Shown: piece after piece, positions 1 to 64,000 of the stretch
Layout of the letters: every line of letters starts with the position of its first letter
Position numbering within the stretch: position 1 is the first letter of the stretch
NCBI RefSeq assembly: GCF_019059575.1
Contig: NW_024881679.1
Location: forward strand, 372,001 to 436,000
Direction: 5' to 3'
Origin: Amphibalanus amphitrite
Lineage: Eukaryota; Arthropoda; Thecostraca; Balanomorpha; Balanidae
DNA: 64,000 bases
Program-made: the position numbers and the translations under genes
Notes under the pieces: model-generated
Database searches by the model: none
What the model was told of the DNA's origin: nothing
The model's input: the letters and a program-made list of their open reading frames with translations, nothing else

Positions 1-115
1 ATAGAATGGTTGCTTCAATGGTTGCCGAATAAGTATGTATTATGTAACTATGTTTCGTTTCTGTCGTGAGAATATCGCGCGTTCGGCGGCGTCGTTCTGC
101 TGCAGCCGTACGTAC
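1..115 (-). other. Start of alpha-1-type intron 12
   Basis: This stretch follows the exon 12 donor. No further collagen exon is visible in it. Confidence 0.6.
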
Positions 116-225
116 CTGGCAGGCCGGGTTCTCCGGGCTCGCCCTTGGACCCCTGGTAGAGGTTGGCGCTCGACTCTCCGGGCTCTCCGGGTGGACCTTC
201 GTCTCCCACATAGCCTCGACGACCG
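116..225 (-). CDS. Col4a1: alpha-1-type collagen IV exon 12
   Basis: The acceptor GCTTTGACAG precedes the exon and the donor GGTACGTAC follows it. The first base completes an Arg codon from exon 11; the exon ends in phase 1 inside a Gly codon. It encodes Gly-X-Y repeats including GRRGYVGDEGPPGEPG, with an interruption ESSANLYQGS, about residues 699-735. This is the last exon of the gene inside the window. Confidence 0.85.
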
Positions 226-474
226 CTGTCAAAGCGCACACCGGGCCATACTGATGATTGGCGAACATGATGAGTGAGATTCACATTTCCATCATTGGGT
301 GGGGACCGACTGTAAGCTTGGGGAGATCGGGCAGGCTGCGGAATTCAACAGAATGTTGTTGGTAGCATCGTAGAGAAAAGAAGTCAAGAACGTCTTACAC
401 TGATCACCAGTCGTGATTTATAAATACACTGCTAACCAGGGGCGGAAATTAATGCCACCTCAACTTAAAGGAAA

Positions 475-1007
475 TAGTTCACTTTCACGAAATTATTTTT
501 TTTGCAATGGATTTATGATTTTTTATGTTCAAAATGATCAGCAAAGAAAATAAAACCTATTTATAACAAAAGATTATTTTCTATATTTTGATATAAGAAG
601 AACTTTTCAGTTTCTGTAAGGCACAGGCGATCCAGTATGAAAAGAGCATGGGTTCCGAAAATTCTTCAGAAACTAGAGAAATTATCGCGGCCACCGGCAT
701 TTGGGCGATCTGCTGCTGCTGAATGTCCTTATTGATCAGTACGAGAATTTCTCTAGAGTTCTCGTAGATAATTTCTCTAGTTTCTGAAGAATTTTCGGTA
801 CCCATGCTCTTTTCATACTGGATTGGAATATATGCAAGGCACACATCCTCAACGCAAGACACCTTTTTCGGGACGAGAAATAGAATATCTTTGCCTAGGG
901 TGATCGTTGGGCTGTAAAAGCTCCTGATTTATGCTCGTCTCAGCCCAGGCTACGGAACTGCTATTCCAGTTCAAAACCCATGTTAAAAAGTGAACTATTT
1001 CCTTTAA
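475..1007. mobile_element. TTAA-flanked MITE, second family (member 1)
   Basis: TTAA flanks both ends. The left end reads TTAAAGGAAATAGTTCACTT and the right end is its inverse (AAGTGAACTATTTCCTTTAA). The inner right sequence (CAAAACCCATGTTAAA) matches the right ends of the elements at 14541-15045 and 17127-17623, defining a family. No transposase is present, so it is non-autonomous. TTAA duplications are typical of the piggyBac superfamily. Confidence 0.75.
632..821. repeat. Inverted repeat, 54-bp arms
   Basis: Arms at 632-685 and 768-821 are inverted copies with one mismatch seen (GGTTCC against GGTACC). They enclose an 82-bp loop. The structure lies inside the MITE at 475-1007 and would fold as a long hairpin in the intron. 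Confidence 0.9.
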
Positions 1008-1016
1008 CCAGCGTTG

Positions 1017-1261
<245 letters not shown>

Positions 1262-1263
1262 AC

Positions 1264-1391
1264 CGGAATCCCTCCAGTCCACGGTCGCCCTTCAGCAGGC
1301 TCTTGCGGCTCTCGTCTGCATCCCTGCCGTCCAGACCCGGCCGGCCGTCCAGTCCGCGACGACCCGGCGTGCCCTGGTCACCGTAGTCGCC
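1264..1391 (-). CDS. Col4a1: alpha-1-type collagen IV exon 11
   Basis: The acceptor GTGACGTCACAG and donor CGGTGAGAG bound this exon. It encodes Gly-X-Y repeats (GDYGDQGTPGRRGLDGRPG) with an interruption RDADESRKSLLKGD, about residues 657-699, and ends in phase 2. The donor abuts the GA microsatellite. Confidence 0.85.
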
Positions 1392-1867
1392 CTGTGACGT
1401 CACACAGAGGTCACAGAGGTCAGCCAGGAGGTCACGGAGGTCACGGAGGTCAGCCGGGAGGTGACGACGGCGAGAAGTGGAAACAGGGTGCTTGAAGGTG
1501 CGCGGCCAACTGCACAAAACCAGCAGAGGGAGATATCCATCTCGGTCAGGCATCACAGGACCTGTAGCAGAGGCGAGGAAGTGGTTTAACATACGACATG
1601 ATGTGATGTTTAAATGTCAAATTATGATCAAATTACATCATAAAGTATTATGGTGAAGGGTACAAGTATCGCCATCATTAATATACAAACAGTTTTACGG
1701 CAAAGTTTTACGGCTGGCTGGCATGGGTCACCTTCTAGTGGCCCACGAAGCGTACTGCGCCAAGCAGCCGCTTGCGCTTGGAATGGAAGGAAAGAAGTCC
1801 GATTATTTGTGCGCCAACGCTGTCGTTTTTCACTGAGGTCAGGATATTGCTCAGTCGGTCCTCTCAC
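1392..1867 (-). other. alpha-1-type intron 10
   Basis: Near the exon 11 acceptor (about 1404-1462) lies a short GAGGTCA-rich minisatellite containing several AGGTCA units. The remainder is unremarkable. Confidence 0.7.
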
Positions 1868-2055
1868 CAGGGCGCCTTTGAAGCCTGGCAGTCCGGAGGG
1901 CCCGGGCATGCCGTCTGTGCCGGGTAGACCCTCGTCTCCTGGTGGACCCTCGGGTCCTGGCTCGCCCCTCTCCCCGGGCGGACCGCGGCTGCTCCTCCCG
2001 GACTCGTAGATGAGGATGCCAGGGGCTCCCGGGTCACCGGGTCGACCCGCCAGAC
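1868..2055 (-). CDS. Col4a1: alpha-1-type collagen IV exon 10
   Basis: The acceptor CCCTCCTTCAG precedes a phase-1 exon of 188 bp, and the donor GGTGAGAG follows. It encodes GLAGRPGDPGAPG, an interruption ILIYESGRSSR, then Gly-X-Y to GFKGAL, about residues 594-656. Confidence 0.87.
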
Positions 2056-2558
2056 CTGAAGGAGGGCGGACGGGGGATTTAACGGGGTAGTCTGGCGGAC
2101 AGATATAATAAACACGTGTGTACTGTGTACCCACTATACTGATTCAGAATGACATTGTACAAATGTACAGTACAGTCGGTCTTAAGTACCGCGCAACAGT
2201 GCGAGGAATCCATCAAGCCCGACCGATGAAGGACTGCTAAATTTGAGTCACCGAAGCAATTGACATCCCCGTCCATTCCCCAGGTCAATTAGTTCGGTGA
2301 CTTTCAAATTATAGCAGGCCCTTCCTCGCTCAGGCTTGATGGATCCACCGCACTGTTGCGCTGACTGTAAGTACATGCTAAGGAGCATAGAATGATGTTT
2401 GCACGGTCATCTTGCCAAAAGGCAAAAGGTATTCATTGACGTGATCTGGGTAATATGGGCTGTATATCAGCGCATATCAAAACTAATCTGTCTGACCTGA
2501 AGGACATGGGGCCTAGCGTTTCACAGCCTATCCGTTTTGGAAGTTCGGGGTGTCTTAC
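2056..2558 (-). other. alpha-1-type intron 9
   Basis: Contains a foldback repeat at 2191-2361. No other structure recognised. Confidence 0.7.
2191..2361. repeat. Foldback repeat, about 75-bp arms
   Basis: The left arm starts GCGCAACAGTGCG and runs to CAATTGAC near 2265. The right arm is an imperfect inverse beginning GTCAATTAG near 2283 and ending CGCACTGTTGCGC. The loop is short, so this looks like a non-autonomous foldback or MITE relic. No clear target duplication was seen. Confidence 0.75.
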
Positions 2559-2720
2559 CGGCAGCACCCGGCAGTCCGTCCAGTCCCGGGTAGCCGATGG
2601 GTCCTGGCAGGCCAGTCGGTCCCTGGAAACCGTCCGGTCCCGGTCTGCCGGGCGGTCCTCGCGAGCCCGGCAGTCCCGGCCGGCCGGCATCCCCGGCCCG
2701 ACCCTTCTCACAGGGTGACA
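2559..2720 (-). CDS. Col4a1: alpha-1-type collagen IV exon 9
   Basis: The acceptor CTCCCCGCAG precedes and the donor CCGGTAAGAC follows. With the C carried over from exon 8 it reads [13 protein letters not shown], then Gly-X-Y to GLDGLPGAA, about residues 540-593. The Cys pairs in position with Cys in exon 8 (DDCQPQD), forming a two-cysteine interruption as found in other collagen IV chains. Confidence 0.87.
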
Positions 2721-3439
2721 CTGCGGGGAGGGGCACAAGAGCGTCATCACATGCGTCTTGTCATCACCGACATCGAACGCACGACAAGTGTTCGCGACGC
2801 ATAACGGCACAGGTACATAAAAAACGAAGCGCGAACACCGAGTGGTCTCTGTTTGAGCGTTATCGGTACGCCCGCCAGGCTGTTTGTGTGCTCTAACATG
2901 CGTGGACTTGACAGGGCGCCATTAGCTATTTGTACGCCGCGCAGCCTCCTGAGAGCGTGGTATCGGGATATCCGCGTCAGTAAGTTAGAGACGGTATCAG
3001 CCAGGCTATCCGATATGGGAGCGTGTCCAAACTGCAGGTCGACCGTGACTCGGTCGCAACGGGCGTCAAACTTCAGTTTAACAGTGAAATAAAACAGTAA
3101 AACTACCTAAGGCTCAAAGTTTAATCAACGAACCAACTTTGTGAGATCTCAACGATGCAAGTACGAGCGCCATACAATATTATCAAGTACGGTATCAAAT
3201 AGCTGGTCAGTTCTTATGGAAGAAGACACATAAAACCTTATCAAAACCCTACTAGTTAATATCTTACATGACACGCGTAGAGCTAGAGAAGTGATAAGTA
3301 ATAAGCGTTGAGCGAACAGATCAATACGGGATGGGACGGGACAATAAACCGTGAGACAGTATATAAACCGGTTCAAGTCGATGTAGGCTGATGTGAGCTG
3401 TTGTGTGCCGCTGTGATTAATCTGCGGCGTTCTACTCAC
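2721..3439 (-). other. alpha-1-type intron 8
   Basis: 719 bp, moderately AT-rich. Nothing recognisable in it. Confidence 0.7.
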
Positions 3440-3601
3440 GGTCCTGGGGCTGGCAGTCGTCGCCGCGCGGGCCCGGGGTTCCGGGCAAGCCGTCCCGTCC
3501 GTCGACTCCGGGTGTCCCCGGGAATCCGGGAGGGCCCCGCAGACCAGGCGCGCCCTGAGGACCCTTGATCGGCACACCGATGCCGGGCATGCCCTTCGGA
3601 C
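3440..3601 (-). CDS. Col4a1: alpha-1-type collagen IV exon 8
   Basis: The acceptor CATTGGCCAG and donor CCGTGAGTAG bound 162 bp, phase 1 to phase 1. It encodes [20 protein letters not shown] and on to [11 protein letters not shown], about residues 486-539. It carries an RGD tripeptide and one Cys of a split cysteine pair completed in exon 9. Confidence 0.87.
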
Positions 3602-3924
3602 CTGGCCAATGGACGTGCTCGTCAGTTTGATGGGTTGGGTTTGTGTACTTCACAAACGCATCATGCACATCCCGCCACTTACTGCAAAAACTGTCTGAAA
3701 CGTGTCTACCAGCGACTGAGCTATGTTCATCAGGTCACTGCCGTTGGATTAGTTGAATAATTTAAATGTTTACAACCTTTCAAAAAAAGAAACATGCAAT
3801 GATGTCCATTGCCTGTTTCAGGTAAGGTAACTTTAATACCCACAGATCTATCGGTAGATGCAGGCCGTCAGGTAAGCAACAAGTCCCATTTGCAGTCAGC
3901 AGGCCGCACTCCGCGGCGCCTCAC
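3602..3924 (-). other. alpha-1-type intron 7
   Basis: 323 bp with no recognisable feature. Confidence 0.7.
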
Positions 3925-4619
3925 CCTGGTATCCGGGGTCTCCGCGTTCTCCAGGCATGCCGTCCAGAGCGGGCCGTCCGGGGACGCCTTCCCGGCCCGG
4001 CGGGCCCTCCACGGTCTCCCCCTGGCCGCCCTGCAGTCCGGGGAAGCCGGCCTCTCCGGGCGCTCCGGGCGGGCCGGCGGGCCCGATCGGTCCCGGATAG
4101 CCGTCGTCTCCGGGCTGTCCCGGAATGACCAGTCCGGGCGCGCCGGCCTCTCCCGGAGGTCCGGGCGGCCCGGGCGGGCCGGTCACGCCGCGGTAGCCCT
4201 CCTGACCGTCGCGGCCGTCCAGACCGCGGTCGCCCTGCCGTCCCGGGAAGCCGACATCGCCCTGCACTCCTGTGGAGCCTTTCAGAGTGCGCGCGATGTT
4301 GGGATCGTAGAGGCCCTTCTCTCCGATGTCGCCCTGGCGGCCGGGCCGGCCGGGCTGGCCTGGCTCGCCGAGCAGACCTTCCCTGCCCGGCAGACCGTCA
4401 CGACCGCTGAAGCCCGGCGCGCCCTTGTCGCCCTTGTCGCCGTAGGGGCCCGACGGGCCGGCGCGACCCTGCTTGCCCCTGCGGCCGTCGCCGCCGCGCC
4501 CACCGCGCTGGCCCTTGAAGCCGGGCAGGCCACGGGGCCCTGGCCGCCCGTCCGGCCCGGGGGGACCGTCGGGGCCCTTGTCACCGCGCGGGCCACGCCC
4601 CCCGGGACTACCTGCAGGC
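3925..4619 (-). CDS. Col4a1: alpha-1-type collagen IV exon 7 (large)
   Basis: The longest exon of this gene in the window, 695 bp, about residues 254-485. It starts after the acceptor CTGTCGGCAG; this choice rather than the CAG 8 bp further in avoids a TAG and keeps phase 2. It ends at the donor CAGGGTGAGG. The product is nearly continuous Gly-X-Y with interruptions [18 protein letters not shown] and GETVEG, and an RGD near its start. Long fused exons like this contrast with the roughly 50 small exons of vertebrate COL4 genes. A 319-residue plus-strand open frame over it is an antisense shadow. Confidence 0.9.
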
Positions 4620-5334
4620 CTGCCGACAGAGCGGGAAACGGACTCAGACGCTGGATAAATAGTCAACCAGTGGCCTGTCTGGGTCCGTCCCTGGGCCTGG
4701 ACCAGAAGACACACAAGCTCAGACGCCGAATAAATGCTCATTGTTCATCAGGGCATATTGTAATATAATGAAGATAATTATCTTTACTCTTTAGATCCCT
4801 GCACAATGCACAGTGCACAATGCACATATGGTTGAAGCCTGACGGTGAGTGCTGCTCATATGGCCCGGCAAGATGTGTTATGCGGATCCAGACATCCAAG
4901 GTGGACAGCAAAATTGAGAGCTTAAAGTGTTGTCAAAATGGCCTAATTCAGAAGCGACTCGCCCCATGGCTCATTGAACCTAAATGGACATTATAGCCGT
5001 TTTCGCGACGGCCATCTGGTACACATTTGGTGCACAGCTGGTGCAGATTAGGTGCAGATTTCGTCAAATTAGGTTCAGTGTGTCTCTTAGTAGCTATCAG
5101 CTAGGGTTGCGCTAATTGCTTATATTCCTGCTTTGTCATATTATCCGAGAGCATCATCGATTAAAACACTTAAATAAAATCATAAAATGAAGATATTTGC
5201 TGTAAAAGAGATTAGGTGCAGATTTGGTCAAATTAGGTGCATTCGCCGGATCGCCCGTCGTGAAAACGGCTTATAACGCATCACTGCGTTGCTGTATGCA
5301 ATATGCATCATATGAAGGCGGCGGGTTCACTCAC
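4620..5334 (-). other. alpha-1-type intron 6
   Basis: Contains copies of a GGTGCAGATTNGGTCAAATT-type direct repeat (about 5030-5090 and 5133-5282). The second copy is related to one in intron 4. Confidence 0.7.
5133..5282. repeat. Direct repeat, copy in intron 6
   Basis: This resembles 5791-5925 over its length: TTATC, AGCATCAT, ATTAAAACACT, AAATGAAGATA, GTAAAAGAG, GGTGCAGATTTG and CGTGAAAACGGCT occur in the same order. Both copies lie about 50 bp downstream, in gene sense, of splice donors (exons 6 and 4). Confidence 0.75.
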
Positions 5335-5492
5335 GGTGTGATGATGGTGACATTTCCAGAGACCCTTCTTTCCGTGCCCTTCTTTCCCGGCGGGCCGGGC
5401 TCGCCCTGCATGCCCTTCTGACCTTTGGGCCCGATCTTGGTGTCTCCCTGCATACCTCTGGGGCCGGGGAAGCCGGCAGGCCCCGGAGAACC
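5335..5492 (-). CDS. Col4a1: alpha-1-type collagen IV exon 6
   Basis: The acceptor GTTGACAG and donor CACCGTGAGTG bound 158 bp ending in phase 2. It encodes [16 protein letters not shown] and on to [18 protein letters not shown], about residues 202-253. The end is a long non-collagenous interruption with an N-glycosylation sequon NVT, in the same general N-terminal region where human alpha-1 has an interruption. Confidence 0.82.
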
Positions 5493-5683
5493 CTGTCAAC
5501 GTGGACAAGATTCAATCAGCATGTGTCACCAGCGTCTCGCATGCATAATCGCAATCAATAAACACACGCAAGTATCGTGATAGTCCTGCATACATTTTTT
5601 GTTGTTTTTGTAATAAAACGTTATCGAAAGTACCGAAATTACCCAAATACATTTCCATCATATTCCGTGGACGTATAGCTCAC

Positions 5684-5746
5684 CATGAATCCTGCGTCGC
5701 CAGTGTATCCAGCGTAGCCCTTCGGTCCGGGAAGGCCCGGCAAACC
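5684..5746 (-). CDS. Col4a1: alpha-1-type collagen IV exon 5
   Basis: The acceptor TTCTTCCCACAG and donor ATGGTGAGC bound a 63-bp, 21-codon exon, phase 0 at both ends. It encodes [20 protein letters not shown] and a final Met, about residues 181-201. Too short to be found by open-frame length alone. Confidence 0.87.
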
Positions 5747-5790
5747 CTGTGGGAAGAAGACCGTCATTCAATGCGGGTCATTTGTATCAT

Positions 5791-5925
5791 TTTGTAACAT
5801 TATCAGACATCATTCTCAATTAAAACACTGAGATGAATTCATGATATGAAGATAATTGTAAAAGAGTTTTGGTGCAGATTTGCTCAAGTTTGGTGCAGTC
5901 GTGAAAACGGCTAACAACTCATGAT
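5791..5925. repeat. Direct repeat, copy in intron 4
   Basis: Related to 5133-5282. It shares the order ATTAAAACACT, ATGAAGATA, GTAAAAGAG, GGTGCAGATTTG, CGTGAAAACGGCT and ends about 50 bp from the exon 4 donor. Confidence 0.75.
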
Positions 5926-5974
5926 GATATCCATTCTCTCGTCCTTCTGATCTCGGAGAGAGCCGTCAACTCAC

Positions 5975-6078
5975 GTCCGCTCCGGGCCGACCCGAGATAC
6001 CCTGCTCTCCCTTGATTCCCACTGAGTTGATACCGCCTTCGCCGGGGTCTCCGGAGGGACCCCGTGGTCCGGCCGAAC
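5975..6078 (-). CDS. Col4a1: alpha-1-type collagen IV exon 4
   Basis: The acceptor TCCCACCACCAG and donor GACGTGAGTT bound 104 bp; the exon enters in phase 1 and leaves in phase 0. It encodes [13 protein letters not shown], an interruption EGGINSVGIKG, then GEQGISGRPGAD, about residues 146-180. Confidence 0.87.
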
Positions 6079-6778
6079 CTGGTGGTGGGACATAGGTCAG
6101 GTCAAAGGTCGGTACAGGAGAAATAGGTCAAAGAACGACCCATCTAGAGGTGAGTTTGCAGGTCAGCAGTGTTAGCACGAAGGTCAACGAAGACCAGTCT
6201 AAAGAAGTGTGCAGAAGTTCAGTTCTTTAGGGACCAGTCTTTTTTATGCGGAAATCAGTGAAGGGGCCAATGGAGAGGCCATTCCAGAGGTTATTCCGGA
6301 GACCTGCTCAGGAGTGGTCTGGAGATCAGTCCAGAGCTGTGGTTCGCTGGCCTCGCAGCTGTAGCCGGGGTTACCTGGTCCAGACGGGCTGACCTGCGCG
6401 GTGTGAGCCCATGAGAAGCACTGTCAGCAGTCGATGCACTGGGTGGGAGGGATGAGCGCTGACGAGAGGTCAGCTCATGTTCGCGTATCACAGCCACAGG
6501 GGAGTAACAGAGTCAGAGACTCGCTCAATGTGCATTATCTTAGCCGGCTATAAACCTCTGGGACTGTGAAGTGTCTCCCCTCACCTGGCTATTTTATGGG
6601 TCCGTATGTAATGTGTGTGCTCTTCTGGTTGTTTCTTGGTTAAAAAGATATTCCGTGTTTTTAGGTAAGCTTCTTCACCTGTCTAGTGTTTGAGTCCATG
6701 AAATGCGTTTTTGCCTATGTTCCTGCATTTCCTATAACGTTTGTAGGATGCTGTTCCCTGTCGGGTGTTTCCTCTCAC
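6079..6778 (-). other. alpha-1-type intron 3
   Basis: 700 bp; AGGTCA-like units are scattered near the exon 4 acceptor (6097-6135). No other structure. Confidence 0.65.
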
Positions 6779-6896
6779 CGGGCTGTCCTCGCGGTCCGCT
6801 GAGTCCGGGCAGACCGGGCAGGCCCGGCTGGCCGTCAGTGCCGTTACAGCCGGGAAAACCGAGCGCTCCCCGCTGACCCTGGTCTCCGGGCAGACC
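6779..6896 (-). CDS. Col4a1: alpha-1-type collagen IV exon 3
   Basis: The acceptor GTGACCGGCAG and donor CCCGGTGAGAG bound 118 bp. It encodes [20 protein letters not shown] and continues [12 protein letters not shown], about residues 107-145. GCNGT is the conserved Cys plus N-glycosylation site of the 7S-proximal region of collagen IV chains, and the preceding FP favours the alpha-1 type. Confidence 0.9.
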
Positions 6897-7279
6897 CTGC
6901 CGGTCACCAGGGGACGGGTCAGGGGTCGTCAGAGACGTATCAGGCGTCACCTGGGATCAGTCGGTTGTTTGATTACCGTTAGAGAGGTCAGGGATAGAGG
7001 AGATGTTGTCAGCGAAGTAAGTTTGAGACTACCGGATATAAATGAACGTTTAATGCTCCCGTGGAGGGGATGGGGTTGATAAATTGAGGGTCGAAACACA
7101 GAGATATTGTCCTAAACCTAGGTATCAGGCACAGGCTTACAAAGAATAAAACAAACACATTCGTACATAAGAACATTATGTAGAGCATTAGAGCACAATA
7201 TACCGTTTTTCTTGCTGGCTGCTGCTGACACGACAGACCCCCGAAAGCCGATTTGCGCTGTACTTCCTCTGCCACTCAC
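6897..7279 (-). other. alpha-1-type intron 2
   Basis: 383 bp, nothing recognisable. Confidence 0.7.
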
Positions 7280-7516
7280 CGGTATTCCGGGGGCGCCCCT
7301 GAATCCGGCGACGCCCTGTTGGCCGCGGAAGCCCTTGGCGCCCTGGTCGCCCTCCAGGCCTCTGGTGCCCTTCATCCCGGCCGGACCGATCCGGCCCTCC
7401 GGGCCCGTGTCACCCGGAAACCCGGGCGAGCCCTGCAGGCCCGGGATGCCCGGGTTGCCGATGTAGCCCTTCTCGCCCTCGCAAATGCAGTTCTGAACCA
7501 CACAGCCAACGCACGC
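7280..7516 (-). CDS. Col4a1: alpha-1-type collagen IV exon 2 (7S domain)
   Basis: The acceptor CTGTCTGTTTCAG and donor CCGGTGAGTG bound 237 bp, phase 0 to 0, residues 28-106. It starts ACVGCVVQNCICEGEKGYIG, the cysteine cluster of the 7S domain that cross-links four collagen IV molecules at their N-termini. Uninterrupted Gly-X-Y follows to GFRGAPGIP. Confidence 0.92.
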
Positions 7517-9825
7517 CTGAAACAGACAGAACGAACGGTCAGGTCAGTAGGGCTCTGTGTTCAGCTGGTGGTCGCATAAAGTTGTATTGAAAGAAACTAG
7601 TCTAGAATACGGCAAAGATACGTGCATAGAAGTAGAGATAGGTAGGTATAAAAAAGCTGCAAGCATCGAATCGCTTTGTCGCTTTCCGACCACGGACGTG
7701 TCCAACTCACGTTCCACGAAGTTGAAAGGATTCTCTGAAACTGAAATGATAGTCGTTGAAAAAGGCGACTTTGAGGCTACTCTTTTTCAGGGAGAAACAT
7801 TCAAAGTTTCATGCATTTGGCCACCCTTGTTCCCAGCTCCCTAGGTCCCCAGAACTTTTTTACTTTTTTGCAGCTTTTTTGCCCGTCCCTATAGGCAAAG
7901 GTCAAATTTATGAATCAACTGTACGCCTAAGTCTGGAAACATGCTCCCTGGTCAGACCCATACCGTTAAAATTTCTCAGAATGTTCTCCTAAACTAAAAC
8001 ATGTGCTAGAACCCGCCGTAGACGCTGTTTGGGAGCAGTCACCTGAGCCGCCGCCATAAGGCAGTCAGTCGGCGTGCAACTGTTTACCGAAATATTCGGT
8101 GAGCACGGGGTGGGCTGTCACCGAACACTGGAGCCGGCGGGCCGCCGGGCGGGCACGGTGGGCCGCAATACGGCTGCCGAGCGGCCACATAAACACAGCG
8201 GCATATACCAACTCCCAACAATAAACAGCCGTGCCGCGCCGCGCCGGCGGCGGCCGATGCAGTGTCGATGGCGGCGGCGGTGACGGCGGCAGTCGGTGGC
8301 AGTGGCATCGGCCGATGGTAGCGCCTCAGCGAGGTACGACAGGGCGCGGCCAGCATGAGGTGCTCGAACCGTAAAGAGAAGAGAAGATGCAGAGCGGCAG
8401 AGATGGCGGTTGCAGATAGCAGACCGGGCGATTAGGGTTGGGGGCGGAGCCAGCCACTGCTCAGGCATGGATGGGTTGATATGGAGCCCGTGGGTGGAGC
8501 CTAATGGCTGTAATGGCCATCTCAGGCGGAGGCGGAACGGGACGCGGGGGGAGGTGAGACAGGACGAGAGAGTGAGGGATAGGAACGGAAATTCAGTTCC
8601 GGAAGGGGTGGGTACGGTTCAGAGAGGGTGGAACTGGGCTAGTCGGTGGGAACTGGAGGATGCGGGATGGGATTTGCCTAGAAAGAAGCAGGACTTGTAA
8701 CACGCGGGCGGGACGGGATGGACACGATAGCGAGCCTGGAAGGGGCGGTGCCGTGCCTGTGAGGAGCGGACAGGGCCTTAGAGGGGCGGGTCGGGGAGTG
8801 GGCGGACCGGCACGAGCATAGAGACTGATATGTCCGCAGCTGCACGTGATAACTGCTGACCTAACAGCCGACTGGATGGCGTCGGGGCGCGGCTGGCCGC
8901 TGCTGATGGGCTGATGTGACTCCCCTGCTGACCGCTGCGGGGGCGGGCGGTCTGCCCCTGCAGAGCTGTCCGCCTGCAGCGGCCCTGTGCTGACTGGAAC
9001 CGCCAGCTGCCGGACCGGACCCACTGACGGCGCAGACTGTCACATGAGACGTCCGGGCGCCGCCGCTTTCTGGGCCACACCGGCTGGCCAAATGTGTGGC
9101 ACATAGTGCTCAACTACACAGTTGACAGTTGTTGCAGGAGATGAGTGGTATAAGAATGGACTGGTTTGCAGTACCTACAACTCAAACAAAAGACTAAGTT
9201 CAGACTAGGCACGGAGTCATCTAAAAAAAATGTTCAAAATAATTTAACGTATTATATTTTTGTAGGGTTAGCCGTTTGGGTTTTAGCAAATAGTCTGTTT
9301 CGGTGCCGCGAAATGAGAGGATGAGGGGCCCGCGGGGGGGGGGGGGGCATTGTGCCTATTCCCCTGGCTGGTGCGCAGCAGAGACTGGGTGTCATTCCCA
9401 TTGGGAGAGGTGTACCGGGTGTACCCCATTAGAGCAAATGACCCAGCCGCTCAGACGGTCAGCCCGGAAGCGCATGCTCGTTTCTACCTGCACAATGTCC
9501 TCAAGTGCTCTTCCGGCTTCCCTCAGATGGCGTAAAGCAATTGCTATTTTTTTGCTACATGTAAAACCATTTCTTATATATCACCCGTCAGAAAAAAGAA
9601 CTATGCATGGGAATTAAGTTTAAGGTTTTTATCCCTTGCTGTACGATGCTGAACTTTTAGTGCGCTCGCGCTGTTGGAATTGGAAGCATTGTTTTTTATA
9701 AGAGACATAATCCAACCCCAACAGAATCGCAGTCAGTTCTTTGCTAATTGGCTCGTCACTCGGATAAGAGGGCCAGACAAATAACCCGTCTTACCTGTTA
9801 AAATGCACTTATCTGCTGGGCTTTG

Positions 9826-10058
9826 GTCATGTGTATAGTTGACTACAGAATGATGTTCCACTTTTCACAGGCAATTATTTGCTTGGAGTGGTAGGCTGTG
9901 CCGCATCACACGGGCTGAGTTCACAAATTATAGCTTTGTCCCAATGCTCACAATCGACACACTTAATTGCGTGATAAACGGCACAACTTAGCGCTCCGGT
10001 CAACTGATTTTTTTTTCTGAGGAGTGGAATATCATTCTGTAGTCGACTATACCCAGGT
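9826..10058. repeat. Hairpin repeat, about 35-bp inverted ends
   Basis: The left end contains GTATAGTTGACTACAGAATG and the right end its near-inverse CATTCTGTAGTCGACTATAC. They are about 150 bp apart, resembling a small MITE. No target duplication was established. Confidence 0.65.
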
Positions 10059-10344
10059 AACGTGTAGACTTTTTAGAGACGTCCATGCCCTTTTTCGTCC
10101 TATTTATTTTGCCATGCTCATGGAATGACCTGTGACCATCCCCATTTTGATTTATACCTCCTTTCGGCTCCTATCTCATACAGTGTCCGCTCCGTCATCA
10201 CCTGTCCGCCGCCCGGCGAATTCGCGCTGAAGGATGAGCCGCTGTCCCGCAGCGCATCGGTGTATTCCGGCACAGTCTATCCCGCAGGACGGCCGGCTGG
10301 AATCCATTCCGAACTAACAGACAACCGGACGGACGGGTGGACGG

Positions 10345-10373
10345 GCGGCGGCGGCGGCGGCGGCGGCGGCGGC
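10345..10373. repeat. (GGC)n run
   Basis: About nine uninterrupted GGC triplets in intron 1 of the alpha-1-type gene. Confidence 0.95.
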
Positions 10374-12119
10374 TCTACACGAACACGTGGCTTGTTATCG
10401 TAGGCCGTGCTCCAGTGGGATGTCCAGCTTGCCTACTTGCCCGAGGTCCCATTTTTTAATGTTTATGCCTTGGCCCGGTATAGTTTGTGCCTGTTTCTTC
10501 TCATTGGCGGATGTCGACACATCCAAAGCTGGTTCGAGCTTCGAGGGACATGTGGGATTGACATTCAGTGAAGACACTTTACACAAAGTGTGGTTGTTAC
10601 TTCTCAGCCACGGCACATTTTTGCGTGGATGAGCTATATGCACAATTAACTATATGTAGTTAAGCACAATTACAGCTACATATACCTACCTATGCTTTTT
10701 ATATAACGCGGTTGATGGAAAGACATCCGCTTAACCCGCGACAACGCATCTCGATATCGCTAGGAGCGATTTGGAGGTGTGACTCATGTGCATTGCCAGG
10801 AAACTGTCCCGTTGTTATCGTCTCATGGCCCAAAACGAACCACGGACGTGCAGCGTGTCCGTCGGCACTGGAGGGGGCCTACGATCTGCCCCGTACCGGG
10901 CCAACGATAACAAACGGTCCCGTATACGACCCGGCCGGCCCGCTAACGGCCACCGCCGTCCGTCTGTCCCGTCGGAGCTGAAACGAGGACCATAAGGTGG
11001 CGTATCATGTGTAGAATATACCTGTCACTTAAACAGGAGTATTAATTTAATTGGCATCTTTGAATTTAATGTAAAAGACTTCATGGAATCATTCACCATT
11101 GAGCTGGAATGCAAACCGACGTATGCTAAATTGCTTCTTAAATGCACTGTCCCAGATCGGCAGTCGGCAGATATTCATTCGAACTGATATGTCCCCATCA
11201 CAATGACCTCAGTCTTTGGGATAAATTAGTCGGTGAGTTTGTTGAACCCGTTCTGCGAATCCCAGCCGACGGCAGACGGCAGACACCGGATCTCTGCACG
11301 GCCGCCGTGGCCGGACGCAGTGGGCGACGTGCAGTGCCGGAACTAGGCCGTGTTCGCACCGTGCCGTCAGCGGTCGTCTACGACCGATAAGGTGGCTTTG
11401 TTGGCGCCATGAGCGGCCTGGCAGACGGCTGGGAGCTGCGCGCGCACCTCCTCCAGGCCCTGGCGGCTGGAGCCAGCCCGGGGGTTCGTGCCGTGCAGCA
11501 GCTCGGCCAAGTTTGCAGAGGAGGACCGACTGGGGGCGGCGCCGGCTGTGCAGCGTCTCTGAACAGCACTCCGCGACCGCTCGAGGTCCTGGAAGTGCTT
11601 CTGGAAGGCGGCACTCCAGACTGAACAGAATGTGCTTCCATAAACAAATGATAACATTGTTGGTTGATGGTTGCAATAATATTCACTGCATTTTTTAATG
11701 TTGGTAACGCTATCGGTTCTCTTAAATTGTTTACGATGAATGAAATGTCGGTCTGAATTTTCATTCAGCATGAAATTTGCTCGGAAATTTCGTGATACAT
11801 TGGTTTATGAAAATCGGGAATAACAAGTGATTAATATGAGCTACAATCCCCAAAACCACGAAAAAATAAGAGATAGACGGAGCACACCCAGTCGCCAGGG
11901 GCCTATACAGACGGTACACAACAGTGCTGTGCAAAAAGTACCACAGGTGCACGGCTGAATAGGGAGGTTTTTTTTTCTTGTACTTAAGGGTTGGTACATA
12001 CCTAATGCCATTGAGCATGCTCGTACTCAGGTACGGTGGTACCGTACCTGCCTGAGTACACAGGTACGCCGCGCGAGGTACCTCAGGTACGTCCAGGTAC
12101 GGCGTCTGGACGGACTCAC

Positions 12120-12200
12120 CGCGGCGCTGGTGTGATGCAGCTGAAGCAGCAGCAACAGGCCCGCGGCCAGCGGCCGGCGCGGCGCGGCCATCCTCGCCAT
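12120..12200 (-). CDS. Col4a1: alpha-1-type collagen IV exon 1 (signal peptide)
   Basis: The ATG is at 12200 and the donor GCGGTGAGTCC follows after 27 codons, phase 0. It encodes MARMAAPRRPLAAG followed by LLLLLQLHHTSAA: a basic N-region, a Leu-rich core and an Ala cleavage site, an evident signal peptide. The next exon begins directly with the 7S cysteines. A second in-frame Met (residue 4) could also start. The layout mirrors exon 1 of vertebrate COL4A1. Confidence 0.9.
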
Positions 12201-12679
12201 GGGCGACGGCGGCGGGACGGTGCCGCCGGCAGCTACTCTCCGGCCGCGCGGCACACTGACCGGCGGCGCGCACAGCGCCCCCAGCCGGCGGCACCGGCGC
12301 GCCGGCACCGACGGAGGCGGGGCCTAACGGGCACACCACCGAAAAACTCACCGATTCAGGTCCTGTTATGTCACAGTAGGTGTAATTTTGAACATATAAC
12401 GTATCAGTGTGTTCTTTGGTGTTATCTGTGGCCGCTGGCGGCTGTAAGGAGCGGTGGTCGCCGTCACTATATTTTCGTGGGCGGTCGGCGCGCCGCTGGC
12501 GTCTCGGCTGGGGCGCGGCGGCAGAGTGGGCCCGGCCGCCCCGCGGAGAGGAGCAGCGCGCGCGCACCGCCGCTGAGCGCTCGTCGCCCGCTCGGCCGCC
12601 ACTCACCCCCTGTCCTGTGACGGCGCTCAACACGGAGCGGCATGCACTGCTGAAGTGAGCGCCGACTCGCAGGGGCATC
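12201..12679. promoter_or_regulatory. Shared bidirectional promoter region of the collagen IV pair
   Basis: This 479-bp gap lies between the two divergent start codons and must include both 5' UTRs. It is GC- and CpG-rich with GC-box-like GGGCGG near 12480. A TATA-like TATATTTT lies at 12468-12475. A three-codon upstream frame (ATG CAC TGC TGA) lies at 12642-12653 on the plus strand. Minus-strand GTGAGT motifs near 12350 and 12605 leave room for non-coding exons. Vertebrate COL4A1/COL4A2 use a similar short shared promoter. Transcription starts cannot be placed from sequence. Confidence 0.8.
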
Positions 12680-12714
12680 ATGGAGGTGACCAGCGCGCGA
12701 CCGGCGCTGCTCGG
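12680..12714 (+). CDS. Col4a2: alpha-2-type collagen IV exon 1 (signal peptide, first part)
   Basis: The ATG at 12680 opens 35 coding bases (MEVTSARPALLG, the last codon split) before the donor CTCGGGTGAGT, phase 2. It was found by seeking a start opposite the alpha-1-type gene. Its frame continues exactly into the 46-bp exon at 18656. Together they give a hydrophobic signal peptide of 27 residues, the same number as the alpha-1-type exon 1. Confidence 0.82.
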
Positions 12715-13008
12715 GTGAGTACCCGTAGTGGGACGTCAGGCGCTACCGAGACGTGAGGCGGCGATGGGCTGTTGCCGACCGCCGTGGCCGACTTGTGTGC
12801 CACATGGGTAGGAGCGGAATACGCGGCTCAGTGGTGGTCTCTCCCTAGCTGGCGTCTCGCGTGCCGGGCCCAAGTGTTGCTCTGCTCCGTGTTCGATGGC
12901 GATGACATATGGGGCCTGTTCCAGCGCATCCAGAAACTTCCAGAAAGCTCTAGAATTCTCCAGAGAGCGTTCCAGCGCCTCCATAAAGCTCCAGAAAGCT
13001 CTCGCCAA

Positions 13009-13050
13009 CATAGAGATCTTATATACATACATGTATATAAAATCTCTATG
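13009..13050. repeat. Short hairpin
   Basis: CATAGAGAT followed by TTATATACAT is mirrored by ATGTATATAA and ATCTCTATG, an almost perfect 42-bp palindrome. It is embedded in a CTCCAGAA-rich stretch (12925-13130). Confidence 0.8.
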
Positions 13051-14540
13051 CTCGCCAAAGCTCCAGCAACCTCCAGTAGCCTCCAGAGAGTTGAGAGGTC
13101 CACATTTCTCTGGAGGCTCTGGTCTACAATTATGGCGCAGCCGCGCACATTTGACAATTATGAATGTAAGCAAATGGCTTTTGACTGTTAACTTTACAAT
13201 TTGAATGTAAAGAAAATTACATCACAATTATTTGTAAATCTTTCTTACTAAAATAAAAAACAAATGTTGTTTTTCAAGAGTGAACCATCTTCATTCCGTG
13301 ACACCAATCTCCAGAAATATCCAGATTGCGTTCCAGCGACTCCAGTAAAACTTCTGGTAGAGCCTCGAGTCAAGAATTTCTACTGGAGGCGTTGGAACAG
13401 GCCCATGCTTTTTTTGCTATTTATAGTATAACAACGTGTAGTTATATCAAACGATTTTCTGTTGATAGTTTTGATCTAATCATTACTTAAAAGTTAAATA
13501 TATAAGCCGAATGCACACACGTAGTTTGCCAGCATAGCTTCGTTGCTAGGTCATTTGTTCTGCGTTTGATGTATAAGTTACATTAATGCTATTCGCTATC
13601 TCACAGTAAATAGACGCGCTTTCCTAATCCGCTGCCAGACGAAACGGGAATCTCGCGCAACCTTATACAAATTAATTCCAATAAGTAATTCCAATTTTTG
13701 GGGTGACGTCTTTCACATAGGGTGGTGTAAAACAGTCAAGGTGTGAAGGCAACAAATGACGTTCGAAAGCTTTCGGAGTCTCGATAGAAACACCACAAAA
13801 TGAGGCAACGAAAGTGCTGTTAGGTATGGGCAACGTGGGTCCCTACCTATTTAACTAGTTTAGATGCCCCAAATTTGCCTTTCTCGTTAAACTCTGGCCT
13901 CCTTCTTGTTATACTTCTTGTGGTCAAATTGTCCGTAGCTCAGTTTTATTACAGCTAGAAGTGGATCACTAATTCACCCTATCCACACCAGTCAGTGAAG
14001 AGAGCTCTTGTGGAAACACACCCCTCGAGATAGCTGTTTGGACGGCTGAATGACCCAGGGTATATTGAATTAGGGTATATTGAATTAGGAATGACCTGTC
14101 CACCTCTCTGGTGCCTGGGCCACGAACGTTTTTACTACTCTGGTGCAATAGTCGCGGCAGTGCCACCAGTGAAATATCTCCCCCTGACCCTTTCCTCATA
14201 CGGGTTTCTTGTTCCTCATCGGCCTTAACACGCGCATGACTGAGGTGCTCGACCCCCTCGAGAGCCCCCTCTCGTTTTTCTGCAATATCCCCTAGGCCGT
14301 GAAACGCATCGACACAACCCTTTCAGTACTTTCAGCTGCATAAATTTGACACAGGTGTCCAAATAAAATCCTGTAACTATCATAGGCCAGCCGGAAATAC
14401 GCTGAATTACGCCTTGTTCGGAAGATTTTGATGCAAAACATGGTTCTACGGCAATCCTTCTCAAGAGCCGAGTTTTTTTTGTAAGCTAACATTGATTTGT
14501 TCTTATATGAAGTGTGCGATGGGATGCCTATGATAGGTGC

Positions 14541-15045
14541 TTAAAGGGACTATCCCACCTTCTAAAATGTTGTTAAAACCACTTAAATTGTGCCCGAGTT
14601 TATAGATTGGATGACCAGGAACACGGTTCTGGCATTTATTTTTCATTAAACATCTTAGGCTTCCCATATTCCAAACACAAACTTTCAAATATGTGACGTC
14701 ACAGCCCAAAATTACCTCCTTCCCCAGGCCACATTACTGTCATGAAGCTGATTCTTTTTACTCTGTAGGCACCACAACAAAGTTCAGACCAAGTTTTAAG
14801 CGATTTTTCAACGAACAAACCCATTTAAATCAGAATGACTAAACGAGGTGACGTCACACTAACGGTCGCTCCATGTTGAAGATAGGGCCTTGTACAAGGC
14901 CCATTTTCAAATGAAGGGAACGAATTTCTTCAACACCAAGAGGCCGCGGGGGTTGCAACCTAGATAGATAGTGGTTTCTGAACCTCGCCGCAAACTTGGC
15001 TATCTCAACTCAAACCCCATGTTAAAGGTGGGATAGTCCCTTTAA
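14541..15045. mobile_element. TTAA-flanked MITE, second family (member 2)
   Basis: Ends read TTAAAGGGACTATCCCACCT and, inverted, AGGTGGGATAGTCCCTTTAA, with TTAA on both sides. The right subterminal sequence (GGCTATCTCAACTCAAA) is shared with 17127-17623. Non-autonomous, 505 bp. Confidence 0.85.
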
Positions 15046-15339
15046 CATAACCTAATGACGCTCGACTTTAAAGTGCTGTAGTGATCTGTAAAAAAGTCGA
15101 CTTGTTTATGAAACAAAAAGGCATTCGTATTCCTAGGAATCCGACACAGGGTGCAGGGTGCACTATCACTCCCGTCCCTGATGGTGGAGCCACTCGCCAT
15201 GGGCGCTCGGCGAACAGCAGCTCTGAGCGGGTTGATCTCGGTGGCACGTGGAGTGGGAAGTAATCGTGGCACGTGGAGTATGTAATCTATGTAGTCTCGA
15301 GACACCCACTTGGGGGCGGGTTAGGCATAAGTCTCCCCT

Positions 15340-15944
15340 TTAACCCGGCGGCCGCTGGGCCTCCGCGCCACCCGCCGGCCGCTGGGGGGGGGGGGGCATA
15401 TAGTTGCCCCCCCTTTACTTCTGCGACGATATCGTCGCAACGCGAAGAGATAGAGAAGCGAAACTTTGCACATATCTTCCTGAATACCTAGCCGAGGTTG
15501 TGTCCAAATTTGGTGTTGATCCCATTTGAAATGACGTCACAGTGACGTCATAAGTGAAATTATAGATTTGCGACTCTCATATTCCTCACGATACATCAGA
15601 TATACGGGACCGAATATAAAGGACCGATTATTGGTCAGAAACTAGATGGAAGTGTAGTTAGATGTTTTAGGATGACAGCAGGTGCTGTCTAGTTCATTTA
15701 CAGTTGATTTTCATGCTCAGCGTCATCAGAAACGGTCCATATCGGAAAACGGCAAAACTTTATGACGTCACTGTGACGTCATCTTAGGTGCTACAACCAC
15801 CAAACTTTCCACAAACATTGCCTAGGTATTCATTTGAAGCTATGTTAAGTTTCACGTTCGTAGGTCATCAGGTTTCGGAGATATTTCACAAAACGTAAAG
15901 GGGGGGCAACTTTATGCCCCCCCCCCCAGCGGCTCGTGGGTTAA
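15340..15944. mobile_element. piggyBac-like TTAA MITE (A1)
   Basis: TTAACCCGGCGGCCGCTGG at the left and TTAACCCACGAGCCGCTGG, inverted, at the right. Inside each end is a G-run, a tip (GCATATAGTTGC left, GCATAAAGTTGC right) and a C-run. The left end repeats the GGCCGCTGG motif after a spacer of about 30 bp, so it is the long end. 605 bp, no transposase. Its right TTAA is shared with the next element. Confidence 0.85.
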
Positions 15945-17130
15945 CCCGGCCGGGCCCGGGGGGTAATCCCAACCACCGCAGCCCGGGGGGGGCGTTTTTC
16001 GCCCCCCCTTGTCTAACTCCGTAAATAAGGGAGCTACGGAAACAAAAGCGATACCAAACGAAAGGTCCTTACGAGACGATTCTAATGCACCTAAAATTTT
16101 TGACCTCAGGTCAATTTTCAAGGTCAGAGGTCTAGGTCAAAGACCAAAACCGGCACATGTGTAGTGATCTCAAAGTAAGCCTTCTAGAGGACGGCAGGCT
16201 GCATCAAACCGGCAAAATTGGGTGTCAAACGAAAGAAGAGAATCTGAGGATTCTGAAAATGTGCTCCAAATAAAAGGTCAAGGTCAAGGTCACGCTCAAA
16301 ATTGACCTCAAACTTGGCACTTTTTCGCACATCTTGCGTGCTAACTTCCAAGATGTTTTGAAATGTTTTGAGGCTTATCAGTTCCCTATTTGTGGTTCAT
16401 CTTAGGATACAAGGCTGCTCAAAGGTCAAGGTCACAGAAGAGTATCCCTGCTAGAGGCTATTTCACTGATTCAAGTAAGCAATAATAAATAAGACAATTT
16501 TGCCATCCGGAAGCTCTAAATGAATGCTTAGAGGAAAATAGATGCCAGATTCGTGATCAGCGGGTACAAATCCATCATAAACGACCTTTCATGTGTCAAG
16601 GTCAACCAGAGGTCATTCGAGGTCACATGAGGTCAACATGAAACTTGACCTTTTCCGAACAAAATATATATCATTCGACGCGGCTTGACAAGGCGAATGC
16701 GATGGTACCACTGCCGTAGCTCTAGGACCATTTTTGTCAAAGTTATTTGCGAAAAACTAAAACCACATTTCGGGGTCGTTGACCTGACCTCTGACCTCAG
16801 GTCACCAAAACTATTTTTCTATTTTTCTCTAGGTCAAACGCTACACAGCCGTGCTCGTAATTTGTCTTTAGCTCTAAAACTCTATTTTTAGCAGCTATTT
16901 GAAATTTGCGTCTGTGACGCCGAAGTTTGCCGTGCAGGGGTCTAGAAAAATAGATCTTGTGACGTCATCAAGGGGGCTAGGTCCAAATTTTTTACTTCAG
17001 AAGATGTCAAATTGATGGGAGAAAAGGTACTGAAAGTTTCGCCTTTCTATCCCTAAGCGTTCGGGAGTTATCGCAAATATTCGCCAGGGGGGGGGGGGCG
17101 AAAAACGCCCCCCGGGCCCGCGAGGGTTAA
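15941..17130. mobile_element. piggyBac-like TTAA MITE (A2)
   Basis: The ends start TTAACCCGGCCGGGCCCGGG and, inverted, TTAACCCTCGCGGGCCCGGG. Both lead inward to a G-run, GCGTTTTTCGC and a C-run. The left end is the long-spacer end. The interior is rich in AGGTCA, including three head-to-tail copies at 16275-16292, and has the core motif ATATCATTCGACGCG near 16670. About 1190 bp, no open transposase. Confidence 0.87.
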
Positions 17131-17623
17131 AGGGACCCTCCCACCTTCAAAAAAGTTAATGAATTGGCATGAAAGTGATGTCCCTTGGTTCAGAAAGGGC
17201 GAAAACGAATATCTACCAAATTTCACCGAAAAATATTCACTGGTTTTCAAGATATTAGGCTTTTACTTTTGTTTACTATTTGGGATCTCCCCTGTTACTA
17301 GCGACTTTATTTGGAAGCAATAATTTGGCAGCCTTAAAGTGCGGCAGACGTTGCGCGCAAAGCAGCGTATACCACCACGTGTTAACGATGGTTTTAGTCT
17401 AAGATTTAAAAATCGTTAGGTCTCCGCTGACGTCACAAATTCTAAGGGGGCATTCCAATGCATTAGCCCCTTAGAATCCGAAAACTGCAAGTTTGAAATT
17501 CCATATCTTCGAATTAAAGCATTTTTCGATGTTGTGAGTGCCCAAACCGGTATTTGCAGGCCATGGCCACCAATTTGGCTATCTCAACTCAAAACTAATG
17601 TTAAGGTGGGAGTGTCCCTTTAA
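17127..17623. mobile_element. TTAA-flanked MITE, second family (member 3)
   Basis: The left end TTAAAGGGACCCTCCCACCT shares its TTAA with the preceding element. The right end, inverted, reads TTAAAGGGACACTCCCACCT. Right inner sequence GGCTATCTCAACTCAAAA matches 14541-15045. 497 bp, non-autonomous. Confidence 0.83.
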
Positions 17624-18655
17624 CGCGTGTCGCGTCTCAAATATAGCGACACGTGAATGTGTGACACGTATAGAAAGGGAGTAAACTCTCCAAGAAAGTG
17701 CTGATACTGCCCCTCAATAACGGATCGACCCTCTGGTATGGGTCGTTCATCAGGATTCAGGTGGTCCCCCTCCATGAATTGGCCACCAGGCACCAACATT
17801 AAAATGTGACAGTTGATCATTTCTTATTATTTCATTCTGCTATATGTTGGTGACCATAAATCATAATACCTTAATTGTTATTTGTTTTTGTTAAATATGC
17901 AGGTTTCCTCTCTTCACTCTTGCATACTGAATTTTGACCTTGCATTTAAATGGGTTAGTCGAGATCGTATGACAAGAACAGATACCTATCAGAAATCGCT
18001 ACCTCGAACTACGAATGTCGGTCTCCCAATTAACTAGCCAATAAATAGACCTCCATATACCGCTATATGCGGCATACAAAGGTCTATGCTACATTGCTAC
18101 AACATTTACAATACAACTCTCCTTGCAACTCGGCGGGGTGAATTGTGCACTGTGATCTGTAGTCACTGCTGACGTGTGATTTTGATAGTTTGCTATGTGT
18201 AACGCCTGGCAAGTGTGGCTAATGTGGGAAGACGTGACCTTTACAATGCTTTTTGCTTTAGCTTATTGAACGTTGGTGTGCTTGCTTCATCGCATTTGCA
18301 TTTGAGAGAAACATAGGTCAGTTACATGCCTTTGACACCTACTTTACCATTTTCGAAGCATTCTTAACACTTCCGTCTCTTATTGAATTTGTCTTATTGA
18401 ATTCAGTCAAACAAAGTTACATGCATAACGTCCGAAACCAACTTTATTCGCAATCAGGGGACCAACAGCCACTCAACCATGCCTCTTCCTCGTGCAGACA
18501 GTGTACCCACGTGTGTGCCAGACTGGTCCCACTTTAGGAGAGCGGGCAACAATGAACATTGCTAACATTGATTCGAAACCGCGCAATGCCCGTATTGTTC
18601 TAGGCGGAGACTGCATCCCTCGTCTGTGTGTTTGACGGTTGGGCTCTGTTGGCAG

Positions 18656-18701
18656 GGCGCTGGCGATAGTTTTGTGCGCCCTGACTGTTGTTGCCGACCC
18701 G
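18656..18701 (+). CDS. Col4a2: alpha-2-type collagen IV exon 2 (signal peptide, second part)
   Basis: The acceptor CTCTGTTGGCAG and donor CCCGGTGAGTACC bound 46 bp. The first base completes Gly-12; then ALAIVLCALTVVADP follows in frame, phase 0 at the end. Joined to exon 1 this gives a clear hydrophobic core with a likely cleavage after VVA. The next exon continues QYSLSG. The exon is too short for length-based gene finding. The exact frame fit on both sides is the main evidence. Confidence 0.82.
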
Positions 18702-18919
18702 GTGAGTACCTGGCTAATGGCCACACACAATCGAGTATAACTTTGAACTGGTTTATATTGTTTGGTTATTCAACATAGCCTGAAGGCTATGTTTGAAGGA
18801 ACATGACCTTTTGTGAAAATATGACTTTTTGCCTCGCCAATATGCTAACATTAGGTATTTTCGTAGTTCACAAATTTTGATTTCGTGGGATGATCCAATT
18901 GCTACCGTTTATTTATTTA

Positions 18920-21900
18920 TTTGTCCCCACTGCAGGGGGTGATCTACTTCCCAGCCGATCTCTCATCCCCGATCGTCTCCGCTGAACCCCCGCGGCCTGC
19001 AGCGCGGCCAACTGACAAACACAGCACGTCCCGGCGGCCGGGCGGGCGGTGTTCCAGGCCGACCCCGAGCTGGCCGAGCCGGGGCGGGGGCGGCTGTGAG
19101 TCAGGCTGGCGTCCGTCCAGTGCCGCCGCCGCCGCCGAGCTGTTGACATTGCGGACTTCTCGCCGTCCTCCGGCCGCCCCCGCCCCCGCCCCCGCCCCCG
19201 CCCCCGCCCCCGCCCCCGCTGCGCCGTCTGGGGCTGGTGTTGGTGCAGCTGCACAGAGAGCACGGCGGCCCCATCCGGTCCCGTCCGGCCCGCTGTCCGC
19301 AGCGCGTTCCGTCAGTCCTCTGCAGTCACATCCACACAGTACAGCCTCAGACACACTGCGGGGACGGCAGTCCGGTCTCAGACACACTGCGGGGACGGGC
19401 AGTCGGTCACAGTTCGGTCTTTGACACGCCGCGAGCAGGACCGTCTGCCTGGCCTCAAGAATGCTACAGCTCGTGTACCTAAAGTCACTCATTGCAGCGT
19501 CTCGCTAAAAGTCTGTTCATTACAGTCCGTCAACCCGAAGTCAGTTTCAGTACAGTTGGTGTGCGCTGAGTCAGTTACATGTCAGCCCGTCTGCTCTGAG
19601 CCAGTTACGTTACTGTCCTGTTTGTTCAGTCTCGCCAGTCACTCTTCAAAGTCGTCATCCTAAGTAACCGAGGCGCGCCTCACGATCGTCCGTGACCGCC
19701 GGAGAGCCGCCTGTGACCGCAAGGCCTCTGGCGCCGGCCAGCGGACCCACGCGGCATCTCGGGCAGGTCCGGTTCACTCTGTGACCCGGGCTATCGCCCT
19801 CGGGCGGCCGAGGCACGTGCCGCAGGGCCGCCGCGCCGCCGCCGCGCCGCTCCACTCTCAGCTGGTCGGCGCTCGGTGACGAAATCGCCCGGTCTCGGCC
19901 GGTATAGCGGCACGCCCGGTGCAGTGTGTGGCGTGTGGCTATCCATCTCCCTCTCACGGCCGGTGACCGAGGCGGGGTCACTGCCCCCCCCCCCCCCCCG
20001 CGGCACCAGCCAGGTCGCTCAGAGGGTACAGCTGCTCCGTTAGGTCACCGACGGAGCGGGACGGATGTGTCTGCGGCTAGCCCGCCGCCAGCTGGACCCG
20101 CCGCCCCCTCCTCCGCTCGCGGTGCCCCCGCCCCCGCTCGCCGCCCCCGCCGCTGCAGGCGGAGTGTTGCACAGCTGCGTGAGTTCACGACAAAGTCGCA
20201 TATTGTGCGGACCGGGCCCGGATCTCTGTCCCTTCCTCTGTATGAAATACTGACGTCAACATTGGTCTCGGTCGAATCTGGATTCGCTCTGTGGTGGATA
20301 GAAGCGCTCCTTGTTGACTCGGAGCTGAAGATTTGCTCTTGCCTTCTAAATGCCCATACCGTCATCCCTATGTTGATGTGTTTGACTTCTGGCTTCGATT
20401 TGTGTTATTTAGCGTCGTATGAAACACGAGAATTACGGCAAATCCTTGGCTACACTACCTTAGCAACTAGCAAAGAGCAAAGGTAAAGTAAAGAGTAGCA
20501 CAGAGTTAGGTACTCTGCTCTTATCATTCATGATCAACTGATAGGCATGAATGTAAACGTTGCAGTCTTGATGTTATCTCGGCTCGTTGCTATACATACT
20601 CTGTATGCGTTCCCGATGTGTACTGTCTCGAGGTTGTCAGCGTAACGGTCGTAAAAAGCAACAGACTGATCACAATGCAAACATGCACATCGGCTCAACG
20701 GCAGTCTCAAACAAGCGTTTGCGTGGATGGCGTCCTGTGCCAGCTCGAAAAATCTTCAAATTTTATGATAAGACGATTTGTTCATGGTATGTGTGGCGCA
20801 GATAAGGCTCATTCAGTCTGAACGGCGCCGATATGGGCACTCAGAGACGGCGGCTCCGATAGTGGCGCAGATAGACGGGCCTGTCGATATGGCGAACGCC
20901 GATTTTCTGAAGAGTGCGTTAGCGGAGGCCCATGAATTGTGTGTTCTACTGCCTTATTTTGATGGTCATTGACCGGGATAACGCTCAAGTTTCCTGATCG
21001 CCAAATCGACTGCCGCTGACGGCCCAATCTGAGGCTACAATCGGCTCAACTGTTTGTGAATGGCTTGGCAACAAGCCTGCACCGCTCTATCACTGTGCCA
21101 TTACGGAACGTGGCGGCAGAGTGACATGTCGCCAATCGACGGCGCTACAAGCTCGGAGACAGACGACTGACGGGGTGAAACATAACGGCCGATCCGTCAG
21201 GGAGAACCAACAGCGCTGTCAGACTCCACAGAGCTGTCAGCTGGATTCCCGAAGTGACAGGCCACTCTCTAGTTTCCCACGTGGAGGATAGGCCGGCCGA
21301 CGCACTGGGGCACCGCCCGTCCCCTCCCCCTCCGTCGAGGCGCGGCCCACTATTTCGGGGCGGGCTGCGCGCAGTCCGTCGGTCGCGGGTGGTCGCCGCT
21401 CCTCAGAGGCGCTCTCAGTTCAAACGTATATCTGCGGCGCTGTATGTGGGTCAGCGGGCGGCCGAGCGGCGCGTTTCGTCGGCCGGGGCGCTGAGTTCCG
21501 GATACCGCGGGGGCGGGGGCGGCCGGCAGATGCCCCCAGGTCGGCCGGGACGCTGGCGCCGGCGCTCATGACGCGATGGTCGGTCGCGGCCGCCAGCGAA
21601 CACGGCCGGCTGTTTACACGGTCCGACATCCGACTCCGGCCCGGTGCAGGCTGCACAGAGTTCTCAGACGCCGCCCCCGCCCCCGCCCCCGCCGCCGCCG
21701 CCGCCGCCAGTGCACCAGACCGTCCCACACCAGCCGAGCAGGATGGTCTCAGACTCGCTGAAGGCGCCCAGCCGTGCCGTATTGTGCAACGGAACCAATC
21801 ATTGGTTATGGAAGTGATGAATAATTAATTTGCGGGCGTCTATGCACTCCTTGCTTCACCCGTAGATCACAGATGAACTCGCTCACTCGCTGCACTGGCT

Positions 21901-22600
21901 TGCTTATTAGCAAGCTGCCCGTTGCTGTTGATTTCTAAGTCTACATTATTTTACTTGGTACCCTATCTGCTTATCTTGTCTATAGCCATTACCTCATATC
22001 TACCTGTCATTCTATTAATAGTGAAGGCTAAACCACAAATCGTAAATCAAACCCCAGTCGCCGGAACCCTGACAAAAAGCGCCACCATGTTTATCTTGAT
22101 AATTGCGCTTTTTGTGGTCCGGAAACACGGCACATTTGACGCCGGTGGTCTGCGGCACGCGTCGCCGTTTTTACCCGCATCGGCCGTGCAGGCAAACATT
22201 GGCAAACACCGCGCACCAATGGGCTGTCGCTGCTGAGAGGAGCGTGCGTGTGCGTGTGTGTGCGTGTGCCACGGCGCGTGAGGGACGAGCAGCGGCCGGC
22301 GGGCGGAGAATGTCGCCCGTTGAGACAGAGCACGGTGGTTGAAAAGAAGCAGAGAATATCGCCCTATGAGACAGGGCACGGCGGGTGAAAAGAATCAGTG
22401 GTCACGAGTACGACGGCCGGCCGGAGGGCTATGGAACCCGTGACAGCGTCTCACATCACCCCTCCCTGGGTGTCAGTGCCTTCTGACCGAGGCCGCTGCA
22501 GATCTCTGAGTGGCGGCAGCCGCGGTCTTGGCAGAGGTCCCCGTCTCAGCTGAACAAATCCTCCGGCATCCGGCGGCCGGTTTCCGGTCGTTCTGAGACC
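18920..22600. other. CpG-rich blocks in intron 2
   Basis: Two dense GC/CpG clusters (about 18.95-20.2 kb and 21.25-22.5 kb) lie between more AT-rich DNA. They contain runs of CCCCCG (19174-19219, 21668-21705) and a long C-run (19984-20000). Many long open frames on both strands arise from base composition. They could be regulatory or non-coding first exons, but no splice-supported gene model was found. Confidence 0.45.
19174..19219. repeat. (CCCCCG)n tandem repeat
   Basis: About seven to eight copies of a CCCCCG hexamer. The Gly/Ala- and Pro/Ala-rich frames across it are artefacts. Confidence 0.95.
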
Positions 22601-25212
22601 TTCGCGTGCATGTTGCTCGTGCTGGTATGGCAGGCCTACACGGTCTTCACAGCGGCCTACAGACTTCGTGGCGGCCCGGACTTCGTGACTCTCATGTCCC
22701 CTGCAGTAGCCGAGGCTCATGTTTGCCTCACAGAGTCCCACACGGAGCCGTCTTTACTGCCGCCGACTGCCTGCTGTTTATTTTCGCTGCACATTTCGGT
22801 TCTACTGAAATTGTTTTTCTATGGCTGGATGACGATATTGGCTTGCGATTTGTATGCGCTGGTATCGTTTTTCATTTAGCCATTAAGCTGGTTCAAAACA
22901 ATAAATCTAGTGTAAGACCGGTGTGTGCACTGACAAATTACGCTATTGAAAATAAAGCACAGTGCCGTGCGATCCGTGGCCCGCCTCGCTGTCAGTCCAT
23001 TCTACAGTCTGTGCTTCACCCGTTGTAGGGCTGCAGCCTCGCTGTGTGTCCTCTCGGACGTCCACTGTACCCGGTCACTTAGCGAGCCGTTCTGTGTCAC
23101 TTGCGGCGCAGTTGGTCGGCTGTCCGAGTCTGCTCGTGACAAGGTCAGATGAGATCACCGCCTGAAGAAGCAGACGGCTGCCGCCTGCTGCTGCTGCCTC
23201 CGTCCAGGCGGCAGCCCTGCCCGCCCGCCGCGGCGGCACGGCAGACCGCGCGCGGTCATACATTGGCCGATTGCCGAGTGGGTGTTCAGCGTTGCACTCG
23301 TAGGATAGGCTGGGCTGGTCACTGCGATCCGCCTGGTCTCAGCAGTGAGAAGTGACCAACGGCTTCGAGCTTTGTGGGCTGTAGGATGAACCTCCAAACT
23401 AAGGCTGTCATCCATTCACTTTTCACACATTGCGCTAGACCGTTCCTAAAGGCTTCATCTGTAGGTTCCGAGCTAACGACCGCCGTTTCCAAACCGAGGC
23501 CAGCGCTCCAGGGCCGTGCCAGCGACTGAATCAACAAGCTCACCCGTTTGGTTGGCCCGCCCGCGCTGGTAACCTAGGGTGGAGAAAATACGGCCAACTT
23601 CCGTTTACTGAGCAACGGCAGGTGTGCTTATTTTGAAAGGTCAACCAATGAAGAATAAGGCATGTGCCGGCCAGCGTTTGATTGTCCATTGAATAATTTG
23701 CTGGCAACAATGCTGAGCTACATTATGAATATGTATGCCTCTGCCTCGTAGTAGCAACAGAACGGTCACGCGGGCTTGAATGGCGTGGCTTTATCGCGTA
23801 AGTTTCACACCTGTTGTTATCTCACACTTTAGTACCATGGTTTTTACTCTTTTCTCATTGTTTTTGCTCCTTGTCGCTTTTTCAACTTGTCTGGCACGAG
23901 TTCCGTGAGAGACTATTGAAGTTGAATGGCCGACTTATCAAATACTACTTCATCGCATTCGACAATCGATCCCACAGTAGGTGTTTGCGGATCGTTCGAT
24001 GAAGACTCACTTCAAAAGGTGCATGAAGCGAAGCCGTCAGCAAAAATGCATAAATTACCGCCTGAGGAACCAGAAAACATTTATTCCATCAACTTGGTCC
24101 TCCGTGTTATGAACTCGGAGTCGCTTCAGCGTGACGGGGCTCTCAGTGCGTCTCTCGGCCTTCTATAAGCTGGTTTCCTGACAGGTCCGTGACAGACGGC
24201 TCGTGGCGGCGGCAGCTCGCTGCTGGCACAGTTGGCACGCGTCGTGCCGTGCCGGCCCTCTGACACGTGCCGCATCTACTAACATTGCGCTGGCCGCTGC
24301 TGAGACTCCCGCAACCGACCACAGGCTGGCCGGCCGGACAGCACGTGCCGAAACGCGCCGGGTGCTACATTGCGAAATGTAACCCAATGAGTGTGGCGGT
24401 GAAATATGCGCCTCAGCGGTAGCCAGTAATGCCAAGACGGCTCTGCTAGTAGAAAGGAGGCACAAAGAAATCAAAAGGGATTAGTAATTAGATACCAGAC
24501 AGTTGGGAACACAAACTCATAATCGAATGTACATTTATTTATCACCTCTTCTTGGAGGATATATTATCATTGTTCTGACAAGTAGCGTATGTCAGCCGCC
24601 AGGTTGGCCATATGCAACTCTATTGCAGACATTTGCAGAAAACATTCGTACTTAACGTCATGGTAAAGGAATCTGCCGGCCAATGTTACGAAATATTAGA
24701 CTGTTGATGATGGGCTGCTTCTGTTTATGCCTGGGAATCGTTGCCAGACAGGGGGCATTCTGACGCAGCAGCGGCGCTGGCGGTGATGGCACGGTGTATG
24801 GTGACGTGTCGATGAGATCAGAGTGGCCAGAACATCCGGTCTGTCCGCCTGGTCTGTGAAGCACCGCGGGAGATCACACTCTGACACGGAATATTGGTCA
24901 TATGTCGAGCAGTCAGCTGAATCCAGATTGAGGCGGTTACTACCGAAGCCTATCGAACTATAATCCTATCGAACTATCGAGTCGACTAACGAGGCAGTTC
25001 ACTTTATCTTTCTGAATGTTTCAATGAAATGTGGAATACTTACTGAATTCTAGACACTGACTAACTGCATGAATAGCTCAAGGTTAGGTGGATTTCATAC
25101 TTTTTCAGTTTGTGCTGAATGAAAGCACGCAGTCATGTGTGTCCCAACGTCCCATCGCGCCCTGTTCAGTGCCCATCCGGTGTCCAAACGGCCGAAGCGC
25201 ATGCATCGCTTA

Positions 25213-26405
25213 TTAACCCGCGCCCCACTGGGGTCTGTGTAAAACACGCCCTACTGGGGGGGGGGGGGGGCTATTCATAGCCCCCCCCTCCTAACTCCGA
25301 AACTACTGGACCGATCGTCAAAATTCAAACGGCGTCTGATAGCCCCGGAAAAACTGTCGAGCAAAACCTAATTTCATTGACCTCGAGGTCACCGATGACG
25401 TCACAGGTCAGGTCAAAGTAAAAATTATTAGCACTTTGGCTTGTTCACATTTCAATTTTGGGCTCTGGCCGCCGTCTAACAAGTCAGATCAGGCTCATTT
25501 TTGGATTCCACACTCGTGAACAGATGCTCTAGATACCTTGAGGGTACCAAACTTGTACTTTGATTTTCAGGTCAGGGTCAGGTCATCACAGGTCACGAAA
25601 ATATTATATCATGCATGGGTCGCGTGACACATGTTTTATGGTCCATTTAGTCCATAGATTTCGCATTTGATGTCGTCTGTGTCATTCGAGGTCATTTTGA
25701 GTCGAATTTAGCTTAGGTCAGGTCACTTTCAGGTCAAAAAAGGTCAAATTTTGAAGTTGAAATTTTTCAACAAAAAAGGTGTCTATTGGATGCAGTTTGA
25801 GCTCAGGAACACGATGGTGCCATTAATATTGGTGTACGATGCCAAATACGTACTGAAAAATTGATTTAAAAAATTAATAATTGTGAATTTTTTGCAATAA
25901 TGCGTATAACTTGGCCATTTTTGAAGATATTTTGCTAAAACTTGCTAGAGTTAGTCATAATCATGCGTTCTGTCACATATATTCCGGTTTTTTCGAAAAG
26001 TCAAAAACTTTTTGAAAAAAAATATAAAAATATAAATTTTGAATATTATTATGTAAAATTTTCGAAATTTTCAACATTTTGAAAATTTGAGATAGCAGTT
26101 TGATAGCGCGGTCAATCCTGAGTCCTTTCATGCAAAGAAATTGGATCTAGCTTAAAAACTGAGCTCTTGGGAGCGATTGCCGTGGTTCAATGTTTTGCGT
26201 CAAAATCGGACGAACATGACGTCACTCTGACGTCATTTCCGGCCGACCTATGGTAGCTACGAAGTTCAAATTTTGACACAAGGTGTCAAATTGATGCAGC
26301 CGAAGGTACTGAAAGTTTGGCGTCGATCTGTCAAGCGGTTTGGAAGTTATTGCAGAAAAACGGGAGGGGGGCTATAAATAGCCCCCCCAGTGGGGCGCGG
26401 GTTAA
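25213..26405. mobile_element. piggyBac-like TTAA MITE (B)
   Basis: Both ends begin TTAACCCGCGCCCCACTGG when read inward, and both lead to a G-run, a tip (GCTATTCATAGC left, GCTATTTATAGC right) and a C-run. The left end has a long spacer with a repeated CTACTGGGG motif. The interior has many AGGTCA half sites (for example around 25570-25600 and 25720-25745). 1193 bp, no transposase. Confidence 0.88.
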
Positions 26406-26598
26406 CTCACTGTCGTAAACTGATCAGTGCGACTAGCCCGCCGTGCTTCGGTGTATGGCGGTACAGTCTATATCACCAACCAGAGATACCGATATGCGTC
26501 CGAAACAGCCGATGACAGCGCGACCGGGCTGTAGCCGCTCAGGTGCACACAAAAAAAAATAATTACACTCTTCGGTTCTTCGGAGCCAAGTACTCCCA

Positions 26599-27802
26599 TT
26601 AACCCGCGCCCTGCTGGGGGGGGGGGGGTGTTTGAACACCCCCCCCCCTGTGGTTTTTCGCGAATATCTCAAAAACGGCGGCGCGGAGCGCCGCCGTTTT
26701 TGGTACACCTTATCATACATCAATTCTACACATGTTGTGAAAATTTCAGACCAAGGTCATTCAAGGTCAGGTCACCAGGTCACTCGAAGTGACCTCACCT
26801 CATAAAAAGTTTCAATGTCTGTCATAGCTACACCGAGTGACCGATCGCTTTGAAACTTTCAGCGATTGCTAAGAGCATTAGCATGTACAAAATGTACATC
26901 TCAGAATTTTGATATCGATGACCTAAGGTCAGGTCAATTTTGCGACCTCACCATTATAAGTCAATGGGAGAAAATTGAAATGCGCCTGTTTTGGACGAAA
27001 GACATTATAAACACTCCCAAACACTGAATTACAAGTGGTTTAGACACACTGAACATGAAAATGGTGTCTGTGACCCCTGTTTATGCCCTGAGGTCATCTT
27101 AGGTCACGAATGGTATCTAACAGTTTTTCGCAAATAACTTTTGATAGAGGCATGCTAGAGCGATGAAAACGCCTTAGATGTGTTCAGCTCGACGATACGG
27201 ATCGACTGATATGCAACATGACCCTTTCCGGTCAGGTCATGACCTTGACCTGAGGTCAAATTTTCAAGTTGACCTTTCAAGGTCAAATTATAGTTCGTTC
27301 GATGCGTCTTGACGAGAGGAACACGATGCCGGTAAAAGTAAGCTCGTACAATGCTTGGGTCAAAAGTTATTGCAGAAAAACTGTTTCCGAAAAAAATCGG
27401 CTATTTTTGCAGTTTTTGCCCCCTGCAGGCAAAACCGTTGACGTTAGGTCAAATCTGAGAAAATTACTCAGAAAGGGCGTTAATAGGGCTATCGAATGCG
27501 CTTTTCCGCGGCGCTGTAGCTCTATTAGTTCCCGAGTTATGCGTTGGCTTCTTGGAAATTTTCGACATTCGACCTGGAAATCGGCGAAAATTTGCCTTCA
27601 ATGACCTCTGGTGACCTGACCTTTGACCTGACCAAAAAATTGACCGAAGTGATTTCCTCATTATTTTTGACGCTCTTTCGAACGCCGCCTTCCGCGTATC
27701 GCTACGTGGCCCAGGAGCCGAGTTAGAAGGGGGGGTGTTCAAACACCCCCCCCCCCCCAGCAGGGCGTGGAAATCCAGGACCCCCAGCCGGGCGCGGGTT
27801 AA
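26599..27802. mobile_element. piggyBac-like TTAA MITE (C)
   Basis: The left end TTAACCCGCGCCCTGCTGG and the inverted right end TTAACCCGCGCCCGGCTGG both lead to a G-run, GTGTTTGAACAC and a C-run. The right end is the long-spacer end with a repeated CCCTGCTGGGG. The interior carries AGGTCA clusters (26755-26790, 27230-27290). 1204 bp; inserted into the left arm of the foldback element. Confidence 0.88.
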
Positions 27803-27811
27803 GATGCTTCC

Positions 27812-28900
27812 TTAACCCTCGCCGGCCGAGGGGGGGGGGGGGGCGCGGGTGCCGCCCCCCCATAGGGTTTTTTCGCGATAGCTCCGAACACGCTGGCGAT
27901 AGAGAGCTGAAACTTGGCATACCTGACCTTTGATCCAAGCCGGATCTTTTGACACCAACCGCATTTTTGGGTCAGGTCAGGTCACTGACCTATGACGTCA
28001 TAAGTGAACCTCTGCACGGTCTTCAGATGTCGCAACTTCGCAACGCCCTCACTGCCAGAGGAGATGTCACAGGGAAATGAAACTTGCAGGATCTAGTATC
28101 CATTATGAGTCCCACAACTTGTATATCTCGGATTTTTCCTAAATGTCATATGAGGTCAGGTCATTTTCGTGACCTCACCATTATAAGTCAATGGGGAAAA
28201 ATTCAAACTGCTATTCTGGCGCCGGGAACGATCTCCAACTATCTCAAGCACACAGAATCGTGATTTTATGCACTCCTTGCAAGGTTAGGTGCGTCACTTT
28301 TGCAATGTTGACCTTGCGTGACGTCATTTATGACGTCATCAAGGTCATATTAGTTTTTCGTCAATAACTCTTGATCAAATTGAGCTAGCGAGTCGGGAAA
28401 GCCACCAATGGACTCAGGAAGACCTGCCAAATCGAATGATATGCGACATTACCTCTTTCAACCAACTTCGTGACCTGGGGGTGTTGACCTGACCTTGACC
28501 TGAGGTCAACACCCCAAGTTGACCTGACCCGGACAAAAAGTATATCATTCGACGCGCCTGAGCGAGACGAACACGATGCTGCCAAAATCGGCGCTCTGCG
28601 GCCGTTTTTTTGCGTAGTTATTCACCAAAAACTGAACCGTACCTTGGGGCACTTGACCTGACCTCAGAGGTCACTGGTTGACCTAGGACATTAAAATCGG
28701 GTACCAATCTCTGCGTCTCGTAACTCGGGACGCTCGTTTTTTTCTGAGTGTGTCAAGTGTTGGTCAACACGTGACGCTCGTTTTTTCCGCGACGCGCTAG
28801 CTCCACCAGGGGCGAAACGGCGAGGGGGGGGGGGGTCGTACCCGCCCCCCCCCCTCGGCCGGCGCGTATGTAGAAAACCAATAGGTCCGGCGAGGGTTAA
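27812..28900. mobile_element. piggyBac-like TTAA MITE (D)
   Basis: The left end TTAACCCTCGCCGGCCGAGG and the inverted right end TTAACCCTCGCCGGACC both lead to G-run/C-run hairpins with GC-rich tips. The right is the long-spacer end. The interior has AGGTCA arrays and the inverted core TCGAATGATAT (28432) to ATATCATTCGA (28542). It also carries a GAGTGTGTCAAGTGTTGG stretch copied from or shared with the foldback arm. 1089 bp. Confidence 0.87.
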
Positions 28901-28915
28901 CTCACTCTTGCGCGC

Positions 28916-29200
28916 GTCACGTGTTGACCAACACTTGACACACTCAGAGTGTGGATGGAGCTGAAGAGCTCATAGAACACCCACTACGACACTCATAATA
29001 CCGTTATGAGAGTCGTGTGACACCCAATATTAGTGTCATTTTTGCACAAGCTTATCGGCTGTTTTTCTTGTGCAAAAATGACACTAATATTGGGTGTCGC
29101 ACGGCTCTCATAACGGTATTATGAGTGTCGTAGTGGGTGTTCAAATGAGCTGTTCAGCTCCATCCATACCTACTCTTTAAGAGTGTGTCGAGTGTAGGTC
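28916..29200. repeat. Central palindrome of the foldback element
   Basis: CACCCAATATTAGTGTCATT at about 29010 is mirrored by AATGACACTAATATTGGGTG at about 29080 around a 17-base loop near 29053-29069. The arms extend outward through CCCACTACGACACTCATAAT and its inverse. Confidence 0.88.
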
Positions 29201-29221
29201 AACACGTGACGCGCGCAAGAG

Positions 29222-29377
29222 CAGAGGCGGATCCAGCTCAGAGGTTTGGGGGGGGGCAAACCATAAAAATTTATCGATTCTTTCCATGCATCGTCCATAG
29301 GCGTAATGTTAAAATCATGCCGTTTGGGGGGGGGGCAAATGCCCATTTTGCCCCCCCCCCCCCTGGATCCGCCACTG
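29222..29377. mobile_element. hAT-like MITE
   Basis: The ends are CAGAGGCGGATCCAG and, inverted, CAGTGGCGGATCCAG. They are flanked by an exact 8-bp duplication CGCAAGAG (29214-29221 and 29378-29385). An 8-bp duplication and CAGNGGCGGATC ends are hallmarks of hAT elements. 156 bp, no transposase; inserted into the right arm of the foldback element. Confidence 0.9.
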
Positions 29378-32300
29378 CGCAAGAGTAAGTTAAGGAAGCA
29401 TCTTAATGGGAGTACTTGGCTCCGAAGAACCGAAGAGTGTAGGTAATTATTTTTTTTGTGTGTGGTTGACAAAAGATTTTTATAAGAGAGGACTTCTTAG
29501 TTCTTTCCAACTCTGCTCTCAGGATCAGTCCAGTCCATTAAGCTAAATCTACATCTTTTGGGCGATATCTCTGAAGATTTCTAAAGCAGCCAACATTCGT
29601 CTTATGGCGCTTGATATAAGAATAAGTCCAACTATTTTAGACATGTTTGCGTCCTCAAATCACCGCGGTTTTTCTCTTTCTCCTATACGCGGCACTGGTG
29701 CTCGGCCATGGGCAGCGCACCGTTTTTCCCCCACCTAGGACGCCGCCGACTAGCGTCAAGAACGTCCTGCTAGCGGCGCCTCATGCGCCCGGCAGCCGAC
29801 CGACCGCCCGTCGTTCAGTGGCGGGTCCTGGGGCTTTGGGGTCACGGGTTCATGACCCTATAGAGCCTTCAGAGTTTCAATAGACCCCAAAGCTGCAGCT
29901 AGGTGCTCTTGCCGCCAGTACTTGCGGTATTTGCGTTCAGCAACGTTTTGGCCGGAACTGCAATCGGCCATGAGTTGCCCCCAAAACGCACTGCCAGCTC
30001 CGCCCCTGGCCGTTGCTAGGTGGTTCACATGGGCGTCAGTGCCGCGCCAGGCCGGGCGGCGCTATCGTGCCATGATAGGGCCAACGCAGCCTCGCGGGTC
30101 GCTCCACCGCCGCCCGCGCCGGAGTCGGAGCCGGAGCCGGATTCGGCGCTGCCCGGAGTCGGCGGCTCGCCCTTGGACCTTGGTCGATCAGTGGCGGCGG
30201 CAGAGACAAGCGTGGCCGCTTCTGAGTACCGTCCTACAGCACCTGGTGCCAGTCATGTATAATATATGCTTTTTATAAGCGGTGTGTTACGGAATACTGA
30301 ACGGCCATGCGCGAGCTGTCATGAGCCCTCTCGCGGGACAAGCGCCCCTGATGACCGAGAACCGTGACCCCAGGACCCACAGTGTCTCGACCCGGTGGCG
30401 CCGGCCCGACCCACCCCGACACCGACCGTGCACCTATCGACTATAACTGCACCAGTCCAAGCGTTAACTCAGTGTGAAGAGTACCTACATAGGTGACGGG
30501 GAGCCCCCAAATTCCTTAGACAGGATCTCAAGTTCCGATAGGAGCACGTTTCTCCGGTATGACCGTTTGGACGGCTGTTTGATCTGCCTTCGGGACACTC
30601 CCGTCCCAATTGGATGACCTCAGTCGCTACCGCACACTGCAGTTGGTGATCGATTGAGTCTAATGTCATATATCCTCTCATTCCACTGTTTAAAATGGTG
30701 TCTATAGACGAAAGCCGGTGTCTATAGACGAAAACCGCCAAACCTGGCGCAACAAAAAGCAGATCAAAGGCACTGCCCTGAACCTCTCATGATGGCGGCG
30801 CCCTCAAGATGCCGGCGCGCACTTTTATCGGCTGATCCTCGGCCTTGCAGATTTGCCAGATTCTGAAGCGTTTGGCGCCCTCCAACCCATGGCTCCAACT
30901 GTTGATAGTGTGATACGGCGGCGTTGGCGTTCAACACTGTGCGCGCGGCGCGGTCCGGAGCCCTCGGCGACCGGCGTGCCCCCTTAGCGACCGCCGTCAG
31001 TTCGCTCGGTACACCTGCAAAGGTAATCGCTGACCAATCGCGGCCCGCCAGAGTGACGCCGTACCCGTCTGTCCGCGGCCGTCTGCCGACAGAACGGACT
31101 GCAGATAGATAATCGGTCGTTGACTCGGTGTGCGGTATCGCTGCACCTTTAGCGCCACCTTTTCAGGGCCAGCCAATGCCATGAAAAGATCAACAAGAGC
31201 CAACAATCGGCGACATTTGATGGTGGCTTATGGATAAACGGCCTAAACTGGGACCAGAGGTGCTACGATGTGTTGTATTTGTTGGCTTTAAATTAACCCA
31301 AACGTTTGACGATATATCTCTGATCGAATGCGACTGACTTAATCTAATTCATTTCTGGAAAGCTGTGCGGTACTGGGTACATCCTGCCCTACTCTAGGTG
31401 CTGGAGCGTCGCGCTTTTCGTTTGAATTGGCTCGTTTGTTTTGTCAGGCCCGCGGGCGGCCATTTGGCAGCAGTAGGTATACTTACTGGCTGGCTGACTC
31501 TTGGCCTGGCAGACGACGGTATACGAGGGCCTTTTTTATCGGGCGGCAAAAATTCGGCCTCTTGCTGTATACGCTAGCGTGGGCAGATTGTCTGGTGACA
31601 CCTATCGAAGCCGTTTTTACCGTAGTGACGAACAATTAGTAAGTTCAGATAGCAATGGCTGTGACGAAAGCTGCCCTACTTTTATCTGTACTTTTATCAA
31701 ATGCGAGTCGTGAAAGCATTACTTCTCTCAAAGGGGGTGACCCATGATGCCGACCGTATTGACCTTATTGCTCTTTCAATTCAGTTGTTGGCAGGGCACA
31801 ATGCAGTAAATAATTTTGATTACTCTCACCGCATTGCGGATTGCTGGTGTCCATGGGCTTTAGATAAGTGTCTATATATTGGTAGCTGAAATGCTATTTA
31901 AAATGTATAGGCAACAAAGCATAGGTATAGAAGGAGTCGATAAATGTCCGTGAGGTAGCCCTTGGCACGGTAGCTAAGAACACAAAGGAGGATAAAAACC
32001 AGCGTTGTTGGCAAAGCGAATGGAACAATGGAAAGTGGGTAGTGTGCTCAAAGTGCTTATGGCACGTTTAACTGACCACTTCGAATGTTTCAGTTTTAGT
32101 AGAATTTATTCTATACCGAAAAGTCGACACGTCGATAAAAAATCGATTAAAGAAGAAAGAGTAGGTACCTACTTTCTGTGTATAAGAATGTCACGCTCTC
32201 GGAGAGTGTCGGCCGTCGTCTGAGACATTGCGCCATTGATCGGGCCTCGTCAAAATAGTCATCTTCTCAGCACCGCGGATGCACGGGACCAGCTGACGTA

Positions 32301-33258
32301 CCACTTACCAGCGCACGTGATGTAGACAAGAGACGCTGACTTATCAGCACACGTGGGATGTGGTCACGGGATCACTTGACAAGCACCTAGAGTCTTGGGG
32401 AAGAGACCCGGACCCGTCCACCTATTATAGTATACTCGTATATGGCCTTACGTCCAGGCGACGTTCAGACTTCAGAGATGTGAGGGAGCCTCTGCTGCTG
32501 TCCCACCGTCGCCCGGGGTCCTAATCCGTCGTCCCGCTTTGCCTCGGGTTCGGACGGGGTCAGTGCCCTCGGGCTACTCAGGGTGGTTCCAATGCGCTGC
32601 TCCAGTAACGGGCTTGGGGTGGCCAACATTATGGATCCGCACGTTACACCTCCTTCCCAGCCACGCCTCTTGGTTCGACTCGGCCTCTTCAGCGCCGGCC
32701 TAAATCGCCGCCTCTACTGGCCGAAATCGTTATGCTTCCTGTTCATACGCCGCGCCGGTCGCCGCAAGCCTCGACCACCCATTTTACCTGATTTCCGATA
32801 AATGTTTAGAAGCTATGGCGCCGGGAAAGCTCGAGCTTTATGAGGTTAGCGATTGTAAATATTTTACGAGCTACTGTAAAACTAAAAAAAAAAAACGAGT
32901 TACAAAATGTCAATGGCCCTTGGTCAGTGTCCATGACAGCAGGTCATGGTCAGAAGCCAGTGGTCAGTAATTGCGCTCGGTTAGTGGCCGGCGATATTTG
33001 GTCAGAAGTTAGCAGTCAGTGGTCAGCAGTCAGAAGCCAATAGTCGATGGACGGCGGTCAGCAGCATTTGTCGGTTACGAGGCGTTTTCCGGCGGATGGG
33101 GGCGCCACCTCTCGTCTTGTTTATGTGAACTGCTGACAGCTCCAAGGCGATGTTTTATGAGACGAGCCAGATTGGGCCACGGCCGTCTGCGGTCGTGGTC
33201 GGCGCGGCCTGGTCGGACCAAGTTTTAGAGTCCACCGGGGACTACAGGCTGCGTGTCA

Positions 33259-33371
33259 GAGACCACCGAGACCACAGACCGAGTCACTGAGACCACCGCG
33301 GACCACAGACCGAGTCACTGAGACCGCCGCGGACCACAGACCGAGTCACCGAGACCACCGCTGACCACAGG
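33259..33371. repeat. About 31-bp tandem repeat
   Basis: Almost four copies of a unit with GAGACCACCG, GACCACAGACC and GAGTCACT, with small variations, in intron 2 of the plus gene. Confidence 0.9.
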
Positions 33372-33663
33372 CGGCGTCGCAGATACCGCAGAGATCTGCA
33401 GACCAAATTTTAGAGACTAAGGTGGATTGCCAACCTTATTACTGAATCAGCGCCTTGATCTCATATAAACCTATCATGGACCGGGGACTGCCGATCTAAT
33501 CTTACGTATTAAAAGGTAGTGTATGAAGGTCAAATGGGACCGTTCAACCAGCCAAGGTCATCATGACTGATAAATCCCATCGACCTGGGTGCTGCATTGA
33601 ACACGATCGCATGACCCACTGACTCAGCACGGTCCTGAAGTGGTGGTTGGCGAACCGAAAACG

Positions 33664-34223
33664 TGTGGTGCCGCGCAGCCCACCGGCACATTATTTAGTT
33701 GCGGCGTCTCCGCCCAAGTGCGCTATTGTTTTGTCGCGTGTGCGCAAATACTGTTTCCTTTTCAAGTACCTTCTGATCTCGTTTTTAGTATTATATTTAA
33801 ATCGTATTATCTTCGCTATTGTCTTAAGATTATATAATGTTACTTGCGTTCTAAAATAAGTTTATTGTGCTTTAATTGGCGTAATTATTTCGTTGTTTTC
33901 TGTAAGCCCGTTTCTATCTTTTATCTAAAATAGTTTGTGTTTCTGGCACTGTCGCTTCCGCTCCGTTGTTATTCCGGCTCTCGTTACACAGTTGTTTCAC
34001 ATCTCGATATATCTACGCTAAATATAGCTTTTCTACAGTGCACAGTGGCGTCTGACAGGCTGAGTATTCGCGCGAGCTTTCCTCACGTTTTTCCTTAATT
34101 TTTACCGCTGATCTCTCGTTATCTCGCTTACCTAAACATTGTCTTTCGTCCCACGTGTCATTTTGGCAGAACAATCATTTTCCTTCCAATCACAGAGCAC
34201 GTAGCCTTTACCTGACCACTTCA
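33664..34223 (+). repeat. 5' LTR of the Ty3/gypsy-type element
   Basis: 560 bp, starting TGTGGTGCCGCG and ending CTGACCACTTCA; matches 39059-39618. It should carry the promoter and polyadenylation signals of the element. Confidence 0.95.
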
Positions 34224-34246
34224 TAACTGGTGACCTGCCCGACGTG
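34224..34246 (+). promoter_or_regulatory. Putative primer-binding site
   Basis: The sequence starting TAACTGGTGACC directly follows the 5' LTR, where a tRNA 3' end primes minus-strand DNA synthesis. The tRNA species was not assigned. Confidence 0.6.
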
Positions 34247-34328
34247 ATTGTTTTGCCTGCTTTTCCTGTGCTTTTGTTGTCATTTTTTTGTCTGTTTTGT
34301 TGATTGACCTCCCCACCTGCTCGTCGTG

Positions 34329-35213
34329 ATGCCTGACCCTGTTGATGATGGCCGTGCCCTCTCCGGTGACACTGTTGTCCCTGTGACTGGGGGTGCAGCA
34401 GCAGCAGCTGCTCCAACTGACTCTGCCGCTGGTGCTGTCCAGCACGTGTCAGTGAAGCCACCAGCCTTCATGGAGACGGCTGTCCAGGGCTGGTTCGCGA
34501 TCATGGAGGCCCAATTCCATCTGGCCAAGATTACCAGCGACACCACCAGGTTCTACCACGTCCTGGCTGCCCTTCCGCCCACCACAGTCTCCAAGCTTGA
34601 CACATCAGTGCTTGGTTCGAGCAGCTATGCAACCCTGCGGGATGCTGTGTGCTCCCTCTATGAGCGGACTAGGTCTGAGCTATTCGATCAGCTCATCAGC
34701 AAGGTCCAACTGACCGGACGGCCTTCTCTTTTCGTCAGAGAACTACAGGAGATTGGCTGCAAGGTGGGGGTCGGCGACGACCTCGTGAGACACAAGTTGC
34801 TCCAGAGCCTGCCGCCCACCGTGGGAACTGTCCTCGCAGCCCAGCGGGACCTCACGCTCCACCAGCTGGGCAAGCTGGCCGATGAACTGATGCCTCTGCT
34901 TCAGACGTCCTGCTTAGCAGCAACTGCCCAGCCTCAGCCGCCCTCGACCAGTCAGCAGCAGCACCAGTGGGACCATCGTCCTGCCGCCCGATCCAGTGGC
35001 CGCAGTCGGGATGGACCTCTACCTGCTGCCAGCTCCACTCCACGAGGCCTGCAGCCATTCTACAGAGACCAGCGACCACAAGTCTGCAGGGCGCACCTGT
35101 ACTTCGGCCAGGAGGCCCGCACGTGCAAGCCCTGGTGCCGGTGGCCGAAGAAGGGGGACGCCAAGATGGAGCCCTCCTCCCGGCGTGGTTCTCCCCAGCG
35201 TCCGGGAAACTAG
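34329..35213 (+). CDS. gag: gag polyprotein of the LTR element
   Basis: 294 residues from the ATG at 34329 to TAG at 35211. An Ala-rich N-terminus is followed by a capsid-like region ([20 protein letters not shown]). Near the C-terminus is a [14 protein letters not shown] zinc-finger-like motif, of the kind seen in Gag of many arthropod Ty3/gypsy elements. The protein forms the virus-like particle. Translation ends at the TAG right after the frameshift site, which would yield Gag alone most of the time and Gag-Pol occasionally. Confidence 0.88.
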
Positions 35214-35250
35214 AGGGGCAGGCCCTCGCGACTGCGACGCGCGGCCTGCC
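35204..35250 (+). promoter_or_regulatory. -1 ribosomal frameshift signal (GGGAAAC plus stem-loop)
   Basis: A slippery heptamer G GGA AAC lies in the gag frame at 35204-35210, immediately before the gag TAG. Six bases later GGCAGGCC (35217-35224) can pair perfectly with GGCCTGCC (35243-35250), with an inner CGCG/CGCG extension. Spacing and geometry match known -1 frameshift signals, and the pol frame is exactly -1. Confidence 0.88.
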
Positions 35251-38200
35251 ACTCTTTCGAGTCGCAGCCCAAGCTGGAGTCAGCACTCTACACTTCATCG
35301 TAGACACTGGAGCCGGCGTCTCTCTGGTGCCTCAGGACGTCGTCAAGGGAGCCATCCTGCAGCCGACAGCTGTCCGCATCACCACCGCCAGTGGAGCGCC
35401 TCTCCCAACGCATGGTGAAGTACTGCTCTCCTTCGTCATTCCTGCCCTCCGCCGTTCTTTCCTCTGGTCGTTTGTTGTTGCTGACGTCACAGCTCCCCTG
35501 CTCGGCCATGATTTTCTTGCCCATCACAACCTCCTTGTTGACTGTGGTTCCCAGACTCTCCTGGACTCCGTGACCTCCCTCCGTTCTCCAGGTGCTCCCG
35601 TCGACCGCCCCGGTCCCGGCGCCTTCCTGGTCAACCAGAGCGACAGTCTACCACCGGAGGTCCAGACACTCCTGCAGCAGTTCCCCTCTCTGCTGATGCC
35701 GCTGCAACTGGGAACAGAAGCTGATGCGTGCCCGATTCCAGCCTCCCACAACATCGACACCGGCAGCTCTCCACCGACGTTCGCCAGTCCGAGACGACTC
35801 CCGCCGGACAAGCTGGAAGCTGCCAAGAAGACGTTCGACACCCTGCTGGAGGCTGGCATCATCCGACCGTCCAACTCTCCCTGGGCATCGCCTCTGCACA
35901 TGGTCCCGAAGAAGACACCCGGGATGTGGAGAGCGACAGGGGACTACCGCGCGCTGAACGGCAAGACCAAGCCAGACCGCTACCCGCTGCCACACATCCA
36001 CAGCATCAGCACCCGTCTCCATGGGATGCGTGTGTTCTCCAAGGTGGACCTGCTGAGAGCCTATCACCAGATCCCTATGTCGCCACAGGATGTGGAGAAG
36101 ACGGCTGTAACGACACCATTCGGCGCGTACGAATACGTGTTCATGCCGCTGGGCCTGCGGAACAGTGGGGCTACATTCCAGCGTGTGATGGACCAGCTGT
36201 TCCGCCAGGTCAGCTGCGTCTTCGTCTACCTGGATGACGTCCTGATCTTCTCGCCAGACGCAGAGCAGCATCACAAGGACCTTCAGACCGTCCTCGGCAT
36301 CCTCCATCGACACCGGCTAAGGATCTCGCTGGACAAGTGCGACTTCTTCAAGCCGCAGGTGGTCTATCTAGGCCACACCGTCTCCGCCGAGGGGCTCCGG
36401 CCGCCAGACGCCAAGATCGAGGAGATCGCGGATCTGCCGACTCCACCGGACTCCACAGCACTCCGCCGATTCCTCGGGATGGTCGGGTTCTTCCGCCGGA
36501 TGATCCCACACTTCGCCGAGATCGTCCACCCGCTGACAGAGCTGATGAAGCACAACCAGAAGAGCACCAACCTCCCGTGGACCGAGACGGAGCTCGCCGC
36601 CTTCACAGACATCAAGGAGGCACTGCAGACAGCATGCACCATCCGACATCACCTGCCGTCCTGTGAGACCTACCACCTGGTCACCGACTGCTCACAGGTG
36701 GCAGCCGGTGCAGCTCTGTACCAGATCGCGGACGGTCAGCCTGTCCCCGTCGGCTTCTTCTCCAAGAAGCTCAGCGACCAGCAGAGGCGATACTCAACAT
36801 ACGACCGCGAGCTGCTGGCCGCCTACCTGGCCGTGCTTCACTTCCGTCACCTGTTGGAAGGTCGTGTCGTCGCGCTCTTCACTGACCACCGGCCGCTCAC
36901 CACCGCGTTCCTCAGCCCGCAGACGGCCAAGTCGGACCGTCAGCAGCGGCACTGGAGCGTGATCTCCGAGTACGTCTCCTCCGTCCAGTACGTGCGCGGG
37001 GCTGACAACGTGGTCGCTGACTGTTGGAGTCGCCCTGTGACCCCCGACGCCCTCAGTCCGCCCGACCAGAGCTCCGAGACCTCGCCACCGACAGGATCAC
37101 TCCTGACCACACTGGGCAGCGCGGCTACCGCGCCCGTCGGTGCGGGTGCGCGCCCTGAGTCGCCTCCGGTCACCGTACCGGACGGCGCGCGCGCGCGCCC
37201 TGTGCCGCCTCCGGTCGCCGCACCGGTCGCCGCGCGCGCGGTACGCCTCGAGCCGCCACCGGTCGCCGCGCCGGACGGTGCCCGCGCGCGCTCGGAGCGG
37301 CCACCTGTCGCCGCACCGGACCGCGCGCGCGCGCGCCCCGATCCGCCGTCTGCTGCGCTCAGCAGCACCGCCGCCGACACTGGCATGACCCCGGTGACTG
37401 CTGCGCCGCACCCGGCCACCGAGTCGCTGGCGGCTGCCGCGCCACCGAGCACCACGCCTACAGCGTCAGTGAACGCCGCCACCGTGGACGCCGCCGACCT
37501 GCACGCCATCGCCGAGGCTCAGAGGGACGACCAGGAGACAGCTGCCTACTCGGACCGGCTGACACCCTTCCCGTTGTCAGCTGATCTCACCGTCCTCTGT
37601 GATACCACTCTGACACTTCCCAGGCCGTTTGTCCCAGTCCCCCTCCGCACTCATGTGTTCGAACAGGTGCACAGCCTCGCTCATCCTGGTGTCAAGGCCT
37701 CCCTTCAGCTGGTCAAGTCGCGCTACTTCTGGCCCGACATGGACCGCTGTATCCGCCGGTGGGTACGCGAGTGCTCCTCCTGCCAATCGAGTAAGGTCCA
37801 CCGCCACACCAAAACCGTCCCGTCTCCGTTTTCTCTCCTCAGCGACAGGTTCGAGACCATCCACATAGACATTGTCGGTCCTCTGCCGCCATCAATCCCT
37901 CACGGTGAGTCTTTCACCTCCCCGTGTCGGTACCTCCTGACGTGTGTTGACCGTTCCACCCGCTGGCTGGAGGCGGCCCCTATCGCCGACATCTCAGCAG
38001 CCACCGTCGCAGCCGCCTTCATGGACGTCTGGGTGGCCCGGTTTGGTGTGCCGCTGCACGTCGTCACCGACAGAGGTACTCAGTTTGAGTCCGCCCTCTT
38101 CCGACAACTGGCCGAGATCCTCGGCTTTCACCGCCTGCGGACAACGGCGTACCACCCCAAGACCAACGGCATGGTGGAGCGTCAGCATCGGACGCTGAAG

Positions 38201-39013
38201 TCAGCCATCATCGCCAGCAAGAAACAGTGGTTACAAGCACTACCTGTGGTCCTCCTGGGCATCCGGGCGGCCATGAATGAGACTGGCTATGCGCCGTTCA
38301 CTGCCGTCACCGGGGGCATGCTGTTGCAGCCCCGGATAAGAGTGGACCGGCAGCCTGCTCCGGACGGCGCCGCCGAGACCGTCGGGGAGCTGGCCCGCCG
38401 ACTCGCCAGGACAGACTTCCTCTCGCCGTCTGAAGGCAGCCACCATGGACTGACCCAGCCGCACATGCCGACCGACCTCTCGACGTGTTCACACGTCTGG
38501 CTGCGGGTTGACCGCGTGCGCCGCCCTCTGGAGGCGCCTTATATCGGCCCTCTGCGCGTCCTCAGGCGATGGGATCGCTGGTACCAGCTGGAGCTGCCGT
38601 CGGGGAAGAGTGACACCGTCTCGGTCGAGCGGCTCAAGCCAGCATACCTACCGCAGTCACCGCCGCCGGGTGGGCTGGGCGGTGCCGATGCCGCACCGCC
38701 CCTGCCCCCCGTGCAGTCCGGTACAACCACATCGCCGTCGGTGGAGCCGGGCCGCGCCGATGCCGCGCTGTCCCCGCTTCCCGGCCTGGCCAGCGCTGCA
38801 CCGCCTGTGCACGCTTCATCATCGCCGCCAGCGGAGCCGGACCGTGCTGACGTAGCGCCGCCACCATCTGCTCCGCCACGTCGTGGTCGCCGTCTTGGGG
38901 GCCAGAGCTCGGCGCCCGCGTCGCCGCCGTCGCCTGTGCCTGTTCGTCCACAGCGAGACGCCGTGTACACTCGTGCTGGTCGCCGCGTTCGGTTTCGTGT
39001 TCCACCCTCGTGA
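35210..39013 (+). CDS. pol: pol polyprotein (PR-RT-RH-INT) of the LTR element
   Basis: Read after a -1 shift at 35210 this gives 1267 residues to TGA at 39011. Protease motif VDTGAG is at about 35300, RT catalytic YLDD at 36227-36238, and RNase H TDCSQ at about 36680 with TDHRPL at about 36880. The integrase zinc region (H...H...CSSC) is at about 37650-37790. The DDE core shows IDIVGP (37868), TDRGTQF (38070) and NGMVERQ (about 38166). A C-terminal GPY/F-like IGPL...VERLKP stretch follows (38540-38640). A 120-residue Ala/Pro/Arg-rich linker separates RNase H and integrase. No stop codon or frameshift interrupts it. Confidence 0.9.
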
Positions 39014-39043
39014 GTTTTTTTTATCTTTTCCCGCTCCGCTCTT

Positions 39044-39055
39044 AGGGGGGGGAAG
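39044..39055 (+). promoter_or_regulatory. Polypurine tract
   Basis: AGGGGGGGGAAG lies just before the 3' LTR, the expected primer for plus-strand DNA synthesis. Confidence 0.85.
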
Positions 39056-39058
39056 TAC

Positions 39059-39618
39059 TGTGGTGCCGCGCAGCCCACCGGCACATTATTTAGTTGCGGC
39101 GTCTCCGCCCAAGTGCGCTATTGTTTTGTCGCGTGTGCGCAAATACTGTTTCCTTTTCAAGTACCTTCTGATCTCGTTTTTAGTATTATATTTAAATCGT
39201 ATTATCTTCGCTATTGTCTTAAGATTATATAATGTTACTTGCGTTCTAAAATAAGTTTATTGTGCTTTAATTGGCGTAATTATTTCGTTGTTTTCTGTAA
39301 GCCCGTTTCTATCTTTTATCTAAAATAGTTTGTGTTTCTGGCACTGTCGCTTCCGCTCCGTTGTTATTCCGGCTCTCGTTACACAGTTGTTTCACATCTC
39401 GATATATCTACGCTAAATATAGCTTTTCTACAGTGCACAGTGGCGTCTGACAGGCTGAGTATTCGCGCGAGCTTTCCTCACGTTTTTCCTTAATTTTTAC
39501 CGCTGATCTCTCGTTATCTCGCTTACCTAAACATTGTCTTTCGTCCCACGTGTCATTTTGGCAGAACAATCATTTTCCTTCCAATCACAGAGCACGTAGC
39601 CTTTACCTGACCACTTCA
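39059..39618 (+). repeat. 3' LTR of the Ty3/gypsy-type element
   Basis: 560 bp matching the 5' LTR; followed by AACG, the target-site duplication. Confidence 0.95.
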
Positions 39619-41287
39619 AACGCGTCTTCTGGCGACTATCACCATTCCGCCAGGCGCCAGCAGGGCAAACCAAGAGCCGTCAGAACAGGCAAATATGGAT
39701 TAACCAGCTGCATCGCGATCTTTGGTGATTCGTCCTCAAACTTGAAGACGGTATTTACTTTCGATATATTTCAGATTTATATGTACGCTCGGTTTCAAGT
39801 AGTTCCAAACGTCTTGTTATAGCTTCTGGCGATAGGTATCCTTGCTGGCAAGATGAGACGAGCCAGCGTGGCCCGGCGCGGCGTCTCTTCGGCGCCAGCG
39901 CTAGCGCCATTGTCTGCACCGTCAGCCGTGGCTCGGGTAGCGGACTGTCCGGGTATCTTGTGTCTACCTTTAGAGAGCTCAATGAACGGAGTCGAGCTCA
40001 GCCGACAGAACGCCGCGTTTGAAGGGGTAGTCCCTCCGCCCCGGCTGGGCGTCAGGTCGCCGGAAGATGGCTCGATTTCTATAGACCTGTTTCTATGGCG
40101 TCTCGAAGACTGGTCACAGAAACGAACAGCGTGGCTATTTTACTGGCTTTTAGCTCGTAGTCGGGGCCCGTCATAGCCACCCGCCAACTGCGTGCGTCCG
40201 TCGGGGGCCGCCATGATCCAGTCAGGTGTCTGGATCATGTCTCTCGGCGGCTGTTTGAGGCGCTCTGTGAGCTGCTCCACGCCGTCCGACCGGCACAAAT
40301 CCATAGACCATCCCGGGATGACTCGCCTCTGCGCCTACCTTGGACTTTGTCTTCCCGAACATTCCACCCAAAGCCCGAATCAAGGGCACAACGAGATAAC
40401 TGAAGAGCGACTGCTCATTCGTCTACAGGAAAATGAATTTCCATTGTAGCTGTCCATTTCAACAAGTGGCTTGTCCGAGTGCTTTTTGCGATAGGACCAG
40501 TGCTTTTGCGACAGGGCCTACTTATCATCTGCTAAGTAGGCCGTCCTATTTAGTTGGCGCCCCCAGAGGGCATCCGGCATATAAAGACTACTTACTTCCC
40601 CGAAGTACAGATATCCTACTGCGGCACGGCATTTATGCCCGCCGGAGCACCTTTTGAACGCTGTGTGCTCCAGATAAAATTCATTCATCTGGCTTGCTCA
40701 AGCACACAAGCGTCGGTATAACTGATTGTTTAGGCCCCACGTAGACCGGTTTTTGACTGGGTGACGTGACTGGAGGTCTGGGAAGCGTCAAACGTGGAAG
40801 ACTGGAGAACGCAGGTGTGACTCGGCCTTAGCTGAAAGGGGTTACGTCAGCTGGCGCTCCCGTTCTGACCTCACACCGCTCCCTGTCCCGTGTCTTCCTA
40901 GATATAAACACCAGGACTTGCTCACAAACGGCACCGAAGCCGACTGTTCGTCCGTTCTTCCGAGCCACGCTGCTTTGAAAGGCGCAGGCAGTACTCGCGG
41001 AAACATGGCTCCCCTTTGTATATTTGACTTTTGGATCCGGAAACCTGTAACAATCTATCTTGTGAAGTCTGAGCTGTGAACTCTGAAGTATACCAATATT
41101 CGATACCGTCACTTAGAAAATAGCCGGATTGCGTGAATTACTGTAAATGGCGTAACGATGCCCACTAGACGATCATCCATCAACTCTTGCGAAATCTTAC
41201 GTACCTACTCTTACGCACGCACAGTACGCAACGCATTGTTTGAGTTTGTTCATGTGTCGCTGACCACTATGTTTGTCCTTCTTACAG

Positions 41288-41455
41288 CAATACTCACTGA
41301 GCGGCCGGAACGACAACATCGGGTACGGTTTCTACCAGTCTCGGCCAGGTCAGACGGACATAGACCAGGACATTGACCCAAGAACGGGCCGGCCGTGTGG
41401 CGCCGGCGGCTGCGGCGCCGGCGGCTGCAAATGTGTCGGCGAAAAGGGCAGCCGG
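41288..41455 (+). CDS. Col4a2: alpha-2-type collagen IV exon 3 (7S domain)
   Basis: The acceptor GTCCTTCTTACAG and donor CGGGTGAGTTT bound 168 bp, phase 0 to 0, residues 28-83. A non-collagenous lead (QYSLSGRNDNIGYGFYQSRP) is followed by CGAGGCGAGGCKCVGEKGSR, the 7S cysteine cluster. Its spacing resembles alpha-2 chains (CxxxxCxxxCxC). This exon anchors the N-terminal cross-linking region. Confidence 0.9.
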
Positions 41456-42441
41456 GTGAGTTTGTGAGCGCCGATGGCCGCTCACGTGCTGCCGACGGCG
41501 TGGGCCGTCCTGCAGCGTCCAGCCACCCCACTGGCTGCTGGGGATCGGGGGAAGGCCGGCCACTAGCGCTGGGCTGCAGAGCGTAGGTATAAGCTTTCTT
41601 TCACACCTTTGCACACCGCCAAATTACAGCACTGAAGGAACCGATAAAAGTGCCACTTTACAGGCAGTCAAGTTATATTGGTTCGGGTGATCCTATGGAA
41701 TCGCTGATGGCACATCGAGCGATAGGCTGGCTGGAACCAGTCAGCCAAGCCGATGTGTTTATTGACGCTACTCTAATAAGTGATGACTGATGACTCTGCA
41801 ACTTGCATGCACGTCATCAAGTACATGTCCTATATTTCTGTACTTTACCGGCGCAGATAAAATAATGCATTGAAACTTAATCGTCTGCGTACGTGGGCAG
41901 GACAACGTCTGTTTGTGTATTACTATCGTGAGCCTCCATAGCAACGAGACCCACTTCACTGTGCCGTTGATATAACCCTTTCACAAGTGCCAAGGACTCG
42001 GGTGGCTATCAATAGTCGTCACTCGTCATTGTTTGCAGGGTGTAAAATCGCACAGTGCATGTGACCTTATTTACGCTCACAGAAAGCTCGCTCAGTTTAG
42101 AATGTTGTATCCAGCTCTTTGAAACTGATGTGTTTATTGTTTGGCATTGAATAGTTTTAGTCACATGAAGCACTTTTTCGCTTTAACCTATACTGGGAAG
42201 GTAGGGCAATAATGCTTCGTTTTTTTATGAAAAGTCCGTTCTGAACCGTAAAAAGCCGCTTAGGTTTACGCTTTTTTTAAACGTTTTGATTGTATGGTTG
42301 AAAACGGTTTGGTCACTAACAGATGGTGAAGTCACGAATTCGTGAAGCACTGAGAGGAGCCGGGGCGAGAGACTGTTGGCCTTGAAACTCATCCTGCTGT
42401 GCCCACTGTATACCAGCCCATGACGTGATCTGTCGTTTCAG
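41456..42441 (+). other. alpha-2-type intron 3
   Basis: 986 bp; no recognisable feature. Confidence 0.7.
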
Positions 42442-42576
42442 GGCCCTCCCGGAGTGCTGGGGCCCACTGGACCCAAGGGCCAGCAGGGTTTCCCCGGAAT
42501 GGAGGGCCTGCCCGGACCCAAGGGCAGCAAGGGCGACACCGGCCCGCAGGGCCCCAGAGGGCTCCAAGGAGACCGG
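42442..42576 (+). CDS. Col4a2: alpha-2-type collagen IV exon 4
   Basis: The acceptor CTGTCGTTTCAG and donor CGGGTGAGTACC bound 45 codons, phase 0. Uninterrupted Gly-X-Y, starting [13 protein letters not shown] and ending GLQGDR, residues 84-128. Confidence 0.9.
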
Positions 42577-42806
42577 GTGAGTACCGCGGACGTCACTGAT
42601 AGACAATCGCGCTCCGTGTAGTGTGCGGAAGAATTGGGCGTTGCATCCACTCGAAGTCTAGACGTGTGTTGAAGAGGCTTTGGCCCTTTCTTATCACTCT
42701 GTCATCATATAAACTATATTGAGCGGGCAAGCTATGTCGGCACATTCTGTTACCAGGCGCTGCTCGGCCTGGCCCCGTCTGACCGTTTGACCCTGTCTTT
42801 GTACAG

Positions 42807-42914
42807 GGTAAAATGGGTCTGCCGGGATTCCCCGGAATTAACGGAATTCCGGGTCTTCCGGGCGAACCGGGCCCACGCGGCTTCCCCGGACTGGACGGCT
42901 GCAATGGCACTGAC
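42807..42914 (+). CDS. Col4a2: alpha-2-type collagen IV exon 5
   Basis: The acceptor CTTTGTACAG and donor GACGTGAGTACG bound 36 codons. It encodes [16 protein letters not shown] and ends GLDGCNGTD, the conserved Cys/N-glycosylation site of the 7S-proximal region, with the D before the GCNGT as in alpha-2 chains. Residues 129-164. Confidence 0.9.
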
Positions 42915-44454
42915 GTGAGTACGGTAGATTGCAGGTGGACTGGCTTGAAAACAGTGATGTAGGTGGATTGACTTAGAAACAGTGATGCGTGAATACTGAA
43001 TTGATGTACGCACAGTGACTTAACCCTCGCCCTGGCAGGGGGGGGGGTCGATGCGACCCCCCCTAAGGTTTTTCAAAGATAGCGTAAAAACGGCGGCGCG
43101 CAGCGCCGCCAAATTTGGCACAGCCTATGGGGCAACCTTTTTACATATGACCTGAAAATTTCAGGTCCGGGTGACCTTGGGTCAGGTCACCAGGTCAGAA
43201 AAACCGGTACAAGGTCATGGTCAAATTTCAATTTTCTTTTTGCACCTCTCCAACTCACAGTTTTCGACTGATTTCCTTCAAACTTTCAGGATGTGCTAAG
43301 TTCACCGAGTTGTATAACATATAGTCCGGCTTTTTTTAGGTCACTGACCTGAGGTCAGTTAGAGGTCATTACGTCGTAATGTTAAGCCTATGGGAAAATA
43401 CTAAATTCGGAAAATACTGGAGATATCCGCTTCGTTCTATCACTTTTGTGCTTTGAAACCACGGTACTTAACAGCAGGTCACTTGGTGCTTCTTTGTTTG
43501 GTGTACTTATCCATGGGTCAGGTCAAATGAGGTCAACTGAGGTCAAATGACGTTTTTGCCAATAACTTGGCACATAATGACACTAGAGCTTAAAAAATGG
43601 TACCATTGTGTTCCTGGTGATCAGCTGAATCGAATGATATGCGATATGATGCAATTTGGTTAACTTGAACTTAATTTATTAATTTAAGTTAACTTAAAAT
43701 TTAAGAAAAACTTTAAGTACACTTAAGCAAGCTGAAAAGTATATCATTCGACGCGCCTTGACGTGCTGAGTTCACTGGTGCTTTTCTTTTTTCTCTATCT
43801 TAATTAGATCAAAAGTTGTAAGCGAAAAACTTTCGACCTGTTTTTAGCGAAATTTTTACATTTATACCCCCCAAAACCCCCCTAAATATTGACCTAGAGC
43901 AACCAAATTTGCACAGGGGCGAGAACTCCAGAGGGCCCACCTACCTACCAAATTTGGTGTTTCTAGGTGCCATAGGAGCCAATCGCGAGGGGGGGTCGCA
44001 TCGACCCCCCCCCCCCTGCCAGGCCGTGTTATGAAAAATGCCCTGCCAGGGCGAGGGTTAAGGACTGACGTGCTGCGCACACAGTGCTTTATGGACTGAC
44101 GTGAGTACAGTGATGAAGATGGACTGACTTGACATCAATGATGTGTGAATTAATGGGCGCCGATGACCACTGTAGTCCGGCGCCCAAAAACCCCAATTCA
44201 TCATCACCATCATCGATGTGTGAATTGACGTGCGCACAGTGATTTACGGACTGATGGGAATACAGTGATGTATGGACTGGACTGACGTGAGCACAAGTGA
44301 TGCGCGGACTGACTGTAAGATACAGTGATATCTTGACTGATGTGATTTTTTCACTTTACCATAGCTGTTTAGCCTCAACTCTGTTTTTGATGAGACAGGT
44401 AAACCTTGTGGGAGTTACGAATGTCTATTGTGTCACATTGACTGACTGTTGCAG
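42915..44454 (+). other. alpha-2-type intron 5 with minisatellite and MITE
   Basis: A degenerate GGACTGACGTGAGTACAGTG-like repeat (about 42920-43019 and 44062-44345) is interrupted by the TTAA element at 43020-44061. A small GGCGCC-ended hairpin lies at about 44155-44190. Confidence 0.8.
43020..44061. mobile_element. piggyBac-like TTAA MITE (F)
   Basis: Both ends read TTAACCCTCGCCCTGGCAGG inward and both lead to a G-run, GTCGATGCGAC and a C-run. The right end is the long-spacer end with a repeated CCTGGCAGGGG. The internal core TCGAATGATAT (43630) to ATATCATTCGA (43741) is present, but between them AAGTTAACTTAA-type repeats replace the AGGTCA arrays. 1042 bp, no transposase. Confidence 0.9.
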
Positions 44455-44527
44455 GGTTCCCCTGGATTTCCGGGACCCCCAGGACCGGCTGGACCCCCTG
44501 GCTTTTCGGGAGTACCGGGACCAAAGG
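44455..44527 (+). CDS. Col4a2: alpha-2-type collagen IV exon 6
   Basis: The acceptor ACTGACTGTTGCAG and donor AAAGGGTGAGTC bound 73 bp ending in phase 1. It encodes [19 protein letters not shown] and VPGPK, residues 165-188. Confidence 0.88.
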
Positions 44528-47418
44528 GTGAGTCTCTACTTAGTTTACGCCAAGTGCACAACCAGTAGCATACATTTACACAGCCCCGAGTGACAGAGAT
44601 TGGTAACCTGTATTGGAGGCATTGCAAGTTTTGATAAACTACGCAAATGCACGTCCACATTCAGTACACAGCATAACTATACATACTTTCAACGGATCCC
44701 ATTGCCCGCATACTACATGGCGGGCTATTTGCAAACGGTATTTCGTCGCCAATGGCCTTACGCTTTTATTACATGGCTCGTGTGTAAACTGGTATGTGAT
44801 AATTTTGACCGTTGAGCGCCATTTTTACATTTAATTTTATTATCCGGGATTTCATGTTTTTGTTAATGACACAATGACAATGGACAATAGTAATCCGCGC
44901 CTGTTTAAATCCTTTTTAATTTTCTTCTGAGTGACGACAAATTTATTCACGAGTTTATACAACGACGTTTATATATAGCGACATTTATTCGCGAGTTAGA
45001 GCGGGCCACGTAAAAATGAATAGGTACTGTAAGGGGTAGGGACAACAATAAAAAAATATTGCCCTATGTGACGCCACTGTAGCCCTGGGGTAAAGATCTC
45101 AACAAGTAATATTGCCCGCGGCTATGCCACGGATCAGGTGTGTGCTTACTATCCTGAATCCTGAGATGGGCCTTTATCGAGCGGCGATCGGCCTGCTCCT
45201 GGCTCTTCCTGATTATGCCACTGTAAAATGTGATATGTTATCAGTTCGTGGTCCGTCTTTTCCTGGTAGCTGAACTGTTCGACGGACCGACTATTCCACT
45301 GAGCTAGGTCTATAGTCCGTGCCTTCGTAGGTCCCCTCTCCACTGCCAAACATTTAGCGGGTCTGCAGTCACTGATGACAGACCGGCTCTCTTGTACCGT
45401 CCGATGCAACGATCGGTGGTGCTTATTTACGTTTCCGTAATGGAAACCGAGGCCGAAAATTCGGTCTGAAATAGTGCTGATTGAAATTGCCTTTTAAACA
45501 AGCTACGACACTTCACGTGCACGCCTCTTTGACAATAACGTTTGAAGCTCAAATTCGTGGTGCATACTCCATCGTGCATTATTTTATATACCAATATTTC
45601 AATAGCTATATATTCATTCATCTTGTCATCGCAGCATGGTTCTTTCATACGTGCTTCTAATTGACAGCCCAAATAACATTCCTACCGCTCTTTGACATCC
45701 TTGTTCCTTTTGGCTTTTTTGTTCATAACAGAGACAGAGAGTGTGCGTGGCCCCTCCCTGTCCCATGGGCCACTGAGTCTGCCATGAGAGTGGCCGCCGA
45801 CTGGGCCCCAGAAAGCGTTAGCGTGCGTGTCCCTGTCTGTTAGTGTGTGGCCCGCGGACTGGCGATACTCGCTAAGTGGGTCGGTTTGCATATACAGTAA
45901 AACGGCCCGTGTATATGTATACAGTGGCCGATTCGTCTAGGCCAGAGCAGTGGCCTATATAGCCAGCCGCCATTTCTGGTATAGTGCTGGTGGTGGTTTG
46001 AATGAGATCCGGCCGGACATTCAGACGCACCTCAATAGGCACAGCCGCCGAATAGCCTAAATCGTGCGACCGTAACATGTCTTACAAATGAAAGTAGTTT
46101 CCCCATTCAAAAGTGAAAGTGGCGAAATTATATCAAAAACCCCACATGTCAGCATAACTGGAATTTTAATCTTAATTTGGCTCATGGGGGTAAGTGTCCA
46201 TGGTGTAAAAATGCAGGTGAAATCTTTATGTAAGCTAACATTTGGTGAAAAAAAAATGGTATCTATTGCTTGTTAGGTGCGATAGATATCCGCCACATCA
46301 AAGCAACATTTTCAAAGTTAACTTGTGCTCGAGTCCATGCTGACTCATGACTGGTGACCTGTCACCGGTGTCCGGTACGCTGTTTCCGGCTCTCGCTGAC
46401 CCTGTCGGCGGCGGCCGGCCTTGTTCTCCGGCGTCTGCGGACGCTGCTGTCGGCACCGATTATGACGTCACCGTCCTGTTAGATCGGTCGGCAATGGCGG
46501 CGCAGCAGAGACGTGCGCCGGAGGAGAGGAATGCCGCGCCATTAGGCCGCCTCTGCCGCCGGTGCCGCCGGCCAGACCGGAGATAAACATTTACATGAGC
46601 GGCTCGCTGCAGCTGCGGATAAACAGAGGGTGCCGACTGGTCGGCGGTGGCACCGGCGGCGTACTCCGCCCGCTACCTTACACCGGGAGCACCGCTGAGC
46701 GCTCCGCCCTGAGCCGACGCCGCCGACACTGCCACCTGGGCATTCAAACCTGAACATGCCTTCGCCAAGTATAGAAACACGTTTTCTCGAAAATCGGAGC
46801 TTTAAAAACGGAGATATTTCGGGGGAGAAAGTTGGAAAAGGCGTAATTTCTTAGAAACCCACAAACCACACCTGACCTCAGGTCACCGCCCTCAGTTTCC
46901 TAGTCCCGCTCCCAGTCTGGTCCTACCCTTCCCAGGCTCTTCCCTCGGCCTACTGTGTTTATCATGTTAGTCGCACTGTTTCCTATGACCGTGTTTCTGT
47001 GCAGTCGTGTTCCGCCAGTGCGTCTCGCCCCAGTTGACGGGGTTTCCGGCAGAGAGTCTGGCGGACATGCCATTGAGACCATGCCATACGACATTCCGTG
47101 CCATTTTCCGCCCAATTCCCAGTGACCCGCGAAGCTAGTCTAAATCACCCGAGGCTGGTTTTGTGGATCTAATGTTGGTAGTGTCAGTGTGAGGAACTCT
47201 GTCGTGTGTAGTGTTCATAGCCCTGTTCTTTTGGCTGAGCTCAGAAAAAGATAAACCTGGGCCTGCCAAAATCTTCCAGCGCACTAGAAGTCGCTCGAGC
47301 TGACGTTGAAATGACGGGGCCAACCTTCAGGTTTACTACTGCTTTCGTTACAACTTTACGATCCTTTCCCTCATACTCTCCGGTCTGCGCTGACCTCACC
47401 CGACGCTGTGCTTCTCAG
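44528..47418 (+). other. alpha-2-type intron 6
   Basis: 2.9 kb; mostly AT-rich with a GC-rich patch at 46.35-46.75 kb. No element or exon recognised. Confidence 0.65.
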
Positions 47419-47570
47419 GTAACAAGGGAGACTCAGCGATAAACCCTGGCCGGGCCATCAAGGGCCAGAAGGGCGAGCCGGGTCGTGACGGGACTCGTGG
47501 GATGCCCGGTCGGCCTGGCGCCGTCGGCGAGTCAGGAGATAAGGGAGACAGAGGACCACGCGGACCCTCC
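47419..47570 (+). CDS. Col4a2: alpha-2-type collagen IV exon 7
   Basis: The acceptor GTGCTTCTCAG and donor TCCGTAAGTAAC bound 152 bp, phase 1 to 0. It encodes GNKGDSAINPGRAIKGQKG and on to GDRGPRGPS, residues 189-239, with an interruption SAINPGRAIKG. Confidence 0.88.
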
Positions 47571-48944
47571 GTAAGTAACTCCACCGGTCTCGAGTCGATC
47601 GGTTATAGCAACATTGCACTAGTTTAAATGAGGGTTATTGGTTGTTTATGTGTGTGCTCATATACCTACCGGTGAGAAAGTCTGGTCAGGAACTTAGCTT
47701 GATTCGAATTTCTTTCTATACAAATGTTTACCGTACAACCTCGAAGTCGACGTGTGCTGTTAGCAAATGTAGGTATTGTTTTTTTATCTTTTTGTTCATT
47801 AACGTTTTCAGGATTTCTTTCCGAAACAGATTACGATTATGCGATGACAAAAAAGTACCTATAATGAGCTACGATGTAGATAAGTCGTGCCATGGTTATA
47901 GCTGTCAGCTTAGTTTTATTGATGTCTTAGCAGCGGATATTATTGGAGGAATAGCCTACAGACGACCTGCCCGAATGGAGTTTGAGTGTCTTCGGTAGAA
48001 CCACTGACTAAGTGCTGAACCCTGTCGGACCTGACGAGGGGGGGGGGGGGGTCTCTGAATCTGTGTGCCTGTGAATCGCTCGCCGCGTTGGCAGGATGAC
48101 CTGCTGTTGACCTGTAGCTGACCTGCCGTTGACCTGTAGCTGACCTGCTGAGGGACTCTCTGAGTAGGTACATCCGCGACCCATCGGCCAGCCTTCGGAT
48201 CTGATGATTGGTGTCTGTGTTTCTTCGTGTCTGCGACTGCGTCACCTGTCGTAGCTGTGACTCATTCAGCGCCGAGTGCACCGACCGGCAGTTGACCAGT
48301 CGCCGGGTGTCTCCAGGTGCCACCCTCTCGGTCGGACGACTGACCTGTGCCACCTGTCTGTACCCGTGACTCACTCGGCCGGGCCTGTTTGTGTTGAAAG
48401 TCGCTGGCACCTGGGCCCAGTCCCGGCTCCGGCAGTCTGCCAGTCCTACCCCGGTGGCAGAGCCCACCGCGGGAGCGCCCTGTCCCGTCCCGTTCTGCCG
48501 GCCAGCTAGGGTCACGGGGCTGCGTTGGAGCCGCTCCAAACTGTCGCGCTGACGAAACTTGCAACACCTGGGCTGGCTCTAGCCATCAGACAAATGGAGA
48601 TTAACGGGATTTCACTAATGGATGCGAGTGGAGAATGACGCATGTTTGATGTTTGTATGCCCACATATACCGTTTCCTCAGTGTGCGGCACCGCCCTGCG
48701 TTCTGCATGCATGTGATAGCTGCTGTGTAAAACCCCCAACTGAGCTCTTAGTTGAACGGCCTTAGCGGTGTTGCATGATATTTTCAGAGTCGACTTTTAA
48801 TGTATTATAACAGCCTGAGCCCTGAAACCTGCTATCATTGCATCTCATTTAGTAATTTTGGCATGCTCGCCACCTACTGACCGGTACAGACGCATGGTTG
48901 ACCTTGTTGTCAGCGATACTAACCGGCTGCGCTCGTCGCGTCAG
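47571..48944 (+). other. alpha-2-type intron 7
   Basis: 1.4 kb with a G-run at 48039-48051 and a short TGACCTG-rich tandem stretch (48100-48150). No exon found. Confidence 0.65.
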
Positions 48945-49130
48945 GGCCTCCCCGGCTCCCCGGGCCTGCCGGGCATGAAGGGCGCCATGGGCCTCGGATT
49001 TGAAGGCAAAGGTGGCCAGAAGGGAGAACCGGGCACGCCGGGCCAGCCGGGAATATGTCCTCCCTTCCAGGAGGGCAATTGTACGAATTTCGTCGGCCCG
49101 AGGGGTCTTCCCGGCCGAAAGGGAGATCAG
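48945..49130 (+). CDS. Col4a2: alpha-2-type collagen IV exon 8
   Basis: The acceptor CTCGTCGCGTCAG and donor CAGGTCAGCC bound 62 codons, phase 0. It encodes [16 protein letters not shown], then an interruption ICPPFQEGNCTNFVGPRG with two Cys and the sequon NCT, then GLPGRKGDQ. Residues 240-301. Confidence 0.88.
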
Positions 49131-49622
49131 GTCAGCCGCCACCTTGTCCGTCCGTCCGTCCGTCCGTCCGTCCGTCCGTCCGTCCGTCCGTCCGTCCGTC
49201 CGTCCGTCCGTCCGTTCATTCGTTCGTTCGTTCGTTTGTTCGTTCGTTCGTTCGTTCGTTCGTTCGTTCGTTCGTTCGTTCGTTCGTTTGTTCGTCCCTC
49301 AGTCATTGTGCGCGATTGTGCTTGTGCTCTGACGCTGGAAGCATTGCATGAGGTGTTGCTTGGCATTTGCCCCATATCCCGTCTTGCTTCTGCCGCATCC
49401 TACATGGTCTAATTTCCATGTCAATTGTCAACCCGCCTGTCTTGGTCTATGTGTATGCTTGTGTCTTTGTGGAAGTATGTCTGCTCGTATAGTCTTCCTG
49501 TATTTTACAGAACCTTCTCTAGATAGTCTCGATGTGCTTGAAACGATCACCTCAGTCCTAAGCTTTCTATCGATGCCCAATTCAGCCTTCTGACCGTTCT
49601 GAATTACCATGGTGGCCTCTAG
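49131..49622 (+). other. alpha-2-type intron 8
   Basis: Begins with a large tetranucleotide microsatellite (49147-49290) 16 bases after the donor; the rest is unremarkable. Confidence 0.8.
49147..49290. repeat. (TCCG)n followed by (TTCG)n microsatellite
   Basis: About 17 copies of TCCG pass into a similar number of TTCG copies, a transition consistent with a single C-to-T variant spreading through the array. Frames reading SVRPSVRP across it are artefacts. Confidence 0.97.
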
Positions 49623-49805
49623 GGTCGGCCGGGCCCGCCCGGTCAGCCCGGACTCAAGGGGTACATGGGCATCTGTCCAGAGGCGCCGGCCGGTGAGAAG
49701 GGCGAGCCGGGTCCGCCCGGCTGCGGCCCCTGCGGCCCTCCCAACTGTTTCGGTGCCGACTGTGAGCAGGAGGCCAAGGAGCCTAAGGGGACGGTGGCGA
49801 CCAAG
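49623..49805 (+). CDS. Col4a2: alpha-2-type collagen IV exon 9
   Basis: The acceptor GGTGGCCTCTAG and donor AAGGTGAGGC bound 61 codons. It encodes GRPGPPGQPGLKGYMGICPE, Gly-X-Y, then a cysteine-rich interruption GCGPCGPPNCFGADCEQEAK with four Cys. Residues 302-362. Such clusters are candidates for inter- or intra-chain disulfides. Confidence 0.87.
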
Positions 49806-50108
49806 GTGAGGCAGACCGGACGGCGTATTACTAACGGGTGCCGCGGCCGGTGGATGACCGACGTCCGGGCAGACTAACACCCAGCAGCAGGGGACAGCTG
49901 GCCAGCCGGCCAGCCGGGCTGCGTTAACCAGCAGAGGGCAGCCCGACCAGCATTAACACCAGCAGGTCGCCGCCGCCGCCGCCGCCGCAGCGGCGGGTGG
50001 GGCCACGCCGGCGGCGACAGCAGGCGGCAGCGGGGTCGGCAGCGGTAGTGGCGGGGCTGCAGAATGGCTGTTAACCGGGTGCCGCTTTGTATGACCTGTC
50101 GCGTCCAG

Positions 50109-50291
50109 GGCGTGCCGGGCCGGCCGGGAGCTGCTGGTGCCAAGGGTGAGATGGGTGTCGGCGTGATCGGGCCGCGCGGCGAGCCGGGCGAGCCGGGCCC
50201 GCCGGGACCGGCCAGCTTCCTGCCCGTGCCGTTCGAGGCCAACTGCACGACGACGGTGGTGCCCGGCCGCCGGGGCCCGCCGGGACCGCAG
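50109..50291 (+). CDS. Col4a2: alpha-2-type collagen IV exon 10
   Basis: The acceptor CTGTCGCGTCCAG and donor CAGGTGAACG bound 61 codons. It encodes GVPGRPGAAGAKGEMG and on to an interruption PASFLPVPFEANCTTTVVPG with Cys and sequon NCT. Residues 363-423. The PFEANCT motif echoes PFQEGNCT in exon 8. Confidence 0.87.
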
Positions 50292-52847
<2,556 letters not shown>

Positions 52848-53079
52848 GGACGAGATGGGCCATACGGGCCGCCGGGACCTCAGGGCTTTAAGGGCGACAT
52901 TGGCGTGCCCGGCCTGGACGGCCGGCCCGGCCTGCCGGGTAGGAAGGGCGATCCGGGGCCGGCCGGCCTGGATGGCGTGCGTGGTCTGCCGGGACCGCAG
53001 GGTCCGCCCGGCGGTGGTCCCGGCGGTCCGCCAGGAGACCGCGGACCACGGGGCTTCCCCGGACCCGCCGGACCCAAGG
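52848..53079 (+). CDS. Col4a2: alpha-2-type collagen IV exon 12
   Basis: The acceptor CTGCTCGCCAG and donor AAGGGTGAGACC bound 232 bp. A second GTGAGA 22 bases later is rejected because only the first gives phase 1 to match exon 13. It encodes Gly-X-Y with [15 protein letters not shown], residues 463-539. Confidence 0.87.
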
Positions 53080-54346
<1,267 letters not shown>

Positions 54347-54730
54347 GGTCGGCCTGGTCTGGACGGTGACCCCGGCATGGACGGTCTGCCCGGCCTGAAG
54401 GGTGAGCGCGGCTACACGGGACCTCCCGGCGCGCCCGGAGACACCATCGACGGCATTCCCGGCGAGACCGGCGAGCCCGGGCCGCGCGGAGAGAAGGGAC
54501 GCGACGGTATTCCTGGTCGGCCGGGCAGCCCCGGCCAGCCCGGCTTCAAGGGCGAGGAGGGCCGCCAGTGTGACCAGTGTCTCGAGTGTCCTGTCGGCGA
54601 GAAGGGAGAGCCGGGACTGGACGGTCTGCCGGGCGCGCGCGGACTGCGGGGACCCGAGGGGCCGCCCGGCCGGCCTGGCCAGCCAGGAGAGGATGGTCCC
54701 CGCGGCCAGCCCGGACTGCCCGGGAAGGAG
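54347..54730 (+). CDS. Col4a2: alpha-2-type collagen IV exon 14
   Basis: The acceptor GTCGTCGTTGCAG and donor GAGGTGAGACG bound 128 codons. It encodes [16 protein letters not shown] and on to GLPGKE, with interruptions DTIDGIPGE and a three-Cys block [18 protein letters not shown], at a position where other collagen IV chains carry cysteine-bearing interruptions. Residues 617-744. Confidence 0.9.
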
Positions 54731-54975
54731 GTGAGACGTGGCGACCACCAGCCAGACGGAGCGTAACTAACTGTCTACATAGATCCATCTGAGTGGTCAT
54801 TGATCATGCTAGCACGCAGTTTTCATTGCAACACTGCGGCAACCATATTTACTCAGCTGCAAACTGCAGCAGAGAGGTATTGGACGGTAATTGCTGTACG
54901 TGGTATGGTAGGTAGGAGCGAAACTCTGCGGTGTAAGCGCCTTCACTGACGGCCTGTGTCCGTGTTTGCCCACAG

Positions 54976-55342
54976 GGAGCGTCCGGCCAGGACGGTCTGC
55001 CCGGGCCGCCGGGACCCAAAGGTCTGGACGCTGTGGTGCCCCCGGACGTCACGCGAGGCCCCAAGGGAGACAAGGGCGACTACGGTCTGCCGGGTCTGCC
55101 GGGCCGCGAGGGCCGCGAGGGAGTACCGGGCCGTCCCGGCCAGCCCGGCCCGCCCGGCCTGCCTGGACTGAAGGGCGATAAGGGAGCGCGCGGCTTCCCG
55201 GGCGACGCCGGCCGGGACGGCATGCCGGGCCTGGACGGCCTGCCGGGACGCGACATCAAGGGAGAGCCCGGAGAGCCCGGAGACATGGGTCTGCCCGGAG
55301 AGAAGGGCAGCAGGGGCACCAGGGGACCGAAGGGAGAGCCAG
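54976..55342 (+). CDS. Col4a2: alpha-2-type collagen IV exon 15
   Basis: The acceptor GTTTGCCCACAG and donor CCAGGTAAGAG bound 367 bp, phase 0 to 1. Gly-X-Y with interruptions [12 protein letters not shown] and GRDIKGEPG, residues 745-866. Confidence 0.9.
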
Positions 55343-55846
55343 GTAAGAGTCCCCCAGCTCTCCATCACCAGTGGAGCCAGGATTTTGGTGGGGAATGGCA
55401 TATGTTTATAGGTTTATGAGCGTGGCCATACTCTCTTTTGACCCCATAGTTTGACGCGTCCGTGAACTGCAGTTCACTTACTAGTGTGACCTTACTCCGT
55501 TCAGGACGTGAGGGCAAATCAATAGACGATCATTTTAGATGAAATTAACCCTCGTATGTAAAAGGTAGGTATGTACTTGGCAGATACTCTGCTTGGCAGC
55601 GCCAGCGATCAGTGAAGTCAGTGAAAGCCCCTGCATTCCTTTCTTTGGACATGCAGCCCTGTGTTTAGGCCTAATTAAATAATAACATATGCAAGTTTTG
55701 TATTTTCCAGATTTCCAGTTTGTATGTGAAGTGTGGGCTGCGTGTGCTGCTATGTCTGCTGTATGACTGATTCGGTGCCAGCCAGTCGCTGTACGAGTAT
55801 CATTCTCCGGCGACTGAGACCCTCGTTTTACGGCCTGTGCCCCCAG
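55343..55846 (+). other. alpha-2-type intron 15
   Basis: 504 bp, nothing recognised. Confidence 0.7.
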
Positions 55847-56410
55847 GTCGCATTGTTCCCCCCGGACAACAAATCTTCAAGGGACTGCCGGGACCGAAGG
55901 GAGACCGCGGCCTGGACGGGCCGCCCGGCCGGCCCGGCCCCAAGGGAGACAAGGGCGACCGCGGACTGGACGGCCGGGAGGGCACTCCGGGCCCCATCGG
56001 TCCCGCCGGACCCCCGGGACCGCGCGGTCTGCCCGGACCACGCGGCGACAAGGGCCTCATGGGACTGGAGGGACTGCCCGGCTTCCCCGGCGAGGACGGG
56101 CTGCCTGGCCGGCCCGGCGAAGACGGACTTCCCGGCCTGAAGGGAGAGCCTGGTCTGCCAACGCCCGGCCCGGCCGGCCAGCCGGGCCTGCCCGGACTCA
56201 AGGGAGACCGCGGTCCGCCCGGCCAACCGGGCAGCCTCGGCCAGGACGGAGACAGAGGACTGCCCGGATTCCCCGGAATTAAGGGCGAGCCTGGACTGCC
56301 CGGACTGAACGGACTGGACGGCCGGCCCGGAGAGAAGGGAAGTCCCGGGTTCCCCGGTCCCGACGGCCTGCCCGGTCCGGCCGGCCCGCCCGGAGACGAT
56401 GGACCCAAGG
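55847..56410 (+). CDS. Col4a2: alpha-2-type collagen IV exon 16
   Basis: The acceptor CTGTGCCCCCAG and donor AAGGGTAAGCG bound 564 bp, phase 1 to 1. An opening interruption [12 protein letters not shown] is followed by long Gly-X-Y with one RGD (GPRGDKG) and one break at GLPTPGPAG. Residues 867-1054. Long minus-strand Pro/Gly/Ser frames over it are shadows. Confidence 0.9.
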
Positions 56411-56645
56411 GTAAGCGTCGGTGAAGGCCATTGAGCACTTTCATTTGTGTATGTGGTGGTTAAAATGCTCTTTTAGCAGTGGATGTTTGCACTGGAAACT
56501 GCATTTGTTGTGGTAACTATGTAAGTTAACTGGTGATCATGTAAATCTATCAAAAGTTATTAGGGGCGATGACTGCTGTCAGCTACGTCTGTCAACAATC
56601 TGATATCATACAGAATGGCCCACTGGCGGTGACTGTGCCGGTTGA

Positions 56646-57565
<920 letters not shown>

Positions 57566-57607
57566 ACTCACACCCCCTAAAATGTGACCCCACTCCGCTT
57601 GTGACCT

Positions 57608-58280
57608 TTATGGCTCCCCTGCTTGAAAACGGAGAGGCCTGCGTACTTCTCGGCCACTTCTAGTGAATATCCTCGTTCGGCCAGAGCATGTAGTAACATC
57701 CTGGCCAGAGGACGGGTCTCCATCGCTGTGTCCATCTTCTGCTATATCTTTCCCTTCTGTGCTCCTTTCAGCGTCATTTGAATGTTCAACAGATGACCCG
57801 GCTTCCGACAGCGTCGTGTCCGTATCAGGGACCCTGTCGTCATCAGTTGGGTTGCTCCTGCTGACCTCTTGTGGTCGCGGTTCAGCTGGAACCGATTGTC
57901 GTGTCACTGGGCGGGAGGACATCTCGGTTACTCGCTGACGAAGCGGTGAATTGTTCCTCCTTGACTCCGTTTCAGTTCCAAGTATTCGTGTCTCGGATGA
58001 GCCTGCTCGTGGATCGGCTGCTCTCGAGGCTGGCTTGCTGGCATGTCCCAGCGGAAGCAGCTGTCCTGCGTGACGGGACCATGTCAGTCCGTCTACTGCC
58101 ACCTGATAGGACACTGGTCCTGTTCGCCCAATAACATGGCCCTCCTTCCATTTTGGTCCGCCTGCATAGTTGCGTACCAGCACCTTGTCTCCAGACTGGT
58201 ATTCTGGAAATCTTTTGCTGCCGTTTTCCATCTGTTTCGCCTGTGCATTTAGCACCTTGTCGGCGGGCCTTGGCTTCAGA
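57608..58280 (-). pseudogene. pol C-terminal tail of the rearranged LTR element
   Basis: Minus-strand frame beginning at LLKPRPADK and including WKEGHVIGRTGPVSYQVAVD, the region after integrase in related elements. A hydrophilic Ser/Thr/Asp-rich tail ends at TTCAGGCAGGGGAGCC-side stop 57608. It is separated from the rest of pol by the inverted block. Confidence 0.8.
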
Positions 58281-58299
58281 AGCCTATCCCGTCTTGGCA

Positions 58300-59696
58300 C
58301 ACCCGTCTTGGCACATTACGACGGACGGAAGCCAGTGCGTTTGATCACGGACGCCAGTCCGTATGGCTTAGGAGCCGTTCTCGTGCAGGTGGACGGAGAC
58401 GGGAACGAGAGGCCTGTCAGATTTGCCTCCAGAAGCCTATCCACAGCCGAGAAGAATTATGCCCAGGTCGAACGGGAAGGGCTGGCCGTTATCTTCGGTG
58501 TGAAACGGTTCCGCCAGTACCTGTGGGGCAGAAAGTTCTCATTAGTGACTGATAACAAGCCACTGACAACGATGCTGGGACCAAAGACGCCAGGCCCTGC
58601 TCTAGCAGCTGCCCGAATGCAAAGATGGGCGTTGATTCTGGCAGAGTATACCTATGATGTGGAGTACAGAAAAGCAGCAGACATTCCCATGGCTGACTTC
58701 TTGTCTCGTTTGCCAGTTCCGGAAGCAGAGGAGACTGACAGGATCACAGATGAAGCTTCAGTGTGCTTCCTGGAGCAGTGGGACAGGATGGCGCCACTCA
58801 CCTGTGAACACGTCAAGAGGGCCACTGGTCGAGACAGAGTTCTATCAAAGGTGGCACAGTACCTCCTCAGCGGCTGGCCGGAAAGGATCCCATCCGAGCT
58901 GCAACCGTTTGAAGCAAAGAGGAGTGAACTGTCGCTCACCTGTGGCTGTATTCTCTGGGGTAACAGAGTCGTGGTACCGGAGAATCTGCGAGCCGAGGTG
59001 CTCCGTGAACTTCATAGCAGCCACCCAGGCATCAGCAAGATGAAGATGTTGGCACGAAGTTATGTTTGGTGGCCAAAGATCGATGAAGATGTGACAGAAG
59101 CTGTAAGAGGCTGTGCAGGATGTCAAGCTGGACAAAACGAGAGACCAGCGGTGTTTCTACATCCGTGGGAACATACGAAGAACCCGTGGGAGCGGATCCA
59201 TCTGGATTACGCAGGACCTTTCAGAGGTCAACATTACCTAGTCGTAGTAGACAGTCATACCAAGTGGCCAGAGATAGTCACCATGAAGACAGTCACAGCA
59301 GAAGCAACAATCAGTGAGCTCTCCAAGATATTTGCAAGGTGGGGAATTCCGGTGCAAGTTGTGACGGATAACGGAGCGCAGCTGACCTCGAGAGAGTTTG
59401 AAGAGTTTATGACAAAGCTGGGGATAAAACATATCCGAATCGCACCATATCGACCTCAGTCTAACGGACTGGCTGAAAGAATGGTGCAAACAGTCAAGCA
59501 GAAGCTCAAAGCATGTCTTCTGAGCGGAGATGACCGTCCGCTGGAACTACAGCTGTCATCGTTCCTGATGATGTACCGAAACACCCAGCACAGCACCACT
59601 GGAGTCGCCCCGGCAGAAGCTATGATGGGGAGAGTGATGCGTACCAAACTCGACCTGCTGAAGCCAAGGCCAAAAGTGGAAATGGACGGCGACTGA
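58300..59696 (+). pseudogene. RNase H plus integrase, inverted segment
   Basis: Plus-strand frame: RNase H (TDASPYGLGAVLVQ, about 58346) followed by integrase with zinc motif (H...H...CAGC, about 59000-59130). The DDE core shows LDYAGP (about 59204), TDNGAQ (about 59366) and LAERM (about 59470). At 59668 it switches from LLKPRP to the start of the RNase H region and stops at 59694. Its orientation is opposite to gag and RT of the same element. Confidence 0.85.
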
Positions 59697-60582
59697 AGAA
59701 GCCAGCTTCAACGAGCTGAAGAAGAGGCTCACTCAAGCACCCGTCTTGGCACATTACGACGGACGGAAGCCAGTGCGTTTGATCACGGACGCCAGTCCGT
59801 ATGGCTTAGGAGCCGTTCTCGTGCAGGTGGACGGAGACGGGAACGAGAGGCCTGTCAGATTTGCCTCCAGAAGCCTATCCACAGCCGAGAAGAATTATGC
59901 CCAGGTCGAACGGGAAGGGCTGGCCGTTATCTTCGGTGTGAAACGGTTCCGCCAGTACCTGTGGGGCAGAAAGTTCTCATTAGTGACTGATAACAAGCCA
60001 CTGACAACGATGCTGGGACCAAAGACGCCAGGCCCTGCTCTAGCAGCTGCCCGAATGCAAAGATGGGCGTTGATTCTGGCAGAGTATACCTATGATGTGG
60101 AGTACAGACAAGAAGTCAGCCATGGGAATGTCTGCTGCTTTTCTGTACTCCACATCATAGGTATACTCTGCCAGAATCAACGCCCATCTTTGCATTCGGG
60201 CAGCTGCTAGAGCAGGGCCTGGCGTCTTTGGTCCCAGCATCGTTGTCAGTGGCTTGTTATCAGTCACTAATGAGAACTTTCTGCCCCACAGGTACTGGCG
60301 GAACCGTTTCACACCGAAGATAACGGCCAGCCCTTCCCGTTCGACCTGGGCATAATTCTTCTCGGCTGTGGATAGGCTTCTGGAGGCAAATCTGACAGGC
60401 CTCTCGTTCCCGTCTCCGTCCACCTGCACGAGAACGGCTCCTAAGCCATACGGACTGGCGTCCGTGATCAAACGCACTGGCTTCCGTCCGTCGTAATGTG
60501 CCAAGACGGGTGCTTGAGTGAGCCTCTTCTTCAGCTCGTTGAAGCTGGCTTCTTCAGTCGCCGTCCATTTCCACTTTTGGCC
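59668..60582. repeat. 441-bp inverted repeat in the LTR element
   Basis: Arms 59668-60108 and 60142-60582 are equal-length inverted copies of the RT-end/RNase H region, with no mismatch in the stretches I compared. They enclose a 33-bp spacer. A third copy (371 bp) is at 58300-58670 in the same orientation as the left arm. Confidence 0.9.
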
Positions 60583-62733
60583 CTTCTTCAGCAGTCTGTG
60601 CAGCGGCGCTGCCACTTTCGACATGGCAGCCACAAATCTGGCGTAGAAGGTCACAGCTCCCAGGAAGCTTCTCAACTCGCCCGTGTTCCGAGGTCTGGGA
60701 GCGTCCAACACCGGGGTCACCTTCTCCTTCACTGGTTTCACGCCGTCACCGCTGAGTTCCACTCCAAGATACCGAATCGACTTCATCATGAACTCGCACT
60801 TTTTCCTTTTTAGGACGAGCTTCCACTTCTTCAGTCGCTTCAGCGTTTCACTTAACCGCTCTAATGTTTCAGCCTCTGTTGGTCCCGCTACAAGGACGTC
60901 ATCTTGGAAGCATGTCACTCCTGGAAGGCCTTCAAGCACCTTCTCCATCGTGCTTTGGAATATAGCTGGAGAGGCTGCTATCCCGTATGGTAACCGCTTC
61001 ATCTTCAGCAGTCCCCTCGGAGTGTTCAGCACCGTCATCTTCTGGCTCTCTTCGTCCAGCGTCATCTGCAAATACGCTGTGCTGAGGTCCAACTTGCAGA
61101 AGAACTTCATATCTGGCAGCTTTGCCAGAATGTCTTCTAAGGTTGGCATTGGATGTTTCGGAACCTCAAGCTGAGGGTTCACAGTGCACTTGTAGTCACC
61201 GCAAATCCTGATGCCTCCTCCGGGCTTCGGAACCACCACCAGTGGCGTTCCCCAGTCAGAATATTCGATCTTCTCAGCAATTCCACTGTCTTCCCATTTC
61301 TTCAGCTCGCTCTCAACTTGGTCTTGCAGGGCATATGGGACCGTTCTGACTCGCTTGAAAACGGGCTCTGCCGTTTCCTTTAGCCTCAAATGGGCCTTTA
61401 CGTCAGCCAGTTGTCCTAACTTGTCTTCAAACACATCCTTGTTCTCCTTCAGAATCGCTTCGAGTGATAGGCGCTGGCTGCCGTTCTCCGCTACTTGATT
61501 GACGTGTTTCCCGGTGGATATCAGTCCGAGCAGCTCCGCCGTTACTCCACTCAGAAGCGAAACTTGGCCGTGGGCCGCGATCAGCCAGCAGCTCTGGACC
61601 TCTCTGCCGTTCACCGCCGTTGTCGCCAAGAACTGACCATCCAGCTTCAGAGGGATCTTCGAGCCATACGGCAGCAGACGCCGGTTAGTCTTCACTGTCT
61701 TGAAACCGACCAGTGTTTTGAAGTCTTTTCTTGTTATAATATCTGCTGAGGCTCCTGTGTCAACCAAAACCCTCACAGTCTGACCGTTTAGCTGCACTGA
61801 GGTCAGTGTGCCACGTCCTTCAGCGCTGCTGCTCTCGGACGTGAACGCAAAGTCGTCGAAATCACTCACTGTCCGATCTGCTTCGACTTCGTCTCTTGTG
61901 GCATTCACTCGCCGCTTGTAGCTCGGTCCATCATCTTGGCGGCTTTTGCACATCTTGGCAAAATGGTTCTTGCCTCCGCACTTGTTGCACGTTTTCCCTC
62001 TGGTGACTAAACAGTCACTCGCTTTGTGCGAACTCCTTCCGCATCGGTAGCATGGGCCTCGACTCTGTCCGCCTTTTCTGTCGCCGTGTTGGAACGGACT
62101 TTTCTGGCCTTTTTCACCGACGACTCGGTAGGCCGACTCTCCTTCTTTCTTCGGCTCCTGCTCCGGACTCGGATTGACTTCTTTTGTCAGATTCATCTCT
62201 TGAAGTTTCTTTGCCTGTACTCGGACCTGCAGAAACGACTCCCACATTTTGATTGCATCTTCTGCCGTCAGGTGCTGTGCCTCAAGCATTCTGACTTGCA
62301 GCGAAGAGTGCGGACACCGTGAGATTATCATATCACGAATGAGCTCAGTTCTCTGCTCCCGAGTAAAGTCACACTTCTCTGCCTGTTTCTTCAAGCGCCC
62401 CACAAAATCTCTAATATTTTCATCTCGGTCCATCATGGTCATGTTGTGGAATATGTTCCTTTCGTACAGAGTTCGGACCTGGGGTTTAAGAATACGTCTC
62501 AGCTTTGCTTTGGTGCGTTCATAGTCATTTGGCAGTGCTGAATCGGATTCAATTTCAGCCATATCCTTTAGTTTCTGTTGGATGTCAGTGCCCAGTAAAT
62601 GAAGCAACAGTGCTCTCTTCCGAGTCACTTCTTCTATGCCTAAAGCACACAGGTACACTTCAAATCCATCTAGCCATATATCGAAGTCTTCACCTTCATG
62701 GAACTTCTCTGGAGTGCTGAGACTGAGCGCCAT
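60040..62733 (-). pseudogene. gag-PR-RT-RNase H polyprotein of the rearranged LTR element
   Basis: Single minus-strand frame from the ATG at 62733. Gag starts MALSLSTPEKFHEGEDFDIW. There are two zinc knuckles (CYRCGRSSHKASDC near 62040; CNKCGGKNHFAKMC near 61970), protease VDTGAS near 61760, RT catalytic FQDD near 60905 and RNase H TDASPYG near 60465. The frame runs normally to IPMADFL near 60112, then enters the inverted copy and stops. Gag and pol are in one frame here, unlike the element at 33664. Confidence 0.87.
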
Positions 62734-62928
62734 ATTTACTTGCTGTGGCCTGTTCCGGGTCCACAGTGATATCCACAATTATATGCAACAGTCACGACTC
62801 AGTTCACCGTTCAGCCTCACTCCAACTCACTCAAACGTCTGTTAAGTTACTTTGCACCAAGCTTCTCTTAAATAAAAATTATCATGATAACACTCGATAT
62901 CTGACGTTACGTTACTCTACTTAATTAG

Positions 62929-62948
62929 TTCAACATCCTCGTCGCCAT
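62929..62948 (-). promoter_or_regulatory. Putative primer-binding site
   Basis: TGGCGACGAGGATGTTG in element sense lies two bases inside the 5' LTR, the usual position for tRNA priming. The tRNA was not assigned. Confidence 0.65.
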
Positions 62949-62950
62949 TA

Positions 62951-63160
62951 TGTTGTAACTTAGAGTTCGTTTAGTTTAATTCCTGTATTCGAGTGCCTTA
63001 CATATTAAAGACCAAATTATAACACCGTTCAGTTTGTGCCGAGAGAACGTTCAAATTTCCTCAGATAAAATATCGCGTTCTCGGCACGTACAGTTAAAAC
63101 ACGGATACCTCTTATGAGGTTAGTGACCTCTGACATAAAAGGTCAGTGACCAACACAACA
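62951..63160 (-). repeat. LTR (5' in element sense)
   Basis: 210 bp matching 57356-57565; followed on the plus strand by GCATG, the target duplication. Confidence 0.93.
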
Positions 63161-63596
63161 GCATGTTTCCGTTCATTATGGTGAAATTGATACTCATACC
63201 ACTTGGTTGGTGCGATCATAGTGGTGATATATTTCACGAAACAAGCCACGAGCTGTCTGTTGCCTAGTGTTGACTCAATGGCCTCGCATATTCAATGCAA
63301 CTTATTTTGTGAAAATGACTAGCTCTTCCAGGATCCACCATTGGGTGCCACATGTTAATGTGATTCTTCACCTTAATTTGTACAGCCCACCGCTAAAGTA
63401 ATGTGTGGTTTTACCAATTTCAACGGATGGCTTTGACCGACGATTTTTAAATGCGAACTGATTGAAAAGAAGACGTCAATAGATAAAGTTGTAGCTGCAA
63501 GGGTGAAGATGCATGTAAGCTACACTTAAAGTCTCGTTGCAGTCTGGCTAATCGTTCCTAGGCTTCAGAAGCAGAACATACCCATGACTGAAACCA

Positions 63597-63644
63597 CACA
63601 TTACTTCTGCTGTGGACTGTACAGTCCACAGCAGAAGTAATGTG
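63597..63644. repeat. Perfect 48-bp palindrome before exon 18
   Basis: CACATTACTTCTGCTGTGG plus ACTGT is followed at once, without loop, by its exact complement in reverse (centre 63620/63621). The terminal GAAGTAATGTG is then repeated directly. It lies 22 bases from the exon 18 acceptor. Confidence 0.97.
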
Positions 63645-63666
63645 GAAGTAATGTGTCTTCCGGCAG

Positions 63667-63838
63667 GGTCCCTCCGGTCCGGAAGGCGCCCCGGGCCTAC
63701 CTGGCCTGGACGGCACTCCTGGCTTCAAGGGCGACATCGGCCCCAGCGGTCCGCCGGGACGCGACGGTCTGCCGGGAGAGAAGGGCCAGCCGGGCTTCCC
63801 CGGCCTGGACGGAGAAAAGGGCGAACCGGGACCGCAGG
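63667..63838 (+). CDS. Col4a2: alpha-2-type collagen IV exon 18
   Basis: The acceptor CTTCCGGCAG and donor CAGGGTGAGTT bound 172 bp, phase 0 to 1. Uninterrupted Gly-[15 protein letters not shown] to GEKGEPGPQ, residues 1261-1317. Last exon of this gene in the window. Confidence 0.88.
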
Positions 63839-64000
63839 GTGAGTTATAGGTACCGAGAAACGGGCGCTGAACACGAGTACCGAGTACCGAGTACCGAGTA
63901 CCGAGTACCGAGTACCGAGTAAGAGCCGACAGGGCTAGGCGAAGCAGTTAGCGGTCTGACGCAGACTCCTGTTGAGGGTCGGCTATCTTGACTGGTTATT
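63839..64000 (+). other. Start of alpha-2-type intron 18
   Basis: Contains a seven-base tandem repeat soon after the donor; otherwise nothing recognised. Confidence 0.75.
63874..63922. repeat. (CGAGTAC)n tandem repeat
   Basis: Six exact copies of a heptamer plus one variant, 35 bases downstream of the exon 18 donor. Confidence 0.97.

Follow-up and report, generated by a model that had tools for sequence, protein, structure and literature searches.

The window analysed here is a whole stretch of 64,000 nucleotides from Amphibalanus amphitrite. It contains six elements spanning positions 15340-44061, and TTAACCC is present at both ends of 6/6. TTAA flanks both sides of all six, two of them (elements 15340 and 15941) having a single common TTAA at 15941-15944. 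The original prediction had described six TTAA-flanked elements beginning with TTAACCC at both ends, and 6/6 were located as claimed. No open reading frame of at least 150 aa overlaps any of the six elements, i.e. a transposase gene is absent, as in a MITE. The elements and their parts are given below, the strand of each element being drawn from its short end to its long end; the G-run/tip/C-run palindromes carry no strand.

15340..15944, minus strand: piggyBac-type MITE 15340, 605 bp; long end at 15340, short end at 15944; tips CATATAGTTG (long) and CATAAAGTTG (short)
15384..15413: element 15340, long-end G-run/tip/C-run palindrome
15900..15927: element 15340, short-end palindrome
15941..17130, minus strand: family D MITE 15941, 1190 bp; long end at 15941; internal-deletion derivative of autonomous C412 and C1318
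15985..16008: element 15941, long-end palindrome, tip CGTTTTTCG
17087..17113: element 15941, short-end palindrome, tip CGTTTTTCG
25213..26405, minus strand: MITE 25213, 1193 bp; long end at 25213; tips CTATTCATAG (long) and CTATTTATAG (short)
25256..25288: element 25213, long-end palindrome
26366..26388: element 25213, short-end palindrome
26599..27802, plus strand: MITE 26599, 1204 bp; short end at 26599; 96% identical copy at L002
26616..26648: element 26599, short-end palindrome, tip TGTTTGAACA
27729..27758: element 26599, long-end palindrome, tip TGTTTGAACA
27812..28900, plus strand: MITE 27812, 1089 bp; short end at 27812; two unlike tips; 92% identical copy at L008
27830..27861: element 27812, short-end palindrome, tip CGCGGGTGCCG
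28824..28854: element 27812, long-end palindrome, tip CGGGTACGA
43020..44061, plus strand: MITE 43020, 1042 bp; short end at 43020; long end like autonomous family A
43038..43063: element 43020, short-end palindrome, tip TCGATGCGA
43989..44016: element 43020, long-end palindrome, tip TCGATGCGA

The two ends of an element are built differently. It had been proposed that each element has one short end and one long end with a second copy of the motif, and this was seen in 6/6: at the long end the second motif copy lies ahead of the palindrome, which sits 26-28 bp deeper than at the short end. The G-run lies 17 or 18 bases from the start of TTAA at the short end and 43-46 at the long end in all six elements; the shift is 27 except in 25213 (26) and 27812 (28). 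The proposed G-run, tip and C-run were present at 12/12 ends. The window has 12 instances of the full signature (TTAACCC, G-run of at least 6, tip, C-run of at least 6), one at either end of every element, and 100 simulated windows (first-order Markov) have none. TTAACCC by itself is mildly enriched, with 15 occurrences against 7.1 expected, and 2 of 100 shuffles reach as many. Within an element the tips are identical in three of the six (15941, 26599, 43020) and one base apart in two (15340, 25213), while element 27812 is the only one with clearly unlike tips, at an edit distance of 5.

The same plan was observed in copies sampled from another contig, where the G-run starts 10 nt past TTAACCC at 40/43 short ends and 37 nt past it at 47/54 long ends. 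The length of the G-run ranges from 6 to 16 among these copies, and runs of 10-16 G are common. The commonest length is 11 at the long end (11/47) and 7 at the short end (10/40); with a 7-nt run, a 9-nt tip has its dyad at bp 25, matching the centre of the palindrome in T. ni piggyBac. Short ends have a median dyad at bp 27.75, against 25 in piggyBac, and long ends at bp 56.5. As the G-run is variable in length, the dyad often lies at least 3 bp past the piggyBac position. Both ends have a palindrome at the position of the C-terminal zinc domain (CRD) site, a position that shifts with G-run length. Slippage after insertion or homopolymer assembly errors could be the cause of this spread. That G-run lengths at opposite ends of one element correlate was not borne out (Spearman 0.35, p = 0.13, 20 elements). 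By extrapolation the lineage has an estimated abundance of about 77,000 ends; if this holds, it would form a notable part of the 808 Mb genome.

Autonomous piggyBac elements with G-run ends, from 4 to over 6 kb, were found in this genome. Both ends were seen in A (three copies, 3.97 kb), B (4.7 kb), C (about 4.1 kb) and F (4.8 kb), and a short end and the long-end hairpin in D (about 6.4 kb). The search suggested earlier, for an autonomous piggyBac-domain partner with the same ends, turned up A, B, C, D and F, with ends of this kind. In these elements the short end lies 5' and the long end 3' of the transposase; in T. ni piggyBac too, the short end is 5' and the long end 3'. Bases 8-847 of element 15941 match the autonomous 3' side (L073) at 88% identity and bases 839-1190 the 5' side (L088) at 83%, with a 9 bp overlap at the join. 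Judged from these alignments, 15941 is an internal-deletion derivative of autonomous family D (C412, C1318). Autonomous similarity for 43020 and 26599 is partial, the long end of 43020 being 81% identical over 73 bp to those of L055 and L056, and no autonomous partner was identified for 15340, 25213 or 27812. The other five window families presumably have, or had, autonomous partners. Copies of the lineage met in the transposase survey are interrupted, frameshifted or partial, except C527 and C171 of family A and three copies of B. The first 40 transposase loci surveyed (L009-L048) were rejected as partners, their own ends, where seen, being of another type and no TTAACCC having been found in several; the exceptions are L048 (family B) and L036 (C778 family), which alone among them are of the lineage, with G-run ends near. 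L047 and L058 were also set aside, as the G-run long end nearby faces away from the gene.

The transposases place these ends in a known superfamily. A PF13843 DDE transposase lies between G-run ends (E=2.4e-69). Transposase A matches T. ni piggyBac with E=2e-78 over 89-638 and piggyBat with 3.2e-30. In the alignment to T. ni piggyBac it retains the aspartates of tvDE, taDr (piggyBac tcDn) and gvDt, which we take to be the catalytic DDD. The lineage transposases form a clade with T. ni piggyBac (100/99), within which the four lineage rows group together (96/88). That the elements are another TTAA-targeting kind, like piggyBac by chance, has practically no chance of being correct: nothing was found in its favour beyond the unusual G-runs, transposases of the PF13843 type sit within elements whose ends are of this kind, and for family D it is refuted, 15941 being derived from an autonomous member. 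Other transposases of this genome whose own ends were seen have no G-runs. One of them (L022), compared with solved structures, is nearer piggyBat than piggyBac, and its ends lack G-runs. Transposase A does not fit a piggyBat-type lineage with a C1-like CRD, being nearer piggyBac and having another CRD pattern. As a sequence pattern, C-x2-C...C-x2-C-x4-C-x2-H...C-x2-C is present in eight families (A, B, C, D, E, F, C778 and L040), among which E has a nearby G-run end that is a candidate for its own, and L040 has no end found. In A and B, about 10-12 more residues separate the first cysteine pair of the CRD from the second than in T. ni piggyBac. Probing with the Pfam model PF13842 for the CRD gave 5 matches, two of them above cut-off and none at the surveyed transposase places, lineage copies included.

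In T. ni piggyBac the ends are LE35 and RE63, with a difference of 28 bp and a sequence duplication in the long end, and the palindrome is the site of the CRD, which is required (PDB 6x67, 6x68). The elements described here share with it the TTAA target, ends beginning with CCC, a short and a long end, a PF13843-type transposase, a dyad near bp 25 and the same type of cysteine/histidine spacing in the CRD. The long-end shift is mostly 27 bp here and 28 bp there, and its recurrence in elements whose proteins are 30.6% identical (562 columns, transposase A) suggests that the spacing is functional. Unlike T. ni piggyBac, the palindrome arms here are G and C homopolymers of variable length, and many sibling families with different tips exist in one genome. 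The elements had been called piggyBac-like and MITE-like with a TTAA target and asymmetric ends, all of which is supported; the view that asymmetric ends with a palindrome make an undescribed signature does not stand, as T. ni piggyBac has the same plan. The end asymmetry is already known, and what is unusual is the homopolymer arms, the number of families and the estimated abundance. piggyBat of Myotis lucifugus (PDB 9c0f), of the same superfamily, also has a motif in repeated copies, after which comes an imperfect palindrome that two CRDs bind; its CRD is of another fold and the palindromes are at the left end only, in three copies, which differs from the elements here (PMC11707139). The TTAA-flanked CMITEs of Acropora corals comprise several families with differing terminal repeats and shared internal sequence, and one family is thought to derive from a piggyBac-like element. 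They are about 100 bp long with terminal repeats of 13-14 bp, and the accessible part of that report describes no G-run palindromes or short/long asymmetry (PMC2872659).

It had been claimed that tips are matched within an element and specific to it. The first part stands, the tips being alike within an element and mostly divergent between kinds. They are not element-specific, because many further copies with these motifs and tips exist on another contig; they are family-specific and matched between the ends. In a tip table of 17 rows, 15 rows, representing about 14 distinct tip types, have short and long tips at most 2 edits apart. Over all 17 rows the summed distance is 19, against a shuffled minimum of 55, and 0/20,000 shuffles were as low. 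Tips unlinked between ends had been named as the outcome that would overturn the idea, and in this sample they were linked. The commonest tip among the ends sampled is that of element 26599. The tips are also palindromic: 100/161 symmetric positions pair, against a shuffled mean of 44 and maximum of 64. A difference in palindrome quality between ends was not borne out (of 18 cases, the short end was better in 4 and the long end in 3, with no difference in the other 11). It could be thought that function resides in the G-run/C-run arms, which might form, say, a G-quadruplex or cruciform, with the tip a free loop, and the arms, with their long runs of G, are indeed common to families with differing tips. 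However, the tips themselves are palindromic and conserved within families, unlike free loops, and we regard this as improbable.

Matching between the ends is not complete. In the family with motif GCGCACCGAC, CGGATATCCG is present at 6/6 short ends and CGGATGACCG at 5/5 long ends, and a third tip is carried by a short end whose motif is the variant GAGCACCGAC. With the inner motif CCTACT, CTATTTATAG is found at 3/3 short ends as against CTATTCATAG at the single long end; another long end, whose outer motif is GCGCCCCACT, has the tip CAGATTCTG, and the long-end tip CTATTCATAG occurs on one short-looking end (L001:1529). The three copies of autonomous family A have TTGTATCAA at the short end, with one base missing in one of them, and TTGTTACGA at the long end. 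These fixed differences bear on end-to-end copying, in which gene conversion or template switching equalises tips that have no recognition role. Such copying would give tips that are alike within elements and mostly unlike between families, and pairing of the G-run/C-run arms is conceivable and might favour an exchange of strands. It would however erase fixed differences between short and long tips, and these persist in the three families above; copying is therefore disfavoured, and we consider it highly improbable. Between the two causes proposed originally for matched tips, transposase recognition is the better reading.

It is also conceivable that tips are neutral family markers, by descent from one founder, and that only the motif proximal to TTAACCC confers specificity. 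Since motif and tip are passed on as a unit, their linkage is in itself no proof of function. Motif-tip linkage is not strict, and one tip occurs with different motifs and one motif with different tips: tip TGTTTGAACA accompanies both CCTGCT and CGGGCC, the inner motif CCTGCT is also found ahead of CAGATTCTG and CATATTCTG (once each), and CCTGGT goes with CTATTTTTTG in the C1 sample and with CCATTTTGG/CCAAAATGA in autonomous B. CRD similarity and tip similarity gave r = -0.30 (528/5040 permutations, p = 0.10, n = 7 families), which is not significant; CRD-tip coevolution is plausible. On the other hand, a founder with already matched ends would itself need explaining, and immediately internal to its two hairpins an element has dissimilar sequences. 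Base composition falls far short of accounting for the palindromic character of the tips, and the equivalent palindrome of T. ni piggyBac is the required CRD's site. Neutral marking is rather unlikely.

Our data very probably mean that the six elements are MITEs of several sibling families, belonging to one piggyBac lineage that groups with T. ni piggyBac, and that their ends are read by motif plus palindrome. The motif adjoining TTAACCC would be the binding site of each family's transposase core, and the G-run/tip/C-run palindrome that of two CRD zinc domains acting as a dimer, with the tip as the likely source of family specificity. At the long end the second motif copy, with the palindrome about 27 bp deeper, makes the ends unequal, as piggyBac synapsis needs, and the DNA would presumably be cut through hairpin intermediates. 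A MITE would be moved by whichever transposase reads its motif and palindrome, and both its ends would therefore carry the tip of that family. More tentatively, and with somewhat less than even confidence, we propose a sibling radiation on a common end scaffold (TTAACCC, motif, G-run arms and the ~27 bp shift), in which tip and CRD have changed together repeatedly, each family moving its own MITEs and ignoring those of its siblings. If this is true, the motif, tip and CRD sequences would be raw data for a CRD recognition code. The middle of the palindrome varies from family to family, making the genome a natural test bed for enzyme-DNA recognition. As several of the tip types have their own transposase, binding and mobilisation can be compared between siblings. 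The need of piggyBac for unequal ends and the choice of palindrome by its C-terminal zinc domain are both of importance, this transposon being a common tool of genome engineering.

Empty-site searches found no clean empty allele for 43020 and 25213. At one insertion (C702), compared with two uninterrupted copies, the 4 bp target duplication is ATAA, not TTAA. It should be noted here, as a weak observation, that a tandem-repeat unit at 44221-44302, 76% identical, spans the site of 43020 and has TTAC instead of TTAA.

All six MITEs of the original prediction (named by start: 15340, 15941, 25213, 26599, 27812 and 43020) were recovered, each bounded on both sides by TTAACCC. The genome searched comprises 807.55 Mb in 2644 contigs, and the window is 64 kb of contig C182 (372001-436000). 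Open frames in the window include collagen-like and retrotransposon ones, which point to a probable animal source. Within the window, the complete end signature is confined to the 12 element ends, one occurrence at each; 100 simulated windows contained none. Each element has one short and one long end (6/6). The tips, held to be the same or nearly so within an element, are identical in three elements and one base apart in two, but clearly different in 27812.

The plan of the ends was measured on a contig C1 sample of 97 ends containing TTAACCCG (forward-strand places with sequence; 43 short, 54 long). The G-run begins 10 nt past TTAACCC in 40/43 short ends and 37 nt past it in 47/54 long ends. 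Among 20 elements with both ends (13 MITEs and 7 autonomous elements or copies), the short-long shift is 27 in 14; it is 28 in 27812 and in the L008 copy of that element, and 26 in 25213. Locus L065 and families D and C stood outside this tally, as the scripted start differed from the true end; the shift of family C, counted by hand on its junctions, is 25. In T. ni piggyBac, a dimer of the C-terminal zinc domain (CRD) binds the palindromic internal repeat, and the native enzyme in cells gives excision plus integration only with LE35/RE63 (PMC7351741). As printed, LE35 has its palindrome at bp 17-33 and the dyad at bp 25 (PMC7351741). With the commonest short-end G-run, 7 (10/40), a 9-nt tip has its dyad at bp 25, but the median short-end dyad is 27.75; long ends most often have a G-run of 11, and their median dyad is 56.5. 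The likeness to piggyBac ends first noted was therefore right, but the plan itself is not new. G-run length spans 6 to 16 among the 97 ends, for which slippage and assembly homopolymer errors are candidate sources.

Forward-strand counts genome-wide were 19,448 for TTAACCCG and 18,996 for TTAACCCT; the reversed-pattern controls gave 0 forward and 1 reverse each. Reverse-strand counts (63,387 and 66,249) are inflated because single reverse places appear several times. If every forward end was counted once and both strands carry equal numbers, the genome is estimated to hold about 77,000 ends. Under a stricter pattern, in which a long G-run was obligatory, the counts were 9,240 and 9,357, against 197 and 201 for controls.

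A search of the genome with the piggyBac transposase family gave at least 116 matches. The transposases inspected first as partners either had G-run-free ends, for example TTAACCCATTAGTGCC, or yielded no end. An autonomous partner with the same kind of ends, which had been proposed as a search, does exist. Family A comprises three 3.97 kb elements (L054, L055, L056) whose G-run ends are short on the 5' side of the transposase and long on the 3' side, and a protein search with its transposase (71 matches) led to more families. For C, D and F the interior was covered in part.

Further transposase families of the lineage
Family B, contig C33: 4.7 kb, both ends seen
Family C, contig C702: about 4.1 kb, both ends seen
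Family D, contigs C412 and C1318: about 6.4 kb; the sequence covered stops short of the outermost long-end bases; the two have a flank in common, so a single insertion may be represented on both contigs
Family F, contig C1010: 4.8 kb, both ends seen; gene frame-broken
Family C778: long end seen; another MITE sits between it and the gene
Family E, contig C639: nearby long end, which may belong to a separate MITE
L040: same CRD type; no own end found

The match of transposase A to T. ni piggyBac (E=2e-78; 30.6% identity over 562 columns) includes the CRD; its match to piggyBat has E=3.2e-30. In a tree of 20 transposases, A, C778, B and L040 group together (96/88) and join T. ni piggyBac (100/99), the program having flagged a long branch for piggyBat and deviant composition for both reference proteins. 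By sequence pattern, the T. ni-type CRD spacing is present in all eight lineage families; a different cysteine pattern is found in the other transposases whose C-terminus could be read. L022, the sole non-lineage transposase compared with solved structures, is nearer piggyBat (1.7e-27) than piggyBac (6.8e-10). Among non-lineage transposases with their own ends seen, the G-run palindrome was absent. The lineage is a real, abundant piggyBac group; its end plan is known, its CRD-type palindrome is unusual and diversified, and its mechanism is most likely that of piggyBac. G-run palindromes at piggyBac ends did not appear in titles and abstract openings of the literature searched, a weak negative as subscription journals were thinly covered. 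piggyBat and CRD diversity are treated in PMC11707139 and PMC8086355.

Tips proved to be linked between ends in the genome sample. Among the 97 ends, short and long tips with the same inner motif are 1.1 edits apart on average, with 70% of the 324 pairs identical, an average inflated by copies of one family; those with different motifs are 5.8 edits apart, with 3% of the 1998 pairs identical. A table with a single row for each of 17 families or motif groups (the tip hand-picked where more than one occurred) gives a summed short-long distance of 19, against a minimum of 55 in 20,000 shuffles. Tips are unlike in two rows (27812 and L045), and the rows of B and L028 have a tip in common. Pairing C1 long ends with short ends at most 2.5 kb away gave 12 pairs, two using one short end; 11 share the motif and the 12th is one base off. 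The stretch C1:2188324-2190686 carries a series of three ends, two long and one short, spaced about 1.18 kb apart, which may be a tandem MITE. End-to-end copying had been offered as a cause of the matched tips; it is disfavoured because some families keep fixed end-specific tip differences. Linkage of motif and tip is not strict, as a single tip occurs with two motifs and a single motif with two tips; at L001:1529 a short-looking end bears a long-end tip. The tips are palindromic beyond composition (100/161 positions; shuffled mean 44, maximum 64). For a possible coevolution of tip and CRD, the correlation was not significant (r = -0.30; 528 of 5040 permutations, seven families). The closest CRD pairs, A-C778 and D-E, are concordant with their tips (two edits each), and B-F is discordant, with CRD identity of 57% and tips seven edits apart. 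A recognition role of the tip is likely.

Judged by its alignments, element 15941-17130 is an internal-deletion derivative of family D: bases 8-847 match the 3' side of autonomous D at 88% and bases 839-1190 the 5' side at 83%, overlapping by 9 bp. For 43020, the long end resembles family A across 73 bp at 81% identity. Element 26599 aligns with B over 634 columns (67% identity) and with F over 389 columns (69%). Among the autonomous elements compared, no partners were identified for 15340, 25213 and 27812.

A block just inside the short-end hairpin is common to families with unrelated tips: GGTTTTTC or similar, a TATCTC-like box, and AAAACGGCGGCGCG with an inverted copy.

Places of the shared short-end block
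Window 26599-26720
Window 43020-43130
Short ends of loci L003, L005 and L028

Several long ends have a related TAACTC/TATCTC box at their inner edge. Possible roles of the block are a third binding site or a promoter; it may also result from inter-family exchange. PMC2872659 describes coral CMITEs, TTAA MITEs whose interiors are more alike between families than their ends; a similar pattern is hinted at here.

A search for the empty site of 25213 found nothing; the site of 43020 is spanned by a diverged tandem-repeat unit. Autonomous element C (L067/L068, C702 about 41275-45357) is inserted within a copy of the 26599 family, with ATAA at both junctions, and the uninterrupted copies 26599 and L002 have a single ATAA. 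The insertion thus duplicated 4 bp, and its target, ATAA, departs from the canonical piggyBac TTAA by one base. At L028:7-3825 a piggyBat-like transposon of the L022 type lies at TTAA within a G-run MITE with two identical tips; L056 holds a related copy of this MITE without the insertion. L022-type copies (L022-L032) are 99.4-100% identical to that of L028 over about 2.6-2.7 kb, which would be a sign of a recent burst.
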